A stretch of DNA of 64,000 nucleotides from Janibacter sp. DB-40. Its GTDB lineage: Bacteria > Actinomycetota > Actinomycetes > Actinomycetales > Dermatophilaceae. Location: the NCBI RefSeq assembly GCF_029510815.1, contig NZ_CP120360.1:1240001-1304000 (forward strand). The letters are read 5' to 3'. Position 1 is the stretch's first letter. Each line of letters opens with the position of its first letter. Of the stretch, positions 1 to 64,000 are shown piece after piece. A program made the position numbers and the translations under genes. The notes beneath the pieces were generated by a model. It did no database searches. It had not been told where the DNA came from and saw only the letters and a list, made by a program, of their open reading frames with translations.

Positions 1-2
1 CA

Positions 3-1127
3 CGGGAACGCGGCCTGCGCGTGATCCACCGCAGCCAGGCCCTCGCCGCCGCGATGGACCGGCAGGAGCGAGTGGCCGTGGCAGGCGCCAACGGCAAGAC
101 GACGACGTCCTCGATGCTCACCGTCGCCCTCCTCGAGGCCGGCGAGAACCCCTCCTTCGCCCTCGGTGGCGAGCTGTCGACGCAGGGCGTCAACGCCGCC
201 CTCGGCGACGGGGCCGCCTTCATCGCCGAGGCCGACGAGTCGGACGGCTCCTTCATCGCCTACGAGCCGCACGTGGCCGTCGTGACCAACGTCCAGCCGG
301 ACCACCTCGACTTCTACGGCGACTTCGCCACGGTCGAGGCCGCCTACCTCGAGTTCGCCGGGACGATCGAGCCGGACGGTCTGCTCGTCGCGTGCGCCGA
401 CGACGAGGGCTCGGCGCGGTTGGCGGGCCGTGCGGCCGGGGCGGGCCGGCGCGTCCTCACCTACGGCTTCAGCGAGGGCAGCGACCTGCGACTGTCCGAC
501 CCGGTCCTGGACGGGACGGACGCGCGCGCCACACTCACCGCGGGCGGGACCGGTCGGGAGCTGGCCATCGCCGTCCCGGGTCGGCACAACCTGCTCAACG
601 CCGCGGCCGCCTACGCCGCCGCCGTCGAGGGCCTGGGCGTGGACGCAGAGGCGGTGCTCGCCGGCCTCGCCGCCTACGGGGGCACCCGACGACGCTTCGA
701 GACGAAGGGGGTCGCCCGCGGCGTCACCGTCGTCGACGACTACGCGCACAACCCCGGCAAGGTCGAGGCCGTCGTGAGCACGGCGCGGGAGATCGCGGGG
801 GAGCGGCGCCTCGTCGTCGTCTTCCAGCCGCACCTGTACTCGCGCACCCGCGACTTCGCCGAGCTCTTCGCCCGGGGGCTCGCCCCGGCCGACGAGGTGC
901 TGCTGCTGGACATCTACGGCGCCCGTGAGGAGGCCGTGGAGGGGGTGACCTCCCGGCTGGTCGCCGACCCGCTGGCGGCTTCCGGGACGACGGCCTCGGT
1001 CGTGACCGAGGACGAGGCCGTGGAGCGCATCGTCGCCACCACCACGCGGGGCGACCTCGTGCTCACGGTGGGCGCCGGCGACGTCACCGCGCTCGGTCCA
1101 CGCATCCTCGACGCCCTCGGTCGGTGA
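3..1127 (+). CDS. murC: UDP-N-acetylmuramate--L-alanine ligase (5'-truncated by window)
   Basis: MurC adds L-alanine to UDP-MurNAc, using ATP, in cytoplasmic peptidoglycan precursor synthesis. The reading frame is open from base 3, so the N-terminal part (roughly 100 residues) lies outside the window; the GTG at 21 is internal. Visible Mur-ligase signatures in order are the ATP loop GANGKTTTSS (the family usually has GTHGKT), ADESDGSF, NVQPDHLDFYG, the hinge DDYAHNPGKV and the C-terminal FQPHLYSRTRDF. The gene ends 10 nt before ftsQ and belongs to the dcw cluster. The family assignment is firm; only the missing 5' end is uncertain. Confidence 0.96.
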   Translation, partial: RERGLRVIHRSQALAAAMDRQERVAVAGANGKTTTSSMLTVALLEAGENPSFALGGELSTQGVNAALGDGAAFIAEADESDGSFIAYEPHVAVVTNVQPDHLDFYGDFATVEAAYLEFAGTIEPDGLLVACADDEGSARLAGRAAGAGRRVLTYGFSEGSDLRLSDPVLDGTDARATLTAGGTGRELAIAVPGRHNLLNAAAAYAAAVEGLGVDAEAVLAGLAAYGGTRRRFETKGVARGVTVVDDYAHNPGKVEAVVSTAREIAGERRLVVVFQPHLYSRTRDFAELFARGLAPADEVLLLDIYGAREEAVEGVTSRLVADPLAASGTTASVVTEDEAVERIVATTTRGDLVLTVGAGDVTALGPRILDALGR

Positions 1128-1137
1128 GGAGCGCTCC

Positions 1138-1902
1138 ATGGCACAGCGGTCGGTGAAACGGCGCCCCGCGCGCAGCGGGACGAGGGAGGCGACGGAGCGT
1201 CGCTTCGTCGAGCGGGCGGCGCAGGCCCGGGGGCAGCGACTGCGTCGGTGGCTGGTCGCCCTCCTCGTCGTCGCAGGCCTCGGCGCGCTGGGCTGGCTGC
1301 TGGGCTTCTCCACGCTGCTGGACGTGCGCACGGTGGAGGTCACCGGCGCGGAGGCGACCGACGAGGCGGCGATCGAGCGGGTCGCGGCCCGGGAGCAGGG
1401 CACCCCGCTCGCGCGGGTGGACGGCAGCGCGGTGGCGGACCGGATCGCAGAGGAGGTCCCCGCGGTGAAGTCCGTCGACATCGACCGCGGCTGGCCGCAC
1501 ACCCTCAATGTCAACGTGACCTCGAGGGTTCCGGCGTTGGCGGTGCGCGAGGACGACGGCTTCCGGCTGCTGGACATCGAGGGCGTGGTCATCCGCACGA
1601 CCTCCTCGGCGCCGAAGGGTGTGCCCACGGTCCGGGCGGATGACGGCGCCGAGGTGTCCGGGCACGGCGTGCGGGCGGCCCGGGGCATGCTCAAGGCGCT
1701 GCCGGCGGACATGCGTGATCGCGTGCGCGGAGTGACCGTCGACGGGGCGGACCAGGTCAGCTTCCGGCTCGGCCGGACGACGATCGTCTGGGGGGACGCC
1801 GAAAGTCCGAAGGTCAAGGTGAGGCTCATCCCGATCCTGCTGGAGAAGAAGCCGGAGATCATCGATGTGTCCGCCCCCGGCTCGCCCGTGACGACGGGAT
1901 AG
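1138..1902 (+). CDS. ftsQ: Cell division protein FtsQ (DivIB)
   Basis: FtsQ is a bitopic divisome protein that links early and late division proteins. The 254-residue product has a basic cytoplasmic N-terminus, one membrane helix around residues 38-58 (WLVALLVVAGLGALGWLLGF), then an extracytoplasmic POTRA domain starting at VRTVEVTGAEATDE, and an FtsQ domain. The ATG is preceded by GAGGAG 5 nt upstream. It sits between murC and ftsZ, as in other actinobacteria. There is no ftsA next to it, which is normal for this phylum. Confidence 0.93.
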   Translation: MAQRSVKRRPARSGTREATERRFVERAAQARGQRLRRWLVALLVVAGLGALGWLLGFSTLLDVRTVEVTGAEATDEAAIERVAAREQGTPLARVDGSAVADRIAEEVPAVKSVDIDRGWPHTLNVNVTSRVPALAVREDDGFRLLDIEGVVIRTTSSAPKGVPTVRADDGAEVSGHGVRAARGMLKALPADMRDRVRGVTVDGADQVSFRLGRTTIVWGDAESPKVKVRLIPILLEKKPEIIDVSAPGSPVTTG

Positions 1903-2051
1903 GGTGGCGACACGCGGGCGGTGCGTTTGCTCCCCGGGCCGGGGCCGCATAACGTCACCCGCACACCGAGCGTGATCAAACTGTAACCCTGAAGTTCACC
2001 TTGAGCCTTCCGGGTGACGGCACCACCGAGCAGCAGCAACAGGAGTCCCCC

Positions 2052-3440
2052 GTGGCATCAGCCCAGAACTATCTGGCCGTTATCAAGGTCGTCGGCATCG
2101 GCGGCGGTGGCGTCAACGCCATCAACCGGATGATCGAGGTCGGGCTCAAGGGCGTCGAGTTCATCGCGATCAACACCGATGCCCAGGCGCTCCTGATGTC
2201 CGATGCCGACGTCAAGCTCGACGTCGGTCGGGAGTTGACGCGCGGACTCGGTGCCGGCGCGGACCCCGAGGTCGGCAAGAAGGCCGCCGAGGACCACGCC
2301 GAGGAGATCGAGGAGGTCATCAAGGGGGCCGACATGGTCTTCGTGACCGCCGGTGAGGGAGGTGGCACCGGCACGGGTGGTGCCCCCGTCGTCGCCAAGA
2401 TCGCCAAGAGCCTCGGTGCGCTGACCGTCGGTGTCGTCACCCGCCCCTTCACCTTCGAGGGGCGTCGTCGCGCCAACCAGGCCGAGACCGGCATCGGCTC
2501 GCTGCGCGACGAGGTCGACACGCTCATCGTGATCCCCAACGACCGGCTGCTCTCGATCAGCGACCGCGCCGTGAGCATGCTCGACGCGTTCCGCTCGGCG
2601 GACCAGGTGCTCCTCTCCGGTGTCCAGGGCATCACCGACCTGATCACCACACCCGGTCTGATCAACCTCGACTTCGCCGACGTCAAGTCGGTCATGCAGG
2701 GCGCCGGGTCCGCGCTCATGGGCATCGGTTCCGCGCGGGGTGAGGACCGGGCCGTGCAGGCCGCGGAGCTGGCGATCTCCTCGCCGCTGCTCGAGGCGAG
2801 CATCGACGGCGCCCACGGCGTGCTCCTGTCGATCCAGGGTGGCAGCGACCTCGGCCTCTTCGAGATCAACGAGGCCGCCCGCCTCGTCCAGGAGGCGGCC
2901 CACCCCGAGGCCAATGTCATCTTCGGCACGGTCATCGACGACGCCCTCGGCGACGAGGTCCGCGTGACCGTCATCGCCGCCGGCTTCGACGGTGGCGCCC
3001 CGACGCCGCGCCAGGACGACCGGGCCCTGGGGCAGGTCCAGTCCGGTGGCCGCAACCAGCCGGCGGCGCAGCCGCAGCAGGGTGGTCAGCCGCAGCAGGC
3101 TCCCGCGCAGGGCCAGCCGGCCCAGCAGGCACCGGCCCAGCAGGCGCCGGCCCAGGGGCAGCCGCAGTACGCGCCGCAGGGCCAGCCGGCCCCGCAGCAG
3201 GGTGGCCAGCCGCAGCAGGCTCCCGCGCAGGGGCAGCCGGCCCGGCAGGCGCCGGCCCAGGGGCAGCCGGTCCAGCAGGCGCCCGCGCAGGGCCAGCCGC
3301 AGCAGGGCCAGCCCGAGGGCGGTCAGCAGGGGCAGCCGCAGCAGGCCCCGGCCCGGCAGCAGAACGCCCCGGCCGCGCCGCCGCGCCAGGTGACCTTCGA
3401 CGACGGCGACGACCTGGACGTGCCGGACTTCCTCAAGTGA
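2052..3440 (+). CDS. ftsZ: Cell division GTPase FtsZ
   Basis: Tubulin-like GTPase that forms the Z ring. I chose the GTG at 2052 (product begins [20 protein letters not shown]) because an AGGAG lies 6 nt upstream. An in-frame TTG at 2001 would add 17 poorly conserved residues. The GTP-binding loop GGGTGTGG lies near residue 105 and the T7-loop region follows. After about residue 325 comes an unusually long linker of nearly pure Gln/Pro/Ala/Gly repeats (bases about 3055-3370), and the protein ends in the conserved tail [10 protein letters not shown], which in actinobacteria binds partners such as SepF and FtsW. Length is 462 aa, longer than typical because of the linker. Confidence 0.97.
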
Positions 3441-3473
3441 GCCACCGCCGGGCGGCCGGGGAGCGCGGCTGAG

Positions 3474-4205
3474 GTGTTCCTCTGGCGATCGAGCGACCCG
3501 GGGCCGCTGCAGGCCTTCACCGACCGGCACGACGGGGCGAGCGCCGCCCCCTTCGCCGGGCTCAACCTCGGTGCCCACGTCGGTGACGCGGTCGAGCACG
3601 TGGCGAGCAACCGGCGCCGCCTCGAGGCGGAGATCGGGATGCCGACAGTCTGGGCCGACCAGGTGCACGGCACCGACGTCATCCACGTCACCGACGAGGT
3701 GCTCCGGGGCCCGCGCACGGCCACGGGTGCCGTCGGCACCGCCGACGCCCTCGTCACCGCCCTGCCCGGGATCGCGCTGGGTGTCCTCGTCGCCGACTGC
3801 ACACCGGTGCTGCTCCACGACGAGCAGGCCGGCGTCGTCGGCGTCGCGCACGCCGGACGCCAGGGCATGACGAAGGGGGTCGTCCCCGCCGTCGTCGCCG
3901 CGATGCGCGACCTCGGGGCCCACGACCTGCGGGCGACCGTGGGGCCCTCCGTGTGCGGACGCTGCTACGAGGTCCCCGCCGCCCTGCGCGAGGAGGCTGC
4001 CGCCGTCGCGCCGGTCTCCGCCGCGCTCACCTGGACGGGCACCCCGGCGATCGACGTCGCCGCCGGCGTCGTCGAGCAGCTGGGCGCCATGGGCATCCCC
4101 GTCGAGTGGGTGCCCGGTTGCGCCCGGGAGGACGAGTCCCTCTACTCCCACCGCCGGGACGGCACGACCGGACGCTTCGCCGGGATCATCGGCAGGCCCG
4201 CATGA
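3474..4205 (+). CDS. pgeF: Peptidoglycan editing factor PgeF (YfiH, laccase-domain family)
   Basis: Member of the Cu-oxidase_4/YfiH family (243 aa). The E. coli member removes misincorporated serine-containing muropeptide precursors; older annotations call it polyphenol oxidase. Visible metal-site segments are WADQVHG, VADCTPVLL and GVAHAGRQG. The last is usually HAGWRG, so the Trp-Arg pair is changed here. The GTG at 3474 lies 33 nt after ftsZ. The stop overlaps the next start by 4 nt (ATGA), so translation with yggS is probably coupled. This ftsZ-pgeF-yggS-sepF order is standard in actinobacteria. Confidence 0.9.
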   Translation: MFLWRSSDPGPLQAFTDRHDGASAAPFAGLNLGAHVGDAVEHVASNRRRLEAEIGMPTVWADQVHGTDVIHVTDEVLRGPRTATGAVGTADALVTALPGIALGVLVADCTPVLLHDEQAGVVGVAHAGRQGMTKGVVPAVVAAMRDLGAHDLRATVGPSVCGRCYEVPAALREEAAAVAPVSAALTWTGTPAIDVAAGVVEQLGAMGIPVEWVPGCAREDESLYSHRRDGTTGRFAGIIGRPA

Positions 4206-4906
4206 GCGAGCGCCGGGACGAGCTGGCGCAGGGCCTCTCGGCCGTCGAGGAGCGGATCGCGCGCGCCTGCGCACAGGCGGGACGTCCGCGCGAGGACGTG
4301 CACCTCGTCGTGGTGACGAAATTCTTCCCGCGCAGCGACCTCGACCTCCTCGCCTCCCTCGGGGTCACCGACATCGGGGAGAACCGCGAGCAGGAGGCGG
4401 CGGCGAAGCTCGCGGACGGCGGTCCGCCACCCGGGGTGCGCACCCACTACATCGGTCAGCTGCAGTCGAAGAAGGCAGGCGCCGTGACGCGCTGGGCCGA
4501 CGTCGTCCAGGCCGTCGACCGCCCCAAGATCGTCGACGCCCTCGCCCGGGGGGCCGCCAAGGCCGGCCGCGAGCTGACCGCGCTCATCCAGGTCGACCTC
4601 GACCCGGAACCCGCCGAGCACCGCGGAGGAGCGCAGCCGGCGGACGTGCCCGCCCTGGCCGACCAGGTCGCCGGGACCGACTCCCTTCGCCTCGGTGGAC
4701 TCATGGCCGTGGCGCCGCTCGGCGGGGACCCGGACGAGGCGTTTGGCCGCCTGGCGGCGCTGTCGGAGCGCCTGCGGGTGGACCACCCGTCGGCCGACTG
4801 GATCTCGGCGGGCATGAGCGGGGACCTCGAGGCGGCAGTGCGACACGGAGCGACACACCTGCGTGTCGGAACGGCAATCCTCGGAACTCGTCCGCCCCAG
4901 CGGTAA
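4202..4906 (+). CDS. YggS-family pyridoxal phosphate homeostasis protein
   Basis: YggS/PROSC proteins bind PLP and keep free PLP and amino-acid pools balanced; they have an alanine-racemase-like barrel but no known catalytic reaction. The 234-residue product begins MSERRDELAQGLSAVEERIA. The PLP-binding lysine is expected at K40 in VVVTKFFP. Further family landmarks are IGENREQEAAAK, HYIGQLQSKK and GMSGDLEAAVRHGATHLRVG. The start was chosen at the ATG overlapping the pgeF stop; an open frame extends upstream, but it only shadows pgeF. It is located between pgeF and sepF, as in most actinobacterial dcw clusters. Confidence 0.92.
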   Translation: MSERRDELAQGLSAVEERIARACAQAGRPREDVHLVVVTKFFPRSDLDLLASLGVTDIGENREQEAAAKLADGGPPPGVRTHYIGQLQSKKAGAVTRWADVVQAVDRPKIVDALARGAAKAGRELTALIQVDLDPEPAEHRGGAQPADVPALADQVAGTDSLRLGGLMAVAPLGGDPDEAFGRLAALSERLRVDHPSADWISAGMSGDLEAAVRHGATHLRVGTAILGTRPPQR

Positions 4907-4953
4907 CTTCGGTACCGACGACGAGGACCCGAAGCTGGTTTAAGGATGAGGAC

Positions 4954-5427
4954 ATGACGGCACTGCGGAATGCGATGGTCTACCTCGGCCTCGCCGAGGA
5001 CGACAAGCGGTACGAGGAGTACGACGAGTACGTCGAGGACTACGACGAGCCCGCTCACGACATGGCAGCGGGGGAGCCGTCCGCCGAGGTCACCCCGATC
5101 CGACGGGTCCAGGCCGCTCCGGCCGTCCGCGAGGTGGAGGTCACCCAGATGAACCGCATCACCACGATCCACCCGAGCACGTACAACGACGCGCGGGCCA
5201 TCGGGGAGAGCTTCCGCAGCAACACCCCGGTGATCATGAACCTCTCGGACATGGACGACTCCGACGCCAAGCGCCTCGTGGACTTCGCCGCCGGACTCGT
5301 CTTCGGTCTGCACGGCTCGATCGAGCGCGTGACCAACAAGGTCTTCCTGCTCTCCCCGGAGCACATCGAGGTCGACGCCGAGGGCGGCGAGACACCGCAG
5401 GCGCGGGGTCTGTTCAACCAGTCCTGA
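4954..5427 (+). CDS. sepF: Cell division protein SepF
   Basis: SepF anchors FtsZ to the membrane and stands in for FtsA in actinobacteria. The 157-aa product starts with the membrane-binding helix MTALRNAMVYLGLAEDD, followed by an acidic Tyr/Asp/Glu-rich linker (residues 18-40), then the globular SepF domain with RITTIHPSTYNDARAIGE and VIMNLSDMDDSDAKRLVDFA. A GAGGA-type ribosome site precedes the ATG. The gene lies 47 nt after yggS, which leaves room for its own promoter, although none is obvious. The call is very secure. Confidence 0.95.
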   Translation: MTALRNAMVYLGLAEDDKRYEEYDEYVEDYDEPAHDMAAGEPSAEVTPIRRVQAAPAVREVEVTQMNRITTIHPSTYNDARAIGESFRSNTPVIMNLSDMDDSDAKRLVDFAAGLVFGLHGSIERVTNKVFLLSPEHIEVDAEGGETPQARGLFNQS

Positions 5428-5453
5428 CCTGCCCGTCCGCGCCGTCGGTGCGG

Positions 5454-5473
5454 CACATAGGCTTGCGCCCATG
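5454..5473 (+). promoter_or_regulatory. Likely leaderless -10 element of yggT
   Basis: A TAGGCT hexamer sits 7 nt before the yggT ATG (5471), the spacing expected when transcription starts at the start codon. No Shine-Dalgarno sequence is present in front of yggT, which supports a leaderless message. No convincing -35 hexamer was found. Confidence 0.4.
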
Positions 5474-5746
5474 CTGATCGTCCGAGAAGTGCTCGACCTC
5501 CTGCTCGGCATCTACCTGTACATCCTCATCGGACGGCTGATCTTCGAGTGGATCCAGGTCTTCGCCCGCCAGTGGCGGCCCACCGGCGTCATCCTCGTCG
5601 TCGCCGAGGCGATCTACACGGTCACCGACCCGCCGCTGAAGGCGATCCGCAGGGTGGTCCCGCCGCTGCGGCTCGGAGGTGTGGCGATCGACCTGGCCTT
5701 CCTCATCCTCATCATCCTGGTCTCGATCCTGCGCGCGATCGTCTAG
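5471..5746 (+). CDS. yggT: YggT family membrane protein
   Basis: Small integral membrane protein (91 aa) with two hydrophobic segments, about residues 3-24 and 68-88, and the family signature FTDP-like VTDPPLKAIRRVVPPLR between them. YggT proteins are linked with division clusters and osmotic phenotypes; the biochemical role is unknown. It lies between sepF and divIVA, as usual in actinobacteria. A TAGGCT hexamer ending 7 nt upstream suggests a leaderless transcript. Confidence 0.88.
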   Translation: MLIVREVLDLLLGIYLYILIGRLIFEWIQVFARQWRPTGVILVVAEAIYTVTDPPLKAIRRVVPPLRLGGVAIDLAFLILIILVSILRAIV

Positions 5747-5819
5747 GCTGAGCGGTGATGCCCGTGCGTGCCCCGCGCCGTACGAGCCCCGCAACTGCCC
5801 GATCGCATACGGAGGAAGT

Positions 5820-6899
5820 ATGGCGCTCACGCCCGAGGACGTCCTCAACAAGACCTTCACCCAGACCCAGTTCCGTCGTGGGTACGACGAGCGCGAGGTC
5901 GACGACTTCCTGGACGAGGTCGTCGCCGAGATGCGTCGCATGGTCAAGGACTCGGAGGACCTGCGCTCGCGTGCCGGTGACGGTGGCTCCGCGCCCGCCG
6001 CGACCGCGACCGCCGGGTCGGGCAAGCCCGACGAGGCCCTGACCCGGGAGAACCGCGACCTGCGTAGCCGCCTCGAGAAGGAGACGGCCGCCCGCACCGA
6101 GGCCGAGAAGCGCACGAGCGAGCTGGAGCGCAAGGTGGCCGAGCTCGAGTCGAGCGGCTCGGCCCGCGCCGAGAAGCGGCGTGGCGACTCCGCGAAGGTC
6201 ACCTCCGCCGAGGCCGACGCCGACGAGCGCGTCACCATCGTCAACGCCCGTGCCGACGAGGCCGAGAAGAAGGCCCAGGAGCGCATCGCGGCCGCCAACG
6301 CCGCGGCCGAGCGCGCCGAGGCCGAGGCCAAGAGCCGTGCGGACAAGGCCGCCGCCCAGCCCGCCGGCTCCGCCGACGACGGCAGCGCCGGCGAGATGGC
6401 TGCGGCCGCCGGTGGCGGCGCCGGGGCCTCCGGCCTCATCGCCCTGGCCCAGCGCCTGCACGACGAGCACGTCGCCGAGGGCCAGACCCAGCGCGACAAG
6501 CTCGTCGCCGAGGCCGAGCGCCAGCACCAGGAGCTCGTCACCAAGGGTCAGAGCAAGCACGACGAGCTCTCCACCTCCGGTCAGAGCAAGCACGACGAGC
6601 TCGTCAAGGCCGGTCAGACCAAGCGTGACCAGCTCGTCGGCGAGGGCACGAGCCAGCGCGACAAGCTCATCTCGGACGCGCAGACCAAGTCCGCGTCGCT
6701 CGTCAGCGAGGCCGAGGCCAAGCGCAAGAAGATCCTTGACGACCTCAACGCGCAGAAGACCGGCCTGGAGACGCGTATCGCCGAGCTGACCACCTACGAG
6801 CGCGACTACCGTCGCAAGCTCAAGGACTTCATCTCCGGTCAGCTCAAGGACCTGGAGTCGGCCCCCGCGCTCGCCCCGCAGGAGAGCGCCAAGCACTGA
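5820..6899 (+). CDS. divIVA: DivIVA/Wag31-type polar growth scaffold
   Basis: Coiled-coil protein that marks negatively curved membrane and cell poles and directs wall growth. The start at 5820 has GGAGGA 4 nt upstream; longer upstream frames lack the conserved N-terminus MALTPEDVLNKTFTQTQFRRGYDE. The N-terminal DivIVA domain covers residues 1-45, followed by a low-complexity Ala/Glu region. Residues about 220-285 form tandem charged units of the form GQ(S/T)K(H/R)D(E/Q)L, and the C-terminal coiled coil ends near YRRKLKDFISGQLKDLES. Length is 359 aa, longer than mycobacterial Wag31. A TAGGCT hexamer at about 5745 could be its -10 element. Confidence 0.94.
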   Translation: MALTPEDVLNKTFTQTQFRRGYDEREVDDFLDEVVAEMRRMVKDSEDLRSRAGDGGSAPAATATAGSGKPDEALTRENRDLRSRLEKETAARTEAEKRTSELERKVAELESSGSARAEKRRGDSAKVTSAEADADERVTIVNARADEAEKKAQERIAAANAAAERAEAEAKSRADKAAAQPAGSADDGSAGEMAAAAGGGAGASGLIALAQRLHDEHVAEGQTQRDKLVAEAERQHQELVTKGQSKHDELSTSGQSKHDELVKAGQTKRDQLVGEGTSQRDKLISDAQTKSASLVSEAEAKRKKILDDLNAQKTGLETRIAELTTYERDYRRKLKDFISGQLKDLESAPALAPQESAKH

Positions 6900-6933
6900 T
6901 CACCACCCGGCCGGCACGTGCCCGGTCGCGTCC

Positions 6934-6977
6934 GAGGAGAGGCGGCGGTGTCCATCCGGGCGCCGCCGCCTCTCCTC
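6934..6977 (+). terminator. Strong hairpin downstream of divIVA
   Basis: A perfect 15-bp inverted repeat, GAGGAGAGGCGGCGG (6934-6948) against CCGCCGCCTCTCCTC (6963-6977), with a 14-nt loop that can pair slightly further. It lies 35 nt after the divIVA stop. There is no U-tract, which is common for actinobacterial terminators. It likely closes the division gene cluster. Confidence 0.7.
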
Positions 6978-7108
6978 GTCGCCACCCCGGCCGGCGGTGG
7001 TGAGGAAACGCCGCCCCGAGAACCCGCTCCCACCGACCAAAAGGACGTACCCTGCGGGCACACCAGGTCCGTGCTCGACGCGCGGACCTCCTGATACCGA
7101 GGACGATC

Positions 7109-7729
7109 ATGGCGGCGAAGAAGTCGACGGCCCGCAGCACGGGCGCGAAGAAGGCCACCCCTGCCAAGGGCGCGGCCAACAGCACGGAGAACGGGACTAC
7201 GCCGGCGAAGAAGTCCGGCACGAGATCCACGTCGTCCGGGGGGAAGAAGCCGGCGAAGAAGGCGAGCACGAAGACGCCCGCGAAGAAGGGCACGACGAGG
7301 AGCTCGACGGGCAAGGCCGCGACGGCGACCCCGGCCGACCAGCTCGTCGTCCGTGAGGACGAGTCGCCGTGGACGCCCGCGGAGCTGAAGGAGGTCCGCG
7401 CCGAGCTCGAGGAAGAGATCGCCCGGCAGCGTGCCGACCTCGAGGCCTCGGAGACCGAGCTGAACGCCTTCCTCAGGGAGCCGATCGACGGCGCCGGTGA
7501 CGATCAGGCCGACGCCGGGGCGAAGTCCTTCGAGCGCGAGCACGAGCTGAGCCTCGTCGCCGGGGCCCGGGCGGGCCTGGAGCAGAACCTCCACGCGCTC
7601 GAGCGGCTCGAGGACGGGAGCTACGGCATCTGCGAGTCCTGCGGCAACCCGATCGGCAAGCTTCGACTCCAGGCCTATCCGCGTGCGACCCTGTGCATGA
7701 CATGCAAGAGCACACAGGAGCGCCGCTGA
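7109..7729 (+). CDS. DksA/TraR-type C4 zinc-finger protein with lysine-rich N-terminus
   Basis: Residues about 1-75 are Lys/Ala/Thr/Ser-rich with repeated AKK and PAKK blocks, like histone H1 tails, and probably bind nucleic acid. Residues about 85-206 form a coiled-coil plus a zinc finger with two Cys pairs, CESC and CMTC, as in DksA/TraR proteins, which enter the RNA polymerase secondary channel. Whether this actinobacterial version acts on polymerase is inference. The ATG follows CGAGGACGATC. A TACCCT hexamer around 7047 is a possible -10 element. Its stop overlaps the likely lspA initiation region, so the two are probably coupled. Confidence 0.85.
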   Translation: MAAKKSTARSTGAKKATPAKGAANSTENGTTPAKKSGTRSTSSGGKKPAKKASTKTPAKKGTTRSSTGKAATATPADQLVVREDESPWTPAELKEVRAELEEEIARQRADLEASETELNAFLREPIDGAGDDQADAGAKSFEREHELSLVAGARAGLEQNLHALERLEDGSYGICESCGNPIGKLRLQAYPRATLCMTCKSTQERR

Positions 7730-8301
7730 GCGCCACACAGCCACCGGTTGACGGTGAGGCCACCCCGGCGAGATCCCGAGCGCGGATCCTGGCGTGGTAT
7801 TTCATCACCGCCATCGTCGTCCTCGGCATCGACCAGGCGAGCAAGGTGTGGGCGCTGCGCACCCTCGACGGGGAGCCGGGGGCCCGGCTGATCGGTGACC
7901 TGATCGGCCTGCGCCTCATCCGCAACTCCGGAGCGGCCTTCTCGATCGGTGGGTCGATGACCTGGGTGATGTCCCTCGTCGCCGTCGGGGTCACCGTGGC
8001 GATCCTCGCCGTCGTCCCGCGCATCGGCTCGGCGCGTTGGAGCCTGGCGCTGGGCCTGCTGCTCGGAGGATCGTTGGGCAACCTCTACGACCGCTTCTTC
8101 CGCGAGCCCGGCCCGCTGCAGGGGCACGTCATCGACTTCATCGACTACGGCGGTCTCTTCGTCGGCAACATCGCCGACATCGCCATCGTCGGTGGGGCCG
8201 GGCTGCTGCTCTGGCTCGTCTTCACCAACATCGGCATCGACGGCTCGCGCCCGCAGCACGCCGTCGGCCACCGGCACACCAAGGAGGACACCGATGAGTG
8301 A
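7693..8301 (+). CDS. lspA: Lipoprotein signal peptidase (signal peptidase II)
   Basis: LspA is an aspartyl protease in the membrane that cleaves prolipoproteins after diacylglyceryl transfer. Four membrane segments are visible, beginning at [20 protein letters not shown]. The two catalytic Asp motifs are GNLYDRFF and VGNIADIAI. The start is uncertain: GTG 7693 and ATG 7702 lie inside the dksA-like gene and have no good ribosome site. A CTG at 7726 has AGGAG exactly 5 nt upstream and overlaps the preceding stop (CTGA), like the other coupled junctions here. The stop overlaps the following ATG by 8 nt. The window itself encodes several lipoprotein substrates. Confidence 0.92.
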
Positions 8302-9229
8302 CGTCCGCAACGTCCTCGTCCCCGAGGGGCTCGAGGGGGAGCGCGTCGATGCTGCCGTGGCGCGGCTCTTCGGGCTCTCCCGCACCCGGGCCGCCGAGCT
8401 CGCCGCCGAGGGGATGGTCGAGATCGACGGCGCCGGTGTCGCGAAGTCCACGCGGGTGACCGCCGGGGCCCGGATCGAGATCGCCCTGCCGGCCGCACCG
8501 ACCAACCCCGAGCTGGAGGTCGTCGCCGAGCCGGTCCCCGGGATGCGGATCATCCACGACGACGACGACATCGTCGTCGTGGACAAGCCCGTGGGCGTGG
8601 CCGCACACCCGAGCGTCGGCTGGACCGGTCCGACGGTGCTGGGCGGGCTCAAGGCCGCCGGCTACCGGATCACCACCAGCGGCGCCAGTGAGCGGCAGGG
8701 GATCGTCTCCCGGCTCGACGTCGGCACGAGCGGGCTGATGGTCGTGTGCAAGAGCGAGTACGCCTACTCCGTGCTCAAGCGGGCCTTCAAGCAGCGCACG
8801 GTCGACAAGACCTACCACGCCCTCGTCCAGGGTCTGCCCGACCCGCACGTCGGCACGATCGACGCGCCGATCGGTCGTCACCCGAGCGGCGAGTACAAGT
8901 TCGCGGTCATGGACTCCGGCAAGCACGCGGTCACCCACTACGAGCTGATCGAGGCCTTCCGGCACGCGTCCCTGCTCGACGTGACGCTCGAGACCGGACG
9001 CACCCACCAGATCAGGGTGCACATGGCCGCCCTTCGCCACCCGTGCGTCGGCGACCCGACCTACGGGGCCGACCCCACCCTGGCCCGCAAGCTCGGGCTC
9101 GAGCGGCAGTGGCTGCACGCGATGGGGTTGGGGTTCACCCACCCCGGTACCAACGAGTACGTGTACTTCGAGAGCACCTACCCCGACGACCTGCAGCAGG
9201 CGCTCGACCGGCTCGCCGACCTGTCCTGA
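8294..9229 (+). CDS. RluA/RluD-family rRNA or tRNA pseudouridine synthase
   Basis: 311-aa enzyme that isomerises uridine to pseudouridine in structured RNA. An S4 RNA-binding domain occupies about residues 10-75 ([20 protein letters not shown]), followed by the RluA catalytic domain with the motif [13 protein letters not shown], where the Asp is the catalytic residue (the family usually has HRLD), and by [17 protein letters not shown]. It directly follows lspA with an 8-nt overlap, a widely conserved pairing. Which position it modifies cannot be read from sequence alone; RluD-like activity on 23S rRNA is the usual guess. Confidence 0.92.
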
Positions 9230-9233
9230 GGCC

Positions 9234-9452
9234 TCACCGGCGCAGGGAGAACAGGTCGCCGGGCGTGCAGTCGAGCACGTCGCACAGGGCCGTCAGGGTC
9301 GAGAAGCGCACGGCCCGGCCGCGGTTGTTCTTCAGCGCCGAGAGGTTGGCGTGGGTGATCCCGATGCGGCGGCTCAGCTCGGTCACGGTCATGCCGCGGG
9401 CCTCGAGCAGGTCGTCGAGGTGGCAGACGACCCGGTGGTCCTCCGGCGGCAT
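9234..9452 (-). CDS. Small Cro/C1-type HTH regulator (YozG-like)
   Basis: A 72-residue single-domain DNA-binding protein. The HTH is seen in MTVTELSRRIGITHANLSAL with a following recognition region KNNRGRAVRFSTL, ending CDVLDCTPGDLFSL, as in the YozG/HTH_26 group. The start was set at ATG 9452, whose first base is shared with the stop of the DUF2975 gene (TGATG). DUF2975 membrane proteins and these regulators occur as pairs across bacteria. The upstream dyad at 10027-10062 is the probable target. It ends 4 nt from the convergent pseudouridine synthase gene. Confidence 0.85.
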   Translation of the reverse strand: MPPEDHRVVCHLDDLLEARGMTVTELSRRIGITHANLSALKNNRGRAVRFSTLTALCDVLDCTPGDLFSLRR

Positions 9453-10009
9453 CAGATGAGCCCGTCCTGGTCCGCCCGCAGCTGGCTGCCGCGGTGCAGG
9501 ACGAGGGCGACGAAGGACAACGTCATCGCCCCGACGTAGAGGTACCACCACTGGGTGGTGATCGCCTGGGCGTCCCAGTCACCCGCCCGTGACTGGAGGG
9601 CGAGGTTCGTCGCCGGTCGGCGCAGGAGCCCAGGGACCAGGAGCATCACGACCACGATCCAGCTCGCGGCCGTGGCCCACCGGGCCGTCGAGCGGACGAA
9701 GACGTCCCCGCGCAACATCGCCAGGACGCACAACGACAGCAGGACGATGACTGCTGCGGAGGTGGCCCACTGGAGGACGTCGGCCACGCGCAGGGTGACG
9801 AGCGCCCATTCGGGCAGGTCGGCGGTCTCGACGAGGAGGGTCCGGGGCAGCTCGTCCGGGTCGATGACCGGCAGTGCCACGACATCCGCCGACCACCGGT
9901 CGGTGACGCTGCGGACGACGTGCACGAGCAGCGCGATCCCGGCGAGGCCGAAGGCGAAGATCGAGGCGCCTGCGTCGCGCCGGAGCCTGGTGGTGGGTGT
10001 GCGGGCCAT
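9452..10009 (-). CDS. DUF2975 family membrane protein
   Basis: 185-residue protein with four predicted membrane helices (for example GASIFAFGLAGIALLVHVV and AAVIVLLSLCVLAMLRG) and a soluble segment between helices 1 and 2. Function of the family is unknown. It always travels with a small HTH protein, as here, suggesting a membrane-sensor and regulator pair. A strong AAGGAGG ribosome site sits 5 nt before the ATG. The promoter region holds an AT-rich dyad. I cannot assign a substrate or signal. Confidence 0.8.
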   Translation of the reverse strand: MARTPTTRLRRDAGASIFAFGLAGIALLVHVVRSVTDRWSADVVALPVIDPDELPRTLLVETADLPEWALVTLRVADVLQWATSAAVIVLLSLCVLAMLRGDVFVRSTARWATAASWIVVVMLLVPGLLRRPATNLALQSRAGDWDAQAITTQWWYLYVGAMTLSFVALVLHRGSQLRADQDGLI

Positions 10010-10026
10010 GGGGTCCTCCTTGATGA

Positions 10027-10062
10027 CTACATTGTTCTTCGATGTATCGATAAACAATGTAG
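10027..10062 (-). promoter_or_regulatory. Operator-like dyad and promoter of the DUF2975/HTH pair
   Basis: Perfect 10-bp inverted repeat CTACATTGTT (10027-10036) and AACAATGTAG (10053-10062) around a second small palindrome, TATCGATA (10045-10052). On the minus strand it contains TTGTTT, 17 nt, then CAATGT, a plausible -35/-10 pair lying inside the dyad. The block is strikingly AT-rich for this genome. Autoregulation by the HTH protein encoded in the operon is the natural inference. Confidence 0.6.
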
Positions 10063-10073
10063 CAGGGATGCGA

Positions 10074-10114
10074 CGAAGGGGGAGCCCCGCACCGCCGGTG
10101 AGGCTCCCCCTTCG
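10074..10114 (-). terminator. Hairpin terminator after the acyl-CoA synthetase gene
   Basis: A perfect 13-bp inverted repeat, CGAAGGGGGAGCC (10074-10086) and GGCTCCCCCTTCG (10102-10114), with a 15-nt loop, begins 13 nt beyond the stop of the minus-strand acyl-CoA synthetase gene. Both arms contain the over-represented 9-mer CGAAGGGGG. It also separates that gene from the DUF2975 operator. Confidence 0.7.
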
Positions 10115-10127
10115 CTCCGGGGCCGGG

Positions 10128-11672
10128 TCAGTTGACCTGGCGGTCGCGACCCTCCCAGTACGGGGCACGCAGCTTGAACTTCTGCAGCTTGCCCGTGGCG
10201 GTGCGGGCGAGCTCCTCGCGGAACTCGACGGAGGTCGGCGACTTGTAGCCGGCGACGCGCGCCTTGCACCAGGCGATGAGGTCGGCCTCGGTGGCGGTGG
10301 ACCCCTCGGTGACGACGACGAGGGCCTTGATCGTCTCGCCCCACTTCTCGTCGGGGACGCCGATGACGGCGACCTCGGTGACGTCCGGGTGGGAGAAGAG
10401 GACGTCCTCGACCTCCACGGAGGCGACGTTCTCGCCGCCGGTGATGATGACGTCCTTCTTGCGGTCGCTGATCGTGACGTACCCGTCGTCCTCGATGTAG
10501 CCGCCGTCACCGGTGTGGAACCAGCCACCCTCGAAGGTCCGCTCGGTCTCCTCGGGGAGGTTCCAGTAGCCCTCCATGATGACGTTGCTCCTGGCCAGGA
10601 CCTCCCCGGACTCCGACACCGACATCTCGACGCCGAGCGCGGGCATCCCGGCCCGCACGAGCTTGCCGGCGCGCTCCTCGGGCGACAGGTCGTCCCACTC
10701 GGCGCGGCGGGTGTTGATCGTCAGCAGGGGAGAGGTCTCGGTGAGGCCGTAGATCTGCTGGAACTCCCAGCCGAGCTCGGTCTCGACGCGGGCGATCGTC
10801 TGCGTGGGCGGCGGGGCGCCCGCGACGATGATGCGCACGCGGTCCCGGCCGGGGATCTCGCCCTCCCAGTCCGCGGCCGCCGCCAGGACGGCGTTGACCA
10901 CGGCCGGTGCGGCGCACATGACCGTGACGCCGTGCTCCTGGACCCGCCGCAGGATCTCCGCACCGTCGATCTTGCGGATGACGACGTGCTGGGCGCCGAC
11001 GCCGGTCATGGCGAAGGGCATGCCCCAGCCGTTGGCGTGGAACATCGGCAGCGTGTGCAGGTAGACGTCACGGTCACCGATGCCGGCGTGCAGGCCGAAG
11101 GTGACCGCGTTGACCCAGATGTTGCGGTGGGTGATCTGCACGCCCTTGGGGCGGGCCGTCGTGCCGGAGGTGTAGTTGATCGTGGCGACGGCGTTCTCGT
11201 CGGGCTCCCACGGGCGCGGGTCCGCGGCCGCGATCTCCTCCTCGGTGCCGAAGAGGTGCTCGTCGTCACCGAGGACGAAGGTGTGCTCGGCCTGCACCTC
11301 GTCGATGAGGGAGGTCAGTTCGGGGTCGATGTAGAGGACGCGGGCGCCGGAGTGCTCGACGATGAACTTCACCTCCTCGGGCGCGAGGCGGAAGTTGATC
11401 GGCACCAGGACCCGTCCGGAGCCGGCGACACCGAAGAAGCTGGTCAGCAGGCGGGCGGAGTTGTGCGAGACGACGGCGATCCGGTCGCCGACCTCGATGC
11501 CGAGGGAGTCCAGGTGCGCGGCCTGGGCCCGGGCCAGCTGGCGCATCCGTGCGTAGGTCACGCCCTCGAGCGGCGGCGCAGGCTGGTCCGGCTCGTCCAC
11601 GACGGCGGTGCGCTCGCCGTAGACCTTCGCGGCGCGGTCGAGGAAGTGGTTCACGGACATGGGGACGAACAT
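10128..11672 (-). CDS. AMP-binding acyl-CoA synthetase (medium/long-chain type)
   Basis: 514-aa ANL-superfamily enzyme that activates a carboxylic acid to its CoA thioester through an acyl-AMP. The P-loop-like motif is INYTSGTTARPKGV (about residues 165-178); further motifs are QQIYGLTETSPL, GWFHTGDGGYIEDDGYV and SDRKKDVIITGGENVAS. The C-terminal catalytic Lys lies in ARTATGKLQKF. The start at ATG 11672 gives MFVPMSVNHFLDRAAKVYG; AGGAGG lies about 9 nt upstream. The long open frame continuing across dnaE on this strand is a shadow. Family resemblance is to fatty-acid or aromatic acid CoA ligases; the substrate is not readable. Confidence 0.88.
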   Translation of the reverse strand: MFVPMSVNHFLDRAAKVYGERTAVVDEPDQPAPPLEGVTYARMRQLARAQAAHLDSLGIEVGDRIAVVSHNSARLLTSFFGVAGSGRVLVPINFRLAPEEVKFIVEHSGARVLYIDPELTSLIDEVQAEHTFVLGDDEHLFGTEEEIAAADPRPWEPDENAVATINYTSGTTARPKGVQITHRNIWVNAVTFGLHAGIGDRDVYLHTLPMFHANGWGMPFAMTGVGAQHVVIRKIDGAEILRRVQEHGVTVMCAAPAVVNAVLAAAADWEGEIPGRDRVRIIVAGAPPPTQTIARVETELGWEFQQIYGLTETSPLLTINTRRAEWDDLSPEERAGKLVRAGMPALGVEMSVSESGEVLARSNVIMEGYWNLPEETERTFEGGWFHTGDGGYIEDDGYVTISDRKKDVIITGGENVASVEVEDVLFSHPDVTEVAVIGVPDEKWGETIKALVVVTEGSTATEADLIAWCKARVAGYKSPTSVEFREELARTATGKLQKFKLRAPYWEGRDRQVN

Positions 11673-11839
11673 CCTCAGGGCCTCCTGTGGCTGGCGACGG
11701 TGTCTTCTCCGACGGTAGACCCACCGCTGCCGGGGGAGAAGGAAGGAGGGTGGCGGCGCGGCGAGCGGCTCGTGGCGCGCGATCGGCGGCCCCGTCGCGC
11801 CACTGGTCGGGCAGGGGCCGAGTTGTCCGTGGCTCGGCC

Positions 11840-11855
11840 TAGACTCGGAGCGATG
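11840..11855 (+). promoter_or_regulatory. Leaderless -10 element of dnaE
   Basis: TAGACT at 11840-11845 ends 7 nt before the dnaE ATG, so transcription would start at or next to the start codon. No ribosome-binding sequence is present in this interval. No clear -35 hexamer was seen. Confidence 0.5.
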
Positions 11856-14800
11856 TCCGAGCTGCCGCGTTCCGAGAACTTCGTCCACCTGCACAACCAC
11901 ACCGAGTACTCCATGCTCGATGGGGCTGCCCGGATCACGGACATGTTCTCCACCGCCCAGGAGATGGGCATGCCGGCGATCGCGACGACCGACCACGGCT
12001 ACCTCTTCGGTGCGCACGAGTTCTGGAAGACGGCGCAGTCCTACGACGTCAAGCCGATCATCGGCCTCGAGGCCTATGTGGCGCCCGGCCACACCAGCCG
12101 CAAGGACAAGACCCGGGTGAAGTGGGGTGACGAGCGCACCCGCAAGGGTGACGACGTCTCCGGTGGTGGTGCCTACACCCACATGACGCTGCTGGCGCGC
12201 AACAACACCGGCATGCACAACCTCTTCCGCATGGACTCGATGGCCTCCCTGGACTCGGTGTACGCCAAGTGGCCGCGCCTGGACCGCGAGCTGCTGTCGC
12301 AGTACGGCGAGGGGCTCATCGCGACGACCGGCTGCCCCTCCGGCGAGATCCAGACGCGCCTGCGCCTGGGGCAGTACGACAAGGCGATCGAGGCTGCCTC
12401 CGAGTTCCGCGACATCTTCGGCAAGGAGCACTACTTCCTCGAGCTGATGGACCACGGCAACCAGATCGAGCGTCGGGTGCGCGAGGACCTGATGCGTCTG
12501 GCGAGGGACCTGCAGCTGCCGCTCCTGGCCACGAACGACCTGCACTACGTCAAGCAGGAGGACTACATCGCCCAGGACGCGCTCCTGTGCATCAACTCCG
12601 GCTCGACGCTGCTCGACCCCGATCGGTTCTCCTTCGAGGGCGACGGCTACTACCTGAAGTCCCCGGCGGAGATGCGCCGGCTGTGGCGCGAGCTGCCGGA
12701 GGCCTGCGACAACACGCTGCTCGTCGCCGACATGTGCGAGGTCTCCTTCACCGAGGGCGAAGGGCGGTACATGCCGCGCTTCGACGTCCCGCCGGGGGAG
12801 GACGAGCAGTCGTGGTTCGTCAAGGAGGTCCAGACCGGGTTGAGCCGGCGCTTCCCGGACGGGATCCCGGAGTACGCGCAGAAGCAGGCGGACTACGAGG
12901 TGGGGGTCATCGCGGGGAAGGGCTACCCCGGGTACTTCCTCGTCGTCGCCGACTTCATCAACTGGGCGAAGAACAACGGCATCCGGGTGGGGCCCGGCCG
13001 AGGCTCCGGTGCCGGGTCGATGTGCGCCTACGCGATGGGGATCACCGACCTCGACCCGATCCCGCACGGGTTGATCTTCGAGCGCTTCCTCAACCCCGAG
13101 CGACAGTCGATGCCCGACTTCGACGTCGACTTCGACGAGCGTCGCCGCGCCGAGGTCATCCAGTACGTCACGGACAAGTACGGCGACGAGCGCGTGGCGA
13201 TGATCGCCACCTACGGCACGATCAAGGCCAAGCAGGCCGTCAAGGACGCCGCCCGGGTCATGGGTCACCCCTTCTCCGTCGGCGAGCAGCTGACCAAGGC
13301 GATGCCCGCCGACGTCATGGGCAAGGGCGTCCCGCTGAACAAGATGTACGACCCGCAGCACGACCGCTACAACGAGGGCCAGGAGTTCCGCGACCTCGTC
13401 CAGAGCGAGAAGCACCTCGGCGAGATCGTCGAGACCGCCAAGGGCCTCGAGGGCCTGAAGCGTCAGTGGGGCGTCCACGCCGCCGGCGTCATCATGTCCA
13501 GCGAGCCGCTGATCGACGTCATCCCGATCATGCGTCGCCTGCAGGACGGCCAGGTGCTCACCCAGTTCGACTACCCGACGTGCGAGACGCTCGGGCTGGT
13601 CAAGATGGACTTCCTGGGCCTGCGCAACCTCACGATCCTCGACGACGCCCTGATCAACATCAAGAGCAACCGCGACGAGGAGATCGACCTCGATGCGCTG
13701 AGCAAGGACATGACCGACGAGGCGACCTACCGCCTTCTTGGTCGTGGCGACACCCTCGGCGTCTTCCAGCTCGACGGCGGCGGCATGCGCACGCTGCTGC
13801 GTCTGATGCAGCCGGACAACTTCGAGGACATCTCCGCCGCTCTTGCGCTGTACCGACCCGGCCCGATGGGCGTGAACGCGCACACGAACTTCGCGCTGCG
13901 CAAGAACGGCCGCCAAGAGGTCGTCCCTCTCGACCCGCAGCTGAAGGGCAAGCTGCAGCCGCAGATGGTCGAGGCGCTCGAGCCGATCCTGGGCACGACG
14001 CACGGTTTGTGCATATACCAGGAACAGGTAATGGAGATCGCTCAGAAGCTCGCGGGGTACACCCTGGGCAATGCCGACCTGCTCCGCCGCGCGATGGGCA
14101 AGAAGAAGAAGGAGGTCCTCGACAAGGAGTACGTGCCCTTCTCCGAGGGGATGAAGGCCAACGGCTACAACGAGGCCTCGGTCGCCGCGCTGTGGGGCGT
14201 GCTCGTCCCCTTCTCCGACTACGCCTTCAACAAGGCGCACACCGCCGCCTACGGTCTCGTCTCGTACTGGACGGCCTACCTCAAGGCCAACTACCCGGCC
14301 GAGTACATGGCGGCGCTGCTGACCTCCGTCGGTGACGACAAGGACAAGTCGGCGCTCTACCTCAACGAGTGCCGTCGCATGGGCATCAAGGTGCTGCCGC
14401 CGTCGGTCAACGAGTCCGAGGGGCCCTTCGCCGCCGTCGGCGAGGACATCCGCTTCGGTCTGCTCGCGATCCGCAACGTCGGCCGCAACGTCGTCGACGC
14501 GATCATCGCCACCCGCGAGGAGAAGGGGGCGTTCACCTCCTTCGACGACTTCCTCGCCAAGTGCCCGGCCGTGGTGTGCAACAAGCGCACCATCGAGTCA
14601 CTGATCATGGCCGGCGCCTTCGACGACCTCGACCACCCCCGCCAGGGCCTGGTCATGGTCCACGAGGAGTACGTCGAGGCCTTCGTCGGCGTCAAGCGCC
14701 AGGAGGCCGTCGGCCAGGACTCGCTGTGGGACATGTTCGGCGGGGACGAGGCCGCCGACGACGGCCCCGGGTCCGGCATCGAGGGGATGGGCCTGCGGGC

Positions 14801-15458
14801 GATCCCCGAGGTCGAGTGGGACAAGAAGGCCAAGCTCGCCAACGAGCGCGACATGCTCGGTCTCTACGTCTCCGACCACCCGCTCTTCGGCGTCGAGCAC
14901 GTGCTCCAGCGCGCGGCGGACACCTCCATCGCGACCCTGACCCAGTCCGACAACGGCGTGAAGGAGAACAGCCACGTCACCATCGCCGGGCTCGTCACCG
15001 GGCTGAGCGTCAAGCGCACCAAGAAGGGGGACCTGTGGGCCATCGCGACCATCGAGGACCTCGAGGGCGCGATCGAGTGCCTCTTCTTCCCCAAGACGTA
15101 CCTGACGGTGCAGACGATGCTCACCCAGGACATCGTCGCCGTCGTGCGCGGCCGGGTGAACGTGCGTGACGACTCCGTCTCCCTCTACGCAGAGGACCTG
15201 AAGATCCCCGAGCTGACCGACGGGCCCCGCGGTCCGGTCGTGCTCACGCTCGACTACGCCCGCGCCACGACCGGGCGGATCGAGGAGGTCAAGCAGGTGC
15301 TCTCACAGCACCCGGGCAGCACCGACGTGCAGATCAAGCTCATCCAGCCCGGGCGGGCGGTGACGATGTCCGTCGACGCCAGCTACCGGGTCGAGCCGAC
15401 CGAGGCGCTCATCGGCGACCTCAAGGTCATCCTCGGCGCCCGGGCGGTGTCGGCGTGA
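11853..15458 (+). CDS. dnaE: DNA polymerase III alpha subunit (DnaE1)
   Basis: Replicative polymerase catalytic subunit, 1201 aa. The N-terminal PHP domain is intact: HLHNHTEYSMLDGA, TDHGYLFGAHEF and LLATNDLHYVK, consistent with the metal-dependent proofreading known for actinobacterial DnaE1. The polymerase core shows GPGRGSGAGSMCAYA and the catalytic acidic motif MPDFDVDFDERRR. Helix-hairpin-helix and OB regions follow, the OB near VTIAGLVTGLSVKRTKKGD. The start at ATG 11853 gives MSELPRSENFVHLHNHTEYS; the frame is open far upstream, but that part only mirrors the opposite-strand gene. The stop overlaps a downstream GTG by 4 nt. Confidence 0.96.
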   Translation: MSELPRSENFVHLHNHTEYSMLDGAARITDMFSTAQEMGMPAIATTDHGYLFGAHEFWKTAQSYDVKPIIGLEAYVAPGHTSRKDKTRVKWGDERTRKGDDVSGGGAYTHMTLLARNNTGMHNLFRMDSMASLDSVYAKWPRLDRELLSQYGEGLIATTGCPSGEIQTRLRLGQYDKAIEAASEFRDIFGKEHYFLELMDHGNQIERRVREDLMRLARDLQLPLLATNDLHYVKQEDYIAQDALLCINSGSTLLDPDRFSFEGDGYYLKSPAEMRRLWRELPEACDNTLLVADMCEVSFTEGEGRYMPRFDVPPGEDEQSWFVKEVQTGLSRRFPDGIPEYAQKQADYEVGVIAGKGYPGYFLVVADFINWAKNNGIRVGPGRGSGAGSMCAYAMGITDLDPIPHGLIFERFLNPERQSMPDFDVDFDERRRAEVIQYVTDKYGDERVAMIATYGTIKAKQAVKDAARVMGHPFSVGEQLTKAMPADVMGKGVPLNKMYDPQHDRYNEGQEFRDLVQSEKHLGEIVETAKGLEGLKRQWGVHAAGVIMSSEPLIDVIPIMRRLQDGQVLTQFDYPTCETLGLVKMDFLGLRNLTILDDALINIKSNRDEEIDLDALSKDMTDEATYRLLGRGDTLGVFQLDGGGMRTLLRLMQPDNFEDISAALALYRPGPMGVNAHTNFALRKNGRQEVVPLDPQLKGKLQPQMVEALEPILGTTHGLCIYQEQVMEIAQKLAGYTLGNADLLRRAMGKKKKEVLDKEYVPFSEGMKANGYNEASVAALWGVLVPFSDYAFNKAHTAAYGLVSYWTAYLKANYPAEYMAALLTSVGDDKDKSALYLNECRRMGIKVLPPSVNESEGPFAAVGEDIRFGLLAIRNVGRNVVDAIIATREEKGAFTSFDDFLAKCPAVVCNKRTIESLIMAGAFDDLDHPRQGLVMVHEEYVEAFVGVKRQEAVGQDSLWDMFGGDEAADDGPGSGIEGMGLRAIPEVEWDKKAKLANERDMLGLYVSDHPLFGVEHVLQRAADTSIATLTQSDNGVKENSHVTIAGLVTGLSVKRTKKGDLWAIATIEDLEGAIECLFFPKTYLTVQTMLTQDIVAVVRGRVNVRDDSVSLYAEDLKIPELTDGPRGPVVLTLDYARATTGRIEEVKQVLSQHPGSTDVQIKLIQPGRAVTMSVDASYRVEPTEALIGDLKVILGARAVSA

Positions 15459-15490
15459 GTGACGCCACGAGCAACCAAGGAGCCCACGAC

Positions 15491-17644
15491 ATGACGCAGA
15501 CCGAGCAGGGGCACGCCACCCCGCCCGTGGCGGACAAGCGCGAGCACGTGCGCAGCCACCACGGTGACGACGTCCTCGACCCCTACGAGTGGATGCGTGA
15601 CGGCGAGGACCCCGACGTCCTGGCGCACCTCGAGGCGGAGAACGCCTACGCCGAGTCCACGACGGCGCACCTGGCCCCCCTTCGCCGACGGCTCTTCGAC
15701 GAGATCAAGGAGCGCACGCTCGAGACCGACCTGTCCGTGCCCATCGCCTCAGGGCCGTGGTGGTACTACGCGCGCACGGTCGAGGGCCAGCAGTACGCGA
15801 TCCACTGCCGCGCGCCACTGACCGACGCCACCGCCGTGCCCGAGCTCGACCCGAGCCGGCCGCTGCCCGGCGAGATCGTCCTCCTCGACGGCAACGCGCT
15901 CGCGGAGGGGCACGAGTTCTTCTCCCTCGGCGGGCTCGACGTCAGCCACGACCACTCCCGGCTCGCCTACGCGGTCGACGTCACCGGCGACGAGCGCTTC
16001 GACGTGCGCGTCGTCGACATCGCCTCCGGTGACGTCCTCGACGAGGCGATCACCGGGGCGGGCTACGGCCTGGCGTTCTCCCGCGACGGTGGCCACCTCT
16101 TCCACGTCGCAGTCGACGATGCGTGGCGCCCGCACGAGGTGTGGCGCCACGCGGTCGGCACTCCCCGCGAGGACGACGTGCTCGTGCACCACGAGGAGGA
16201 CGAGCGGTTCTGGATGGGTCTGGGCACCAGCCGGGACGATCGCTGGATCGTGCTGGTCCTGGGGTCCAAGACGACCTCCGAGGTGCACCTCATCGACGCG
16301 ACCGATCCGACGGCATCGGCCCGCTGCGTCGCGCCGCGCCGCGAGGGCGTCGACTACGACGTCGAGCCCGCCGCCGACCACCTGCTCATCGTGCACAACG
16401 AACGCCAGCCCGAGGGCGACCTCGCCTGGGCGCCGCTCGACGCGACCGGTCCCGAGCAGTGGCAGCCGCTGCTGCAGCGCGGTGAGGACGAGCGCTTCAT
16501 CGGTGTCGACGCCTTCGACGACTTCGCCGTCCTGTCACTGCGTGCAGGCGGGCTGCCTGCGCTGCGGATCCTGCCGCGCACCTCTCGGTCGGCCCCCTCC
16601 GTCGCCGCCGACTACGGGGACCCGGTCGACGTCCCCTTCGACGACGAGCTGCACTCGGTGGCCCTGGGCCCGGTCGCCGAGTCCGGCACCGACCGGATCC
16701 GCGTCCTCCACGAGTCCTGGGTCAGCCCCCGGTCGGTCCTGGACGTCGTCGTGGCGACCGGCGAGCGGATCGTCCTCAAGCGCCAGCCCGTCCTCGGTGG
16801 CGTCGACCTCGACGACTACGAGCAGCGCCGCACCTGGGCGACGGCCCCGGACGGCACGCGGGTACCCGTCTCCCTCGTCATGCGGCGCGGCACGCAGGCC
16901 GACGGGACCAACCCCGGGCTGCTCTACGGGTACGGCAGCTACGAGATGAGCTTCGACCCCTACTTCTCCATCGCCCGGCTGTCCCTGCTCGACCGCGGGG
17001 TCGTCTACGCCGTCGCGCACGTGCGTGGTGGCGGCGAGCTCGGCCGGCACTGGTACGACGACGGCAAGATGCTGCACAAGCGCAACACCTTCACCGACTT
17101 CGTGGCCGCCGCGGAGCACCTCCACGACAGCGGCTGGGTGGCGCGTGACCGCCTGGCGGCCGAAGGGGGGTCCGCCGGTGGTCTCCTCGTGGGCGCCGCG
17201 ACGAACCTCGCGCCCGACCGCTTCGCGGCGGTGCTGGCGGCCGTGCCCTTCGTCGACACCCTGACGACGATCCTGCGCCCGGACCTGCCGCTGACGGTGC
17301 AGGAGTGGGAGGAGTGGGGGGACCCGCTGCACGACCCCGAGGTATACGCGTACATGCGCGGCTACACCCCGTACGAGAACATCGCCGCCGTCGAGTACCC
17401 GGCGATCCTCGCCACCACCTCGCTGCACGACACCCGCGTGTACTTCACCGAGCCCGCGAAGTGGGTGGCCCGCCTGCGCGAGGTGACCTCCCACGACGAG
17501 CAGCGCCCGATCCTGCTGCGCACCGAGATGAGCGCCGGGCACGGTGGCCGCTCGGGGCGCTACGACGCCTGGGAGCAGGCTGCCTGGGAGTGGGCGTGGG
17601 TCCTCGACCGGATCGGGGCGACCGAGCCGCTGACCCGAGCCTGA
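15491..17644 (+). CDS. S9A family oligopeptidase (oligopeptidase B / PtrB-like)
   Basis: Serine peptidase of the prolyl oligopeptidase family that cleaves short peptides, typically after basic residues. A beta-propeller N-domain (to about residue 420) opens with HGDDVLDPYEWMRD. The alpha/beta hydrolase domain contains the nucleophile motif EGGSAGGLL, an Asp in SLHDTRVYF and the catalytic His in MSAGHGGRSG. The start was placed at ATG 15491 because AAGGAG lies 8 nt upstream. An alternative GTG at 15455 overlaps the dnaE stop and would add 12 residues. No signal peptide is seen, so it should be cytoplasmic. Confidence 0.9.
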   Translation: MTQTEQGHATPPVADKREHVRSHHGDDVLDPYEWMRDGEDPDVLAHLEAENAYAESTTAHLAPLRRRLFDEIKERTLETDLSVPIASGPWWYYARTVEGQQYAIHCRAPLTDATAVPELDPSRPLPGEIVLLDGNALAEGHEFFSLGGLDVSHDHSRLAYAVDVTGDERFDVRVVDIASGDVLDEAITGAGYGLAFSRDGGHLFHVAVDDAWRPHEVWRHAVGTPREDDVLVHHEEDERFWMGLGTSRDDRWIVLVLGSKTTSEVHLIDATDPTASARCVAPRREGVDYDVEPAADHLLIVHNERQPEGDLAWAPLDATGPEQWQPLLQRGEDERFIGVDAFDDFAVLSLRAGGLPALRILPRTSRSAPSVAADYGDPVDVPFDDELHSVALGPVAESGTDRIRVLHESWVSPRSVLDVVVATGERIVLKRQPVLGGVDLDDYEQRRTWATAPDGTRVPVSLVMRRGTQADGTNPGLLYGYGSYEMSFDPYFSIARLSLLDRGVVYAVAHVRGGGELGRHWYDDGKMLHKRNTFTDFVAAAEHLHDSGWVARDRLAAEGGSAGGLLVGAATNLAPDRFAAVLAAVPFVDTLTTILRPDLPLTVQEWEEWGDPLHDPEVYAYMRGYTPYENIAAVEYPAILATTSLHDTRVYFTEPAKWVARLREVTSHDEQRPILLRTEMSAGHGGRSGRYDAWEQAAWEWAWVLDRIGATEPLTRA

Positions 17645-17682
17645 GGCGAACGACGTCGCCTGCACGGCGGGCCGGGGACGGC

Positions 17683-18297
17683 TCAGTCCGTGAAGCCCAG
17701 CTCGGTCGCGAGTATGCGCGACCACGTGCGCACGACGCGACGCCGGCGCTTGGAGTCGTCGGTGAGCAGGTCGGCCAGGGCGAGGCCGCGGGCGAGGTCC
17801 AGGGTGGTCTGGATCAGGGTGCGCACGTGCGGGTCGGAGTCGTCGACACCGAGGTGGGCGACGGCCAGGTCGTGGACCGAGCGGGCGAAGCGGCGCTCCA
17901 GCGGCGCGATGACCTCGCGGACCTGCTCGTCGGCCGCCGCCGCGGTCCAGGCGTGCAGGGCCGCCCGGAACAGCTCGCCGTTGTACGTCTCGACGAGGGT
18001 CTCGACGACCGCATGGACGCGCGCGGGGCCGTCGCCCGTCGGCGCGGGCAGCCGCTCGACGCGGGTGGCGCGCTCCTGGAACATGTACTCCAGGGCCGCG
18101 ACGACCAGCGCCTCCCGGGTGGGGAAGTGGTGCTGGAGCGCTCCGCGACTGATCCCCGCCTCGTCGGCGATGACCGAGACCGTTGCCGCGGTCCACCCAC
18201 GCTCGGCGAGGCAGCGCACGGTGGCCTCGAGCAGCCGCTGCCGGGTGGCCCGACTGCGGTCCTGCTTCGGCTCGGTCGTCGTGCGCATCGCGCTCAT
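17683..18297 (-). CDS. TetR family regulator of the acyl-CoA catabolic operon
   Basis: 204-aa TetR protein. The N-terminal HTH is clear: LLEATVRCLAERGWTAATVS, then IADEAGISRGALQHHFPTRE. The C-terminal ligand domain is divergent. The start at 18297 (MSAMRTTTE) overlaps the enoyl-CoA hydratase stop by 4 nt; a second ATG at 18288 is possible. It is the last gene of a seven-gene operon, so it would be co-expressed with its probable targets. The likely operator is the CAAGCATGCTTG palindrome at 26670-26681. The effector is probably an acyl-CoA of the pathway (inference). Confidence 0.88.
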   Translation of the reverse strand: MSAMRTTTEPKQDRSRATRQRLLEATVRCLAERGWTAATVSVIADEAGISRGALQHHFPTREALVVAALEYMFQERATRVERLPAPTGDGPARVHAVVETLVETYNGELFRAALHAWTAAAADEQVREVIAPLERRFARSVHDLAVAHLGVDDSDPHVRTLIQTTLDLARGLALADLLTDDSKRRRRVVRTWSRILATELGFTD

Positions 18298-19087
18298 CCC
18301 TCGCTCGGGGCCCACCGGGGAGGGCGCTTCTGCATGAAGGCCGTCATGCCCTCCCGTGCCTCCTCGCTGACGAAGAGCCGCGCGGACTGGTCGGCGACCC
18401 GGTCGCGGTGGGCATCGATGTGGTCGAGGACCTCGTGGGTGATCAGCGCCTTGCTCTCGCGCAGACCCTGCGGCGAGCACCGGCCGAAGGCACCCGTCAC
18501 CCCGGTGACGGCCTCGTCCAGCTCGTCGGTCCCGACCACGGCCTCGGTCACCAGCCCGATGCGCGCGGCCTCGGTGGCGTCGAATTTCGAGCCGGTGAGG
18601 AAGTACCGGGCGGCGGCCCGCGGCTCGATCCTCGGTAGGACGGTCAGCGAGATGACGGATGCGGCCAGCCCCAGGCGGGACTCGGTGAGCGCGTAGGTCG
18701 AGGCGTCGCTCGCGACCACGACATCGCACGCGCCGACCAGCCCCATGCCGCCCGCGCGCACGTGCCCGTCGATCCGGCCGATGACCGGCTTCGGCAGCGC
18801 GACGATCGCCCGCAGCAGATCGACGAGCTGGTCGGCGCGGGCCCGGGCGGGGTCGTCGGCGGTGTTGCTGCTCGCCTCGGACAGGTCCGCCCCGGCGCAG
18901 AAGGTCGTGCCGGTGTGCGTGAGCACGACGCAGCGGACGTCGTCGTCGCGCTCGGCCGCGGCCAGCCCCTCGGTCAGCTCGGCGACGAGCTGGTCGGAGA
19001 GGGCGTTGCGGTTGTGCGGCGAGTCGAGGGTGATCGTCATGACGCCCGAGCTCGTCCCGGTCCTGACCCGGGGTCCCTGCGGTGCGC

Positions 19088-19091
<4 letters not shown>
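18294..19091 (-). CDS. Enoyl-CoA hydratase family protein (LiuC/AtuE-like)
   Basis: 265-aa crotonase-fold protein. The oxyanion-hole segments are FCAGADLSEASS and the RAGGMGLVGACDVVVA stretch. One of the two glutamates of typical hydratases is retained in TESRLGLAAS. The other position, in the GGMGL stretch, is not acidic, as also occurs in some methylglutaconyl-type members. In the operon it would hydrate the glutaconyl-CoA-type product of the carboxylase (3-methylglutaconyl-CoA or a longer isoprenoid analogue). Its start overlaps the carboxylase stop, and its stop overlaps tetR. Confidence 0.85.
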
Positions 19092-21175
<2,084 letters not shown>

Positions 21176-21183
21176 GGTGGTCC

Positions 21184-22782
21184 TCACATTCGGAAGACGC
21201 CGAAGGAGGAGGTCCCCTCGACCGGTGCGGTGTGGATGGCGGACAGGGCGATCCCCAGGACGTCGCGGGTGTCGCGGGGGTCGATGATGCCGTCGTCGTA
21301 GACGAGGCCGGAGAGGACCATCGGCATCGACTGCGCGGTGATCTCCTGCTCGATGTAGGCGCGCAGGCCCTGTGCGCCCTCCTCGTCGAAGGGCTTGCCC
21401 TGGGCCAGCGCGGACGCCTTCGACACCGAGTAGGTGACGTCGGCCAGCTGCTGGGCGCCCATCACCGACGAGCGCGCCGAGGGCCAGCTGAAGACGAAGC
21501 GCGGGGCGTAGGCGCGACCGCACATCCCGTAGTGGCCGGCACCGTAGGAGTTGCCCAGCAGGACGGAGATGTGCGGGACCGTCGAGTTCGACACCGCGTT
21601 GATCATCATCGCGCCGTGCTTGATGATGCCGCCCTGCTCGTACTCCTTGCCGACCATGTACCCGGTCGTGTTGTGCAGGAAGAGCAGCGGGGTGTTCGAG
21701 CGGTTGGCCAGCTGGATGAACTGGGCGGCCTTCTGCGACTCCTCGCTGAAGAGGACCCCGCGCGCGTTGGCGAGGATCCCGATGGGGAAGCCGTGCAGCT
21801 GCGCCCACCCGGTGACCAGGGAGCTGCCGTAGAGCGGCTTGAACTCGTCGAAGTCGCTGTCGTCGACGATCCGGGCGATGACCTCGCGCGGGTCGAAGGG
21901 GGACTTCAGGTCCGGCGGGACGATGGACAGCAGCTCCTCGGCCGGGTAGCGCGGCGGACGCGGAGTCGTCGTGACCGGTCCCGCGGCCTTGCGGTGGCCC
22001 AGCCGGGAGACGATGCGGCGGCCGATCCGGATGGCGTCCTGCTCGTCACGGGCGTAGTGGTCGGCCAGGCCGGAGACGCGGGCGTGCATGTCGGCGCCGC
22101 CGAGGGACTCGTCGTCGGACTCCTCGCCGGTGGCCGCCTTGACCAGCGGCGGGCCGGCGAGGAAGACCTTGGACCGCTCCTCGATCATCACGACGTGGTC
22201 GCTCATGCCCGGCAGGTAGGCGCCGCCGGCCGTGGAGTTGCCGAAGACGAGCGCGATCGTCGGGATGCCCTCGCGGGAGAGCCGGGTGAGGTTCTTGAAG
22301 ATCGCGCCGCCGGGGATGAAGATCTCCTTCTGCGTCGGCAGATCGGCACCGCCCGACTCGACGAGCGAGATCACCGGCAGCCGGTTGGCCAGGGCGACCT
22401 CGTGCATCCGCAGCGTCTTCTTCAGCGACCACGGGTTGCTCGCGCCGCCCTTGACGGTCGGGTCGTTGGCGACGACGAGGCACTCCACCCCGCTGACGAG
22501 GCCGATGCCGGCGACGACGGAGCCGCCGACGGTGAAGTCCGACCCGTAGCCGGCGAGGGTGGCCAGCTCGAGGAAGGGGGACTCCAGGTCCAGGAGCAGC
22601 TCCACCCGTTCCCGGGCGGTCAGCTTGCCCCGGTCGTGGTGGCGCTTGACGTACTTCTCACCCCCACCCGCGACGGCCTTGGCGACCTCGACGCCGATCT
22701 CGGCGAGGGAGGCGTGCATCGCCTCCGCCGCGGACTGCGCCTCGGGGGTCGTCGGGTCGAGCGTGCTCCGCAGGATCGTCAT
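21184..22782 (-). CDS. Acyl-CoA carboxylase beta subunit (carboxyltransferase; LiuB/AtuC-like)
   Basis: 532-aa carboxyltransferase that moves CO2 from biotin to the acyl-CoA. The N-terminal half has RERVELLLDLESPFLELATL and SLVESGGADLPTQKE. The C-terminal half has the LFLHNTTGYMVGKEYEQGG signature, the GNSYGAGHYGMCGRAY oxyanion segment, and ends with the IDPRDTRDVLG motif of this family. Length and motifs fit methylcrotonyl-CoA and geranyl-CoA carboxylase beta chains better than propionyl-CoA carboxylase. It overlaps the preceding dehydrogenase by 4 nt. It would act with the alpha subunit encoded next. Confidence 0.92.
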   Translation of the reverse strand: MTILRSTLDPTTPEAQSAAEAMHASLAEIGVEVAKAVAGGGEKYVKRHHDRGKLTARERVELLLDLESPFLELATLAGYGSDFTVGGSVVAGIGLVSGVECLVVANDPTVKGGASNPWSLKKTLRMHEVALANRLPVISLVESGGADLPTQKEIFIPGGAIFKNLTRLSREGIPTIALVFGNSTAGGAYLPGMSDHVVMIEERSKVFLAGPPLVKAATGEESDDESLGGADMHARVSGLADHYARDEQDAIRIGRRIVSRLGHRKAAGPVTTTPRPPRYPAEELLSIVPPDLKSPFDPREVIARIVDDSDFDEFKPLYGSSLVTGWAQLHGFPIGILANARGVLFSEESQKAAQFIQLANRSNTPLLFLHNTTGYMVGKEYEQGGIIKHGAMMINAVSNSTVPHISVLLGNSYGAGHYGMCGRAYAPRFVFSWPSARSSVMGAQQLADVTYSVSKASALAQGKPFDEEGAQGLRAYIEQEITAQSMPMVLSGLVYDDGIIDPRDTRDVLGIALSAIHTAPVEGTSSFGVFRM

Positions 22783-23948
22783 GCCACCAGTCCCATCCGT
22801 CGTGCTGCCATGTCATTGAGGATCTCGACGGTCCCGCCGCCGATGCCGAGGATGCGCACGTCGCGGTACTGCCGCTCGACCTCGCTCCCGAGCATGTAGC
22901 CCATTCCGCCGAAGAGCTGGACGGCCTGGTGGGCCACCCACTCGCCGGTCTCCGTCGCGGTGTTCTTGGCGAAGCAGACCTGCGGGATGAGGTCGACCAG
23001 GCTCTCGCCGTCCTCGTACCGGTCGACGACCGAGCGGGTGTAGGCACGGGCCACGTCGATGCGGCGGGCCATCTCCACGAGGGTCGTCTGCACGCCCTGC
23101 CGGCTGATGAGCGGCTGCCCGAAGGTGGCGCGCTCGCGGCACCACTCGGTCGCCAGGTCGAGGCAGCGCTGGGCCTGCGAGTACGCCTGCACGGCCAGGC
23201 CGATGCGCTCGCTGAGGAAGGCGCTGCCGATGAGGAGGAAGCCGGCGTTCTCCGGGCCGACGAGGTGGTTCGCCGGGACGCGGGCGTCGGTGAAGGACAG
23301 CTCGGCGGTGTCGGAGCACCGCCAGCCCATCTTGCCGAGCCTGCGGGAGACCTCGAAGCCCGGCGTGCCCCGCTCGACCACGAGCAGGGAGAGACCGCGG
23401 GCGCCCTTGTGCTCGTCCCCGCCGGTGCGCACCGCGGTGGTGACGAAGTCGGCCCGCACACCCGAGGTGATGAAGGTCTTGGAGCCGTTGACCACGTAGT
23501 GCTCGCCGTCGCGACGGGCCGTCGTGCGCAGCGCGCCGACGTCGGACCCGCCGCCGGGCTCGGTGATGCCGAGCGCGCCGATCATCTCCCCGGCGAGGGT
23601 CGGTGCCACCCACCGGTCGACCTGCCCCTGGTCACCCGCGGTGACGATGTGCGGGCAGGCGATCCCCGCGGTGAAGAGCGAGGCGTAGACGCCACCGGCC
23701 GCGCCGGCCTCGTGCAGCGCCTCGCCGACGGTGACCGACTCGCGCTGGCCGCCCCCGCCGCCACCGGCACTCTCGGGGAAGGAAACCCCGATCAGTCCCA
23801 GCGCCCCGGCCGTGCGGTGCAGCTCGCGCGGCAGCTCACCGGCCTCCTCCCAGTCGTCCTGATGGGGCAGCACCTCGCGGCGGACGAACTCGGTCGTCGT
23901 CGCGCGCAGGGCCCGCAGCTCCTCGGTCTGCCAGTCGCGGTGACTCAT
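22779..23948 (-). CDS. Acyl-CoA dehydrogenase (LiuA/AtuD-like)
   Basis: 389-aa flavoenzyme that introduces the alpha-beta double bond. Visible are LGITEPGGGSDVGALRTTA, SKTFITSGVRADF, and the C-terminal LFGGMGYMLGSEVERQYRD and ILGIGGGTVEIL. The usual C-terminal catalytic Glu (EGT) is Gly here (GGGT). Isovaleryl-CoA dehydrogenases share this and place their base on another helix. The ATG at 23948 overlaps the atuA-like stop by 4 nt; upstream in-frame codons belong to that gene. In the operon it should supply the unsaturated substrate for the carboxylase. Confidence 0.88.
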   Translation of the reverse strand: MSHRDWQTEELRALRATTTEFVRREVLPHQDDWEEAGELPRELHRTAGALGLIGVSFPESAGGGGGGQRESVTVGEALHEAGAAGGVYASLFTAGIACPHIVTAGDQGQVDRWVAPTLAGEMIGALGITEPGGGSDVGALRTTARRDGEHYVVNGSKTFITSGVRADFVTTAVRTGGDEHKGARGLSLLVVERGTPGFEVSRRLGKMGWRCSDTAELSFTDARVPANHLVGPENAGFLLIGSAFLSERIGLAVQAYSQAQRCLDLATEWCRERATFGQPLISRQGVQTTLVEMARRIDVARAYTRSVVDRYEDGESLVDLIPQVCFAKNTATETGEWVAHQAVQLFGGMGYMLGSEVERQYRDVRILGIGGGTVEILNDMAARRMGLVA

Positions 23949-25882
23949 CGGTCCTCCGTGGGGATCAGGGACTGCGGGATGTCGACGTGCCGTGCGCGGA
24001 GCCACTCGCCCAGGCCCTTGGCCTGCGGGTCGAAGCGCGCGTTGTAGGCCACGCCCTCACCGAGGAGTCCCTCGATGACGATGTTGACGGCACGCAGGTT
24101 GGGCAGGCGGGTGAGGGTGATCGGCAGGTCGGCCGCCTCGGGGAGCAGCTCGCGGACGCGCTCGGTGGTCAGTAGCTCGGACAACCACGGCCACGCGGCG
24201 TCCTCGCGCACCCACACACCGATGTTGGCGTTGCCGCCCTTGTCCCCGGAGCGGGCGCCGGCGACCCTCCCCAGCGGGGCGCGGACGGTGGCGCCCTCCC
24301 ACTCCCTTCGCAACTGCTTAGGCTCCTGCGAGGTGTGGGGGCCGTGCTCGTGCAACTGCTTAGGCTCTTGCGAGGTGTGGGGGTGCTGCCCGTGCAACTG
24401 CTTAGGCTCTTGCGAGGTGTGGGGGTGCTGCCCGTGCAACTGCTTGGGCTCCTGCGAGGTGTGGGGGTGCTGCCCGTGCAACTGCTTAGGCTCTTGCGAG
24501 GTGTGGGGGTGCTGCCCGTGCAACTGCTTAGGCTCTTGCGAGGTGTGGGGGTCCGTCAGGGGCTCGAGCGGACGCGTCACCGTCGGTGGTTCGATCTGCT
24601 CCACGCTCCCGTCGTCCAGGACGACCTCGTGCCGGGGCGCCGACTGCGGGACGTGGCCGGGGGTGAAGACCCCGTAGGGCGTCGCCGCCGCCGGCGGGGC
24701 GAGGGTGTGCCAGCCGGGGTAGGAGCCCAGTGCGATCTCGATGGCGGCGTTGGAGAAGGGGCGTCCGACGACCGCTGTGTCCGGGTCCCGGGCGACGACC
24801 GTCAGCAACGCCGCGGCCTGCTGCTGTGTCGCCGGGTCCGCGGTGTCGGTGCGCGCCAGCGTCCACGTCAGCTCGGCGGGGGAGGTGGTGAGCGCGTCGT
24901 GGAACTGGCGCTGGACGAGGTCCGACTTGGCCTCGATGTCCAGTCCGGTCAGGGCCATCGTCATCTCGTTGCGGAAGCCCCCGAGGGACGTCAGTGACAC
25001 CTTGACGTCCGGTGGTGGGGCCTCCCCGCGCACCCCGGTGATCGAGACCCGGTCGGTGCCGTCCTGGCGAAGGGAGATCGAGTCCAGTCGGGTGGTGACG
25101 TCCGGGCCGGCGTAGCGCGCGTCCTGCACCTCGTAGAGCAGCTGGCTGGTGACGGTGCCGACGGTGACCGCACCGGCCGTGCCCGGGTGCTTGGTGATCA
25201 CGCTCGACCCGTCAGGGAGGATCTCGGCGATCGGGAAGCCCGGGTGGACGAGGTCGGCGACCTCGGTGAAGAAGGCGTAGTTGCCACCTGTCGCCTGCGT
25301 GCCGCACTCGATGACGTGGCCCGCGACCGTGGCTCCGGCGAGGGCGTCGAGGTCGTCGCGGCCCCACCCGAAGCGGGCGATCGCCGGGCCGACGATGACC
25401 GACGCGTCGGTGACCCGGCCGGTGACGACGACGTCCGCGCCCGAGGCGACGGCACGGGCGATGCCGAAGCCGCCGAGGTAGGCGTGCGCGCCCAGCGGCG
25501 TGCCGAGGTCGAGTTCGTCGGCGCGCGGGGTCAGGTCGTCACCGCGCACGTGGGCGACGGTGGGGGAGAGGCCCTGCTCGGCCGCCAGCGCGCGGATCGC
25601 GGCGACCAGGCCCGGGGTGTTGACGCCCCCTGCGTTGGCGACGATCGTCACGCCCCGGTCCAGGGCGAGCCCGAGGCAGTCGCGCAGCTGCGTCAGGAAG
25701 GTCTTGGCGTACCCGGTGCTCTCGTCCTTGGCGCGGTCGCGGGCGAGGATGAGCATCGTCAGCTCGGCCAGCCAGTCCCCGGTCAGGACGTCCAGCTCGC
25801 CGCCCTCGAGCATCTCCCGCATCGCGGAGAGCCGGTCGCCGTAGAAGCCGGAGCAGTTGCCGACGCGCAACATCTCTGTCAT
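23945..25882 (-). CDS. AtuA-like acyclic terpene utilisation family protein with inserted repeat linker
   Basis: 645-aa protein. Residues about 4-440 form the AtuA/DUF1446 domain (VGNCSGFYGDRLSAMREML, ANAGGVNTPGLVAAI, GRVTDASVIVGP, ECGTQATGGNYAFF). AtuA is needed for citronellol/geraniol growth in Pseudomonas, but its reaction is not known. Residues about 444-524 are six tandem 14-residue units built around PHTSQEPKQLHGQ, encoded by a 42-bp DNA repeat. Residues about 535-640 are the small C-terminal domain with ARSGDKGGNANIGVWVRED. The repeats separate the two domains without breaking the frame. Start 25882 overlaps the DinB-like gene stop by 4 nt. Confidence 0.87.
   Translation of the reverse strand: MTEMLRVGNCSGFYGDRLSAMREMLEGGELDVLTGDWLAELTMLILARDRAKDESTGYAKTFLTQLRDCLGLALDRGVTIVANAGGVNTPGLVAAIRALAAEQGLSPTVAHVRGDDLTPRADELDLGTPLGAHAYLGGFGIARAVASGADVVVTGRVTDASVIVGPAIARFGWGRDDLDALAGATVAGHVIECGTQATGGNYAFFTEVADLVHPGFPIAEILPDGSSVITKHPGTAGAVTVGTVTSQLLYEVQDARYAGPDVTTRLDSISLRQDGTDRVSITGVRGEAPPPDVKVSLTSLGGFRNEMTMALTGLDIEAKSDLVQRQFHDALTTSPAELTWTLARTDTADPATQQQAAALLTVVARDPDTAVVGRPFSNAAIEIALGSYPGWHTLAPPAAATPYGVFTPGHVPQSAPRHEVVLDDGSVEQIEPPTVTRPLEPLTDPHTSQEPKQLHGQHPHTSQEPKQLHGQHPHTSQEPKQLHGQHPHTSQEPKQLHGQHPHTSQEPKQLHEHGPHTSQEPKQLRREWEGATVRAPLGRVAGARSGDKGGNANIGVWVREDAAWPWLSELLTTERVRELLPEAADLPITLTRLPNLRAVNIVIEGLLGEGVAYNARFDPQAKGLGEWLRARHVDIPQSLIPTEDR
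24310..24551 (+). repeat. Tandem repeat array 1 (6 x 42 bp, 20-bp core), inside the atuA-like gene
   Basis: Six units begin at 24310, 24352, 24394, 24436, 24478 and 24520. Each starts with the core GCAACTGCTTAGGCTCTTGC (variants: CTCCTGC in units 1 and 4, TTGGGC in unit 4), followed by a 22-bp linker beginning GAGGTGTGGGGG; the last unit is cut short. The core, in opposite orientation, is the same as in array 2 at 54481-54724, but the linkers differ. Since 42 is a multiple of three, the array is translated in the minus-strand gene. The near-identity of the units points to recent amplification. Confidence 0.9.
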
Positions 25883-26637
25883 CGCCGGGCCCCCTTCGGC
25901 GCCCCGGCGAAGGCCTGGGCGAAGGTCAACCAGTGGGTGGCCTCCCCGGTGGCGACCAGGTCGGTGTCGGCGAGATCGCGCCGCTGAGTGACCACGAGGC
26001 AGAAGTCCTCGGCCGTGCCGGTGACCCGGTCCGCACCCTCCTCGCCCCAGGTCCACAGGTCCCCGTCGGGTGCGGTCAGGTCGACGTGGAAGGGAGCGGG
26101 CGGCACCGGCTGGTCCGTGATCAGGTAGGCGAAGTCGCGGGTGCGCACGCCGAGGTGGCAGATGTCGCGCAGCCGGTCGGTCGGCTCGCGGCGCACACCC
26201 AGGGCGTCGGCGACATCCTGCCCGTGCGCCCAGGTCTCCATCAGGCGGGCGGTGGCCATCGAGCGGGCGCTCATCGGTGGCCCGAACCACGGCAGCTTCG
26301 TCGCGGGGGTGGAGCGAAGGGCGTCGGCCAGCTTCTCGCGGCCGGTGCGCCACCGCGCCAGCAGCTCGACCGGGGGAGCGGCTGCTCCCTTCGCCGCCTG
26401 CTCGTCCACGTGTCCCGTGACGTTCTGCAGGGCCGCCTCCACCTCTCCGGCGAACGCCTCGGGAGCGGTCGCGGCGAGGAGGGCGACCTCGTCGGTCCAC
26501 GCCAAGTGCGCAATCTGGTGGGCGATGGTCCACCCCTGCGCCGGGGTGTCGCGGGCCCACGTCCGCTCGTCGAGGGGGGCGACGAGGGCGTCGAGATCGG
26601 TGCACTCATCGAGGAAGGCGGCCACGGTGTCGCTCAT
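25879..26637 (-). CDS. DinB/MDMPI-fold metal-binding protein (TIGR03084-like)
   Basis: 252-aa protein of the mycothiol maleylpyruvate isomerase/DinB superfamily. The metal-site histidines of this fold appear in WTIAHQIAHLAWTDE and LMETWAHGQDVADALG. Homologues of this type are typical members of actinobacterial acyl-CoA clusters, with no assigned reaction. It is the first gene of the seven-gene operon, started at ATG 26637 rather than the upstream ATG 26676, which would run through the promoter palindrome. Its stop overlaps the atuA-like start by 4 nt. Thiol-dependent chemistry is possible but unproven. Confidence 0.8.
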   Translation of the reverse strand: MSDTVAAFLDECTDLDALVAPLDERTWARDTPAQGWTIAHQIAHLAWTDEVALLAATAPEAFAGEVEAALQNVTGHVDEQAAKGAAAPPVELLARWRTGREKLADALRSTPATKLPWFGPPMSARSMATARLMETWAHGQDVADALGVRREPTDRLRDICHLGVRTRDFAYLITDQPVPPAPFHVDLTAPDGDLWTWGEEGADRVTGTAEDFCLVVTQRRDLADTDLVATGEATHWLTFAQAFAGAPKGARR

Positions 26638-26669
26638 GCGGCGAGAGTGCCACGCATCCAGCAAACAAT

Positions 26670-26681
26670 CAAGCATGCTTG
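26670..26681. promoter_or_regulatory. Palindromic operator in the divergent promoter of the acyl-CoA cluster
   Basis: The perfect 12-bp palindrome CAAGCATGCTTG lies in an AT-rich stretch between the divergent genes. Rightward, TTGTTT (26679-26684), 17 nt, TACCGT (26702-26707) and 7 nt to the ATG make a textbook leaderless promoter whose -35 overlaps the palindrome. Leftward, TTGATT, 17 nt, CACTCT and 6 nt to the ATG form a similar but weaker set, also with the -35 touching it. The TetR protein of the operon is the probable ligand. Confidence 0.65.
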
Positions 26682-26714
26682 TTTTATTCGGGGTTCGTGG
26701 CTACCGTCGCCGTC

Positions 26715-27860
26715 ATGCGCCTCACCGATGAGCACACCGCCTTCCGCGCCAGCGTGCGCGCCTTCGTCGAGTCCGAGATCAACCCGCACGTGGACGCGTG
26801 GGAGGAGGCCGGGATGTTCCCGGCCCACGAGCTCTTCCCGAAGGCGGCCGCCCTGGGTCTGCTGGGTCTCGAGCGCGACCCCGAGTACGGAGGCGAGGGC
26901 GCGGACCACTCCTTCCAGATGGTCGCCGCCGAGGAGCTCGGCCGCGCCGACGCCGCCGGGGTGGCCATGGCGCTGGGGGTGCAGTCGATGATGGCCACGC
27001 CCTCGCTCGCCACCTTCGGCACGCCGGACCTGAAGCGCGCGTACCTGGCGCCCGCGCTCGCGGGCGAGCAGGTCGCCGCGATCGCGGTGACCGAGCCGGA
27101 CACCGGCTCGGACGTCTCCCGGCTGCGCACCCGCGCGGTCCGCGACGGCGACGACTGGGTGATCACCGGCCGCAAGACCTACATCACCAACGGCAGCCAG
27201 GCGGACTGGCTCTGCCTGCTCGTGCGCACCTCCGACGAGGGCGGGTACCGGGGCATGTCCCAGGTCATCGTCCCGACCGACTCGCCCGGCTTCGCCGTCG
27301 CCAAGCGCCTGGACAAGCTCGGCAACCGCTGCTCCGACACCGCCGAGCTCGTGCTCGACGAGGTGCGCGCGCCCGTGGCCAACACCATCGGCGAGGTCGG
27401 GCGCGGCTTCCAGCAGCAGATGCAGCAGTTCATCATCGAGCGGATGTACGCCGCCTACTCCTCCGTCGGCAGCTGCGACCGGGCACTGGAGCGCACCCGC
27501 GCCTACATCACCGAGCGCGAGGTCTTCGGCCAGCCGCTGGCCACCAAGCAGTACGTCACCTTCTGCCTGACCGAGCTGCAGGCGCAGGTGGAGATGCTGC
27601 GCAACCACAACGCCGCCGTCTGCGAGGCGTACCTCGCCGGCGAGGACATCACGCGTGGCGCCAGCATCGCCAAGCTGACCGCCGGTCGCCTCGCCCGCGA
27701 GGTCGCCGATGCGTGCATCCAGTTCCACGGCGGCATGGGCTACATGGAGGAGACGTGGACCGCGCGCTTCTTCCGTGACACCCGCCTGGGCTCCATCGGC
27801 GGTGGCGCCGACGAGGTCATGCTCCAGGTCCTGGCGCGGCTCGACGGACTGCCGGCCTGA
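26715..27860 (+). CDS. Acyl-CoA dehydrogenase (second, divergent)
   Basis: 381-aa acyl-CoA dehydrogenase beginning MRLTDEHTAFRASVRAFVES. Motifs are IAVTEPDTGSDVSRLRTRA, GRKTYITNGSQADWLC, and C-terminal QFHGGMGYMEETWTARFFRD and SIGGGADEVML. As in the first dehydrogenase, Gly replaces the common EGT glutamate, a feature of isovaleryl/branched-chain types. The ATG at 26715 is preceded at 7 nt by a -10 element, so the mRNA is probably leaderless; an in-frame upstream start at 26679 lies inside the promoter. It likely forms a unit with the SDR gene 58 nt downstream. Confidence 0.9.
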   Translation: MRLTDEHTAFRASVRAFVESEINPHVDAWEEAGMFPAHELFPKAAALGLLGLERDPEYGGEGADHSFQMVAAEELGRADAAGVAMALGVQSMMATPSLATFGTPDLKRAYLAPALAGEQVAAIAVTEPDTGSDVSRLRTRAVRDGDDWVITGRKTYITNGSQADWLCLLVRTSDEGGYRGMSQVIVPTDSPGFAVAKRLDKLGNRCSDTAELVLDEVRAPVANTIGEVGRGFQQQMQQFIIERMYAAYSSVGSCDRALERTRAYITEREVFGQPLATKQYVTFCLTELQAQVEMLRNHNAAVCEAYLAGEDITRGASIAKLTAGRLAREVADACIQFHGGMGYMEETWTARFFRDTRLGSIGGGADEVMLQVLARLDGLPA

Positions 27861-27918
27861 CCCCCTTCGCCCCGGTACGCTCACCCGACCGGACGACCCC
27901 ACCCCAAGGAGATCGACC

Positions 27919-28746
27919 ATGACCCGCACCCTCGCCGGCCGCACCATCCTCATGTCGGGCGGCAGCCGCGGCATCGGGCTGGCCATCGCCGAGCGCGCCG
28001 CCCGGGACGGCGCCAACGTCGCGATCGTCGCCAAGACCGACACCCCGCACCCGAAGCTCGAGGGCACCATCCACACGGCCGCGGCGGCCATCGAGGCGGC
28101 CGGCGGTCAGGCCCTACCGATCCTTGGGGACGTGCGGTCCGAGGAGTCAGTCCAGGAGGCCGTGGACCGCGCCGTCGAGCGCTTCGGTGGCATCGACATC
28201 GTCGTCAACAACGCCAGCGCCATCGACCTGTCCTCCACGGCGGACCTGTCGATGAAGAAGTACGACCTGATGCAGGACATCAACACCCGCGGGTCCTTCC
28301 TCCTGGCGAAGACCGCGCTGCCGCATCTGCAGGCCTCTGACGCAGCGCACGTGCTCACCCTCTCGCCGCCGCTCAACCTCAACCCGCGGTGGGCGGGCGC
28401 GCACCTCGGCTACACGATCGCCAAGTACGGCATGAGCCTGGTGACGCTGGGACTGGCGGAGGAGTGGCGCGAGCTCGGCATCGCGGCCAACAGCCTGTGG
28501 CCGCGCACGGCCATCGCCACTGCGGCCGTGCAGAACCTCCTCGGCGGCGAGCAGACGATGGCTCGCAGCCGCAGCCCGCAGATCATGGCCGACGCGGCCC
28601 ACGCGATCCTCACCCGCGACCCCGCCGAGTGCACCGGGCAGTTCCTCATCGACGACGAGGTCCTCGCGCAGGAGGGCGTCACCGACCTCTCCGTCTACGG
28701 GCCGCCACTCGAGGAGCTGCTGCCCGACTTCTTCCTCGACGAGTGA
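27919..28746 (+). CDS. Short-chain dehydrogenase/reductase (HSDL2/AtuB-AtuG-like)
   Basis: 275-aa NAD(P)-binding SDR. The cofactor motif GGSRGIGLAIAERAA is at residues about 14-28, NNAS at the expected place, and the active-site YTIAK with Tyr and Lys is in LGYTIAKYGMSLV. The Ser of the usual triad is expected in LTLSPPLNL. C-terminal ACTGQF/LIDDEVL-type ends are common to the HSDL2-like group often found in acyl-CoA clusters. AAGGAG lies 8 nt upstream of the ATG. In atu pathways two SDRs oxidise terpene alcohols or hydroxyacyl intermediates; the precise substrate is open. Confidence 0.87.
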   Translation: MTRTLAGRTILMSGGSRGIGLAIAERAARDGANVAIVAKTDTPHPKLEGTIHTAAAAIEAAGGQALPILGDVRSEESVQEAVDRAVERFGGIDIVVNNASAIDLSSTADLSMKKYDLMQDINTRGSFLLAKTALPHLQASDAAHVLTLSPPLNLNPRWAGAHLGYTIAKYGMSLVTLGLAEEWRELGIAANSLWPRTAIATAAVQNLLGGEQTMARSRSPQIMADAAHAILTRDPAECTGQFLIDDEVLAQEGVTDLSVYGPPLEELLPDFFLDE

Positions 28747-28749
28747 GGC

Positions 28750-29832
28750 TCAGCCCAGGTCGAGGGTGATGAACTTCGGCCGGTAGAGCGTCGGGTTGTT
28801 CATCAGCTCGTCGAAGTCGAAGGTGTTTACGTTGTAGGAGATGAGCAGCCGGCCGTCCTGCGACAGCTCGGGGTGGCCGTGCGCGTTGTAGGTGAAGTGC
28901 TGTCCCTGCGTCTCGGGCGTCTCGTAGATCGTCTGCGGCTGCTCCCACGGGCCGGTGGGGGAGCAGGCCGTCCACGCGTTGATCTTCGGGCTGTACGGCT
29001 CGGAGGTGTCCGAGGAGATCATCAGGTACCCGTCGCGGAAGGGGGAGACGCTCAGCTCGTTGGCCACCCCCTTCGTCAGGCGCTCGCTCTCGTCGGAGTC
29101 GTCCTCCCAGCCGTCCGCGCCGAGGTACTCCCACGTCGAGCGGTCGGCGAGGGAACCCGCGGGCGCGCGCGCCACGTGCAGGTGCTTGGCCTCCTCGCGG
29201 TCCTCGATGCCGTAGATCCACGTGTGCTGCGCCGTCGACATCAGCCCCGCGCCCCACGCGACCGGCCCCTCGAAGCCCTCCTCGATGTCGGTGACCTCCA
29301 GCTCGGGCAGCGACACGTGGGCGAGGGTGTTGCGCTCCCACTCGAAGCCGTTCTCGCCGACCTGCTTGGTCCGGGAGAGGAGGACGAGCAGCTCGCCACC
29401 CTCGACCTTGGCGTCCTGCACCCAGTAGTAGGTCTTCTCGCCCGGGTCCGGGAAGAAGGACTCCGGTCCCTCGCGCGTCAGCGTGCTCAGCCGGCCGGAC
29501 CCGTCCTCGACGACGAGGGCGTTGTGCACCATCGTCATCCCCGGCTCCGGGTTGCCGTTGTCGTCGACGCGTCCGATGAGCGAGTCGCTGAAGAGCCACA
29601 GCGTGCGGTCCTGCGGCAGCCGGACCGAGTAGGTCGAGTCGCCGCCGATCCACCCGGGCCCGGACACCTCGAACCGGGCGTCGTCGGAGCGCGAGGGCTG
29701 TGCCCAGTCGAAGTCGGCGGAGATCGCCTCGCAGTCGCCGCGGTCCCGATCCCTCTCCTCGGAGCACCCGGCGAGCAGACCAGCGCCGACCGCGAGCACG
29801 GCGCAGACCGCGGTCAGGCGTCTGCGGTGCAT
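28750..29832 (-). CDS. Exported lipoprotein with DUF4185/beta-propeller-like domain
   Basis: 360-aa product. The signal peptide MHRRRLTAVCAVLAVGAGLL is followed by the lipobox LLAGC, so Cys22 should be lipidated by Lgt and processed by LspA. The mature part has repeated aromatic beta-strand blocks such as TLWLFSDSLIG, YYWVQDAKVEGGELLVL, HTWIYGIEDRE, DGYLMISSDTSEPYSPKI and FTYNAHGHPELSQDGRLLISYN, resembling DUF4185 or five-bladed-propeller carbohydrate-related proteins. No catalytic residues can be named. The start at 29832 was chosen by the signal peptide. It converges with the SDR gene with a 3-nt gap. Confidence 0.75.
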   Translation of the reverse strand: MHRRRLTAVCAVLAVGAGLLAGCSEERDRDRGDCEAISADFDWAQPSRSDDARFEVSGPGWIGGDSTYSVRLPQDRTLWLFSDSLIGRVDDNGNPEPGMTMVHNALVVEDGSGRLSTLTREGPESFFPDPGEKTYYWVQDAKVEGGELLVLLSRTKQVGENGFEWERNTLAHVSLPELEVTDIEEGFEGPVAWGAGLMSTAQHTWIYGIEDREEAKHLHVARAPAGSLADRSTWEYLGADGWEDDSDESERLTKGVANELSVSPFRDGYLMISSDTSEPYSPKINAWTACSPTGPWEQPQTIYETPETQGQHFTYNAHGHPELSQDGRLLISYNVNTFDFDELMNNPTLYRPKFITLDLG

Positions 29833-29935
29833 GCGGGCTCCTGGCGAAGGGGGGCGGGTCGCCTCCCATTGTGACCGACGCGTAGCCACGGGTCGGCGTG
29901 CGCCCCGCCCAGCGATCGCAGCGCCGGTCAGGGGG

Positions 29936-30442
29936 TCACCCGGGCGGGGTCCTCTCCGCGAGTCGACGCCCCAGCTCGCCGCCCCACTCGCGGGCCCGGT
30001 CCAGCTCGCCGGGCAGCAGCGGGCCCTCGTAGTCCTCGACGTAGAACGTCTCCGGCTCGGCCAGCACGGTGCAGCCCATGCGCTTCAGCTTCCTGGCCGC
30101 TCCGTGGCCCGCGTGCCCGGGCAGGTTCGGGTGGCGCACGTGGGTGTCGAAGGTGGCGACCATCAGCTGCGCGCTGCCCTCGGCGAGCCACTCACGCACG
30201 CCTGTCGCGAGCTGCCGGCCACCCCGCCGGTGGGCGTCCTCCCGGGTCGAGGGCCGGCTGAGCCCGAAGGCCTGGGTGGGAGCCCCCACCACGAGCAGGT
30301 CGACGCGCAGGTCCGGCAGCGGCGGCGCGTCAGCCACGGCCACCACCTCGGTGGTCAGGTGGGCGCCGAGACCGGCCGCGATCGCCTCGGCGACGGCCCG
30401 CGTGTTCCCCCAGGCCGACTCGTGGACGACGATGGCGTTCAT
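29936..30442 (-). CDS. Flavodoxin-family protein
   Basis: 168-aa protein with the flavodoxin fold. The phosphate-binding loop for FMN is ESAWGNTRAVAEAI near the N-terminus, and the second flavin loop region is LLVVGAPTQAFGLSRPSTRE. It resembles flavodoxin/NAD(P)H oxidoreductase domains found alone in many actinobacteria, with no fixed partner. It lies 1 nt beyond the stop of the upstream small membrane protein gene, so the two form a transcription unit. The redox partner is unknown. Confidence 0.82.
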   Translation of the reverse strand: MNAIVVHESAWGNTRAVAEAIAAGLGAHLTTEVVAVADAPPLPDLRVDLLVVGAPTQAFGLSRPSTREDAHRRGGRQLATGVREWLAEGSAQLMVATFDTHVRHPNLPGHAGHGAARKLKRMGCTVLAEPETFYVEDYEGPLLPGELDRAREWGGELGRRLAERTPPG

Positions 30443-30443
30443 C

Positions 30444-30665
30444 TCAGCGCCGGATCCCGCGGGTGAAGTAGACGAGGGGGCCGACGAAGCTGATGGCGAT
30501 CACCGCCGCCCACCGTCCCTTGCCGCCGCGCACCTCGCTCGTCGGCCGGAACGCCAGGTCGGTCCAGGCAGTGAGGGCCAGGGACAGCTGGATCGAGGCC
30601 AGGGTCAGCACGGTGGTCTGCTGTCCGGGGCTCAGGTCGTCCCAGCTGCGCTTCCCGCGGGTCAT
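30444..30665 (-). CDS. Small membrane protein, PLDc_N-like
   Basis: 73-residue protein with two hydrophobic helices (TTVLTLASIQLSLALTAW and WAAVIAISFVGPLVYFTRG) separated by a short basic loop FRPTSEVRGGKGR. The pattern recalls the PLD-nuclease N-terminal (PLDc_N) membrane family. ATG 30665 is preceded by GGGGAG, which decides against the longer start at 30692. Function unknown. It is followed after 1 nt by the flavodoxin gene. Confidence 0.7.
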   Translation of the reverse strand: MTRGKRSWDDLSPGQQTTVLTLASIQLSLALTAWTDLAFRPTSEVRGGKGRWAAVIAISFVGPLVYFTRGIRR

Positions 30666-30742
30666 GTCGTCTCCCCTCGACGTCGGATCCATGGAAGATC
30701 CACCCTCACCTGTGATTGTCGCACGGTGCTGGTGAGCTGCGG

Positions 30743-31347
30743 TCAGAGCCAGCCGAGATCCTGGGCGCGGCGGGCGGCCTCCACGCGGGTGGCGGAGCCG
30801 GTCTTGCCGATGGCCGAGGAGAGGTGGTTGCGCACCGTGCCGGGGAGAGGTGCACCCGCGCGGCGATGGCGGCCGCCGAGCCGCCCTCGAGGGCGTGGGT
30901 GAGCACCTCGCGCTCGCGCTCGGTGAGCGGGTTGGGCCCGCCGACGACGCTCTCGGTCGCGAGCGAGGGGTCGACCACCCGACCGCCCCGGGCGACGGTG
31001 CGCACGGCCTCCGCCAGCTCCTCGGACGGCGTGTCCTTGACGACGAAGCCCCGCGCGCCCGCCTCGATCGCCCGGCGCAGGAAGCCGGGGCGACCGAAGG
31101 TCGTGACGATGAGCACCCTGGTCCCGGGGACCTCGCGGGCCAGCTCGGCGGTGGCGGCGATGCCGTCCATCCCCGGCATCTCGATGTCGAGCACGGCGAC
31201 GTCGGGGTGGGTGCGGCGTGCCGCCTCGAGCACCTCGTCGCCCGAGCCGACCTCGGCCACGACCTCGAGGTCGTCCTCGAGCCCGAGCAGCGCGGCCATC
31301 GCCCCGCGCACGAGTGCCTGGTCGTCGGCGAGCAGGACGGTGGTCAC
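30743..31347 (-). pseudogene. NarL/LuxR-type response regulator, frameshifted in the HTH domain
   Basis: The receiver domain is intact: TTVLLADDQALVRGAM with the acidic pair, phospho-acceptor Asp in PDVAVLDIEMPGMDG, Thr in VTTF and Lys in FVVKDTPSEE. The HTH begins LTEREREVLTHALEGGSAAA, but at the G4 run 30842-30845 the frame shifts. The expected continuation GTVRNHLSSAIGKTG is found in the neighbouring frame and ends at 30743. One added base in that run would restore a 201-aa protein. GTG 31347 overlaps the kinase stop (GTGA). As read, DNA binding would be lost; a sequencing error is the main alternative. Confidence 0.8.
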
Positions 31348-32486
31348 GGCAGCTCCACCCGCACCCTCGTGCCCGGCCCGGCGGAGCCGGGAAGGCCCTC
31401 GCCGACCTCGGTGCGCCCACCGGCCTGGGCGACCCGCTCGCGCACGCCGGTCAGGCCGGACCCCTCCTTGCGCCCGCGCAGACCGCGCCCGTCGTCGCTG
31501 ACCTCGAGCCACGAGGGGCCCCACGCGACCTCGACGCGGTGGGCGCCGCTGTGCCGGATGACATTGGTGACGGCCTCCCGCAGGACCCACGCCATCGTGA
31601 TCCGGTGGGCCGGGTCGACGACCTCACCGTCCTCGGGCAGGCTGGCCTCGATCCCGGCGTCCCGCAGGGCGGTGGCGGCCACGTCCCGCTCGTCGGCCAG
31701 CCGGGCCACCCGCAGCCCGGAGACGGTCGCGCGGATCTCGGCGAGGGACTGGCGGGTGAGCGAGCGGATGTCGGCCAGCTCTCCCTTCGCCCGCTCGGGG
31801 TCGATGTCGATGAGGCGCTCGGCCAGGTCGGCCTTGAGGGAGACGACGGTCAGCGAGTGCCCCAGGACGTCGTGGACGTCGCGTGCGACCCGGTCACGCT
31901 CGGCGGTCACGGCCAACGACCGCCGCACCACCTGGTGCCGCTCGTCGCTGAGGGTCATCCGGCGGAGCAGAAGACCGAAGCCGCCGATGGCGAGGGGCAG
32001 GAAGAGCAGGAACCACACCTCCCGCAGGGCGTCGGTCACCGCCAGGACGATCGCTGCGAAGACGACCACGGCGACCACCGACGGCATCGGCCACCGTTCG
32101 GGGAAGCTGAAGGCGGCGACCGAGGCCAGGAAGGGGGCCATGCCCACGGCGCCCGGACCGATGAGGGGGATGAGGGCGACCATGATCGCGATCCCCGCGA
32201 GGAAGCTGCCGAAGACGATGACCAGGTCCGCTCGTCGCCAGCCGCAGCGCAGCGCCCCCTGCCCCCGCACGAACCCCCACACGTAGAGGCAGGCGAAGGC
32301 GAGGACGGCCGCGAGGGCGATGCCGCGCAGCAGCGGCCGCTCGCTCGTCCTCTCGATCACGGAGAGGGCGGGGAAGGCGAGGAAGACCAGCCAGATGGCG
32401 GCGAGGACCCAGCCGTGCCTGGCCCAGGGGTCGGCGAGGTAGTCCTCGTCGGAGGGCCCCTGCGCCACGGGCTCGATCGGGGTCAC
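31344..32486 (-). CDS. Sensor histidine kinase (HisKA_3, NarL-partner type)
   Basis: 380-aa membrane kinase. Six or so hydrophobic helices span about residues 25-170 (for example WVLAAIWLVFLAFPALSV and VVAVVVFAAIVLAVTDAL) without a large extracellular sensor domain. The dimerisation/phosphoacceptor motif is ARDVHDVLGHSLTVVSLKAD, and the ATPase domain has REAVTNVIRHSGA and the G box SDDGRGLRGRKEGSGLTGVR. GTG 32486 overlaps the permease stop by 4 nt. It resembles DesK/LiaS-type kinases that watch the membrane and control a linked ABC exporter, as the gene order here suggests. Confidence 0.9.
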   Translation of the reverse strand: MTPIEPVAQGPSDEDYLADPWARHGWVLAAIWLVFLAFPALSVIERTSERPLLRGIALAAVLAFACLYVWGFVRGQGALRCGWRRADLVIVFGSFLAGIAIMVALIPLIGPGAVGMAPFLASVAAFSFPERWPMPSVVAVVVFAAIVLAVTDALREVWFLLFLPLAIGGFGLLLRRMTLSDERHQVVRRSLAVTAERDRVARDVHDVLGHSLTVVSLKADLAERLIDIDPERAKGELADIRSLTRQSLAEIRATVSGLRVARLADERDVAATALRDAGIEASLPEDGEVVDPAHRITMAWVLREAVTNVIRHSGAHRVEVAWGPSWLEVSDDGRGLRGRKEGSGLTGVRERVAQAGGRTEVGEGLPGSAGPGTRVRVELP

Positions 32487-33241
32487 TGCCGCTCCCGACC
32501 CCGTCGCGCCAGGAGGACCGTCGCCACGGCCATGATCATCGTCCACACCACCACGTTAGCCAGCGGCACCCACAGCGACTCGTGGGTGAGTGCGCCGGAC
32601 GTGCTCACCGAGTCACCACCGGTGAGCGGGTAGCGGGCGAGGGAGACGAAGCCGTAGAGCGGGGTGAACTTCGCGATCGTGAGCATGATCCCCGACAGCG
32701 GGATGAAGATGTTGCCGAGGAAGGCGAAGATCACCAGCGACCCGGAGGCCGCCCCGACGGCGGACTCGGACCGGAAGGCGAGCCCGAAGACCAGGCCGTA
32801 CAGGGCGAAGACGCCCGCGCCGAGGAGCACGGTGGCGGCGGAGACCACCCAGACCCAGGCTTCCCCCTTCGCCCCGGTGCCGATGCCGATCCCGTAGATC
32901 AGGGTGATCGGGATCAGCGCGACGGACAGGGCGATGAGCGCCTTGCCGGCGACGTACGAGCTGTCGCGAAGGGGGGTCAGGCCCAGCTGTCGCCCCCACC
33001 CCTGCTGGCGCTCGACGGCCGCCTGCCCGCCGATGCTCACCGTCGCGGTGACCGCGCCGTACACGGCCATGGAGATCATGATGTAGAGGGCGACGTTGCC
33101 GCGGCCGATGTCCTCCTCGCCGAAGGTCTGCGCCGCGCCGAAGATGACGTACATGAAGGCCGGCAGCCCGGCGATGAAGAACAGGCCGACGTAGTCGCGG
33201 GAGATCCGCTTGAGCTCCAGGCCGATGATCGTGGGATTCAT
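32483..33241 (-). CDS. ABC-2 type transporter permease
   Basis: 252-aa membrane protein with six hydrophobic helices, including LFFIAGLPAFMYVIFGAAQT, VALYIMISMAVYGAVTATVS and a C-terminal WVPLANVVVWTMIMAVATVL. The central conserved ERQQGWGRQLGLTPL segment is characteristic of ABC-2 permeases of the drug or lantibiotic exporter kind. It is coupled by ATGA overlaps to the ATPase gene before it and the kinase gene after it. The exported substrate is unknown. Confidence 0.88.
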   Translation of the reverse strand: MNPTIIGLELKRISRDYVGLFFIAGLPAFMYVIFGAAQTFGEEDIGRGNVALYIMISMAVYGAVTATVSIGGQAAVERQQGWGRQLGLTPLRDSSYVAGKALIALSVALIPITLIYGIGIGTGAKGEAWVWVVSAATVLLGAGVFALYGLVFGLAFRSESAVGAASGSLVIFAFLGNIFIPLSGIMLTIAKFTPLYGFVSLARYPLTGGDSVSTSGALTHESLWVPLANVVVWTMIMAVATVLLARRGRERQ

Positions 33242-34233
33242 CGCAGTGCCTCCGTCCCGGCCGCGCCGGCCGCTTCGTGGGTGTCGATCTGCTCGCCGGT
33301 GATGGCGAGGAAGGCGGCGTCCAGGGAGGCCGTGGTGACCTCGAGGTTGCTCCCGCCCAGCTCGGTCAGCAGGACCCGGGCGAGGGCGTCGGCGTCCTCA
33401 CCGATCGCGGTGACCCGCTCGCCGGTCGCGGTGACCCGGGTGGTGCCCGGGAGCGCGCGCAGCCGCGCGACCGCCGCGCCGACGTCCCCCCTGCGGACGT
33501 CGGCGCTGACGGTCCGGCCGCTGCCGCGGGCGCGGATCTCCTCGGTGGTGCCGTCGGCGACCACCCGGCCGTCGGCCATGAGGACGATGCGGTCGGCGAA
33601 GTCGTCGGCCTCCTGCAGGTAGTGGGTGGCGAAGAGGATGGTGCGACCCCGCTCCGCGTCGGCGTGCATGGTGCGCCAGAAGTCGCGGCGCGCGGTCACG
33701 TCCATTCCGGCGGTGGGCTCGTCGAGGACGAGCAGGTCGGGGTCGGGCAGCAGCGCCAGGGCGAAGCGCAGGCGCTGCTGCTCGCCGCCCGAGAGCTTGT
33801 GGACGAGGCGGTCGGCCTTGCCGGCCAGACCGGCCCGCTCGAGGACGGTGTCGACCGGCTGGTGCCCGGTGAAGGTGGAGGCGATGAAGCGGACCGTCTC
33901 GCGCGCCGTGAGGTCGCGCAGCAGCCCGCCGGTCTGCAGGACCGCGGAGACCCGCCCGGCGTGGACGGCGTCGCGCGGCGGCTGCCCGAAGGCGGTGACG
34001 GTGCCGGTGTCCGGCTGGGTGAGGCCCAGGATCATGTCCAGGGTGGTCGTCTTGCCGGCGCCGTTCGGCCCGAGGATCGCCACGACCTGGCCGGGCGTGA
34101 CGTCGAGGTCGACGCCGGCGACCGCCCGCACGGTCCTGCTGCCCGCACGGAAGGCCTTGGTGACCCCCTGCAGGTGGATGCCGTCGGCAGCGTCGCTGCG
34201 CGGGGTGGCGGGTGCGCTGGTCATCGATGTCAT
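33238..34233 (-). CDS. ABC transporter ATP-binding protein
   Basis: 331-aa ATPase. Walker A GPNGAGKTTT, signature LSGGEQQRLRFAL, Walker B DLLVLDEPTAGMD and the H-loop ATHYLQEADDF are all intact. A C-terminal extension of about 90 residues after residue 240 matches the regulatory tail (DUF4162-like) of drug-exporter ATPases. It starts at ATG 34233 (a second ATG is 9 nt inside) and is the first gene of the operon ATPase-permease-kinase-regulator. A TGTCA-rich region upstream may be its operator. Confidence 0.9.
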   Translation of the reverse strand: MTSMTSAPATPRSDAADGIHLQGVTKAFRAGSRTVRAVAGVDLDVTPGQVVAILGPNGAGKTTTLDMILGLTQPDTGTVTAFGQPPRDAVHAGRVSAVLQTGGLLRDLTARETVRFIASTFTGHQPVDTVLERAGLAGKADRLVHKLSGGEQQRLRFALALLPDPDLLVLDEPTAGMDVTARRDFWRTMHADAERGRTILFATHYLQEADDFADRIVLMADGRVVADGTTEEIRARGSGRTVSADVRRGDVGAAVARLRALPGTTRVTATGERVTAIGEDADALARVLLTELGGSNLEVTTASLDAAFLAITGEQIDTHEAAGAAGTEALR

Positions 34234-34276
34234 GGCCCAAGCCTCGTGCGCCGCAGGGGATCGCCACCATCCCCGG

Positions 34277-34305
34277 ATGTCACGAGTCGGGCATGACAGG
34301 TGTCA
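34277..34305. promoter_or_regulatory. TGTCA/TGACA repeat cluster upstream of the ABC-kinase operon
   Basis: Within 29 bp there are TGTCA, TGACA and TGTCA again. The last two form the palindrome TGACAGGTGTCA (34294-34305), and the first two form a wider inverted pair. The block lies 44-72 bp upstream of the ATPase start. NarL-type regulators bind short inverted heptamers, so this could be the site for the downstream response regulator. The role is inferred only. Confidence 0.35.
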
Positions 34306-34398
34306 CGAGGGCAGACATCCGGCGCCCGAACCGCCATGATGGGGACAGGACGGGCCCGGGTGTCCGACGGCCGGGCCGACCCGACGATGGAGGTCGAC

Positions 34399-34764
34399 AT
34401 GGGCGCAGCAGTCGAGATCAGCACCGGGACGATCGACCCGGTCCACCTCAAGGGCAAGCACGTCATGCTCGGCTCCGAGTCCCTCGGGGTGCTCGACGGG
34501 ACCCGGTCGGTGGTGCGGTACGACATCCCCGCCGGCAAGCACATCGTCTACCTCAAGGACGGGTTGACCACCTCCGGTGCGGTCGCCTTCCGGGTCAGCT
34601 GGGGGCACTGTGCCCAGCTGACGATCAGGGACGCCGAGGCAGGGATGTTCGCGGCGATCTTCGGCGGCTGGGTCGCGCTGAAGCGCTCCGGCGACGAGCA
34701 CCTCGACGACCAGACGCCCGGGGCCGAGGAGATCTCGGTCGACGACGTGCCGGTCGACGCCTGA
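34399..34764 (+). CDS. Hypothetical protein, beta-rich
   Basis: 121-residue product that I do not recognise. ATG 34399 was chosen because GGAGG lies 5 nt upstream; longer frames lack a ribosome site. The sequence is rich in beta-strand patterns (GKHVMLGSESLGVL, TRSVVRYDIPAGKHIVYLKD, GAVAFRVSWGHCAQLTI), then a hydrophobic stretch GMFAAIFGGWVALK and an acidic tail. No signal peptide or catalytic motif is visible. It is 32 nt upstream of the MOSC gene on the same strand and could be cotranscribed with it. Confidence 0.6.
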   Translation: MGAAVEISTGTIDPVHLKGKHVMLGSESLGVLDGTRSVVRYDIPAGKHIVYLKDGLTTSGAVAFRVSWGHCAQLTIRDAEAGMFAAIFGGWVALKRSGDEHLDDQTPGAEEISVDDVPVDA

Positions 34765-34796
34765 GGTGGCGGGGCCCGCGTGGCACCATCGGAGCC

Positions 34797-35672
34797 ATGC
34801 AGGTCACCCAGGTACGCATCTATCCGGTGAAGTCCCTCGGCGGCGCGGCCGTCGACTCCGCTCGCGTCGAGCCGTGGGGCCTGGCGGGGGACCGGCGCTG
34901 GGCGCTCGTCGACGAGATGGGTGAGCGGGTCTCCGCACGGGAGGCGGGTGCCCTGCTCGGGCTGCGTGCCCAGGTGGTCGACGAGGAGACGATCCGCATC
35001 CACGCCGGCGAGGAGAGCATCCTCGTCGACACGCCGCTGGGTCTGCCGCCGGTCCCGGTGGGCATCTCGCGGCAGGGCTTCGCCCCGCCCGCCGACCAGG
35101 ACGTCAGCGAGTGGATCAGCGAGCGCGTGGGTCGCCCGATGCGGCTGGTGTGGCAGGAGGACCCGCAGGTGCGGCGGATGTCCGGCGCCCACGGCGGGCA
35201 GGAGGGGGACACGCTCTCCCTCGCCGACGCCGGTCCGCTGCTGCTCACCTCGCAGACCTCGCTCGCCCGCCTCGAGGAGTGGATGGCTGCCGAGGCCGGC
35301 GAGCCGGACCCGGAGGACCTCGACCCCGACGACATCAGCGGCACGGAGGCCGGGTCGGTCACGGCCGGCGACGGCGGTCCGCGCCTGAGCATGCTCCGCT
35401 TCCGCCCGAACGTCGTCATCGACGGCGGGGAGCCCTTCGCCGAGGACGCCTGGCCGACCGTGCGGATCGGGGACGTGGAGTACCGCACCGCCGAGACCTG
35501 CGACCGGTGCGTCGTGACCACGATCGACCCGGAGACCCTCGAGCGCGGCAAGGAGCCGATGCGCACCCTCGCGCGGCACCGCCGCTGGGACGGCAAGACA
35601 TGGTTCGGGATCCGGCTGGTGCCCCTCGGGGACGGCGAGCTGCGCGTCGGCGACGACGTCGTCCCGGGATGA
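34797..35672 (+). CDS. MOSC-domain protein (YcbX-like)
   Basis: 291-aa protein with an N-terminal MOSC_N beta barrel (VTQVRIYPVKSLGGAAV, GLAGDRRWALVDEMGE) and a MOSC domain (RFRPNVVIDGGEPFAEDAWP). The MOSC Cys expected to hold the molybdenum cofactor is in AETCDRCVVTTIDPETLE. YcbX/mARC relatives reduce N-hydroxylated compounds using Moco. No [2Fe-2S] domain is fused, so an external electron donor would be needed. The stop overlaps the following MFS start by 4 nt. Confidence 0.88.
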   Translation: MQVTQVRIYPVKSLGGAAVDSARVEPWGLAGDRRWALVDEMGERVSAREAGALLGLRAQVVDEETIRIHAGEESILVDTPLGLPPVPVGISRQGFAPPADQDVSEWISERVGRPMRLVWQEDPQVRRMSGAHGGQEGDTLSLADAGPLLLTSQTSLARLEEWMAAEAGEPDPEDLDPDDISGTEAGSVTAGDGGPRLSMLRFRPNVVIDGGEPFAEDAWPTVRIGDVEYRTAETCDRCVVTTIDPETLERGKEPMRTLARHRRWDGKTWFGIRLVPLGDGELRVGDDVVPG

Positions 35673-36979
35673 TCGGTGAGCCGGGCGGGAGCCCACCCGT
35701 GGACCCGCCGGTGGTGACCGGGACGGACGCGCAGCTGCCGAGCGAGGCGGAGCAGGCGCGGGTGCACCGGCGCACGCTGACCGTCGTCGTCATCAGCCAG
35801 ATCCTCGGCGGCGCAGGTCTGGCGGCGGGCATCTCCGTCGGGGCGCTGCTGGCCGCGGACATGCTCGGCTCGGAGGGCCTCTCCGGGGTGCCGACCGGGC
35901 TCTTCACCCTCGGGTCGGCCCTGGCGGCCTACCTCGTGGGTCGCTCCACCCACCGCCTGGGACGGCGCCTGGGTCTGGCCCACGGCTTCCTCGCCGGTGG
36001 TCTGGGGGCCTTCGGCGTGGTCCTGGCCGCGGTGGTCGACTCCGTGCCCCTGCTCTTCGTCTCCCTCTTCGTCTACGGCTCCGGGACGGCCACCAACCTG
36101 CAGGCCCGGTACGCCGGCAGCGACCTGGCGCCGGAGCACCGTCGGGGGTTCGGCACGAGCATGGCCATGGTCGCCACCACGGTGGGGGCCGTCGCCGGCC
36201 CCAACCTCATCGAGCCCATGGGCGTGGTGGCGGGCGCCGTGGGCGTGCCGGCCCTGGCCGGCCCCTTCATCCTCTCCGGTGCGGCCTACGGCGCGGCCGG
36301 CGTGGTGCTCTTCATCTTCCTGCGGCCCGATCCGTACCTGCTGGCCACGCGGATCGCCGCCGGCAGGCTCGCCGCGTCGGCCACGGCCGGGTCGGCGCCC
36401 GGCCCGGTGCCCACGATCGGCGCCGGTGCCTGGGTGGGCGCGACGGTGATGGTCCTGACCCAGCTGGTGATGGTCGCCGTCATGACGATGACGCCGGTGC
36501 ACATGCGAGCCCACGGGCACGACCTGGGCGCCGTCGGAGTGGTCATCGGTGCGCACATCGCCGCGATGTGGCTGCCCTCGCCCGTCACTGGTGTGTTCGT
36601 CGACAGGCTCGGGCGCACCCCGATGGTGGTGGCCGCCGGCGTGACGCTGCTGGCCGCCGGGGTGGTCGCGGCGCTCGCCCCGGGTGACTCCCTGGGGCTG
36701 CTCATCCTGGCCCTCGTCCTGCTCGGTCTCGGGTGGAACTTCGGCCTGCTCACCGGCACGACGCTCGTCGTCGACGCCACCGACCCGCGGAACCGGGCAC
36801 GCACGCAGGGCACCATCGACGTCGTCGTCGCGCTCGCCGGTGCAGGGGGCGGGGTCTCCTCGGGCCTCGTCCTGGCGTCGAGCAGCTACCAGGCGCTCGC
36901 CCTCGGCGGCGGGCTGCTCTCCCTCACGCTTGTCCCCGTGCTGCTCTGGGCGAGGGCACGGCACGCCGTTCCCGCCTGA
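35669..36979 (+). CDS. MFS transporter
   Basis: 436-aa integral membrane protein with about 12 hydrophobic helices in two halves. The first half begins RTLTVVVISQILGGAGLAAG and carries the inter-helix motif YLVGRSTHRLGRRLGLAHG (MFS motif A). A long cytoplasmic loop follows residue 220, and the second half has the related VDRLGRTPMVVAAG motif. ATG 35669 overlaps the MOSC gene stop, so they are coupled. The substrate is not readable; drug or metabolite export is typical for this group. Confidence 0.88.
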   Translation: MIGEPGGSPPVDPPVVTGTDAQLPSEAEQARVHRRTLTVVVISQILGGAGLAAGISVGALLAADMLGSEGLSGVPTGLFTLGSALAAYLVGRSTHRLGRRLGLAHGFLAGGLGAFGVVLAAVVDSVPLLFVSLFVYGSGTATNLQARYAGSDLAPEHRRGFGTSMAMVATTVGAVAGPNLIEPMGVVAGAVGVPALAGPFILSGAAYGAAGVVLFIFLRPDPYLLATRIAAGRLAASATAGSAPGPVPTIGAGAWVGATVMVLTQLVMVAVMTMTPVHMRAHGHDLGAVGVVIGAHIAAMWLPSPVTGVFVDRLGRTPMVVAAGVTLLAAGVVAALAPGDSLGLLILALVLLGLGWNFGLLTGTTLVVDATDPRNRARTQGTIDVVVALAGAGGGVSSGLVLASSSYQALALGGGLLSLTLVPVLLWARARHAVPA

Positions 36980-36987
36980 GCAGCAGC

Positions 36988-37410
36988 TCACTCGCAGCCG
37001 ACGCCGTCACCGTCGCGATCGAGGTGCGGGCCGTAGCCCGGGTCGCCCACGCGCACGGGTGCGCCGCCGGCGGCACGGGCCGCGGTGCAGTTGTCGAAGG
37101 GGGTCTGCCCGCCTCCCGAGAGGGGCGCCGGTGGGGCCGTGGTCGCGGGTTCCGGCTCGGGCTCGGGGACGGGCTCGGGCTCCGGTGGGGGCTCCGGCGG
37201 GGGCGGTGGTGGCGCCGGCGGTGGTGGTGTGGTCGTCGTCGTGACCGTCGGGACGTCGGCGGTCACCGTCGGGGTCGTGGTCACCGTCGCCGTGGCGGTG
37301 ACGGTCGCGGTGGAGGTCGCGGCGGCGACGGGCTCCCCGGCCGCGCCGCACCCGCCCAGCGCCAGCGTGAGCCCGAGGAGGACCGGTGCGACCCCCTTCG
37401 CCCGGCTCAT
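36988..37410 (-). CDS. Lipoprotein with Excalibur calcium-binding domain
   Basis: 140-aa exported protein. The signal peptide has the lipobox LALGGC (Cys21). A Thr/Val/Ala-rich stretch (residues about 28-62) and a Pro/Glu-rich spacer follow. The C-terminal Excalibur motif FDNCTAARAAGGAPVRVGDP ends in DRDGDGVGCE, a DxDxDGxxCE calcium-binding loop. Excalibur domains are common next to secreted nucleases. The start at 37410 overlaps the HNH nuclease stop by 4 nt, so the two are translated together. Tethering or activating the neighbouring nuclease is a reasonable guess. Confidence 0.85.
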   Translation of the reverse strand: MSRAKGVAPVLLGLTLALGGCGAAGEPVAAATSTATVTATATVTTTPTVTADVPTVTTTTTPPPPAPPPPPPEPPPEPEPVPEPEPEPATTAPPAPLSGGGQTPFDNCTAARAAGGAPVRVGDPGYGPHLDRDGDGVGCE

Positions 37411-38255
37411 GCGCCACCCCGCGGGGGCACGCCGGTGCCCGCCGGGGTCGGGAGCGGTTGCCCCGGGCAGGCGCCGAGGATCCGGGTCAGGGCGTCCCGC
37501 TCGGGCGGGGTCACCCACAGGTCGTAGCGCTGCTTGACCGCGATCTGGCCGGCGGCGTACTCGCAGCGGTAGGCCGTACGGGGCAGCCAGGTGGCGGCGT
37601 CGCCGTCACCCTTCTGCGCGTTGGCGCTGCCCTGGACGGCAAGCAGGTTGAGCGGGTCGTTGGCGAAGTCCTCGCGTCGCTGCTCGCCCAGCTGCTGGGC
37701 GCCGGTCTGCCACGCGTTGGACAGGGCCACGAGATGGTCGACCTGGACCTCGCGCGAGGTGTTTTGGCCGCGGACGAAGGAGATCGTCGTCCCCGTGAAG
37801 GGGTCCTGCAGCGTGCCGGTGAGCACGACGCACCCGCCGGTGCCCGGGTCGAGCGTGATGCCGGTGAGGTCGCGGCGCAGGACGTCGTTGCGGGTGTCGC
37901 AGCCGTTGCGACCACCGTCGACCTCGACGGCGTCGCTCCAGGCCTGGCCGAACTGCGCCCGGTCGTACCCCGTCTTCGGAGCGCGCCCCTTGACCGCGAG
38001 GGTGCCCAGCGCGGCGAGCGCGGGGGAGGACCCGACGGCGGTGGAGGCCGCATCCGGCTCCGCGGCCGGTCGCGCCGTCTCGGTCGCCGTCACCGGCGAC
38101 GGTGTGACGGTCTCGGTCGGGGCCGTGGCCGTCGCCGTCGTCGTCGCCGTGATAGTGGTCGTCGAGGCGGCCGTCGGCTCGCCCGGGGCGGTGCATGCGG
38201 CCCCCAGGGTGCTGACGACCAGGAGCGCGATCGTGCCGCGCAACCGCGTGGTCAT
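37407..38255 (-). CDS. Exported HNH (DUF1524/GmrSD-type) nuclease
   Basis: 282-aa protein with a signal peptide (MTTRLRGTIALLVVSTLGAA, then Cys, a weak lipobox) and a long Thr/Ala-rich spacer (residues about 28-75) resembling that of the next gene. The nuclease domain shows VQVDHLVALSNAWQTGA, RREDFANDPLNLLAVQGSAN and KGDGDAATWLP, the DUF1524 form of the HNH fold with His and Asn ligands present. It is secreted or surface-anchored, so it likely degrades external DNA or RNA. It is coupled to the Excalibur lipoprotein gene by a 4-nt overlap. Confidence 0.88.
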   Translation of the reverse strand: MTTRLRGTIALLVVSTLGAACTAPGEPTAASTTTITATTTATATAPTETVTPSPVTATETARPAAEPDAASTAVGSSPALAALGTLAVKGRAPKTGYDRAQFGQAWSDAVEVDGGRNGCDTRNDVLRRDLTGITLDPGTGGCVVLTGTLQDPFTGTTISFVRGQNTSREVQVDHLVALSNAWQTGAQQLGEQRREDFANDPLNLLAVQGSANAQKGDGDAATWLPRTAYRCEYAAGQIAVKQRYDLWVTPPERDALTRILGACPGQPLPTPAGTGVPPRGGA

Positions 38256-38317
38256 GGCCGAACCGTAGCCCGCCGCACCGACACCCCCGACACCACCCCT
38301 GCGGGCCAGGCGGGGGG

Positions 38318-38671
38318 CTACCGGGTGAGCGGGCTGTAGAAGACCAGGCCGTTGCCCTGGGAGTCGTAGGCCACGGCGCGACGCTCGTGCGCGTCGTCGT
38401 AGGGGCCCTTGGCGATGGCGCCTCCCGCGGCCTCGATCGCGGCCGCAGCGCCGTCGACGTCGTCGGTCCTGATCCCGGGGACGACCTTGCCGGGCATCGG
38501 GTGGTCCACGGAGGTCGCGAGCGCGATGGTGACCGACCCGCCGTCGAGGGCGGCGAAGTGGGCACCGTCGCGGAACTTCAGCGGCATCCCCAGGGTCTCG
38601 GTGTAGAACGCGATCGACGCATCGAGGTCGTCGGTCGAGAGCATGATCATCCGGACGTCGTGATTGCTCAC
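38318..38671 (-). CDS. VOC family protein (glyoxalase/bleomycin-resistance fold)
   Basis: 117-aa single-domain protein built of two beta-alpha-beta-beta-beta modules. It begins MSNHDVRMIMLSTDDLDASI and contains YTETLGMPLKFRDGAHFAAL and the C-terminal VAYDSQGNGLVFYSPL. It is closest in style to lactoylglutathione-lyase-like VOC proteins of unknown substrate. The GTG start at 38671 is preceded by GGGAGG. It stands alone between the HNH gene and the divergent pfkB-like gene. Confidence 0.83.
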   Translation of the reverse strand: MSNHDVRMIMLSTDDLDASIAFYTETLGMPLKFRDGAHFAALDGGSVTIALATSVDHPMPGKVVPGIRTDDVDGAAAAIEAAGGAIAKGPYDDAHERRAVAYDSQGNGLVFYSPLTR

Positions 38672-38770
38672 GGGCGCCTCCCTTGGCGTCGGGTGGGATG
38701 TCCTGACCGGCCGGTCGGGCGGTCGTGCCCCACGACGCCAGAGTAGTCCCGGGCCGTGCGCCCCCGCCCG

Positions 38771-38796
38771 GGTGTCAGCACCTCGATTGTGGGTAT
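38771..38796 (+). promoter_or_regulatory. Possible SigB/SigF-type stress promoter of the PfkB gene
   Basis: GGTGTC (38771-38776), 14 nt, then GGGTAT (38791-38796), 42 bp before the ATG. GGGTAT is the -10 hexamer of actinobacterial general-stress sigma factors, whose -35 is around GTTT/GTGT. No housekeeping-type promoter is apparent here. Confidence 0.35.
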
Positions 38797-38838
38797 CAGG
38801 CCACCGGACCCACCACCGACAGACAGGAGTCGACGGCC

Positions 38839-39759
38839 ATGGTCGATGCCGCGGTCTTCGCGCCCTCGCCGTTGCTGACGGTGACCATCGAGCAGGACCC
38901 GAACGGCGAGGCGGAGGTGCACCTGCACGCGGGCGGACAGGGCTTCTGGATCGCCCGGATGGTCGTGGCGCTGGGGGGCGGTGCCTCCCTGTGCGCACCC
39001 CTGGGCGGCGAGGGCGGACCGGTGCTGCGGGCGCTGGTCGAGGCCGAGGGGGTCACGCCGATCTCCGGGGCCACCACCCGCTCGAACGGCGCCTACGTGC
39101 ACGACCGCCGTGACGGTGACCGGACGGTCGTGGCGCAGATGCGACCCGCGGTCCTGTCCCGCCACGAGGTCGATGCCCTCTTCAGCGCCACGCTGGCCGC
39201 CGGGCTGGCGGCCGACGTCGCCGTCCTGGGCGGCCCCCACGCACCCGACGTGGTGCCGGCGGACGTCTACCGTCGGCTCGCCGCCGACCTGCGCTCGGCC
39301 GGGGTCGACGTGGTCGCGGACCTGTCGGGTGAGCCCCTGACGGCGGCACTCGAGGGCGGGGTCACCGTCATCAAGGTCAGCCACGAGGACCTCATGGAGG
39401 ACGGTCGCCTGGCCGACGACGACCCGGCGACCCTGCAGGAGGCCATGCACGACCTCGCCCGTGAGGGCGCGAGCCACGTGGTGATCTCCCGGGGCGCCGA
39501 TCCCACGATGGCGCTGGTGGACGGTGAGCCGCTGACGATCGCGGGCCCGCAGATGCAGCTCGTCGACCACCGTGGGGCCGGGGACTCGATGACCGCCGGG
39601 ATGGCGGTGGCGCTCGGCGGTGGCGAGGACATGCGCGAGGCCCTGCGGCTCGGCGCCGCTGCCGGTACCGCCAATGTCACGCGGAAGGGACTGGCCACCG
39701 GCCAGCGACGGCTGGTCGAGCAGCTGGCCCGACGCATCGACGTGCAGCCGCTGCGGTGA
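38839..39759 (+). CDS. PfkB family carbohydrate kinase (1-phosphofructokinase-like)
   Basis: 306-aa ribokinase-fold kinase. The first PfkB signature region is HLHAGGQGFWIARMVVALGG, where the usual Asn after the glycines is Phe. The second is VDHRGAGDSMTAGMAVALGG, with the catalytic Asp in the GAGD anion hole. CAGGAG lies 9 nt upstream of the ATG. It is followed after 12 nt by surE and then an alpha/beta hydrolase, all on the same strand. The exact sugar substrate is uncertain; the layout suits the minor PfkB-type kinases of actinobacteria. Confidence 0.85.
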   Translation: MVDAAVFAPSPLLTVTIEQDPNGEAEVHLHAGGQGFWIARMVVALGGGASLCAPLGGEGGPVLRALVEAEGVTPISGATTRSNGAYVHDRRDGDRTVVAQMRPAVLSRHEVDALFSATLAAGLAADVAVLGGPHAPDVVPADVYRRLAADLRSAGVDVVADLSGEPLTAALEGGVTVIKVSHEDLMEDGRLADDDPATLQEAMHDLAREGASHVVISRGADPTMALVDGEPLTIAGPQMQLVDHRGAGDSMTAGMAVALGGGEDMREALRLGAAAGTANVTRKGLATGQRRLVEQLARRIDVQPLR

Positions 39760-39771
39760 GGAGGTGTTCGC

Positions 39772-40581
39772 GTGCACGCGCTGGTGACCAATGACGACGG
39801 GATCGACAGCCGCGGCCTGGGCACGCTCGCCCGGGTCGCGGTCGAAGCGGGCCTCGAGGTGGTGGTGGCTGCTCCGGACGAGGAGTTCAGCGGAGCGAGC
39901 GCGTCGCTGACCGCGCTCGAGGCAGACGGCCGCCTGTGGACGCACGCGCGCCGGCTCGAGGGGCTGTCGGGGGTGCGCGCGCTCGGGGTCGAGGCCAGCC
40001 CGGCCTTCATCACCTTCGCGGCGGTCCACGAGGCCTTCGGACCGGCCCCCGGGGTCGTGCTCTCGGGGATCAACCACGGTCCGAACGTCGGGCAGGCCGT
40101 GCTGCACTCCGGCACGATCGGGGCGGCGCTCACCGCGCGGACGCACGGGATCCCCTCGCTCGCGATCTCGTGCACGTCACCGGAACCGGTCCACCTGGAC
40201 ACCTGCGCCACGGTCGCCGCGCGTGCCCTCGCGTGGTTGCTCGAGCGGCCGGGTGACGAGGCGATCGTCCTCAGCATCAACGTCCCCGACGTGCCCCCGG
40301 ACGAGCTGCGCGGTCTGCGCCCGGCCCGGCTGGCGTCCTTCGGCGCCGTCCAGGCCGAGGTGGGGGAGATCGGCGAGGACCACGTGACGATGACCATCCG
40401 GGAGACCGACGACGAGCTCGAGCCGGGCACGGATGCCGCGCTGACAGCGGACGGCTGGGCCACCGTGACCACGCTCGCAGCGCCCTGCGAGGTGCCCGAT
40501 GTGGACATCGCCGGTCTCGTGGACAGCGGACAGCGCTCGATTGCGGCACCATGGGAGGTCGTGCAGTCGACCAAGGAGTGA
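39772..40581 (+). CDS. surE: 5'/3'-nucleotidase SurE
   Basis: 269-aa metal-dependent nucleoside monophosphate phosphatase. The N-terminal signature VTNDDGIDSRGLGTLA contains the DD metal ligands. PDEEFSGASASLT and the conserved VLSGINHGPNVGQAVLHSGT with the Asn ligand follow. The GTG at 39772 has GAGGAG 9 nt upstream, right at the pfkB stop, indicating coupling. SurE proteins act in nucleotide salvage and stress survival, which fits the suspected stress promoter upstream. Confidence 0.92.
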   Translation: MHALVTNDDGIDSRGLGTLARVAVEAGLEVVVAAPDEEFSGASASLTALEADGRLWTHARRLEGLSGVRALGVEASPAFITFAAVHEAFGPAPGVVLSGINHGPNVGQAVLHSGTIGAALTARTHGIPSLAISCTSPEPVHLDTCATVAARALAWLLERPGDEAIVLSINVPDVPPDELRGLRPARLASFGAVQAEVGEIGEDHVTMTIRETDDELEPGTDAALTADGWATVTTLAAPCEVPDVDIAGLVDSGQRSIAAPWEVVQSTKE

Positions 40582-40583
40582 CC

Positions 40584-41339
40584 GTGTCCCGAGGACCGCT
40601 CTCGGCCGAGGTGGCCGAGGACGAGGCGCTCGCCCGCCTGCTCGAGGAGGGCCAGACCGGCGACATCGGGACCGTGGAGCGGTACGGCGCCGCGGCGGAC
40701 GCCGTCGTCGAGCGCTACGGGCCGGTGGACGCCCCGGCGATCGTGCTGGTGCACGGGGGGTACTTCCGCCCGGGCGTGGACCGGACCCACTCGAGGCCCC
40801 AGGCACGGGCGCTCGCTGCGCAGGGGTGGCAGGTGCTGCTCCCCGAGTACCGGCGCGTGCCCGGAGCGGCGTGCACCGCGACCGAGGACCTCGCTGCCCT
40901 GGACGCCCGTCTGCGGGGGCAGCACGTCGACGTGCGCGCGTGGGTCGGGCACTCCGCCGGTGGGGCACTGGTGCTCTGGCGGGCGCTGGCCCCCGAGCTG
41001 CCACCCGTGCGCGTGGTCGCCCTCGCGCCCGTGGCGGACTTCGACGCGGCGGTGGCGCAGCGCCTCGGCGGCGACGCGGTCCGTGACTGGGTCGGCGCCG
41101 GTCCGCGCGAGGCGCCCATGACCTACGCCCGGCTGGACCCGGTCCGGCTGGCGGCGCGTGCCCCGGAGGCACTCGAGCGCATCCACCTCGTGCACGGCAC
41201 CAGTGACGCATCGGTTCCCGTGACCCAGACCGAGGACTTCCCGGCCGCCAGGACCCTCGTGCCCGACGCGCACCACTTCGACCTCATCGACCCTGCGTCC
41301 CGGCACTGGCCGACCGTCCTCGGGCTGATCCGCGGCTGA
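40584..41339 (+). CDS. Alpha/beta hydrolase, possible arylformamidase (kynurenine formamidase)
   Basis: 251-aa hydrolase. The oxyanion HGG motif is VLVHGGYFRPGVD, like the HGGYW of kynurenine formamidases. The nucleophile elbow is VGHSAGGALVLW, with a later Asp in HGTSDASVPV and His in DAHHFDLID, completing the triad. The GTG at 40584 was chosen over GTG 40578 since AAGGAG sits 5 nt before it. It directly follows surE and converges on kynU-kynA, which lack a recognisable kynB. That neighbourhood makes N-formylkynurenine hydrolysis plausible but unproven; a general esterase is the alternative. Confidence 0.8.
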   Translation: MSRGPLSAEVAEDEALARLLEEGQTGDIGTVERYGAAADAVVERYGPVDAPAIVLVHGGYFRPGVDRTHSRPQARALAAQGWQVLLPEYRRVPGAACTATEDLAALDARLRGQHVDVRAWVGHSAGGALVLWRALAPELPPVRVVALAPVADFDAAVAQRLGGDAVRDWVGAGPREAPMTYARLDPVRLAARAPEALERIHLVHGTSDASVPVTQTEDFPAARTLVPDAHHFDLIDPASRHWPTVLGLIRG

Positions 41340-41341
41340 GG

Positions 41342-41382
41342 CGGGCGTGCGCCGGTGCGGCGGCGTCGGTCCGGCGTGCCCG
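41342..41382. terminator. Possible bidirectional hairpin between the hydrolase and kynU
   Basis: GC-rich arms CGGGCGTGC (41342-41350) and GGCGTGCCCG (41373-41382) can pair over about nine positions, including two G-U wobbles, between two convergent stops. There is no U-tract. Weak evidence, based on position and pairing. Confidence 0.3.
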
Positions 41383-41383
41383 G

Positions 41384-42610
41384 TCAGTGTCCGGGTCGCT
41401 CGAGCAGTGCCTCGATCCGCGCCAGCGCGTCGGCCACCTCGGTGAAGCTGGTGCTCAGCGGGGAGAGGCCCAGCCGGATCCCGTCGGGCTCACGGAAGTC
41501 GGGGATGACGTCCTGCGCCCACAGGTCCCGGGTGATCTCGCGGGAGCGCGGGTGCCCGATCGTCACGTGCCCGCCGCGGCGGGAGTCCTCGCGCGGCGAG
41601 ATCACCCGCACCCCGTGGTCGGCCAGCACCTCGTCGACGCCGTCGATGACGAAGCGCCCCAGCGCGCTCGCCTTCGCCCGGACCCGGTCCAGCCCCACCC
41701 GCTCGATGAGGTCGACGGTGTCCTCGATGCCGGCCATCCCCAGCACGGACGGCGTCCCGGAGACGAAGGCGCGCATCCCCGCTCCGGGCCGGTACCCCGG
41801 ACCCATGGCGAACGGCTCGGCGTGGCCCATCCACCCCTGGATCGGCTGGCGCAGCCTCTCCTGGTGGCGGGTGGCGACGTACCCGAAGGCGGGCGCACCC
41901 GGTCCGCCGCCGAGGAACTTGTAGCTGCAGCCGACGGCGAGGTCGACCTCGTGCGCGTCGAGGTCGCTGGGGAGGACGCCGACGGAGTGGCACAGGTCCC
42001 ACAGGACGAGGGCGCCCGCGTCGTGGGCGAGGGCGGTGATCGCCGGCAGGTCGGCGACCCACGCCGACTTGTACGCCACGTGCGAGAGGAGGACGACACC
42101 CGTGCGGTCGGAGAGGGCTCCTGCGACGAGCTCGGGGGTGACCCCCTTCGCCGGCTCCGGCTCCAGCCAGACCAGCTCCGCGCCGGTCTCCGCCGCGATC
42201 CCCTCTGCCACATAGCGGTCGGTGGGGAAGTTCTCCGTGTCGAGCACGATCTCCGGGCGCTGCGGGCCGGCGGCGGCGACCGCGGCGCGCAGCAGCTTGT
42301 AGAGCATCACCGTCGTCGAGTCCCCGACGACCGTCTGCCCGGGCGCGGCGCCGAGGCAGACCTGCCCGATCCGGTCGCCCAGGCGCAGCGGCAGCTCCAT
42401 CCACTGCTCGTCCCACGAACGGATGAGCCGCGTGCCCCAGTCGTGCCGCACGAGGTGCTCGATCCGCTCTGCGGTGGCGCGGAGGGGGCGTCCGAGCGAG
42501 TTGCCGTCGAGGTAGGCGACGAGCCCCTCGGCCGGCAGGAACTCCTCCCGGCATGCGGCCAGCGGGTCGCCCGCATCGAGCTCTGCGGCACGGGTGTGCA
42601 GGACGCTCAT
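41384..42610 (-). CDS. kynU: Kynureninase
   Basis: 408-aa PLP enzyme that splits kynurenine into anthranilate and alanine. Family landmarks are [49 protein letters not shown], and the aspartate and His of [12 protein letters not shown]. The PLP-binding lysine is in [17 protein letters not shown]. Length is normal. Start 42610 overlaps the kynA stop by 4 nt. As it is encoded with kynA and a transporter, the operon appears to feed tryptophan to anthranilate. Confidence 0.95.
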
Positions 42611-43455
42611 GCGCCGATCTCCGTGCGCACGGCAAAGAGCTCGGGGAAGAAGGTCAGGTCGAGGGCCTGCTGCAGGAAGCCGACGCCGGAGCTGCCGCCG
42701 GTGCCCCGCTTCATGCCGATGATGCGTTGGACCGTCTTGAGGTGGCGGAAGCGCCACAGCTGGAAGTTGTCCTCGAGGTCGACCAGCTCCTCGCAGGCCT
42801 CGTAGACGTCCCAGTGGTTCTCGACGTCCTCGTAGATCCCGCGGAAGAGCGCCGTGAGCTCCGGGTCGAGCTCGTGGGCGCGGGTGACGTCGCGGGTGAG
42901 GATCCGCTCGGGGATGGCGTAGCCACGCCGGGCGAGGTGGCGAAGGAACTCGTCGTAGAGGCTCGGGGCCTCCAGCAGCTCGGACAGCCGGGCGCGGGCC
43001 GGCGGGTCGTCGGCGAAGACCCGCAGCATGCCGGCGTGCTTGTTGCCGAGGGCGAACTCGACCGCGCGGTACTGCCAGGACTGGAAGCCCGAGGCGTGGC
43101 CCAGGTGCGGGCGCAGCTCCTGGTACTCGGTGGGCGTCAGGGTGGCCAGGACGGACCACTGCTCGGTGAGGGTGCGCTGGATGTGCTTGACGCGGGCGAC
43201 GCGCTTGAGGGCGATGCGCATCTCGTCCTGCGCGAGCAGCGCCATCGCCGAGCGCGTCTCGTGCAGCACGAGCTTCAGCCACAGCTCGGAGGTCTGGTGC
43301 TGGATGATGAAGAGCATCTCGTCGTGGTGCTCCGGGATGCTGATGGGGCGCTGCGCGTCGAGGAGCGTGTCGAGGGCGAGGTAGGAGCCGTACGACATCT
43401 CCTCGCGGAAGTCGTGGTGGACGCCGTCCTCGATGTCACGTGTGTTGCCGGTCAC
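42607..43455 (-). CDS. kynA: Tryptophan 2,3-dioxygenase
   Basis: 282-aa haem enzyme that oxidises L-tryptophan to N-formylkynurenine. Conserved segments are [36 protein letters not shown] (the family HQxxELWxK motif with the distal His), [18 protein letters not shown] and [20 protein letters not shown], which holds the proximal haem-ligand His. The GTG start at 43455 lies 9 nt after the MFS gene stop. The stop overlaps kynU. The call is secure. Confidence 0.96.
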
Positions 43456-43464
43456 CCCGACACC

Positions 43465-44796
43465 CTATGACCCCCGCGAGACCTCCGGCAGGCGCGTGGA
43501 GGCGACGACACCGAGGAGTCCCAGGCCGGCGAGGAAGAGCAGCGCCCAGGTGACGCCGAGCGTGGCCAGGGCCGAGCTGAGGGCGCCGACGACGAGGAGG
43601 ACCAGACCCATCGCGGAGTTCGACACCGCGACGTAGGTGGTGCGCTGGTCGCCCTCGGCCAGGTCGACGATGTAGGTCTTGCGACCCACGCGGACACCAG
43701 TGTGGGTCAGGGTCAGCAGGAAGTAGCAGCCGACGAACAGCACGTAGGCGAGCAGGGACCCGTCGGGGACGTCGACGGCGGTGACGGCGAGCACGAGCAG
43801 CACGATGACCGCCGAGGCGAAGGCGGCGCCACCGGCCATCAACCGCCTGCTGGAGCGGTCGGCCAGCCGGCCGAAGATCCGTCCGCCGAGCAGGGCCGCG
43901 ACTCCCGAGGCGAGGATGAAGCCACCGAGCCCGCCGAGCCCCTCCGTGCCCGAGCGCACGGCGAGCACGACGACGAAGGGCGGGGACAGCGCCGACACGA
44001 GCAGAAAGCTGCGGACGGTGACGAAGGTGCGGAAGGCCTTGTCGCGCTGCAGCATCGAGAAGGTCTGCACGAACCAGTTCGGCTCCCCGTCCGTGCTGCG
44101 GACCGCCGGTGCCGGGGTGTCGTCTGCGGGCTCGCGGACCGTGATGTACACCGCTGCGACGAGGACCCAGAGGGCCGCACCGGCGGCGAGCAGCCAGACC
44201 AGCTGAGCCGCCCCGATGTCGCCACCGCCGACCGTGCGCACGCCGAGCCCGAGCGTGATCGCGACCAGGCCCGAGGCGGTCGTGGCGAGGCCGTTGATCT
44301 GGCCGCGTTCCCCCTTCGGCACGGTGCGGCCCTGCACGTCCTTGGAGGCGATCGAGCACAGGCAGCGGCCGAGGGCGAAGACCGTGAGGGCGGCGATGAT
44401 GACCACGCCGGCCGTCAGTCCCTGACCGAGCGCCGCGGTGCCCGCCATGACGGCCACGGATGCGGCCTGCACGAGTGCGCCGGCGACGAAGACGTGCTTG
44501 CGGTGGCGCACCCGCAGGATCCACGGGGTCAGCAGGGCCTGGGGGAGCATCGACCCCGACTCGCGGATCGGCACGAGGACACCCGTGAGGGCCGCGGGCA
44601 CGCCGAGGGCGTGGAAGAGCCACGGCAGCACGGTCGAGGCGTTGACCGTCTGGTCGCCCGAGGACTGCAGCGCGTTCGCCAGGACCAGCCGCAGGCCGTT
44701 GCGGGGGACGTCCCGGCGCACGCCCTCCGGCAGTGCCTGCTCCGCCTCGATGTCCCGTCGGATCAACCGGTCATGGATCCGCTCGCTGGTTCTCAC
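43465..44796 (-). CDS. MFS transporter in the kyn operon
   Basis: 443-aa membrane protein with about 12 hydrophobic helices, opening with a hydrophilic N-terminus that contains a basic/acidic stretch. Loops such as ILRVRHRKHVFVAGA and the motif-A-like FGRLADRSSRRLMAGG mark the two halves. It starts at GTG 44796 and ends 9 nt before kynA, so it is most likely cotranscribed with kynA and kynU. Tryptophan uptake or kynurenine/anthranilate export would fit, but is inferred only from position. Confidence 0.85.
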   Translation of the reverse strand: MRTSERIHDRLIRRDIEAEQALPEGVRRDVPRNGLRLVLANALQSSGDQTVNASTVLPWLFHALGVPAALTGVLVPIRESGSMLPQALLTPWILRVRHRKHVFVAGALVQAASVAVMAGTAALGQGLTAGVVIIAALTVFALGRCLCSIASKDVQGRTVPKGERGQINGLATTASGLVAITLGLGVRTVGGGDIGAAQLVWLLAAGAALWVLVAAVYITVREPADDTPAPAVRSTDGEPNWFVQTFSMLQRDKAFRTFVTVRSFLLVSALSPPFVVVLAVRSGTEGLGGLGGFILASGVAALLGGRIFGRLADRSSRRLMAGGAAFASAVIVLLVLAVTAVDVPDGSLLAYVLFVGCYFLLTLTHTGVRVGRKTYIVDLAEGDQRTTYVAVSNSAMGLVLLVVGALSSALATLGVTWALLFLAGLGLLGVVASTRLPEVSRGS

Positions 44797-44839
44797 CCGG
44801 CGAGTATCCCGCACGCGGGGCGCCCATCGGACGCGCGCG

Positions 44840-45679
44840 TCAGGCCCAGGGGCGCGCGGCCAGCCCGTGGTCCTGCGCGTAGGCCGCGCGCTGCGGCGGC
44901 TGCCACCCGGCCAGGGCCTCGTCCGGCACCGAGTACACCTCGATGCCCAGCGGACGGCAGACCGCCTCCGTGTCACCGGCGTCCGGGCCGAACATCGGCA
45001 CCGACAGGTCACCGCCGGGACACGTCGACAACGCGGCCAGGAGATCGATCTCGGCGAAGAACTCGAAGTAGTCGCCCTTCGTGGCGGGACAGGTCTTCAT
45101 GAAGTACTCGTCGCGGTCGTTCAGCCCCGTGCACTGGAAGACGTTGAGCACGTCGTGCACGTCGAACTCGGTCAGGTGCCACGGCCGCACGGCCCGGGTG
45201 AGGTTGGAGTGGCAGTGGTAGTCGAAGGGGGCGTCATTGAGCATCTGGTTGACGTAGGGGTCGCACCGGGTGCCGAGCAGGTCGTGGACGCGCCCCCCTT
45301 CGTCGTCCACGCCGTAGTCCTCGAGCGAGTCGCCGGTGATCGTCACGAGCGGGCGGAGGAAGGGCAGCGTCGACCACAGCCGGTCGAAGGTGCTCACGTG
45401 CGCCGACTGCAGCTGTCGGGTGCGCGCGGCCCACAGACGCTCGCGGGGGTCGTGGCGGTTCCACAGGTTGAGGTCGGCCACCTGCGGCCCCTCGATGGTC
45501 ACGATGCGGCAGACGTGCCCAGCCGGCACCTCCCACGCCCGCCCACTGCGGATCGGGACGACGAAGGAGTCGACGAGCTCGCGTCCGTCGGTCATCGACC
45601 CGATGCGACCGTAGAGGTCACGGTCGGGGTCGAGGGGGCCGCCGGGCTCGGACTGGTAGGCAGCGTCGGTGAGGCTCAT
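44840..45679 (-). CDS. DUF1989 (urea carboxylase-associated) family protein
   Basis: 279-aa protein of the DUF1989 family. Recognisable are the VPAGHVCRIVTIEGPQVADL stretch, WNRHDPRERLWAARTRQL, DYHCHSNLTRA, NVFQCTGLNDRDEYF and the end FFAEIDLLAALSTCPGGD. Conserved Cys and His residues suggest a metal site. Relatives are encoded with urea carboxylase or guanidine degradation genes, but no such genes are seen nearby. The ATG at 45679 was chosen; the stop is 43 nt before the kyn-operon MFS. Function is not known. Confidence 0.83.
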   Translation of the reverse strand: MSLTDAAYQSEPGGPLDPDRDLYGRIGSMTDGRELVDSFVVPIRSGRAWEVPAGHVCRIVTIEGPQVADLNLWNRHDPRERLWAARTRQLQSAHVSTFDRLWSTLPFLRPLVTITGDSLEDYGVDDEGGRVHDLLGTRCDPYVNQMLNDAPFDYHCHSNLTRAVRPWHLTEFDVHDVLNVFQCTGLNDRDEYFMKTCPATKGDYFEFFAEIDLLAALSTCPGGDLSVPMFGPDAGDTEAVCRPLGIEVYSVPDEALAGWQPPQRAAYAQDHGLAARPWA

Positions 45680-45713
45680 GGGCCCATCGTGGCACCGGTT
45701 CCCCAGCGGCCAC

Positions 45714-46277
45714 CTACTCGTGGCTCGGCGCCTCCGCGTCGCCGGCACTGGCCCGGGCGAGGACGTAGACGAGATCGCTCATCCGGTTCAGCGTCAGCAG
45801 CACCGGGTCCGAGACCACGTGGCCGGCGCGGGCGGCGGCGACGCAGTGGCGCTCGGCCCGGCGCACGACGCCACGGGCGAGGTCGAAGGCGGCCGAGGCC
45901 CGCGTCGACCCCGGCACGATGAAGACGGGCTCGAGCGGGTGCTGCGCCACGAGGGCGTCGATGTCGTGCTCGACGGCCCCGACGAGGTCGGCGTCGACGA
46001 GGGACGTCCCCGGCTCGAGCCGGTCGCGGGCGTGCGGGTTGGCCATGAGGTCGGCGGCGACGACGAAGAGGCGCCGTTGGGTCGCCAGCGTCAGCTCCGC
46101 CAGGTCCGACGCGGCATCGAGCTCGGCCCGCGCGAGGCCGAGGGCTGCGACGGTCTCGTCGATGTCACCGCAGGCCTCGACGAGCGGGTCGTCCTTGCCG
46201 ACCCGGCCGCCGAAGAGCCGCCCGGTCGTGCCGTCGTCACCGGTCTTGGTGTAGATGCGCGATGCGTCTCCGGTCAT
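45714..46277 (-). CDS. PduO-type cob(I)alamin adenosyltransferase
   Basis: 187-aa helical-bundle enzyme that transfers adenosyl from ATP to cob(I)alamin. The N-terminal ATP loop IYTKTGDDGTTGRLFGGRVG, the EACGDIDETVAALGLA stretch and the C-terminal RRAERHCVAAA and LNRMSDLVYVLAR motifs are all present. Length is normal. It lies 15 nt after the flavin-reductase gene on the same strand, and the two may form a unit in which the reductase supplies electrons for cobalt reduction (inference). Confidence 0.93.
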   Translation of the reverse strand: MTGDASRIYTKTGDDGTTGRLFGGRVGKDDPLVEACGDIDETVAALGLARAELDAASDLAELTLATQRRLFVVAADLMANPHARDRLEPGTSLVDADLVGAVEHDIDALVAQHPLEPVFIVPGSTRASAAFDLARGVVRRAERHCVAAARAGHVVSDPVLLTLNRMSDLVYVLARASAGDAEAPSHE

Positions 46278-46292
46278 CGTTCCCCCTTCGGG

Positions 46293-47063
46293 TCAGTCGC
46301 CGTGCCACGGGATCGGCTCGGCGTAGAACTCCTCGGTGTGCAACCGCCCCGGCGCCGCCCCGAGGTCCTGGGCGGCGCGGGTGCTGGCATCGACGAACCC
46401 CGGTGCGCCGGAGACGTAGACCGCGTGCGCGGTCAGGTCGTCGACGAGCGAAGGGAGGATCGCCGGCACCCTCCCGAGGGGAGCCTCGGCGCCGCCTGCG
46501 GCGACGCGGGTCAGGGTGCGCACGTAGTCGAGACCGGGCTGCTCGGCCGCCAGCCGGGTCAGCCGCTCGTGGTCGATGGTGTCCGCGGCGGTGCGTCCGG
46601 AGAAGACGAGCGTGTGCCGGCGCGCCGGGGAGGGGTCGCCGGTCCCGCCGCGCGCGACGGCCGCCTCGATCAGCGACAGCGCCGGCGCCAGCCCGGAGCC
46701 ACCGGCCAGGTAGAGCGTCGGTCCCTTGTGGGCGGGGTCGGCGACGAAGGAGCCGTACGGGCCGGAGACGAGCAGCCGGTCGCCGACCGCGGCCCCGCGC
46801 GCCAGCCACGTGCTGGTCGGTCCGTCGGGCACTGCGGTGACGAGGACGTCCAGGGTGCCGTCCTCGCGGGGCGCGTTGGCGACGGAGTAGGAGCGCACCG
46901 GGATCTGACGCTCCTCGTCCTGCAGGAGCACGTACTGCCCGGGCACGAAGTCGATGCGCTCGCCGAGTGGCACCAGCGTCAGCCGGGCGACGACCGGCGT
47001 GCACCAGTGGCGCGCGGACAGCACGAACTCGACGTCCTCGTCGGGCAGTGGGGCGATGGGCAT
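46293..47063 (-). CDS. FAD/NAD(P)-binding oxidoreductase (ferredoxin-NADP reductase fold)
   Basis: 256-aa reductase with no fused iron-sulfur domain. The FAD-binding motif is IPVRSYSVANAPRE with the RxYS core, followed by SGPYGSFV. The NAD(P) domain shows LYLAGGSGLAPALSLIE and the C-terminal YVSGAPGFVDASTRAA. ATG 47063 (MPIAPLPDEDVEFVL) was chosen over the upstream 47093. It precedes the cobalamin adenosyltransferase gene closely. It could be a flavin, cobalamin or oxygenase reductase; the genomic pairing favours a role with cobalamin, but that is not demonstrated. Confidence 0.83.
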   Translation of the reverse strand: MPIAPLPDEDVEFVLSARHWCTPVVARLTLVPLGERIDFVPGQYVLLQDEERQIPVRSYSVANAPREDGTLDVLVTAVPDGPTSTWLARGAAVGDRLLVSGPYGSFVADPAHKGPTLYLAGGSGLAPALSLIEAAVARGGTGDPSPARRHTLVFSGRTAADTIDHERLTRLAAEQPGLDYVRTLTRVAAGGAEAPLGRVPAILPSLVDDLTAHAVYVSGAPGFVDASTRAAQDLGAAPGRLHTEEFYAEPIPWHGD

Positions 47064-47134
47064 GTCCTGACCGTACGGCCGGATGCCGCGCAACAGTAGG
47101 CTGTGTGGTGCCGAGTGGTCCGGGAAGTGGTGCG

Positions 47135-49873
47135 ATGACGCAGCAGGAGACAGGGTCCGGACTCGCGCACGCCCTGCGTGGCGAGTGGCCCTTCACGAGC
47201 CGTGACGCCGAGCTGCACCTCGTCACCGAGCTGCTGGGCCCCACCAACGGCAACCCGACCGGCCCACGGGGCGCGGTCGTGGTGGCACCCGCCGGCGTCG
47301 GTAAGACCAGGCTGCTGCGCGAGGTGCGCTGGTGGGCGGAGTCCCGGGGGCTGCCGACCTCATCGGTCATCGCCACCCGCGCGGCCTCGCGCACTCCCTA
47401 CGGCGCTGTGCTGCACCTGCTGCCCGAGGGCGCGGCCGACCACCCGGATCCGGCCGCGTGGCACGGATCGTTCTCCGCGCAGCTGCGGTCGCAGGGGCGG
47501 CGGACGGTGGTCCTGGTCGACGATGCGCACCACCTGGACCAGGCGAGTGCGGCCCTGCTGCTGCAGCTGAGTCTGGACGGCGTGGCGATACCGGTGGTCA
47601 CGGTGCGGCGCGGGGAGAGCGTCCCGGACCCGGTCACTGCGCTCTGGAAGGACGACCTCGCGCTGCGGGTGGACCTGCAGCCGCTCTCGACGGCGGAGAT
47701 GGGTGGACTGATCCGCCGGGCACTGGGCGGACCGGTCAGCGACCGCACCGTCGCACGCCTGACCGCGGTCAGCGGCGGCAACGTGCTCTATGCCCGCGAA
47801 CTGGTCATGGCCGCGGCCGAGCGAGAGTCCCTGAAGGTCCGGGACGGGGTGTGGATGTGGGACGAGGAGCTCGTCCTCGCACCCCGACTGGTGGACGCGG
47901 TCTGGGCCCGTCTCGAGGCACTGGACCCGGCCGAGCGGCACGCCCTGGCCGCGGTGGCCATCGGCGAACCCCTGCCGCTGGGCGTGGCCGAGGCCCTCGC
48001 CTCGACGGACGTGCTCTCGGCGTTGGAGGAGATCGGACTCGTGCACGTGGACGACTCCGACGGTCGCGGGGTCCTGCGGCTGGGGCACCCGCTCTACGGC
48101 GAGGTGCTCCTGGCGCGGATCGGCTCGATCGGGCGACGGCGGATGGTGGGCGCCCTCGCGGAGGCCTTCGATGCGGCCGACCCTCGCGAGGCAGAGGCTT
48201 CGCTCGTGCGGGTCGTGACCTGGCGCCTGGACGCCGGTCGCTTGCAGAGCCGGGAGACGTTGCTGGACGCCGCGATCCGGGCCAATCAGGTCTTCGCGCA
48301 CCCGCTGGCGGCACGGTTGGCGCGGGCGGCACTGGAAGCCGGGGACGCCGACCCAGCCGAGCGGGCGCCGGTTGTCATCGAGCTCGGTCGGGCGCTGGTG
48401 GGCTGCAACCGTGCCGAGGAGGCCCTTCCCCTGCTGACCGAGATCGAGGAGGCGGTGCTCGCGAGTACCGACCCGCACCTCGTCGACGACTACGTCGAAG
48501 TGCGCTTCCGGGCGAAGTACTACGGCCTCGGGCACGGCGACGAGGTCGAGGCTCTGCTGGAGCGTGTCCGCAGCGCGGCCCGGGCCCCGGAGGATGGCGA
48601 GAGCACCCCGAGTCGTGCGGACCGACTCGCGCCCTACCGGGCGAGCATCGCGTTTGGCCGCGGCCAACCGCGAGCGGCGCTCGACATCGTCGAGCCACTG
48701 CTGGAGCGCTCGGACCTCGCCCCGCTCCACCGACTGATGGTCCTGGAGATCGCCGGCGAGTCACTGGGTGCGCTCGGTCTGCACCGGCAGGCGGCGGAGG
48801 TGTGGGACCGTCTGCGGCAGTTCCCGGTCGGAGCCACGGCCCGGGCCTCGGGGGCTGCGGCCGAGGCCGACCTCCAGGCCGTCTTCGCGGGCATGCTGGA
48901 CGGCCGGATGACGGACGTGCTCCCGGTGCTCACCGCGGTCCACGCCACGCTGTCCGACAGCCCCGACGTGGTCAACCGCGGGCTGGCGTGCCTGGGGCTG
49001 GGCCGCGCCCTCCTGCACGTCGGCCGGCTCGCGCAGGCCCGCGCCGTGCTCCTGGACGCCGCGGAGGACTTCCGCAAGGTCGACCTGGGGGAGTCGCTGT
49101 CCTGGGCGCTCACCCTGCTCAGCCTGACGGCGTCGCTCAGCCAGCGGGTGGAGCGGGCGCGGCGGCGCCGGGACGAGGCCACGACGGCCCGGCGGGGACC
49201 CGGGCCCGCCTGGCAGGCCGCCGACGTCGTCAGCGCGGACGTGTGGCTCAAGGTTGCCGAGGGGGATCGCACGGGAGCCGCAGCGATCGCCCTCGCGGGG
49301 GCGGAGCAGTACCCGCAGCTGGAGCTGTCCCGGGCCGGCCTGCTCCACCTGGCCTGCCGGTTGGGCGAGCGGAGTGCGGAAGTGACCACCTCCCTTCGCC
49401 GGATCGCGGATCGCTCCGAGTGCGAGTACCCGACCCTGCTCGCGGACCATGCGGACGCGATGCGGGCCGGTGACCGGCGCGCCCTGGAGGAGGCGACCGA
49501 GCGCTTCGCCGAGCGCGGGCTGATCCCACTGGCGGTCGAGGCCGCGATGCAGGCGGCACACGCCCATCGGGACGTGGGGTCGGCCGACGGGGCGCGACGC
49601 ATGACCGGCCGGGCGCAGATCCTGGCCCGGCAGATCGACGGCGGGATCGACCAGACGCTCGTCCCGCACGAGCCGGTCATCGGCCTGAGTCGTCGTGAGC
49701 AGGAGGTGGCGGCGCTGGCCGCGGCCGGGATGAGCAATGCGGACATCGCGCAGCGACTCGTGGTCTCCGTGCGCACGGTCGAGTCCCACCTGTACCAGGT
49801 CTTCGCCAAGCTCGGCATCACCTCCCGTGCCGACCTCGAGCGGTACCTGCCACCGTCCCTGGGGTCGTCCTGA
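47135..49873 (+). CDS. Large LuxR-family transcriptional regulator with AAA ATPase domain
   Basis: 912-aa STAND/LAL-type regulator. The Walker A motif VVVAPAGVGKTRLL is at residues 48-61, and Walker B VVLVDDAHHLD follows near residue 130. A long helical, TPR-like region spans about residues 330-800. The C-terminal LuxR HTH contains LSRREQEVAALAAAGMSNAD, then IAQRLVVSVRTVESHLYQVF. Start at ATG 47135; the frame is open upstream, but that is antisense to the reductase gene. Immediately downstream lie two palindromes that are good candidates for its own binding sites. Confidence 0.9.
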   Translation: MTQQETGSGLAHALRGEWPFTSRDAELHLVTELLGPTNGNPTGPRGAVVVAPAGVGKTRLLREVRWWAESRGLPTSSVIATRAASRTPYGAVLHLLPEGAADHPDPAAWHGSFSAQLRSQGRRTVVLVDDAHHLDQASAALLLQLSLDGVAIPVVTVRRGESVPDPVTALWKDDLALRVDLQPLSTAEMGGLIRRALGGPVSDRTVARLTAVSGGNVLYARELVMAAAERESLKVRDGVWMWDEELVLAPRLVDAVWARLEALDPAERHALAAVAIGEPLPLGVAEALASTDVLSALEEIGLVHVDDSDGRGVLRLGHPLYGEVLLARIGSIGRRRMVGALAEAFDAADPREAEASLVRVVTWRLDAGRLQSRETLLDAAIRANQVFAHPLAARLARAALEAGDADPAERAPVVIELGRALVGCNRAEEALPLLTEIEEAVLASTDPHLVDDYVEVRFRAKYYGLGHGDEVEALLERVRSAARAPEDGESTPSRADRLAPYRASIAFGRGQPRAALDIVEPLLERSDLAPLHRLMVLEIAGESLGALGLHRQAAEVWDRLRQFPVGATARASGAAAEADLQAVFAGMLDGRMTDVLPVLTAVHATLSDSPDVVNRGLACLGLGRALLHVGRLAQARAVLLDAAEDFRKVDLGESLSWALTLLSLTASLSQRVERARRRRDEATTARRGPGPAWQAADVVSADVWLKVAEGDRTGAAAIALAGAEQYPQLELSRAGLLHLACRLGERSAEVTTSLRRIADRSECEYPTLLADHADAMRAGDRRALEEATERFAERGLIPLAVEAAMQAAHAHRDVGSADGARRMTGRAQILARQIDGGIDQTLVPHEPVIGLSRREQEVAALAAAGMSNADIAQRLVVSVRTVESHLYQVFAKLGITSRADLERYLPPSLGSS

Positions 49874-49881
49874 CCGGGGAC

Positions 49882-49897
49882 CAGTAGTCGACTACTG
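49882..49897. promoter_or_regulatory. Perfect 16-bp palindrome upstream of the 65-codon gene
   Basis: CAGTAGTCGACTACTG is a perfect palindrome 9 nt after the LuxR gene stop. The identical flanks (CCAGTAG...ACTGAGG) recur around the copy at 50132. It lies 35 bp before the ATG of the small gene. LuxR-type HTH domains bind such symmetric sites, so the regulator encoded just upstream is the prime candidate. Confidence 0.6.
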
Positions 49898-49932
49898 AGG
49901 TGCCCGCGATCCCGTCGTGTTGGGGTGTGGAC

Positions 49933-50130
49933 ATGACGAGCAGCGAGTGGGAGAGGCGGGTCGATGCGATGTCGCCGGCCCACGGCGTCGCTCTCCGGCT
50001 GCGGCGCGCAGGCTACGAGAACGTCGTCATCGCCACCGCCCTCGGGGTCCCCGTGGAGTCGGTGCCCGCACTGGTGCTGGTGGCGCAGGGCAAGCTCGAG
50101 CGCGACAGCGATGACCCGGTGGAGGCGTAA
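49933..50130 (+). CDS. Small HTH-like protein bracketed by palindromes
   Basis: 65-residue product starting MTSSEWERRVDAMSPAHGVA. The segment LRLRRAGYENVVIATALGVP followed by VESVPALVLVAQGKLER resembles the helix-turn-helix of sigma factor region 4 or similar domains, with the short acidic tail DSDDPVEA. I do not recognise a named family. An alternative GTG start lies at 49900. Palindromes end 35 bp before the ATG and begin 1 bp after the TAA. Its position behind the LuxR regulator suggests a regulated accessory factor. Confidence 0.55.
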   Translation: MTSSEWERRVDAMSPAHGVALRLRRAGYENVVIATALGVPVESVPALVLVAQGKLERDSDDPVEA

Positions 50131-50131
50131 C

Positions 50132-50147
50132 CAGTAGTCGACCACTG
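50132..50147. promoter_or_regulatory. Second palindrome (one mismatch) downstream of the 65-codon gene
   Basis: CAGTAGTCGACCACTG differs at one base from the perfect palindrome at 49882-49897 and has the same flanks (C before, AGG after). It begins 1 nt after the TAA of the small gene and is followed by a hairpin at 50211-50246. Confidence 0.6.
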
Positions 50148-50210
50148 AGGCGTCGGTCGGCTGCGCGAGCCTACTGTCAGGTCAGTACAGATCTCCGGGG
50201 GGAGAGAAGT

Positions 50211-50246
50211 GAGGGGCCCGTCCGGGGTGAGCCGGAGGGGCCCCTC
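50211..50246. terminator. Hairpin between convergent transcription units
   Basis: GAGGGGCCC (50211-50219) pairs with GGGCCCCTC (50238-50246), and inside it TCCGG (50221-50225) pairs with CCGGA (50232-50236) around a GGTGAG loop. That makes about 14 paired positions. It lies between the plus-strand small gene and the minus-strand oxidoreductase gene, so it can serve both directions. No U-tract. Confidence 0.65.
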
Positions 50247-50264
50247 CTCACGTGCGGTGGGTGC

Positions 50265-50909
50265 TCAGTGACCGACGGTGAACCGCTGCCGCGGGTGGTC
50301 ACCGCGCTCGATCTCGTCGACGTAGGCCTTCGCGTAGTCGGTGCCGGAGATCTCGGAGGAGCCGTCGTCCTTGACGACCAGCTCATCGATACCCAGGCGG
50401 TACTCACCCGTGGTCTCGCCCGGAGCGAAGGAGCCGAAGAGCGCTGCGGGGGAGACGTAGAACCAGTCCAGCTCCGCCGGGGCCTCGCGGATCGCGTCGA
50501 GGACCTTCGCGTGGGCGAGCGCCTCCGGCTTCCAGTCCTCATGGAAGTCGGGGGTGTCGACGAGGCGGGGACCCCCCTTCGCCACGTGGAGGGTGCCGGC
50601 GCCGCCGACGAAGGACAGCCGCGCACCGTGCTCGATCGCGGCCCGCACGAGGCGGTCGACGTGGTCGACCAGCGGGGAGCCGCCGACGTCCTGCCCGTGG
50701 GTGGCGACGACGAGGTCGTCGGCGTCGGCCGCGGCCCGGGCGAGGACGGTGTCGTCGGTCAGCGACCCGGTGCGGTACTCCACACCCTCGCTGCGCTCGC
50801 TCGGCTCGCTGCGGCTGTAGGAGATGACCCGGAGGCCGCGGGATACGGCCTCGCGGGCGATGGAGCCGCCGGCGTAGCCGGTGCCGCCGAGGATGACGAT
50901 CGTGGACAT
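50265..50909 (-). CDS. NAD(P)H-binding SDR-like oxidoreductase (NmrA/YwnB type)
   Basis: 214-aa atypical SDR. The dinucleotide-binding motif VILGGTGYAGGSIAREAV is at the N-terminus; ISYSRS follows the second strand, typical of NADP(H)-preferring members. Further conserved points are LSFVGGAGTLHV and WFYVSPAALFGSF. Related proteins act as reductases or redox sensors. It is the second gene after the LLM flavin monooxygenase, with a 31-nt gap, and both are probably cotranscribed. The substrate is unknown. Confidence 0.82.
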   Translation of the reverse strand: MSTIVILGGTGYAGGSIAREAVSRGLRVISYSRSEPSERSEGVEYRTGSLTDDTVLARAAADADDLVVATHGQDVGGSPLVDHVDRLVRAAIEHGARLSFVGGAGTLHVAKGGPRLVDTPDFHEDWKPEALAHAKVLDAIREAPAELDWFYVSPAALFGSFAPGETTGEYRLGIDELVVKDDGSSEISGTDYAKAYVDEIERGDHPRQRFTVGH

Positions 50910-50940
50910 GGGTGGACCTTTCGTTGGGGTTGGGTTGGGT

Positions 50941-51990
50941 TCAGGCAGGAAGGGGGGTGACGGCGCCCTCGGTGTTGGGACGCCAGCCGAGGGACGGGGC
51001 GACGTGCTCGGCGAAGGCCCGCAGCACGTGCAGGTTGTAGTCCACGCCGAGCTGGCTGGGGATCGCGAGCATGACGGTGTCCGCTGCGGCGATCGCCGGG
51101 TCGTCCTTGAGCTGCTCGACGAGGACGTCCGGCTCGTCGGCGTAGGTGCGGCCGAAGGTCGAACGCAGGTTGTCGATGACCCCGATCTGGTCGCTGGAGG
51201 CCTGACCGCGCAGACCGAAGAGCTGCCGGTCGATGTCGCTGACGATGGGGAAGATGCTGCGGGAGACCGACACCCTCGGGGCCCAGTCGTGCCCGGCCTC
51301 GCGCCACGCGGCGCGGTAGCGGTCGATCTGCTCGCGCTGCAGCTCGCTGAAGGAGGCGCCGGTGGCCTCGGTGAGCAGGGTCGAGCTCATGAGGTTCACG
51401 CCCTGGCGGGCGGTCCACTCGGCGGTCTCGCGGCTGCCGGCACCCCACCAGATGCGACGGTCGAGGCCGGGGGAGTGCGGCTCGACGCGCAGTCGACCGG
51501 CCGGACCCATCTGCGGGTCGGCGTCGACGAGTTGTTCGCCGCGGATCGCGGACATGAAGCCGTCGAAGTGCTCGTGGGCGATGTCGGCACCGCGCGGGTC
51601 GTCCGAGCCGGTGTAGCCGAAGGCCTCCCAGCCACGCTTCGCGGGCTCGGGTGATCCCCGGGAGACGCCGAGCGCGACACGGCCGTCGGCAATGAGGTCG
51701 AGGGCGGCGGCCTCCTCGGCGAGGTGCAGCGGGTTCTCGTAGCGCATGTCGATGACGCCGGTGCCGACCTCGATCCCGCGGGTGCGGGCGGCGATCGCCG
51801 ACAGCAGTGGCATGGGGGAGGCGGCCTGTCGGGCGAAGTGGTGGACGCGGAAGTACGCGCCGTTCACCCCCAGCTGGTCGGCGCCGACACCGATCTCGAC
51901 GGCGTCGTGGAGGGCCTGGCGGGCGTCGGGGTCACCGAGTCCCGTCCCGTGGCCGTAGTGACCGAAGCTGAGGAATCCGAAGGCATGCAC
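50941..51990 (-). CDS. LLM class flavin-dependent oxidoreductase (luciferase-like monooxygenase)
   Basis: 349-aa TIM-barrel flavoenzyme. The GTG at 51990 gives MHAFGFLSFGHYGHGTG, which matches the usual start of this family; the longer open frame upstream crosses the divergent gene. Seen inside are VHHFARQAASPMPLLSAIAA, VGTGVIDMRYENPLHLAEEA, RVALGVSRGSPEPAKRGWE and IWWGAGSRETAEWTA. No ribosome site is evident. It is divergent from an Old Yellow Enzyme gene, so the shared 58-bp region probably controls both redox genes. The substrate is unknown. Confidence 0.87.
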   Translation of the reverse strand: MHAFGFLSFGHYGHGTGLGDPDARQALHDAVEIGVGADQLGVNGAYFRVHHFARQAASPMPLLSAIAARTRGIEVGTGVIDMRYENPLHLAEEAAALDLIADGRVALGVSRGSPEPAKRGWEAFGYTGSDDPRGADIAHEHFDGFMSAIRGEQLVDADPQMGPAGRLRVEPHSPGLDRRIWWGAGSRETAEWTARQGVNLMSSTLLTEATGASFSELQREQIDRYRAAWREAGHDWAPRVSVSRSIFPIVSDIDRQLFGLRGQASSDQIGVIDNLRSTFGRTYADEPDVLVEQLKDDPAIAAADTVMLAIPSQLGVDYNLHVLRAFAEHVAPSLGWRPNTEGAVTPLPA

Positions 51991-52048
51991 GATCGGTGCA
52001 ACATGGTTGATTGTGAAAGTATTTCCGCGCTTTGCGAGGATGGGTGCC

Positions 52049-53122
52049 ATGACCTCCACCCCTGACCTGCACGACGGCCTCGACCTGGTCCACGGACCCT
52101 CCTGGGCCAACCGCTTCGCCCTCGCGCCGCTGACCAACACCCAGAGCAACGCCGACGGCACCCTCTCCGACGACGAGTACCGCTGGCTGGTGGCCCGCGC
52201 CGAAGGGGGCTTCGGCCTGACGATGACCTGCGCCACCTACGTCGCGCCGGCCGGGCAGGCCTGGGCCGGGCAGCTCGGCATCAGCGACGACCGGCACCTG
52301 CCGGGGCTGACCCGTCTGGCCGACGGGATCCGCGCGACAGGGAGCGTGTCCTCGGTGCAGCTGCACCACGCCGGCCGGCGGGCCAACCCGGAGGTGCACG
52401 GTGGACCGAATGTCGCCCCGTGGGACGACGCCGGGAAGAACACCCGGGCGCTGACCACCGCGGAGGTGGAGCAGGTGGTCGAGGACTTCGTCGTCGCCGC
52501 CGGGCGTGCCGAGCGGGCGGGCTTCGACGGGGTCGAGGTGCACGGCGCCCACGGCTACCTGCTCACGCAGTTCCTCGACGGCCGCCACAACGACCGCACC
52601 GATGGCTACGGCGGCTCCCTCGAGGACCGCTCGCGGGTGCTCCTCGACGTGCTGCGCGGCGTGCGCGAGGGCACGCGCGAGGACTTCCAGGTCGGCGTGC
52701 GGCTCACCCCGCAGGGCAACGGCGTGGTCCTCGAGGAGGGCGTCACCGTCGCGCAGTGGGTCCTCGACTCCGGCCTCGTCGACTACGTCGACATGTCGCT
52801 GTGGGACGCCTTCGCGACCGTCGACGACGGGGGATCCCTCCTCATCGACCGGTTCACCCGGCTGCCCCGCGGCGCCACCAGGCTCGGGGTGGCGGGCAAG
52901 ATCCGCACGAGCGAGCAGGCGCGTTGGTGCATGGAGCACGGCGCGGACTTCGTCGACCTGGGGCGCGCGGCGATCGTGCACCACGACTTCCCGCGCCGGG
53001 CGGTCGACGCCGACTTCGCGATGGCGCAGCTGCCGGTGACCCGTGAGCACCTGCGTACCGAGCGCGTGGGCGAGGACTTCATCGACTACCTCGACGCCGG
53101 GTGGCCGGACTTCGTGGCGTGA
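52049..53122 (+). CDS. NADH:flavin oxidoreductase (Old Yellow Enzyme family)
   Basis: 357-aa FMN TIM-barrel reductase. Characteristic segments are NRFALAPLTNTQSNADGTLS, SVQLHHAGRRANPEV, the catalytic-site region GVEVHGAHGYLLTQFLDGRH, NDRTDGYGGSLEDRSRVLLD and, near the end, GADFVDLGRAAIVHHDFP. ATG 52049 has GAGGA 8 nt upstream; ATG 52040 has no room for a ribosome site. Such enzymes reduce enones, nitro compounds or xenobiotics. The stop overlaps the GTG of a downstream MFS gene (GTGA), so they are coupled. Confidence 0.9.
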   Translation: MTSTPDLHDGLDLVHGPSWANRFALAPLTNTQSNADGTLSDDEYRWLVARAEGGFGLTMTCATYVAPAGQAWAGQLGISDDRHLPGLTRLADGIRATGSVSSVQLHHAGRRANPEVHGGPNVAPWDDAGKNTRALTTAEVEQVVEDFVVAAGRAERAGFDGVEVHGAHGYLLTQFLDGRHNDRTDGYGGSLEDRSRVLLDVLRGVREGTREDFQVGVRLTPQGNGVVLEEGVTVAQWVLDSGLVDYVDMSLWDAFATVDDGGSLLIDRFTRLPRGATRLGVAGKIRTSEQARWCMEHGADFVDLGRAAIVHHDFPRRAVDADFAMAQLPVTREHLRTERVGEDFIDYLDAGWPDFVA

Positions 53123-54474
53123 GCAGCCCGGGGCTGCTCTTCACCACCCTGGTCCTCCTCACGACCATCACCGCCGTCGCCGGCAGCCTCGGTGCCCCGC
53201 TCGTGCCCGGCATCGCCCGCGACTTCGACGTCTCGCTCACCGCGGCCCAGTGGTCGTTGACCCTGACGATGCTCGCCGGTGCCGTCGCGACCCCCGTCAT
53301 CGGGCGGTTGTCCGGCGGGCGGGCCCGCATGCGTGCCGTGGTCCTCGGTCTCGGTGGGGCGACGCTGGGTGGCCTGCTGTGCGCGCTCCCGCTCGGCTTC
53401 GGTGCCTTCCTCGCCGGCCGCACACTGCAGGGGCTGGGCTACGGCCTCACCCCCGTGGCCATCGCGATCGCGCGCGAGGCCATCCCGCGGCACCGACGCG
53501 CCGGCGCCATCGCGACCCTGTCGGTCACCACCGTCGCGGCCGCGGGCCTGGGCTATCCGGTCGCGGCCGTCATGGCCGACCTGTGGGGGATCCGGGTCGC
53601 CTTCGGCGTCGCCACCGCACTGTGCGCGGCCACCCTGGTGCTGGCGCTGCTGACGCTCCCGCCGAGCCCGGACACCGAGGGCACCCGGGTCGACTGGTGG
53701 GGCACCGTGCTCCTCGCCGGGGGGACGACGGCGATCCTCATCGCGTTGGCCGAGGTGTCCGTGCTCCCGATCGGCCGCGTCGCGCTCCTGGCCACCGTCG
53801 GCATCGCCGCCTGCGCCGCCTGGGTGTGGTGGAGCCGCCGCGTGGCCCACCCCCTGGTCGACGTCACCCTGGCCGGACGGCCGGTCCCGCTGCTGACGCA
53901 CGTCACCTCGATGCTGCTGGGCGTGGGCGTCTACCTGCTCTTCCCGCTCGTCGTCATCGTCGTGCAGGACCCGACGTGGGGGATGGGGTACGGGGCGACC
54001 GTCGCCGGCCTGCTGCTCGTGCCCTACGCCCTCGCCAGTGTCGTCGGCAGTCGCCTGAGCCAGCGCCTCATGACGCGGGTCGAGGCCACGAGGCTGCTCC
54101 CGCTGGGATCGGCGACCTACCTCTCGGCCTTCGTGCTGCTGGTCGTCGCTCACGACACCGTCTGGCAGCTGCTGCTCGCCATGGCCGTCGCGGGCCTGGG
54201 CAGCGGCCTGACCTTCGCCGGTATCCCGGGCCTGCTCGTCGCCTCGGTGCCGCGGTCGGAGACCGGCAGTGCCATCGCCTTCACGATGGTCGTGCGCTAC
54301 CTGGGCTTCTCCGTCGGCTCCGCCCTGGCCGTGACGGCTCTGACCTTCGGTGGCGAAGGGGGTGAGGCCGGTTTCGTGCGCGCCCTCCTCGTCGCATGCG
54401 CGGTGGGCGTCCTCACGGTCGTCCTCACCACGTGGCTGTCGTTGCGGGTGCGAGGGGGCGTCGGGCGCTGGTGA
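53119..54474 (+). CDS. MFS transporter (DHA2-like exporter)
   Basis: 451-aa membrane protein with roughly 14 hydrophobic segments, starting LLFTTLVLLTTITAVAG and ending VVLTTWLSLRVRGG. GRLSGGRARMRAVVLGLGG matches MFS motif A, and GRTLQGLGYGLTPVAIAIAR resembles motif C/B of drug exporters. GTG 53119 overlaps the OYE stop, linking an ene-reductase with an exporter. Drug or xenobiotic efflux is plausible. It is followed immediately by repeat array 2. Confidence 0.87.
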   Translation: MSSPGLLFTTLVLLTTITAVAGSLGAPLVPGIARDFDVSLTAAQWSLTLTMLAGAVATPVIGRLSGGRARMRAVVLGLGGATLGGLLCALPLGFGAFLAGRTLQGLGYGLTPVAIAIAREAIPRHRRAGAIATLSVTTVAAAGLGYPVAAVMADLWGIRVAFGVATALCAATLVLALLTLPPSPDTEGTRVDWWGTVLLAGGTTAILIALAEVSVLPIGRVALLATVGIAACAAWVWWSRRVAHPLVDVTLAGRPVPLLTHVTSMLLGVGVYLLFPLVVIVVQDPTWGMGYGATVAGLLLVPYALASVVGSRLSQRLMTRVEATRLLPLGSATYLSAFVLLVVAHDTVWQLLLAMAVAGLGSGLTFAGIPGLLVASVPRSETGSAIAFTMVVRYLGFSVGSALAVTALTFGGEGGEAGFVRALLVACAVGVLTVVLTTWLSLRVRGGVGRW

Positions 54475-54480
54475 GCGGGT

Positions 54481-54724
54481 GCAAGAGCCTAAGCAGTTGC
54501 GGGAGAGGACTCGCAGGAGCCTAAGCAGCTGCGGGAGAGGACCCGCAAGAGCCTAAGCAGTTGCGGGAGAGGACCCGCAGGAGCCTAAGCAGCTGCGGGA
54601 GAGGACCCGCAAGAGCCTAAGCAGCTGCGGGAGAGGACCCGCAAGAGCCTAAGCAGTTGCGGGAGAGGACCCGCAGGAGCCTAAGCAGTTGCGGGAGAGG
54701 GCTCGCAGGAGCCCAGGCAGTTGC
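54481..54724 (+). repeat. Tandem repeat array 2 (8 x 32 bp, same 20-bp core), between convergent genes
   Basis: Eight cores start every 32 bp from 54481 to 54705. Each is a variant of GCAAGAGCCTAAGCAGTTGC (A/G at position 4, T/C at position 17); the last copy is degenerate. The 12-bp linker is GGGAGAGGACCC or close variants. The core is the reverse complement of that in array 1 (24310-24551), but the linker is unrelated. The array fills the 256-bp gap between the MFS stop and the fahA stop. The imperfect dyad symmetry of the core (GCAA...GC....GC..TTGC) suggests a protein or RNA-structure site. Confidence 0.9.
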
Positions 54725-54730
54725 GAATCC

Positions 54731-55957
54731 TCAGGTGGCGGGCAGGACAGTCCCCACGCACTCGCCGAAGTCGATGACCGACCCGTCGGGACCGGGCGCG
54801 GTGCCCCGGAGGGTGATCGTCTGCCCGTCGGTGAGGAAGGCCTGCTCGCGGCCGTCGGCGAGGCGCAGCGGCTCCTTGCCGCCCCAGGACAGCTCCATCA
54901 GCGACCCGCGCTCGGCGACCTCGGTGCCGGAGACGGTGCCGGAGCCGAAGAAGTCGCCCGGACGAAGGCTCGCACCGTTGACCGTCATGTGCGCGACCAT
55001 CTGCGGCGCGGTCCAGTAGAGGGTCTTCACCGGCGGGTGCGAGACGACCTCGCCGTCGACGTCGACCTCCATCGTGATGTCCAGACCCCACGGCTCGCTG
55101 CCCGAGTCGTCCAGGTACTCGGCGAGCTGGTGCTCACGGGCGGGTGGCGCGACGCGGGCATCGGCCAGCGCGTCGAAGGGCACGACCCACAGCGAGATCG
55201 ACGAGGCGAAGGACTTGCCCAGGTACGGGCCGAGTGGCACGTACTCGTACCCCTGGATGTCCCGGGCGGACCAGTCGTTGAAGAGCACGACGCCGAAGAC
55301 GTGCTCGGCCCCGGCGCGGTCCACCGACACCTCGCCCTCGGGCACGGACCCACCGAGGACGAAGCCGAGCTCGGCCTCGATGTCCAACCGGCGCGAGGGA
55401 CCGAAGCTGGGGGTCCCCCCTTCCTCCGGCCGAAGGCCCTTGGGGCGCGGGAACGCGGTGCCGGAGGGGACGACGGTGCCGGCGCGGCCGTGGTAGCCGA
55501 CGGGCAGGTGTTTCCAGTTCGGCAGGAGCGGGTCCTGGTCGGGGCGGAACATGCGTCCGATGTTGGCGGCGTGGTGCTCCGAGGCGTAGTAGTCGACGTA
55601 GTCGGCCACGGTGAAGGGCATGTGCAGGGACACCTCGTCGAGCGGGGTCGAGGCGGCCTCCACCGCGTCGTCGAGGCCGTCGGTCGTGACGACCTCCTGC
55701 AGCCAGGCGCGCAGCGGCTGCCAGACGGTGTGTCCGGCTGCGAGGAGCGCGTCGAGATCGGCCGTGCCGACCGCGCCCCGGGCGGTGGGGTCCAGCGCCG
55801 GGGTGGTCGTGGCGTCGGCCAGGGCGGCGATGCCGATGACGCGGTCCCCGAGGCGCACGCCCAGTCGCCGCTCACCCCCGGCGACGGAGAAGGAGGCGTA
55901 GGGCAGGTTCTGCGGGCCGAAGCCCGTGATCGCGAAACGCTCGGCGGCGGTGGTCAT
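54731..55957 (-). CDS. fahA: Fumarylacetoacetase
   Basis: 408-aa enzyme that hydrolyses fumarylacetoacetate to fumarate and acetoacetate, the last step of tyrosine/homogentisate breakdown. Landmarks are FGPQNLPYASFSVAGGERR, the catalytic-site DYVDYYASEHHAANIGRMFR, LPVGYHGRAGTVVPSG, the metal-ligand stretch RRLDIEAELGFVLGG, and VLFNDWSARDIQGYEYVPLG. Start 55957 overlaps the preceding unknown gene by 4 nt. It is the last gene of the hmg operon and ends 6 nt beyond repeat array 2. Confidence 0.95.
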   Translation of the reverse strand: MTTAAERFAITGFGPQNLPYASFSVAGGERRLGVRLGDRVIGIAALADATTTPALDPTARGAVGTADLDALLAAGHTVWQPLRAWLQEVVTTDGLDDAVEAASTPLDEVSLHMPFTVADYVDYYASEHHAANIGRMFRPDQDPLLPNWKHLPVGYHGRAGTVVPSGTAFPRPKGLRPEEGGTPSFGPSRRLDIEAELGFVLGGSVPEGEVSVDRAGAEHVFGVVLFNDWSARDIQGYEYVPLGPYLGKSFASSISLWVVPFDALADARVAPPAREHQLAEYLDDSGSEPWGLDITMEVDVDGEVVSHPPVKTLYWTAPQMVAHMTVNGASLRPGDFFGSGTVSGTEVAERGSLMELSWGGKEPLRLADGREQAFLTDGQTITLRGTAPGPDGSVIDFGECVGTVLPAT

Positions 55958-56826
55958 GGATGCTCCTGGTTCGTGGTCAGGGTCGGGAAGAGGTCGAGTC
56001 GGCGCAGGCTGTCGGCGGGCTCGTCGACGCTGCACGTGCCGAAGGACCGGAAGGACTCGCGCCACGCGCCGTCCGAGGCCGCCGCTGCCGTGCCGAGCAC
56101 GTCGGGGTCGGTCTGGGCGAGCCACGCGGCGATGCTCTCGGCGGGTTCCCCGTCCCGCGCCGCCTGGGTGGCGAGCGCGATGTTGAGGAAGCCGTGGTGG
56201 TGGAAGCCGGTCGCGTCGTTGGTGTACCGCACCGCCTCGTGCAGACCGGCGGTCAGCTTGAAGGGCAGCCCGGCGGCGACCGCCCGCGCGAGCACGTCAC
56301 CGAGTTCCTGCGGGGTCGGGAAGAGATGCGCCTCGATCCCGCCGGTGCGGTACTTCAGCGCCAGCCCGGTGCCGACGAGCAGGTTCAGGGCTCCATCGGC
56401 CACCTGGGCCGCGGTCAGCTCGACGAAGACCGGGATCCCTTGCACCGCAGCGGCGTCGGCGATCTGCTCGGCCATCACGGCGCGGTCCTGCGGGTCGGTC
56501 TTCAGCTCGATCGCCACCACCTCCAGCTGGGGCCGCACGTCCTCGACCGCCTCGAGCGCCTCGGTGAGTGCGCCGGCCGGGGTGACGACGGAGACCTCGA
56601 CCGGCCCGCCGCTCAGGTCGAGGGCGTCGGCGACCTCCCGGGCCCGCTGCAGGTCGGCCAGGGCGAGCACGGCCGGCCCGACCGCCGGGACGAAGGGGGA
56701 GGACCGTCGCGCCACGTGGTCGGTCACCGCCTGCTCGACGGGGGCGAGTCCGGGCGGGAAGGTCGCCGCGTCGTCGAAGAAGCCGAGGAACTGCTCGGGG
56801 ACTGTCTGTTGCGACGTGGCGCTCAT
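55954..56826 (-). CDS. Uncharacterised conserved protein between hmgA and fahA
   Basis: 290-aa protein whose function I cannot name. It opens FLGFFDDAATFPPGLAP. Alternating strands and helices (VEVSVVTPAG, LEVVAIELKTDP, IPVFVELTAAQV, LALKYRTGGIEAHLFPTPQE, LPFKLTAGLHEAVRYTND, FHHHGFLNIALA) look like a TIM barrel with a possible active-site cluster of Lys, His and Arg near the C-terminal end. It overlaps hmgA and fahA by 4 nt at both ends, so it is expressed strictly with them. The pathway step without an enzyme here is maleylacetoacetate isomerisation. Confidence 0.75.
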   Translation of the reverse strand: MSATSQQTVPEQFLGFFDDAATFPPGLAPVEQAVTDHVARRSSPFVPAVGPAVLALADLQRAREVADALDLSGGPVEVSVVTPAGALTEALEAVEDVRPQLEVVAIELKTDPQDRAVMAEQIADAAAVQGIPVFVELTAAQVADGALNLLVGTGLALKYRTGGIEAHLFPTPQELGDVLARAVAAGLPFKLTAGLHEAVRYTNDATGFHHHGFLNIALATQAARDGEPAESIAAWLAQTDPDVLGTAAAASDGAWRESFRSFGTCSVDEPADSLRRLDLFPTLTTNQEHP

Positions 56827-58043
56827 ACGTCTTTCCGCTCGCCGAGCCAGCGCCCGCCGGTCCACGACGAGGCGTACTTGCCGTCGTCCGTGGCGCGAGC
56901 CGCCGGGCCGAGGTCGAGCGGGCGGAAGGTGTCGACCATGACCGCGGTCTCGTCGAAGTACTCCACGCCCATCGACGCCTCGACCGCACCGGGCTGCGGG
57001 CCGTGGTTGTGCCCGCCCGGGTGGATCGAGATCGAGCCCTTGCCGATGCCGGAGCCCTTGCGCGCCTCGTAGTCGCCGTCGACGTAGAACATGATCTCGT
57101 CGGAGTCGACGTTGGAGTGGTAGTACGGCACCGGCACGGCCAGCTCGTGGTAGTCGACCTTGCGCGGCACGAAGTTGCAGATGACGAAGTTGGTGCCCTC
57201 GAAGACCTGGTGGACCGGCGGCGGCTGGTGCACCTTGCCCGTGATCGGCATGAAGTTGCTGATGTTGAAGGTGTACGGGTAGAGGCAGCCGTCCCAGCCG
57301 ACGACGTCGAAGGGGTGGGTCGGCACGGTGTGCACGGTGCCGGCCAGACCCCCTTCGCCCCGCCCGCGGTGCTTGATGTAGACGTCGACGTCGCTCTCCT
57401 CGCGCAGCAGGGGCTCGGTCGGGCCGTGCAGGTCGCGCTCGCAGTAGGGCGCGTGCTCGAGGAGCTGGCCGTAGCGGGAGAGGTAGCGCTTCGGCGGGGC
57501 GATGTGGCTGTTGGCCTCGACGACGTAGAGGCGGGCGGTCTCGCCCTCGCGCAGGACCCAGCGGTGGATGGTGGCACGGGGGATGATCACGTAGTCGCCC
57601 TCGGCGACCTCGAGCGCGCCGAACTGCGTCTCCACGAGGGCCGAGCCGCGCTCGACGTACACGCACTCGTCGCCGATCGCGTTCTTGTACAGCGGGGAGG
57701 TGGTCCCGACCCACGCGTAGGAGATGCGCACGTCGCCGTTGCCGAGGACGAGCTGGCGGCCGGTGACGGCGTCCGTCCCGGCGGCCTGCTCCTCGGTGAA
57801 GAGGTCGTGCAGCGTCAGGTGGCGGGGCAGGAGCGGGTGGTTGGCCACCAGGGACTGGTCGGGCAGCGTCCACTCACGGGCGCCGACGATGCCCGAGGGG
57901 ATGTGGCGGTGGTAGAGCAGCGAGCTGTCGGAGGAGAAGCCCTCCTCGCCCATGAGCTCCTCGGACAGGATGTTGCCGTCCCCGTCCTTGAAGAGGGTGT
58001 GCCGCTGCTGGGGCACCGGTCCGACCTGGCGGTAGTGGGCCAT
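56823..58043 (-). CDS. hmgA: Homogentisate 1,2-dioxygenase
   Basis: 406-aa non-haem iron dioxygenase that opens the homogentisate ring to maleylacetoacetate. The cupin core contains VEANSHIAPPKRYLSRYGQL, DVVGWDGCLYPYTFNISNFM, the metal-site NVDSDEIMFYVDGDYEAR, and HPGGHNHGPQPGAVEASMG with the His ligands. Length is close to the family norm. ATG 58043 follows a clear TTGACC-18-TAGGCT promoter and a large dyad 19-56 nt upstream. It is first in the hmgA-unknown-fahA operon. Confidence 0.95.
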   Translation of the reverse strand: MAHYRQVGPVPQQRHTLFKDGDGNILSEELMGEEGFSSDSSLLYHRHIPSGIVGAREWTLPDQSLVANHPLLPRHLTLHDLFTEEQAAGTDAVTGRQLVLGNGDVRISYAWVGTTSPLYKNAIGDECVYVERGSALVETQFGALEVAEGDYVIIPRATIHRWVLREGETARLYVVEANSHIAPPKRYLSRYGQLLEHAPYCERDLHGPTEPLLREESDVDVYIKHRGRGEGGLAGTVHTVPTHPFDVVGWDGCLYPYTFNISNFMPITGKVHQPPPVHQVFEGTNFVICNFVPRKVDYHELAVPVPYYHSNVDSDEIMFYVDGDYEARKGSGIGKGSISIHPGGHNHGPQPGAVEASMGVEYFDETAVMVDTFRPLDLGPAARATDDGKYASSWTGGRWLGERKDV

Positions 58044-58061
58044 GGGGTTCCTTCACGTCGT

Positions 58062-58128
58062 TGTGCGGTGAGCGTGTAAATGTGTGCGCTCATCGCACAG
58101 CCTATCGATGGTGGAACGACGTGGTCAA
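58062..58128 (-). promoter_or_regulatory. hmgA promoter and large operator dyad
   Basis: On the minus strand, -35 TTGACC (58128-58123), 18 nt, then -10 TAGGCT (58104-58099). Directly downstream, arms TGTGCGGTGAGCG (58062-58074) and CGCTCATCGCACA (58087-58099) form a 13-bp inverted repeat with one mismatch and a 12-bp spacer. It covers the expected transcription start. The IclR-type protein encoded just upstream is the likely ligand, acting as a repressor from this position. Confidence 0.7.
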
Positions 58129-58155
58129 CGTGTTCGGTGACCCGCGACCGTGTGG

Positions 58156-58248
58156 TCAGACCCGCGAGCCGCCCCGGCGCCGCTGCCGCATGACGAGACG
58201 GGCGATTCGACGCGCGATCCTGATGATGATCCCGACGGGTGCAGCCAT
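58156..58248 (-). CDS. Small cationic amphipathic peptide (30 aa)
   Basis: Short reading frame 19 nt downstream of the IclR gene. The peptide MAAPVGIIIRIARRIARLVM continues with RQRRRGGSRV: a hydrophobic/basic amphipathic helix and an Arg-rich tail, net charge about +9. A GAGGA sequence lies 6 nt before the ATG, which is the main support for translation. There is no recognised family. It could be a membrane-associated micropeptide or a leader-type element before hmgA. Coding status needs experimental support. Confidence 0.4.
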   Translation of the reverse strand: MAAPVGIIIRIARRIARLVMRQRRRGGSRV

Positions 58249-58267
58249 GGTGATTCCTCTCGGTGAG

Positions 58268-58945
58268 TCAGTACTGGCGGGTGAGCGAGTCGCGGGCGGC
58301 CTGCACGAGCGGCAGGAGGGCGTCGACGTCGAGGTCGCCCGGTCGGCCCAGGCGGATGATGCCGATGGATGCCTCGGCGTCGCTCGTGAAGGCACCCCCG
58401 GTGGCGACGGCCAAGCCGACGGTGCCGGACTGGATCTCACCCTCGGTCAAGGCGTAGCCGAGGGTGCGGGCGCGGGTGACGGCGGCGATGTCGGAGTCGC
58501 GCTCGGGGCGCTGGGCGAGGATCGCCAACCCATCGGCGCCGTGCTCGAGGGGATGACGTGCGCCCATCGTGTAGCGCACGCCGATGGCACCACGGGCGGC
58601 CGGCTCGGCGACGGCGATGGCGACCGACTCGTCACGGTCAGCGATGGAGACGAAGGCGGTGCACCCGGTCGCGTCGGCGAGCTCTTGGACGACCGGCTGC
58701 GCGGCAGTGCGGTATTGGCTCATGAAGCGCCCGGCGACGACGAGCGCGCCGCTGCCGAGGCGGTAGAGGCCGTCGTGGCCCTTGGCCACGAGGTGACGCT
58801 GCTCGAGGGTGGCGAGGATCCGGTAGGCGCCCGCGCGGTGCACACCGAGCTCGTCGGCGAGGGCGGCGGGGGAGATGCCGCCCGTGCGCCGGGAGACGAT
58901 GTCGATCGCCTCGAGCCCGCGGTCGAGCGTCTGCAGGGTGCTCAT
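58268..58945 (-). CDS. IclR family regulator of homogentisate genes
   Basis: 225-aa IclR protein. The winged HTH is near the N-terminus (LEAIDIVSRRTGGISPAALA, then DELGVHRAGAYRILATLEQ), and the effector domain follows, with CTAFVSIADRDESVAIAVAE and HPLEHGADGLAILAQRPERD. It lies upstream of hmgA on the same strand, so it can control the operon through the dyad at 58062-58099. Homogentisate or a tyrosine-pathway acid is the expected effector by analogy with HmgR-type regulators (inference). Confidence 0.88.
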   Translation of the reverse strand: MSTLQTLDRGLEAIDIVSRRTGGISPAALADELGVHRAGAYRILATLEQRHLVAKGHDGLYRLGSGALVVAGRFMSQYRTAAQPVVQELADATGCTAFVSIADRDESVAIAVAEPAARGAIGVRYTMGARHPLEHGADGLAILAQRPERDSDIAAVTRARTLGYALTEGEIQSGTVGLAVATGGAFTSDAEASIGIIRLGRPGDLDVDALLPLVQAARDSLTRQY

Positions 58946-59040
58946 GGTCTGGGGAGTCTACGCAGCGCGGTGGCGCCCGGGGTGGGGCTGTGCCGCGCGG
59001 ATGCCCCGCCGACGGTGTCGGCGGGGCGGGTGCCGCGGCG

Positions 59041-59172
59041 TCAGCGCGCGCGACGGTGGTCATGGGCCGGGTCGGTCATCAGGGTCTTCTCCACCCACGC
59101 CATGGCGAAGGGGAGCAGGGCCCCGGCGACCATCCCGGCCGCCGCGAGGGCGACAGTCAGTGCCATACACAT
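59041..59172 (-). CDS. Small single-helix membrane protein (43 aa)
   Basis: Short frame starting MCMALTVALAAAGMVAGALL and ending DHRRAR, with one hydrophobic helix of about 22 residues followed by a soluble tail WVEKTLMTDPAHD. A GGGAG lies 10 nt before the ATG. It stands alone between the IclR gene and the M20 peptidase gene. No family recognised; the membrane helix and ribosome site are the only support. Confidence 0.35.
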   Translation of the reverse strand: MCMALTVALAAAGMVAGALLPFAMAWVEKTLMTDPAHDHRRAR

Positions 59173-59447
59173 CACCGTTTCACTCCCTGCGCGGGTCGTG
59201 CGGCATTTGGCGGCCGTGAACCGCCGGGTGTCATCGGATGGTTACCTGCGGCCGCGCTGCCGTCGCTGGTTTCAGGGCTTCGTCACCTACTCACCCGTAC
59301 CGCTTCACGGACTGGCAAGTGCATCGGAAGGGCCCCGTCCGTCGGTCTCAGCAAGCGACCGCTCACCGAATTTCCGGGGTGGGGACCGTTGTGCGACAGG
59401 GGTCGTGGGGCCAGCGTGCTGAGGACCCACACGACAAAGGAGTCGAC
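59173..59447. other. Non-coding interval before the M20 peptidase gene
   Basis: A 275-bp stretch with no convincing reading frame of its own and no clear hairpin. It must hold the promoter and leader of the peptidase gene, but I see no consensus -35/-10 pair. An AAAGGAG ribosome site lies at its end. Confidence 0.4.
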
Positions 59448-61004
59448 ATGGATCACCAGCTCGAGCACCCTTCCCACGAGGCCGCACTGCCACGACGGAC
59501 CGTTCTCGGCGGCATCGGGGCCGCCGCACTCGGCCTGACGGCAGCCGGGGGCGCCACCGCCTACGCGCGACCGTCGCAGTCCGCGACGAACCTGACCGGG
59601 GCGGCGATCCCGGCGGCCGACAAGGACCCCGTCGACCTGCTCAAGCGCATGCTGTCCTACGACACCCAGAACTACGGCCAGGGTGGCACCACCCGTCCGC
59701 ACGGCGAGTGGCTCAAGGGCGTCTGGGAGAACGCCGGTGTACCCGTCGAGATCATCGAGACGCCGCAGGCCGACAACGTCCACGTGATCGCCCGCATCCC
59801 CGGCACGGGAGACGCGGAGCCGCTGCTCCTGCTGGGTCACTCGGACGTCGTCCCGGTGGAGGAGGAGAACTGGGACGTCGACCCCTTCGCCGGGAAGGTC
59901 GTCGACGGCGAGATCTACGGCCGCGGTGCCCTCGACATGAAGGGCGCCAACTCCGCCTTCATCAGCGCCATGCTGCGCCACATCGACGAGGGCGCGCAGT
60001 TCGACCGGGACATCATCGTGCTCACCGACTGCGACGAGGAGGCCGGCTCCTACGGCTCGCGCTGGCTGGCCGAGAACCACTGGGACAAGATCGCCGCCGG
60101 GTCGGTCCTGACAGAGGGCGGGTGGTTCCTCGCGCAGAGCGACCGGACGACGCCGATGCTCATCACGGCCACCCGCCAGGACAACGTCTACTTCAACCTC
60201 GACATCACGGCGAAGGGGGTCGCCACCCACTCCTCGAAGCCAATCCCCGACGAGACGTCGATCGTCACGCTCTCCCGGGCGGTGAGCGAGCTGGGGGAGT
60301 GGGAGGCGCCGGTGCACCTGACCGAGGTCACTCGCGAGTACTTCACCGCGGTGATGGAGGCGACCGACGACGAGCGCTTCGCCAAGGCGATCCGGCTCAT
60401 GCTCAATGCCAGGAGCCAGCCGGCGCGGGAGCGGGCGGCGAAGCTCGTCGTCTCCCGGTCGGACTACCCCTACCTGCACCGTGCGCTGCTGCGCACCACG
60501 CACGCCTTCGTCATCGAGGAGGCGGGGTACAAGGAGAACGTCATCCCGTCGTCGGCGGAGGTGCGCGTGAACTGCCGTGGGATCCCCGGCGGCGAGAAGC
60601 CGCGGGAGTTCCTCGCGAAGGTGCGTGAGCTGCTGGCCGACCGGGAGGTCGAGGTCGCCCTGGTGACGTACGACGGCGAGAGCGAGGAGGAGGCGCTCGC
60701 CGGGCTCGACGAGACGTGGGGGACCCCGCCCGCCGACCTCGACACCGATCTCTACCGCTCCCTGACCGGGGCCGCGGAGAAGGTCTACGAGGGGACCCCC
60801 TTCGCCCCGGCGCTCTTCGAGGCCGGTACGAGCCTTGGGCCATGGCGTGCGGAGGGAGTGCCCGGCTACGGCGTGTACCCGTACGTGCTCAGCAATGAGC
60901 AGCTGATCGGGATGCACGGCAACAACGAGCGCATCTTCGTCGAGGCGCTCAAGCAGGGCACGGACTTCATGTACGAGGTCTTCGCCGGCTTCCTCGCGAA
61001 GTAG
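59448..61004 (+). CDS. Tat-exported M20/M28-type metallopeptidase
   Basis: 518-aa dinuclear zinc peptidase. The N-terminus has a twin-arginine signal (LPRRTVLGGIGAAALGLTAA, then the cleavage-like AYA), so it is secreted folded. Zinc-site motifs are LLLLGHSDVVPV, RGALDMKGANSA, TDCDEEAGSYGS and, at the end, NNERIFVEAL. The dimerisation domain includes the ATHSSKPIP segment. AAAGGAG sits 6 nt before ATG 59448. It resembles dipeptidase/carboxypeptidase-like M20 proteins; the precise substrate is unknown. Confidence 0.9.
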   Translation: MDHQLEHPSHEAALPRRTVLGGIGAAALGLTAAGGATAYARPSQSATNLTGAAIPAADKDPVDLLKRMLSYDTQNYGQGGTTRPHGEWLKGVWENAGVPVEIIETPQADNVHVIARIPGTGDAEPLLLLGHSDVVPVEEENWDVDPFAGKVVDGEIYGRGALDMKGANSAFISAMLRHIDEGAQFDRDIIVLTDCDEEAGSYGSRWLAENHWDKIAAGSVLTEGGWFLAQSDRTTPMLITATRQDNVYFNLDITAKGVATHSSKPIPDETSIVTLSRAVSELGEWEAPVHLTEVTREYFTAVMEATDDERFAKAIRLMLNARSQPARERAAKLVVSRSDYPYLHRALLRTTHAFVIEEAGYKENVIPSSAEVRVNCRGIPGGEKPREFLAKVRELLADREVEVALVTYDGESEEEALAGLDETWGTPPADLDTDLYRSLTGAAEKVYEGTPFAPALFEAGTSLGPWRAEGVPGYGVYPYVLSNEQLIGMHGNNERIFVEALKQGTDFMYEVFAGFLAK

Positions 61005-61050
61005 GGTTCCGCTGTGCCGGGGCGGTGGTGGGCCGTCCCGGCACAACCGG

Positions 61051-61653
61051 TCACGCTCCCTTCGCCCCGACGATCCGGCGCGCGAAGTCCAGGTGCCGCT
61101 CGACGACCTCGTCCTCGGTCAGGGGCCCGTCGGGCTGGTACCACGTGGCGATCGAGACCGACAGCGAGGAGATCGCGCGCGCCGCGTCGGCCGGGTAGGC
61201 GCTGACGAAGCTGCCGTCCGCGACACCGTCGGCGATCGCGTCCGCGAGCAGGCGCTGCTGCTGGTCCCGCTGGGCGATGTGACGGGCGCGCACCTCGGGC
61301 TCCATGCTGCGCATCTCGGTCGAGGCCAGGAAGGCGTGGTCGCGGCGCTCCATGTGGAAGCGGGCCAGTGCCTCGACGAGGTTGTCGAAGCGCCCGCGCG
61401 GGGTGCCGTCGGAGTCCTCCTCGGCGGCGTGGCTGTGGGCGAGCATCTCGGTCATCGTCGCCGTGACGATCGCGTCGAGGATCGCCTGCTTCGAGCGGTG
61501 GTGGTGGTAGAGGCCCGGGACGGAGAGGCCGGCCGCCTCGGCGATCGAGCGGATCGAGGTGCCGTGGTACCCCTCCCGGACGAAGACGCGGAGCGCGGCC
61601 TGCAGCGGGGGCGTGAGCATGTCCGGGCCGAACGTGCGCCAGTCCGTGGTCAT
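61051..61653 (-). CDS. TetR family regulator
   Basis: 200-aa protein with the N-terminal HTH LQAALRVFVREGYHGTSIRS, then IAEAAGLSVPGLYHHHRSKQ, and a TetR_C domain of the type found with fatty-acid/acyl-CoA genes (MERRDHAFLASTEMRSMEPE). ATG 61653 follows AGGAG; the upstream ATG 61674 lacks one. It is divergent from an acyl-CoA synthetase gene, and a 20-bp perfect palindrome lies between them. Repression lifted by an acyl-CoA is the likely mode (inference). Confidence 0.88.
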   Translation of the reverse strand: MTTDWRTFGPDMLTPPLQAALRVFVREGYHGTSIRSIAEAAGLSVPGLYHHHRSKQAILDAIVTATMTEMLAHSHAAEEDSDGTPRGRFDNLVEALARFHMERRDHAFLASTEMRSMEPEVRARHIAQRDQQQRLLADAIADGVADGSFVSAYPADAARAISSLSVSIATWYQPDGPLTEDEVVERHLDFARRIVGAKGA

Positions 61654-61710
61654 GCGTGGCTCCTGTCGTCTCACTGGTCGGGCTCCTCGACCCTAGTGCG
61701 GTTCGCACCC

Positions 61711-61769
61711 TTGACATCCGAAGGTCTCCTCACCCACAGTACAAGGGCCGACCGAGCGATCGCTCGGTC
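61711..61769 (+). promoter_or_regulatory. Promoter and TetR operator of the acyl-CoA synthetase gene
   Basis: TTGACA (61711-61716), 18 nt, CACAGT (61735-61740), then the perfect 20-bp palindrome GACCGAGCGATCGCTCGGTC at 61750-61769. ACCGA/TCGGT half-sites are typical of TetR regulators. The palindrome lies just downstream of the -10, where binding would block transcription. A smaller dyad, GTGCG-GTT-CGCAC, is at 61696-61708 near a TAGGGT on the minus strand. Confidence 0.7.
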
Positions 61770-61792
61770 CACAAGGAAGTGGGTGACCAGGC

Positions 61793-63436
61793 ATGGATGA
61801 CGTGACAGTGCACGAGCTCGACGCGGACGGACCGCACGAGCGGCCGGCGCGACCGGGGACGGTGACCGAGGCCTGGCACCGACGGGTCGCTGCCGGACCG
61901 GACGCGCCCGCGATCGCGTGGTTCGACGCCACCTACACCGCGGCCGAGGTCGACGACCTCGCGGGCTCGCTCGCGGTCGCCCTCGCCGAGCGCGGCGTCG
62001 GCGCGAAGGATCGCGTCGGGATCCACCTGCAGAACGTCCCCCAGTACGCGATCAGCCTGCTCGCCCTGTGGAAGCTCGGCGCCACCGCCGTCGTGCTCAA
62101 CCCGATGTACCTCGGCGGCGAGCTCGAGCAGCCGGTCGCCGACTCGGGTGCGATCGGCATCATCACGACCGACCGGGACGTGGCGGCCGTGCGCGAGAGC
62201 GTGCAGCGCACCGCGGTCCGGTGGGTGCTCAGCACCGACGAGCGCGACCTGCAGGGACGCGATGACCCGCGGATGTCCCCGGAGCAGGCGAGGGTCGAGG
62301 CTTCCGCCGACGGCGACCTCGTGCACCTCATGCGGCGCCACGCCGGCCGGCAGCCCGAGCCGGTCGGGACCGGACCCGAGGACCTCGCCCTGCTGACCTA
62401 CACCTCGGGGACGACCGGCCCGCCGAAGGGGGCGATGAACTCCCACGCGAACGTCGTCACCGTGGCGACGACCTTCGCCGAGTTCGTCGGGGTGGAGGAC
62501 GGCGACGTCGTCCTGGCCATCGCCCCCCTCTTCCACATCACCGGCGCGGTCATCAACGCGGTGCTCGGCCTGGTCCACGGGACGACCCTCGTCTTCACCG
62601 GACGGTTCCATGCCGAGGTCGTGCTCGACGCCTTCCACGAGCACGGCGTCACCTTCACCATCGGGTCGATCACGGCGTTCAACGCGCTCATGCGTCTCGA
62701 CCACGCGAGCGCCGAGCACTTCGCCTCGGTCAAGACGCTCTACAGCGGTGGCGCACCGATCCCGCCGTCGACGGTCGAGCGCTTCGAGGAGCGCTTCGGC
62801 CACTACATCCACAACGGCTACGGCATGACCGAGACCACCTCCGGTGTCATCGCGGTCCCACCCGGCAGTCGGGCACCCGTCGACGGGGCCAGCGGCACGC
62901 TGTCGATCGGCAAGCCACTGCCCGGTGTGGGCGCCGCGGTGGTCGGTCCGGACGACCGTCCGGTCGCACCGGGGGAGCAGGGCGAGCTCGTCCTCACCGG
63001 TCCCCAGATGGTGCGCGGCTACTGGCGAAACCCGGAGGCGACCGAGGCGACGATGCCCGGCGGGCGCCTGCACACCGGCGACGGCGCGGTCATCGACGAG
63101 GACGGCTGGGTCTACCTCGTCGACCGGCTCAAGGACCAGATCAACACCTCCGGCTACAAGGTGTGGCCACGCGAGGTCGAGGACGTGCTCTACCAGCACC
63201 CGGCCGTCTTCGAGGCGGCCGTGGTCGGCCTGCCCGACGAGTACCGCGGCGAGGAGGTCACCGCCTTCGTCTCGCTCAAGGAGGGGGCGAAGGGGGACGA
63301 GGCCGAGCTGCGCCAGTTCGTCGCCGACCGCCTCGCCGCCTACAAGCGACCGCGCCATGTCCACGTCGTCGGCGACCTGCCGAAGACCCAGACGGGAAAG
63401 ATCCGCCGCCGCGCGCTGCGTGACGACGCGGTCTGA
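61793..63436 (+). CDS. AMP-dependent acyl-CoA synthetase/ligase
   Basis: 547-aa ANL enzyme. Motifs are LTYTSGTTGPPKGAMNSHAN, HNGYGMTETTSGV, GRLHTGDGAVIDEDGWVYLV, DRLKDQINTSGYKVWPREVE, and the C-terminal catalytic Lys in LPKTQTGKIRRRAL. It forms a CoA thioester from a carboxylic acid, with long-chain, cyclohexane-carboxylate or aromatic acids as possible substrates. ATG 61793 is 23 bp after the TetR operator; the ribosome site AAGGA is rather far. It is followed after 45 nt by an MHS transporter gene that may import the acid substrate. Confidence 0.9.
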   Translation: MDDVTVHELDADGPHERPARPGTVTEAWHRRVAAGPDAPAIAWFDATYTAAEVDDLAGSLAVALAERGVGAKDRVGIHLQNVPQYAISLLALWKLGATAVVLNPMYLGGELEQPVADSGAIGIITTDRDVAAVRESVQRTAVRWVLSTDERDLQGRDDPRMSPEQARVEASADGDLVHLMRRHAGRQPEPVGTGPEDLALLTYTSGTTGPPKGAMNSHANVVTVATTFAEFVGVEDGDVVLAIAPLFHITGAVINAVLGLVHGTTLVFTGRFHAEVVLDAFHEHGVTFTIGSITAFNALMRLDHASAEHFASVKTLYSGGAPIPPSTVERFEERFGHYIHNGYGMTETTSGVIAVPPGSRAPVDGASGTLSIGKPLPGVGAAVVGPDDRPVAPGEQGELVLTGPQMVRGYWRNPEATEATMPGGRLHTGDGAVIDEDGWVYLVDRLKDQINTSGYKVWPREVEDVLYQHPAVFEAAVVGLPDEYRGEEVTAFVSLKEGAKGDEAELRQFVADRLAAYKRPRHVHVVGDLPKTQTGKIRRRALRDDAV

Positions 63437-63481
63437 CCCCCTTCGCACCACTCCCCACCCTCCCCTGAGAAGGAAGACGAC

Positions 63482-64000
63482 ATGACCACCTCGAACGCCC
63501 GGACAGTGGCCACCGGTGACATCCGCACCGGCCCCGAGCTCACCACCCGCAGCAACCCCTCCGCCCGACGATCCCTCGTCGCGAGCACGATCGGCCAGCT
63601 CTTCGAGTGGTACGAGTGGACCGCCTACGCGGTCTTCGCCCCCTTCATCGCCGCGGTGATGTTCAACGACAGCAACCCGGTCTCGGCGCTGCTCGCGACG
63701 CTCGCGGTCTTCGCGGTCGGGTTCCTCATGCGGCCCCTCGGAGGGGTCGTCTTCGGGCGGATCGCCGACGTCAAGGGACGCAAGTACGTCCTCATCGTCA
63801 CGATGCTGATGATGGCCTCGGCGAGCCTCGTCATGGGGCTGCTGCCGGGGTACGAGAGCATCGGCATCCTCGCCTCGGTGCTGCTGCTGGCCAGCCGGAT
63901 GATCCAGGGCTTCGCGCACGGTGGCGAGTCGGCGACGGCGAACACCTACGTCGCCGAGATCGCGCCCCCGCACCGCCGCGGCATGTGGGGCAGCCTCGTC
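63482..64000 (+). CDS. MHS-family MFS transporter (3'-truncated by window)
   Basis: The first 173 codons are present; the frame is open to the window end. Features of the metabolite:H+ symporter group are visible: SLVASTIGQLFEWYEWTAYA in helix 1, AVFAVGFLMRPLGGVVFGRI leading into the ADVKGRKYVLIVTMLMM motif, and the motif SRMIQGFAHGGESATANTYV. Relatives carry dicarboxylates, alpha-ketoglutarate, shikimate or betaine. GAAGGAAG lies 5 nt before the ATG. It probably works with the CoA ligase upstream in uptake and activation of an organic acid. Confidence 0.9.
   Translation, partial: MTTSNARTVATGDIRTGPELTTRSNPSARRSLVASTIGQLFEWYEWTAYAVFAPFIAAVMFNDSNPVSALLATLAVFAVGFLMRPLGGVVFGRIADVKGRKYVLIVTMLMMASASLVMGLLPGYESIGILASVLLLASRMIQGFAHGGESATANTYVAEIAPPHRRGMWGSLV

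Follow-up and report, generated by a model that had tools for sequence, protein, structure and literature searches.

Phased head-to-tail arrays of a 20-bp dyad at gene ends in Janibacter look like an undescribed, fast-changing relative of known extragenic palindromic repeats

REP elements mostly occur as inverted pairs, and the usual explanation for them is a partner transposase; the Rickettsia palindromic elements include some copies that lie in frame within genes. For BIMEs, the relevant section of PMC2817692 describes an alternating order of units. In PMC3733652, the portion dealing with tagged REPs gives head-to-tail dimers as absent, under-represented or negligible; the same portion mentions the existence of 'untagged' palindromic repeat families and assigns two Rickettsia palindromic elements to the CGTC REPs. 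Insertion sequences that target REPs include ISPsy8, ISPa11, ISPpu9, ISPpu10 and others, as listed in the part of PMC1525189 concerned with such targets.

In a stretch of 64,000 nucleotides of the Janibacter sp. DB-40 chromosome, hereafter the window, two tandem arrays share the 20-bp core GCARGAGCCYARGCAGTTGC, an imperfect dyad. Core matching places array 1 on the minus strand at 24310..24551, with six units (starts at 24310, 24352, 24394, 24436, 24478 and 24520, the cores spanning 24310-24539) spaced at a 42-bp period by 22-bp linkers, and array 2 on the plus strand at 54481..54724, with eight units (starts at 54481, 54513, 54545, 54577, 54609, 54641, 54673 and 54705) spaced at a 32-bp period by 12-bp linkers. 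The window contains 14 core matches with up to three mismatches against 0.01 expected from shuffles, which bears out the two arrays, the shared core, the periods and the strands reported in the original prediction. On present evidence the arrays are not an assembly artefact, both being present in the separate assembly of the sister species (G013), where the site of array 1 holds two units instead of six and that of array 2 three instead of eight.

The surroundings of the two arrays are of different kinds. Array 1 interrupts an AtuA-family gene in frame (23945..25882, minus strand; bounds by a home-made gene caller), and a peptide like QEPKQLHGQHPHTS is translated six times between its AtuA and AtuA_ferredoxin domains; this location inside a coding gene had been missed by the original prediction. 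Array 2 fills the space separating the stop codons of two convergent neighbours and leaves 6 bp on each side, with an MFS transporter gene (53119..54474, plus strand) upstream and a fumarylacetoacetase-type gene (54731..55957, minus strand; a longer ORF begins at 56125) beyond it.

The core proved to be dispersed far outside the window. The DB-40 genome (G000, a single 3.35-Mb contig) contains 209 matches with up to three mismatches, 98 forward and 111 reverse, while a reversed-core control gave none across the same genome. The matches listed, from which all site positions were taken, form at least 69 sites with at least 216 units, and at least 58 of these sites are multi-unit. Cores follow the generic layout GCA-N3-SC-N4-GS-N3-TGC. 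Across 214 DB-40 units among the matches listed, 12 of the 20 positions of the core keep one base in at least 98% of units. Variation is slight in the outer GCA/TGC and in the inner GC/GC, and greatest at positions 4, 10, 12 and 17. In DB-40 positions 5-6 are conserved as non-pairs with 15-16, which makes the majority of units imperfect dyads. Other copies are full palindromes (GCAACTGC-NNNN-GCAGTTGC), a perfect 8-bp stem and a 4-base loop are found in some units, and the unit near 735283, like two units in G013, uses the other half-site twice. The flank consensus consists of TC before the core and G after it and contains neither a GTAG nor a CGTC tag. The palindromic copies near 337864 and 339565 were considered as ends of a mobile gene and rejected, as the intervening proteins, judged by eye with a Pfam table for IspD alone, look like ordinary metabolism.

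The arrangement of units within arrays is highly regular. All 58 multi-unit DB-40 arrays among the matches listed are strictly head-to-tail, and mixed orientation was found in none of the 31 multi-unit arrays of G013 and none of the 13 of G014, a further congener; in the congener G001, 7 of 23 multi-unit arrays were flagged as mixed (its set of 24 arrays comes from 20 stretches plus L154, and 18 further stretches were used solely in a scan for other cores). Linkers are mostly 11-12 or 21-23 bp long. Among the matches listed, short linkers of DB-40 (up to 16 bases, n = 65) give a mean period of 31.54 bp (sd 0.96) and long ones (17-28 bases, n = 80) a mean of 41.62 bp (sd 0.73); two of the 147 linkers exceed 28 bases, and lengths of 13-19 bases are scarce (4 of 147). 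A period of 31.5 or 41.6 bp is three or four helical turns, and three relatives agree, with means of 31.56 and 41.89 bp in G013, 31.0 and 41.86 bp in G014 and 31.37 bp for the short class in G001. At 10.5 bp, phase coherence is 0.88 when each of 57 arrays contributes one linker, compared with a maximum of 0.50 in 5000 uniform-length draws. Both linker classes are mixed in four DB-40 arrays.

Equal-length linkers within an array are 0.885 identical (105 pairs); they are not unique as in a CRISPR, and on the point of linkers the initial dismissal of a CRISPR holds. The accompanying claim that linkers are unrelated between arrays is correct for the two linkers it quoted and does not extend to the genome, where the identity of 22-bp linkers between arrays is 0.50, versus 0.295 when shuffled, with the consensus GAAGGGGG-GGGCCCGGACCTC. 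The corresponding values are 0.40 versus 0.32 for 12-bp linkers and 0.375 versus 0.292 for 11-bp linkers, the short class being much less alike. Given the likeness of the 22-bp linkers, descent from a single 42-bp unit may account for part of the spacing constancy.

The repeats form a dispersed, lineage-limited family of 20-bp dyads, set in same-face head-to-tail rows mostly at gene ends, and we tentatively favour a reading in which the cores would be protein sites. For the binding site of a nucleoid or segregation protein proposed in the original prediction, a candidate role, helical phasing favours protein binding. Together, the whole-turn spacing, the uniform orientation and the concerted change of cores within each species suggest duplex binding by a putative protein. 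Each core would then be the duplex binding site of a dyad-recognising protein, with neighbouring sites bound side by side, and the arrays could perhaps help to organise the chromosome, or separate converging genes by acting as an insulator or roadblock. Units of core plus linker would be gained and lost by unequal exchange or slippage, and the cores of a species may change together because they follow one trans-acting protein.

Gene bounds and intergenic classes in DB-40 were taken from the home-made caller. Among the matches listed, 65 of 69 sites are intergenic, comprising 30 convergent, 29 tandem and 6 divergent sites, and four lie inside a frame. Mapping against gene ends, as first suggested, showed an enrichment of convergent sites: 30 of the 65 intergenic sites among the matches listed lie between convergent genes, compared with 43 of 361 other gene pairs of the same stretches, and convergent gaps account for 15% of the array-free intergenic length. 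Divergent sites are under-represented, though not significantly (p 0.14). All four in-frame sites carry 22-bp linkers; two clearly interrupt genes internally (the AtuA gene and a transglutaminase-DUF2126 gene), one lies at the start of a DUF1365 gene, whose start is uncertain, and one at the end of an LPG-synthase-type gene.

The convergent sites would also suit elements acting at the RNA level, that is, gene-end hairpins that stop transcription or protect mRNA 3' ends. The flanks give divided evidence on this reading, which we regard as improbable. Flank complementarity outside the core stands at shuffle level in DB-40 (74 of 500 shuffles reach the observed value) and G014 (79 of 500); an extended hairpin stem is thus not kept in DB-40 and was discarded as a candidate there. 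In G013 the complementarity exceeds shuffles, being reached by 2 of 500 for all units and 10 of 500 for outer flanks, which favours hairpins, and a hand-composed CCCCCTTC-core-GAAGGGGG folds at -24.9 kcal/mol (z -5.2). The conserved non-pairs in the DB-40 core speak against a function in RNA, as do the lack of a U-tract terminator at array 2 and of any Rfam match within the window at gathering thresholds. Array orientation is moreover independent of transcription, with 12 co-directional and 17 anti-directional tandem DB-40 sites among the matches listed.

No orientation bias relative to replication was detected for the DB-40 sites among the matches listed. The DB-40 chromosome has dnaA at base 1, and the half of the chromosome around oriC holds 54 of the 69 sites among the matches listed (binomial p 2.6e-6); the 20 sites of G014 show the same trend (p 5.5e-4, with base 1 assumed to be the origin because of collinearity). 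In G001, whose origin was placed by synteny at about 1.10 Mb, at least 47 sites from the matches listed show no oriC bias (KS p 0.56). The suggested relation to ori/ter therefore appears in DB-40 and G014 and not in G001, and a general chromosome-position rule was rejected. Neighbouring genes have no common theme (125 proteins, best 25 of 254 Pfam families). For the protein-site reading, these theme-less neighbours, the G001 genome without oriC bias and the partly mixed G001 arrays were counted as opposing evidence.

To assess how far the family extends, the core was counted at up to one mismatch in 39 genomes and found in five: 196 copies in DB-40, 81 in G013, 25 in G014 and one each in the congeners G001 and G005. 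A strict core pattern, run against 186 genomes of the bacterial family, matched three of them, and a spaced-pair pattern gave 117 pairs in DB-40, 45 in G013, 30 in G001 and 10 in G014, with one match in the other 182 genomes. G001 has a core of its own, WTTGCCCGGGCAGTTGC, with 413 matches at up to one mismatch and none in the other 15 congeners; its first units are perfect palindromes in 10 of 23 arrays and its later units in 5 of 101. Twelve of the 16 congeners carry no more than a single copy of either well-counted core; those two cores are thus dispensable, other cores having been sought in small samples. Stretches of 120 kb each, unselected for arrays, contain two core kinds in G008 (periods 42 and 32), two in G012 (period 30, every array within one 20-kb stretch), minor extra cores in G013 and no array cores in G005, and no pair was found in the 20 kb sampled from each of G006 and G010. 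Near-perfect 20-bp dyads of the same layout number nine in G008, five in G012 and one in G005, with about one expected. Viral contigs contain no exact core match, and 13 stretches of GTDB contigs, a collection that may omit the own and near genomes, have one match each in unrelated bacteria and are read as chance. A broader reading, which we hold to be doubtful, is that throughout the genus phased gene-end arrays and a fast-evolving DNA-binding protein would form one system and change together from one species to the next, with a shared architecture, a lineage-specific core and no transposase of its own.

Comparison of DB-40 with its sister species shows changes in unit number. Under a strict criterion, G013 has an array at the same place for 33 of the 69 DB-40 sites among the matches listed, and 19 DB-40 sites among the matches listed have no matched counterpart region in G013. 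Across the 33 orthologous arrays the unit number differs in 25 and is equal in 8; site 391154 holds three units in DB-40 and one in G013. In eight orthologous arrays of equal unit number, cores diverge by 0.061 substitutions per site without gaps, linkers by 0.089, the adjoining 20 bp by 0.113 and the 300-bp flanks by 0.062; constraint on the core is thus moderate, its divergence equalling that of flanks that include coding sequence. Three of the 24 G001 arrays lie at places of DB-40 arrays and one more at the place of a G013 array.

Varying unit number is also what would be seen if the repeats were selfish or neutral hairpins without host function, which a transposase, now lost or unrecognised, had spread as a REP-like palindrome and which expand and contract by slippage. 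This explanation, in our view somewhat unlikely, accommodates the patchy presence within one genus, the unrelated neighbouring genes, the units with a perfect stem and the 17 of 25 G014 matches that differ by a mismatch from the degenerate core. It does not predict strict direct order, whole-turn spacing or the low core decay in DB-40. The REP-type tyrosine transposase expected by the original prediction is absent: a search for the RAYT type (PF01797) gave no match in 16 congeners and control matches in 5 of 14 named genomes, and the lack of a Y1 transposase in these 16 genomes weighs against selfish spread. Nine sites without a (clear) array in the compared relative show no target-site duplication such as MITE insertions leave, which may also speak against it, although the sites have diverged.

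Two further observations concern mobile elements and nucleases. G013 contains four full-length copies of a 1-kb IS5-type element (DUF4096 plus DDE_Tnp_1), each inserted within the CTAA at the centre of a core, with TAA bordering it at either end, and both orientations occur; DB-40 lacks the element save for a 68% relative. In addition, DB-40 (2822737-2823690) and G013 (3334779-3335771) each have, at different chromosomal places, a gene that weakly matches AbiEi_4 and REase_MTES_1575/DUF559 and has an array on either side; the two genes are 79.6% identical. The IS insertions at core centres and this array-flanked gene make up the direct support for the earlier proposal that a site-specific nuclease or recombinase targets the cores, which it would copy, and we consider recombination or homing of this kind very unlikely. 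The array-flanked gene was found once per genome in 484 kb and 638 kb chosen round arrays, no array lies close to a 29% relative in G013, the IS is missing from the genome with the most copies of the core, and no insertion footprint was observed. Independently of this question, the core is a well-defined IS target, and the arrays are tandem markers whose unit number varies between sister species.

Returning to the protein-site reading, we read the repeats as a REP-like family without tag or RAYT, its phased direct arrays probably being platforms for a putative dyad-binding protein. A family without a transposase or inverted pairs, spaced by whole turns and with its core swapped between close species, would help to separate 'spreads by transposase' from 'kept as protein site'.

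Two 20-mers and two 16-mers from the repeat were found in no paper searched, the sole match in a literature search for such arrays was a review on Mycobacterium bovis genotyping, and the Janibacter papers among the matches listed include, by title and abstract, none on such repeats. Among described systems, the Rickettsia palindromic elements resemble the Janibacter family in having some copies in frame in genes; they differ in sequence, and the Janibacter family is tandem and mostly extragenic. The insertions in G013 recall the insertion sequences with a palindrome as target in the pertinent part of PMC1525189, although here an IS5-type element (DUF4096/DDE_Tnp_1) enters another repeat. The geometry of an 8-bp stem and a 4-base loop is shared with CGTC REP family 1, and CGTC repeats likewise occur without a dedicated transposase, according to the portion of PMC3733652 on these families; unlike GTAG and CGTC REPs, the Janibacter cores have no such tag in their flanks. 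The closest likeness is to REP, BIME and REPIN sequences, which the section of PMC2817692 devoted to them presents as short imperfect palindromes, often in more than 100 copies, extragenic, clustered, species-specific and targeted by IS elements. The first suggestion of a REP-like element accordingly stands as regards copy number, dyad, extragenic placement at 3' ends and use as an IS target, and fails as regards the strict head-to-tail order, partly mixed in G001, and the RAYT gene; the whole-turn spacing of one unit type is a further difference from REPs and BIMEs. Differing from REPs in orientation, RAYT partner and tag, the family is placed near the REP kind rather than as a member of it, and looks like a fast-changing relative of these extragenic palindromic repeats.

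In the Janibacter congener G013, all four full-length copies of an IS5-type element (DUF4096/DDE_Tnp_1) were located at the centre of a core and had TAA on either side. One copy lies at L116:1732-2755, with further copies in L106, L131 and L132. The L116 stretch also includes the array that follows the element.

Arrays were found on both flanks of an AbiEi/REase_MTES_1575-like gene in the source genome (L032:8738-9691) and in G013 (L132:2780-3772), at differing chromosomal locations. The two proteins share 79.6% identity, whereas the FAA and MFS proteins neighbouring array 2 are 96% identical.

The common layout was also seen with other, species-specific cores in G012 (L271:3054-3194 and L271:15459-15568), G008 (L273:6591, L277:2925 and L278:3510) and G013 (L189:11536); examples from these stretches are GCATTTCCTTAAGGAAATGC, GCAAGACCCTAGGGTTTTGC and GCATTGCCGTTGGGCAATGC. 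In G001, which has its own core, a perfect palindrome often forms the first unit of an array and rarely the subsequent ones (L221-L240), giving these arrays a structural polarity.

A second in-frame array, at L039:3606-3751 within a transglutaminase/DUF2126 gene, encodes QEP[KR]QL repeats. The window also contains other tandem repeats (3057-3345 and 6435-6668; periods of 15, 18, 30, 33, 66 and 120 bp), which probably lie in coding sequence and have no relation to the core. Tandem repeats of another kind, with periods of 34 and 46 bp, were detected in two congeners, at L270:2365-2468 (G012) and L279:7148-7243 (G006).

Concentration of sites in the oriC half of the chromosome was looked for in G001 and not seen. 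Across the whole chromosome of Janibacter sp. DB-40, 54 of the 69 sites fall in that half, and G014 follows the same trend.
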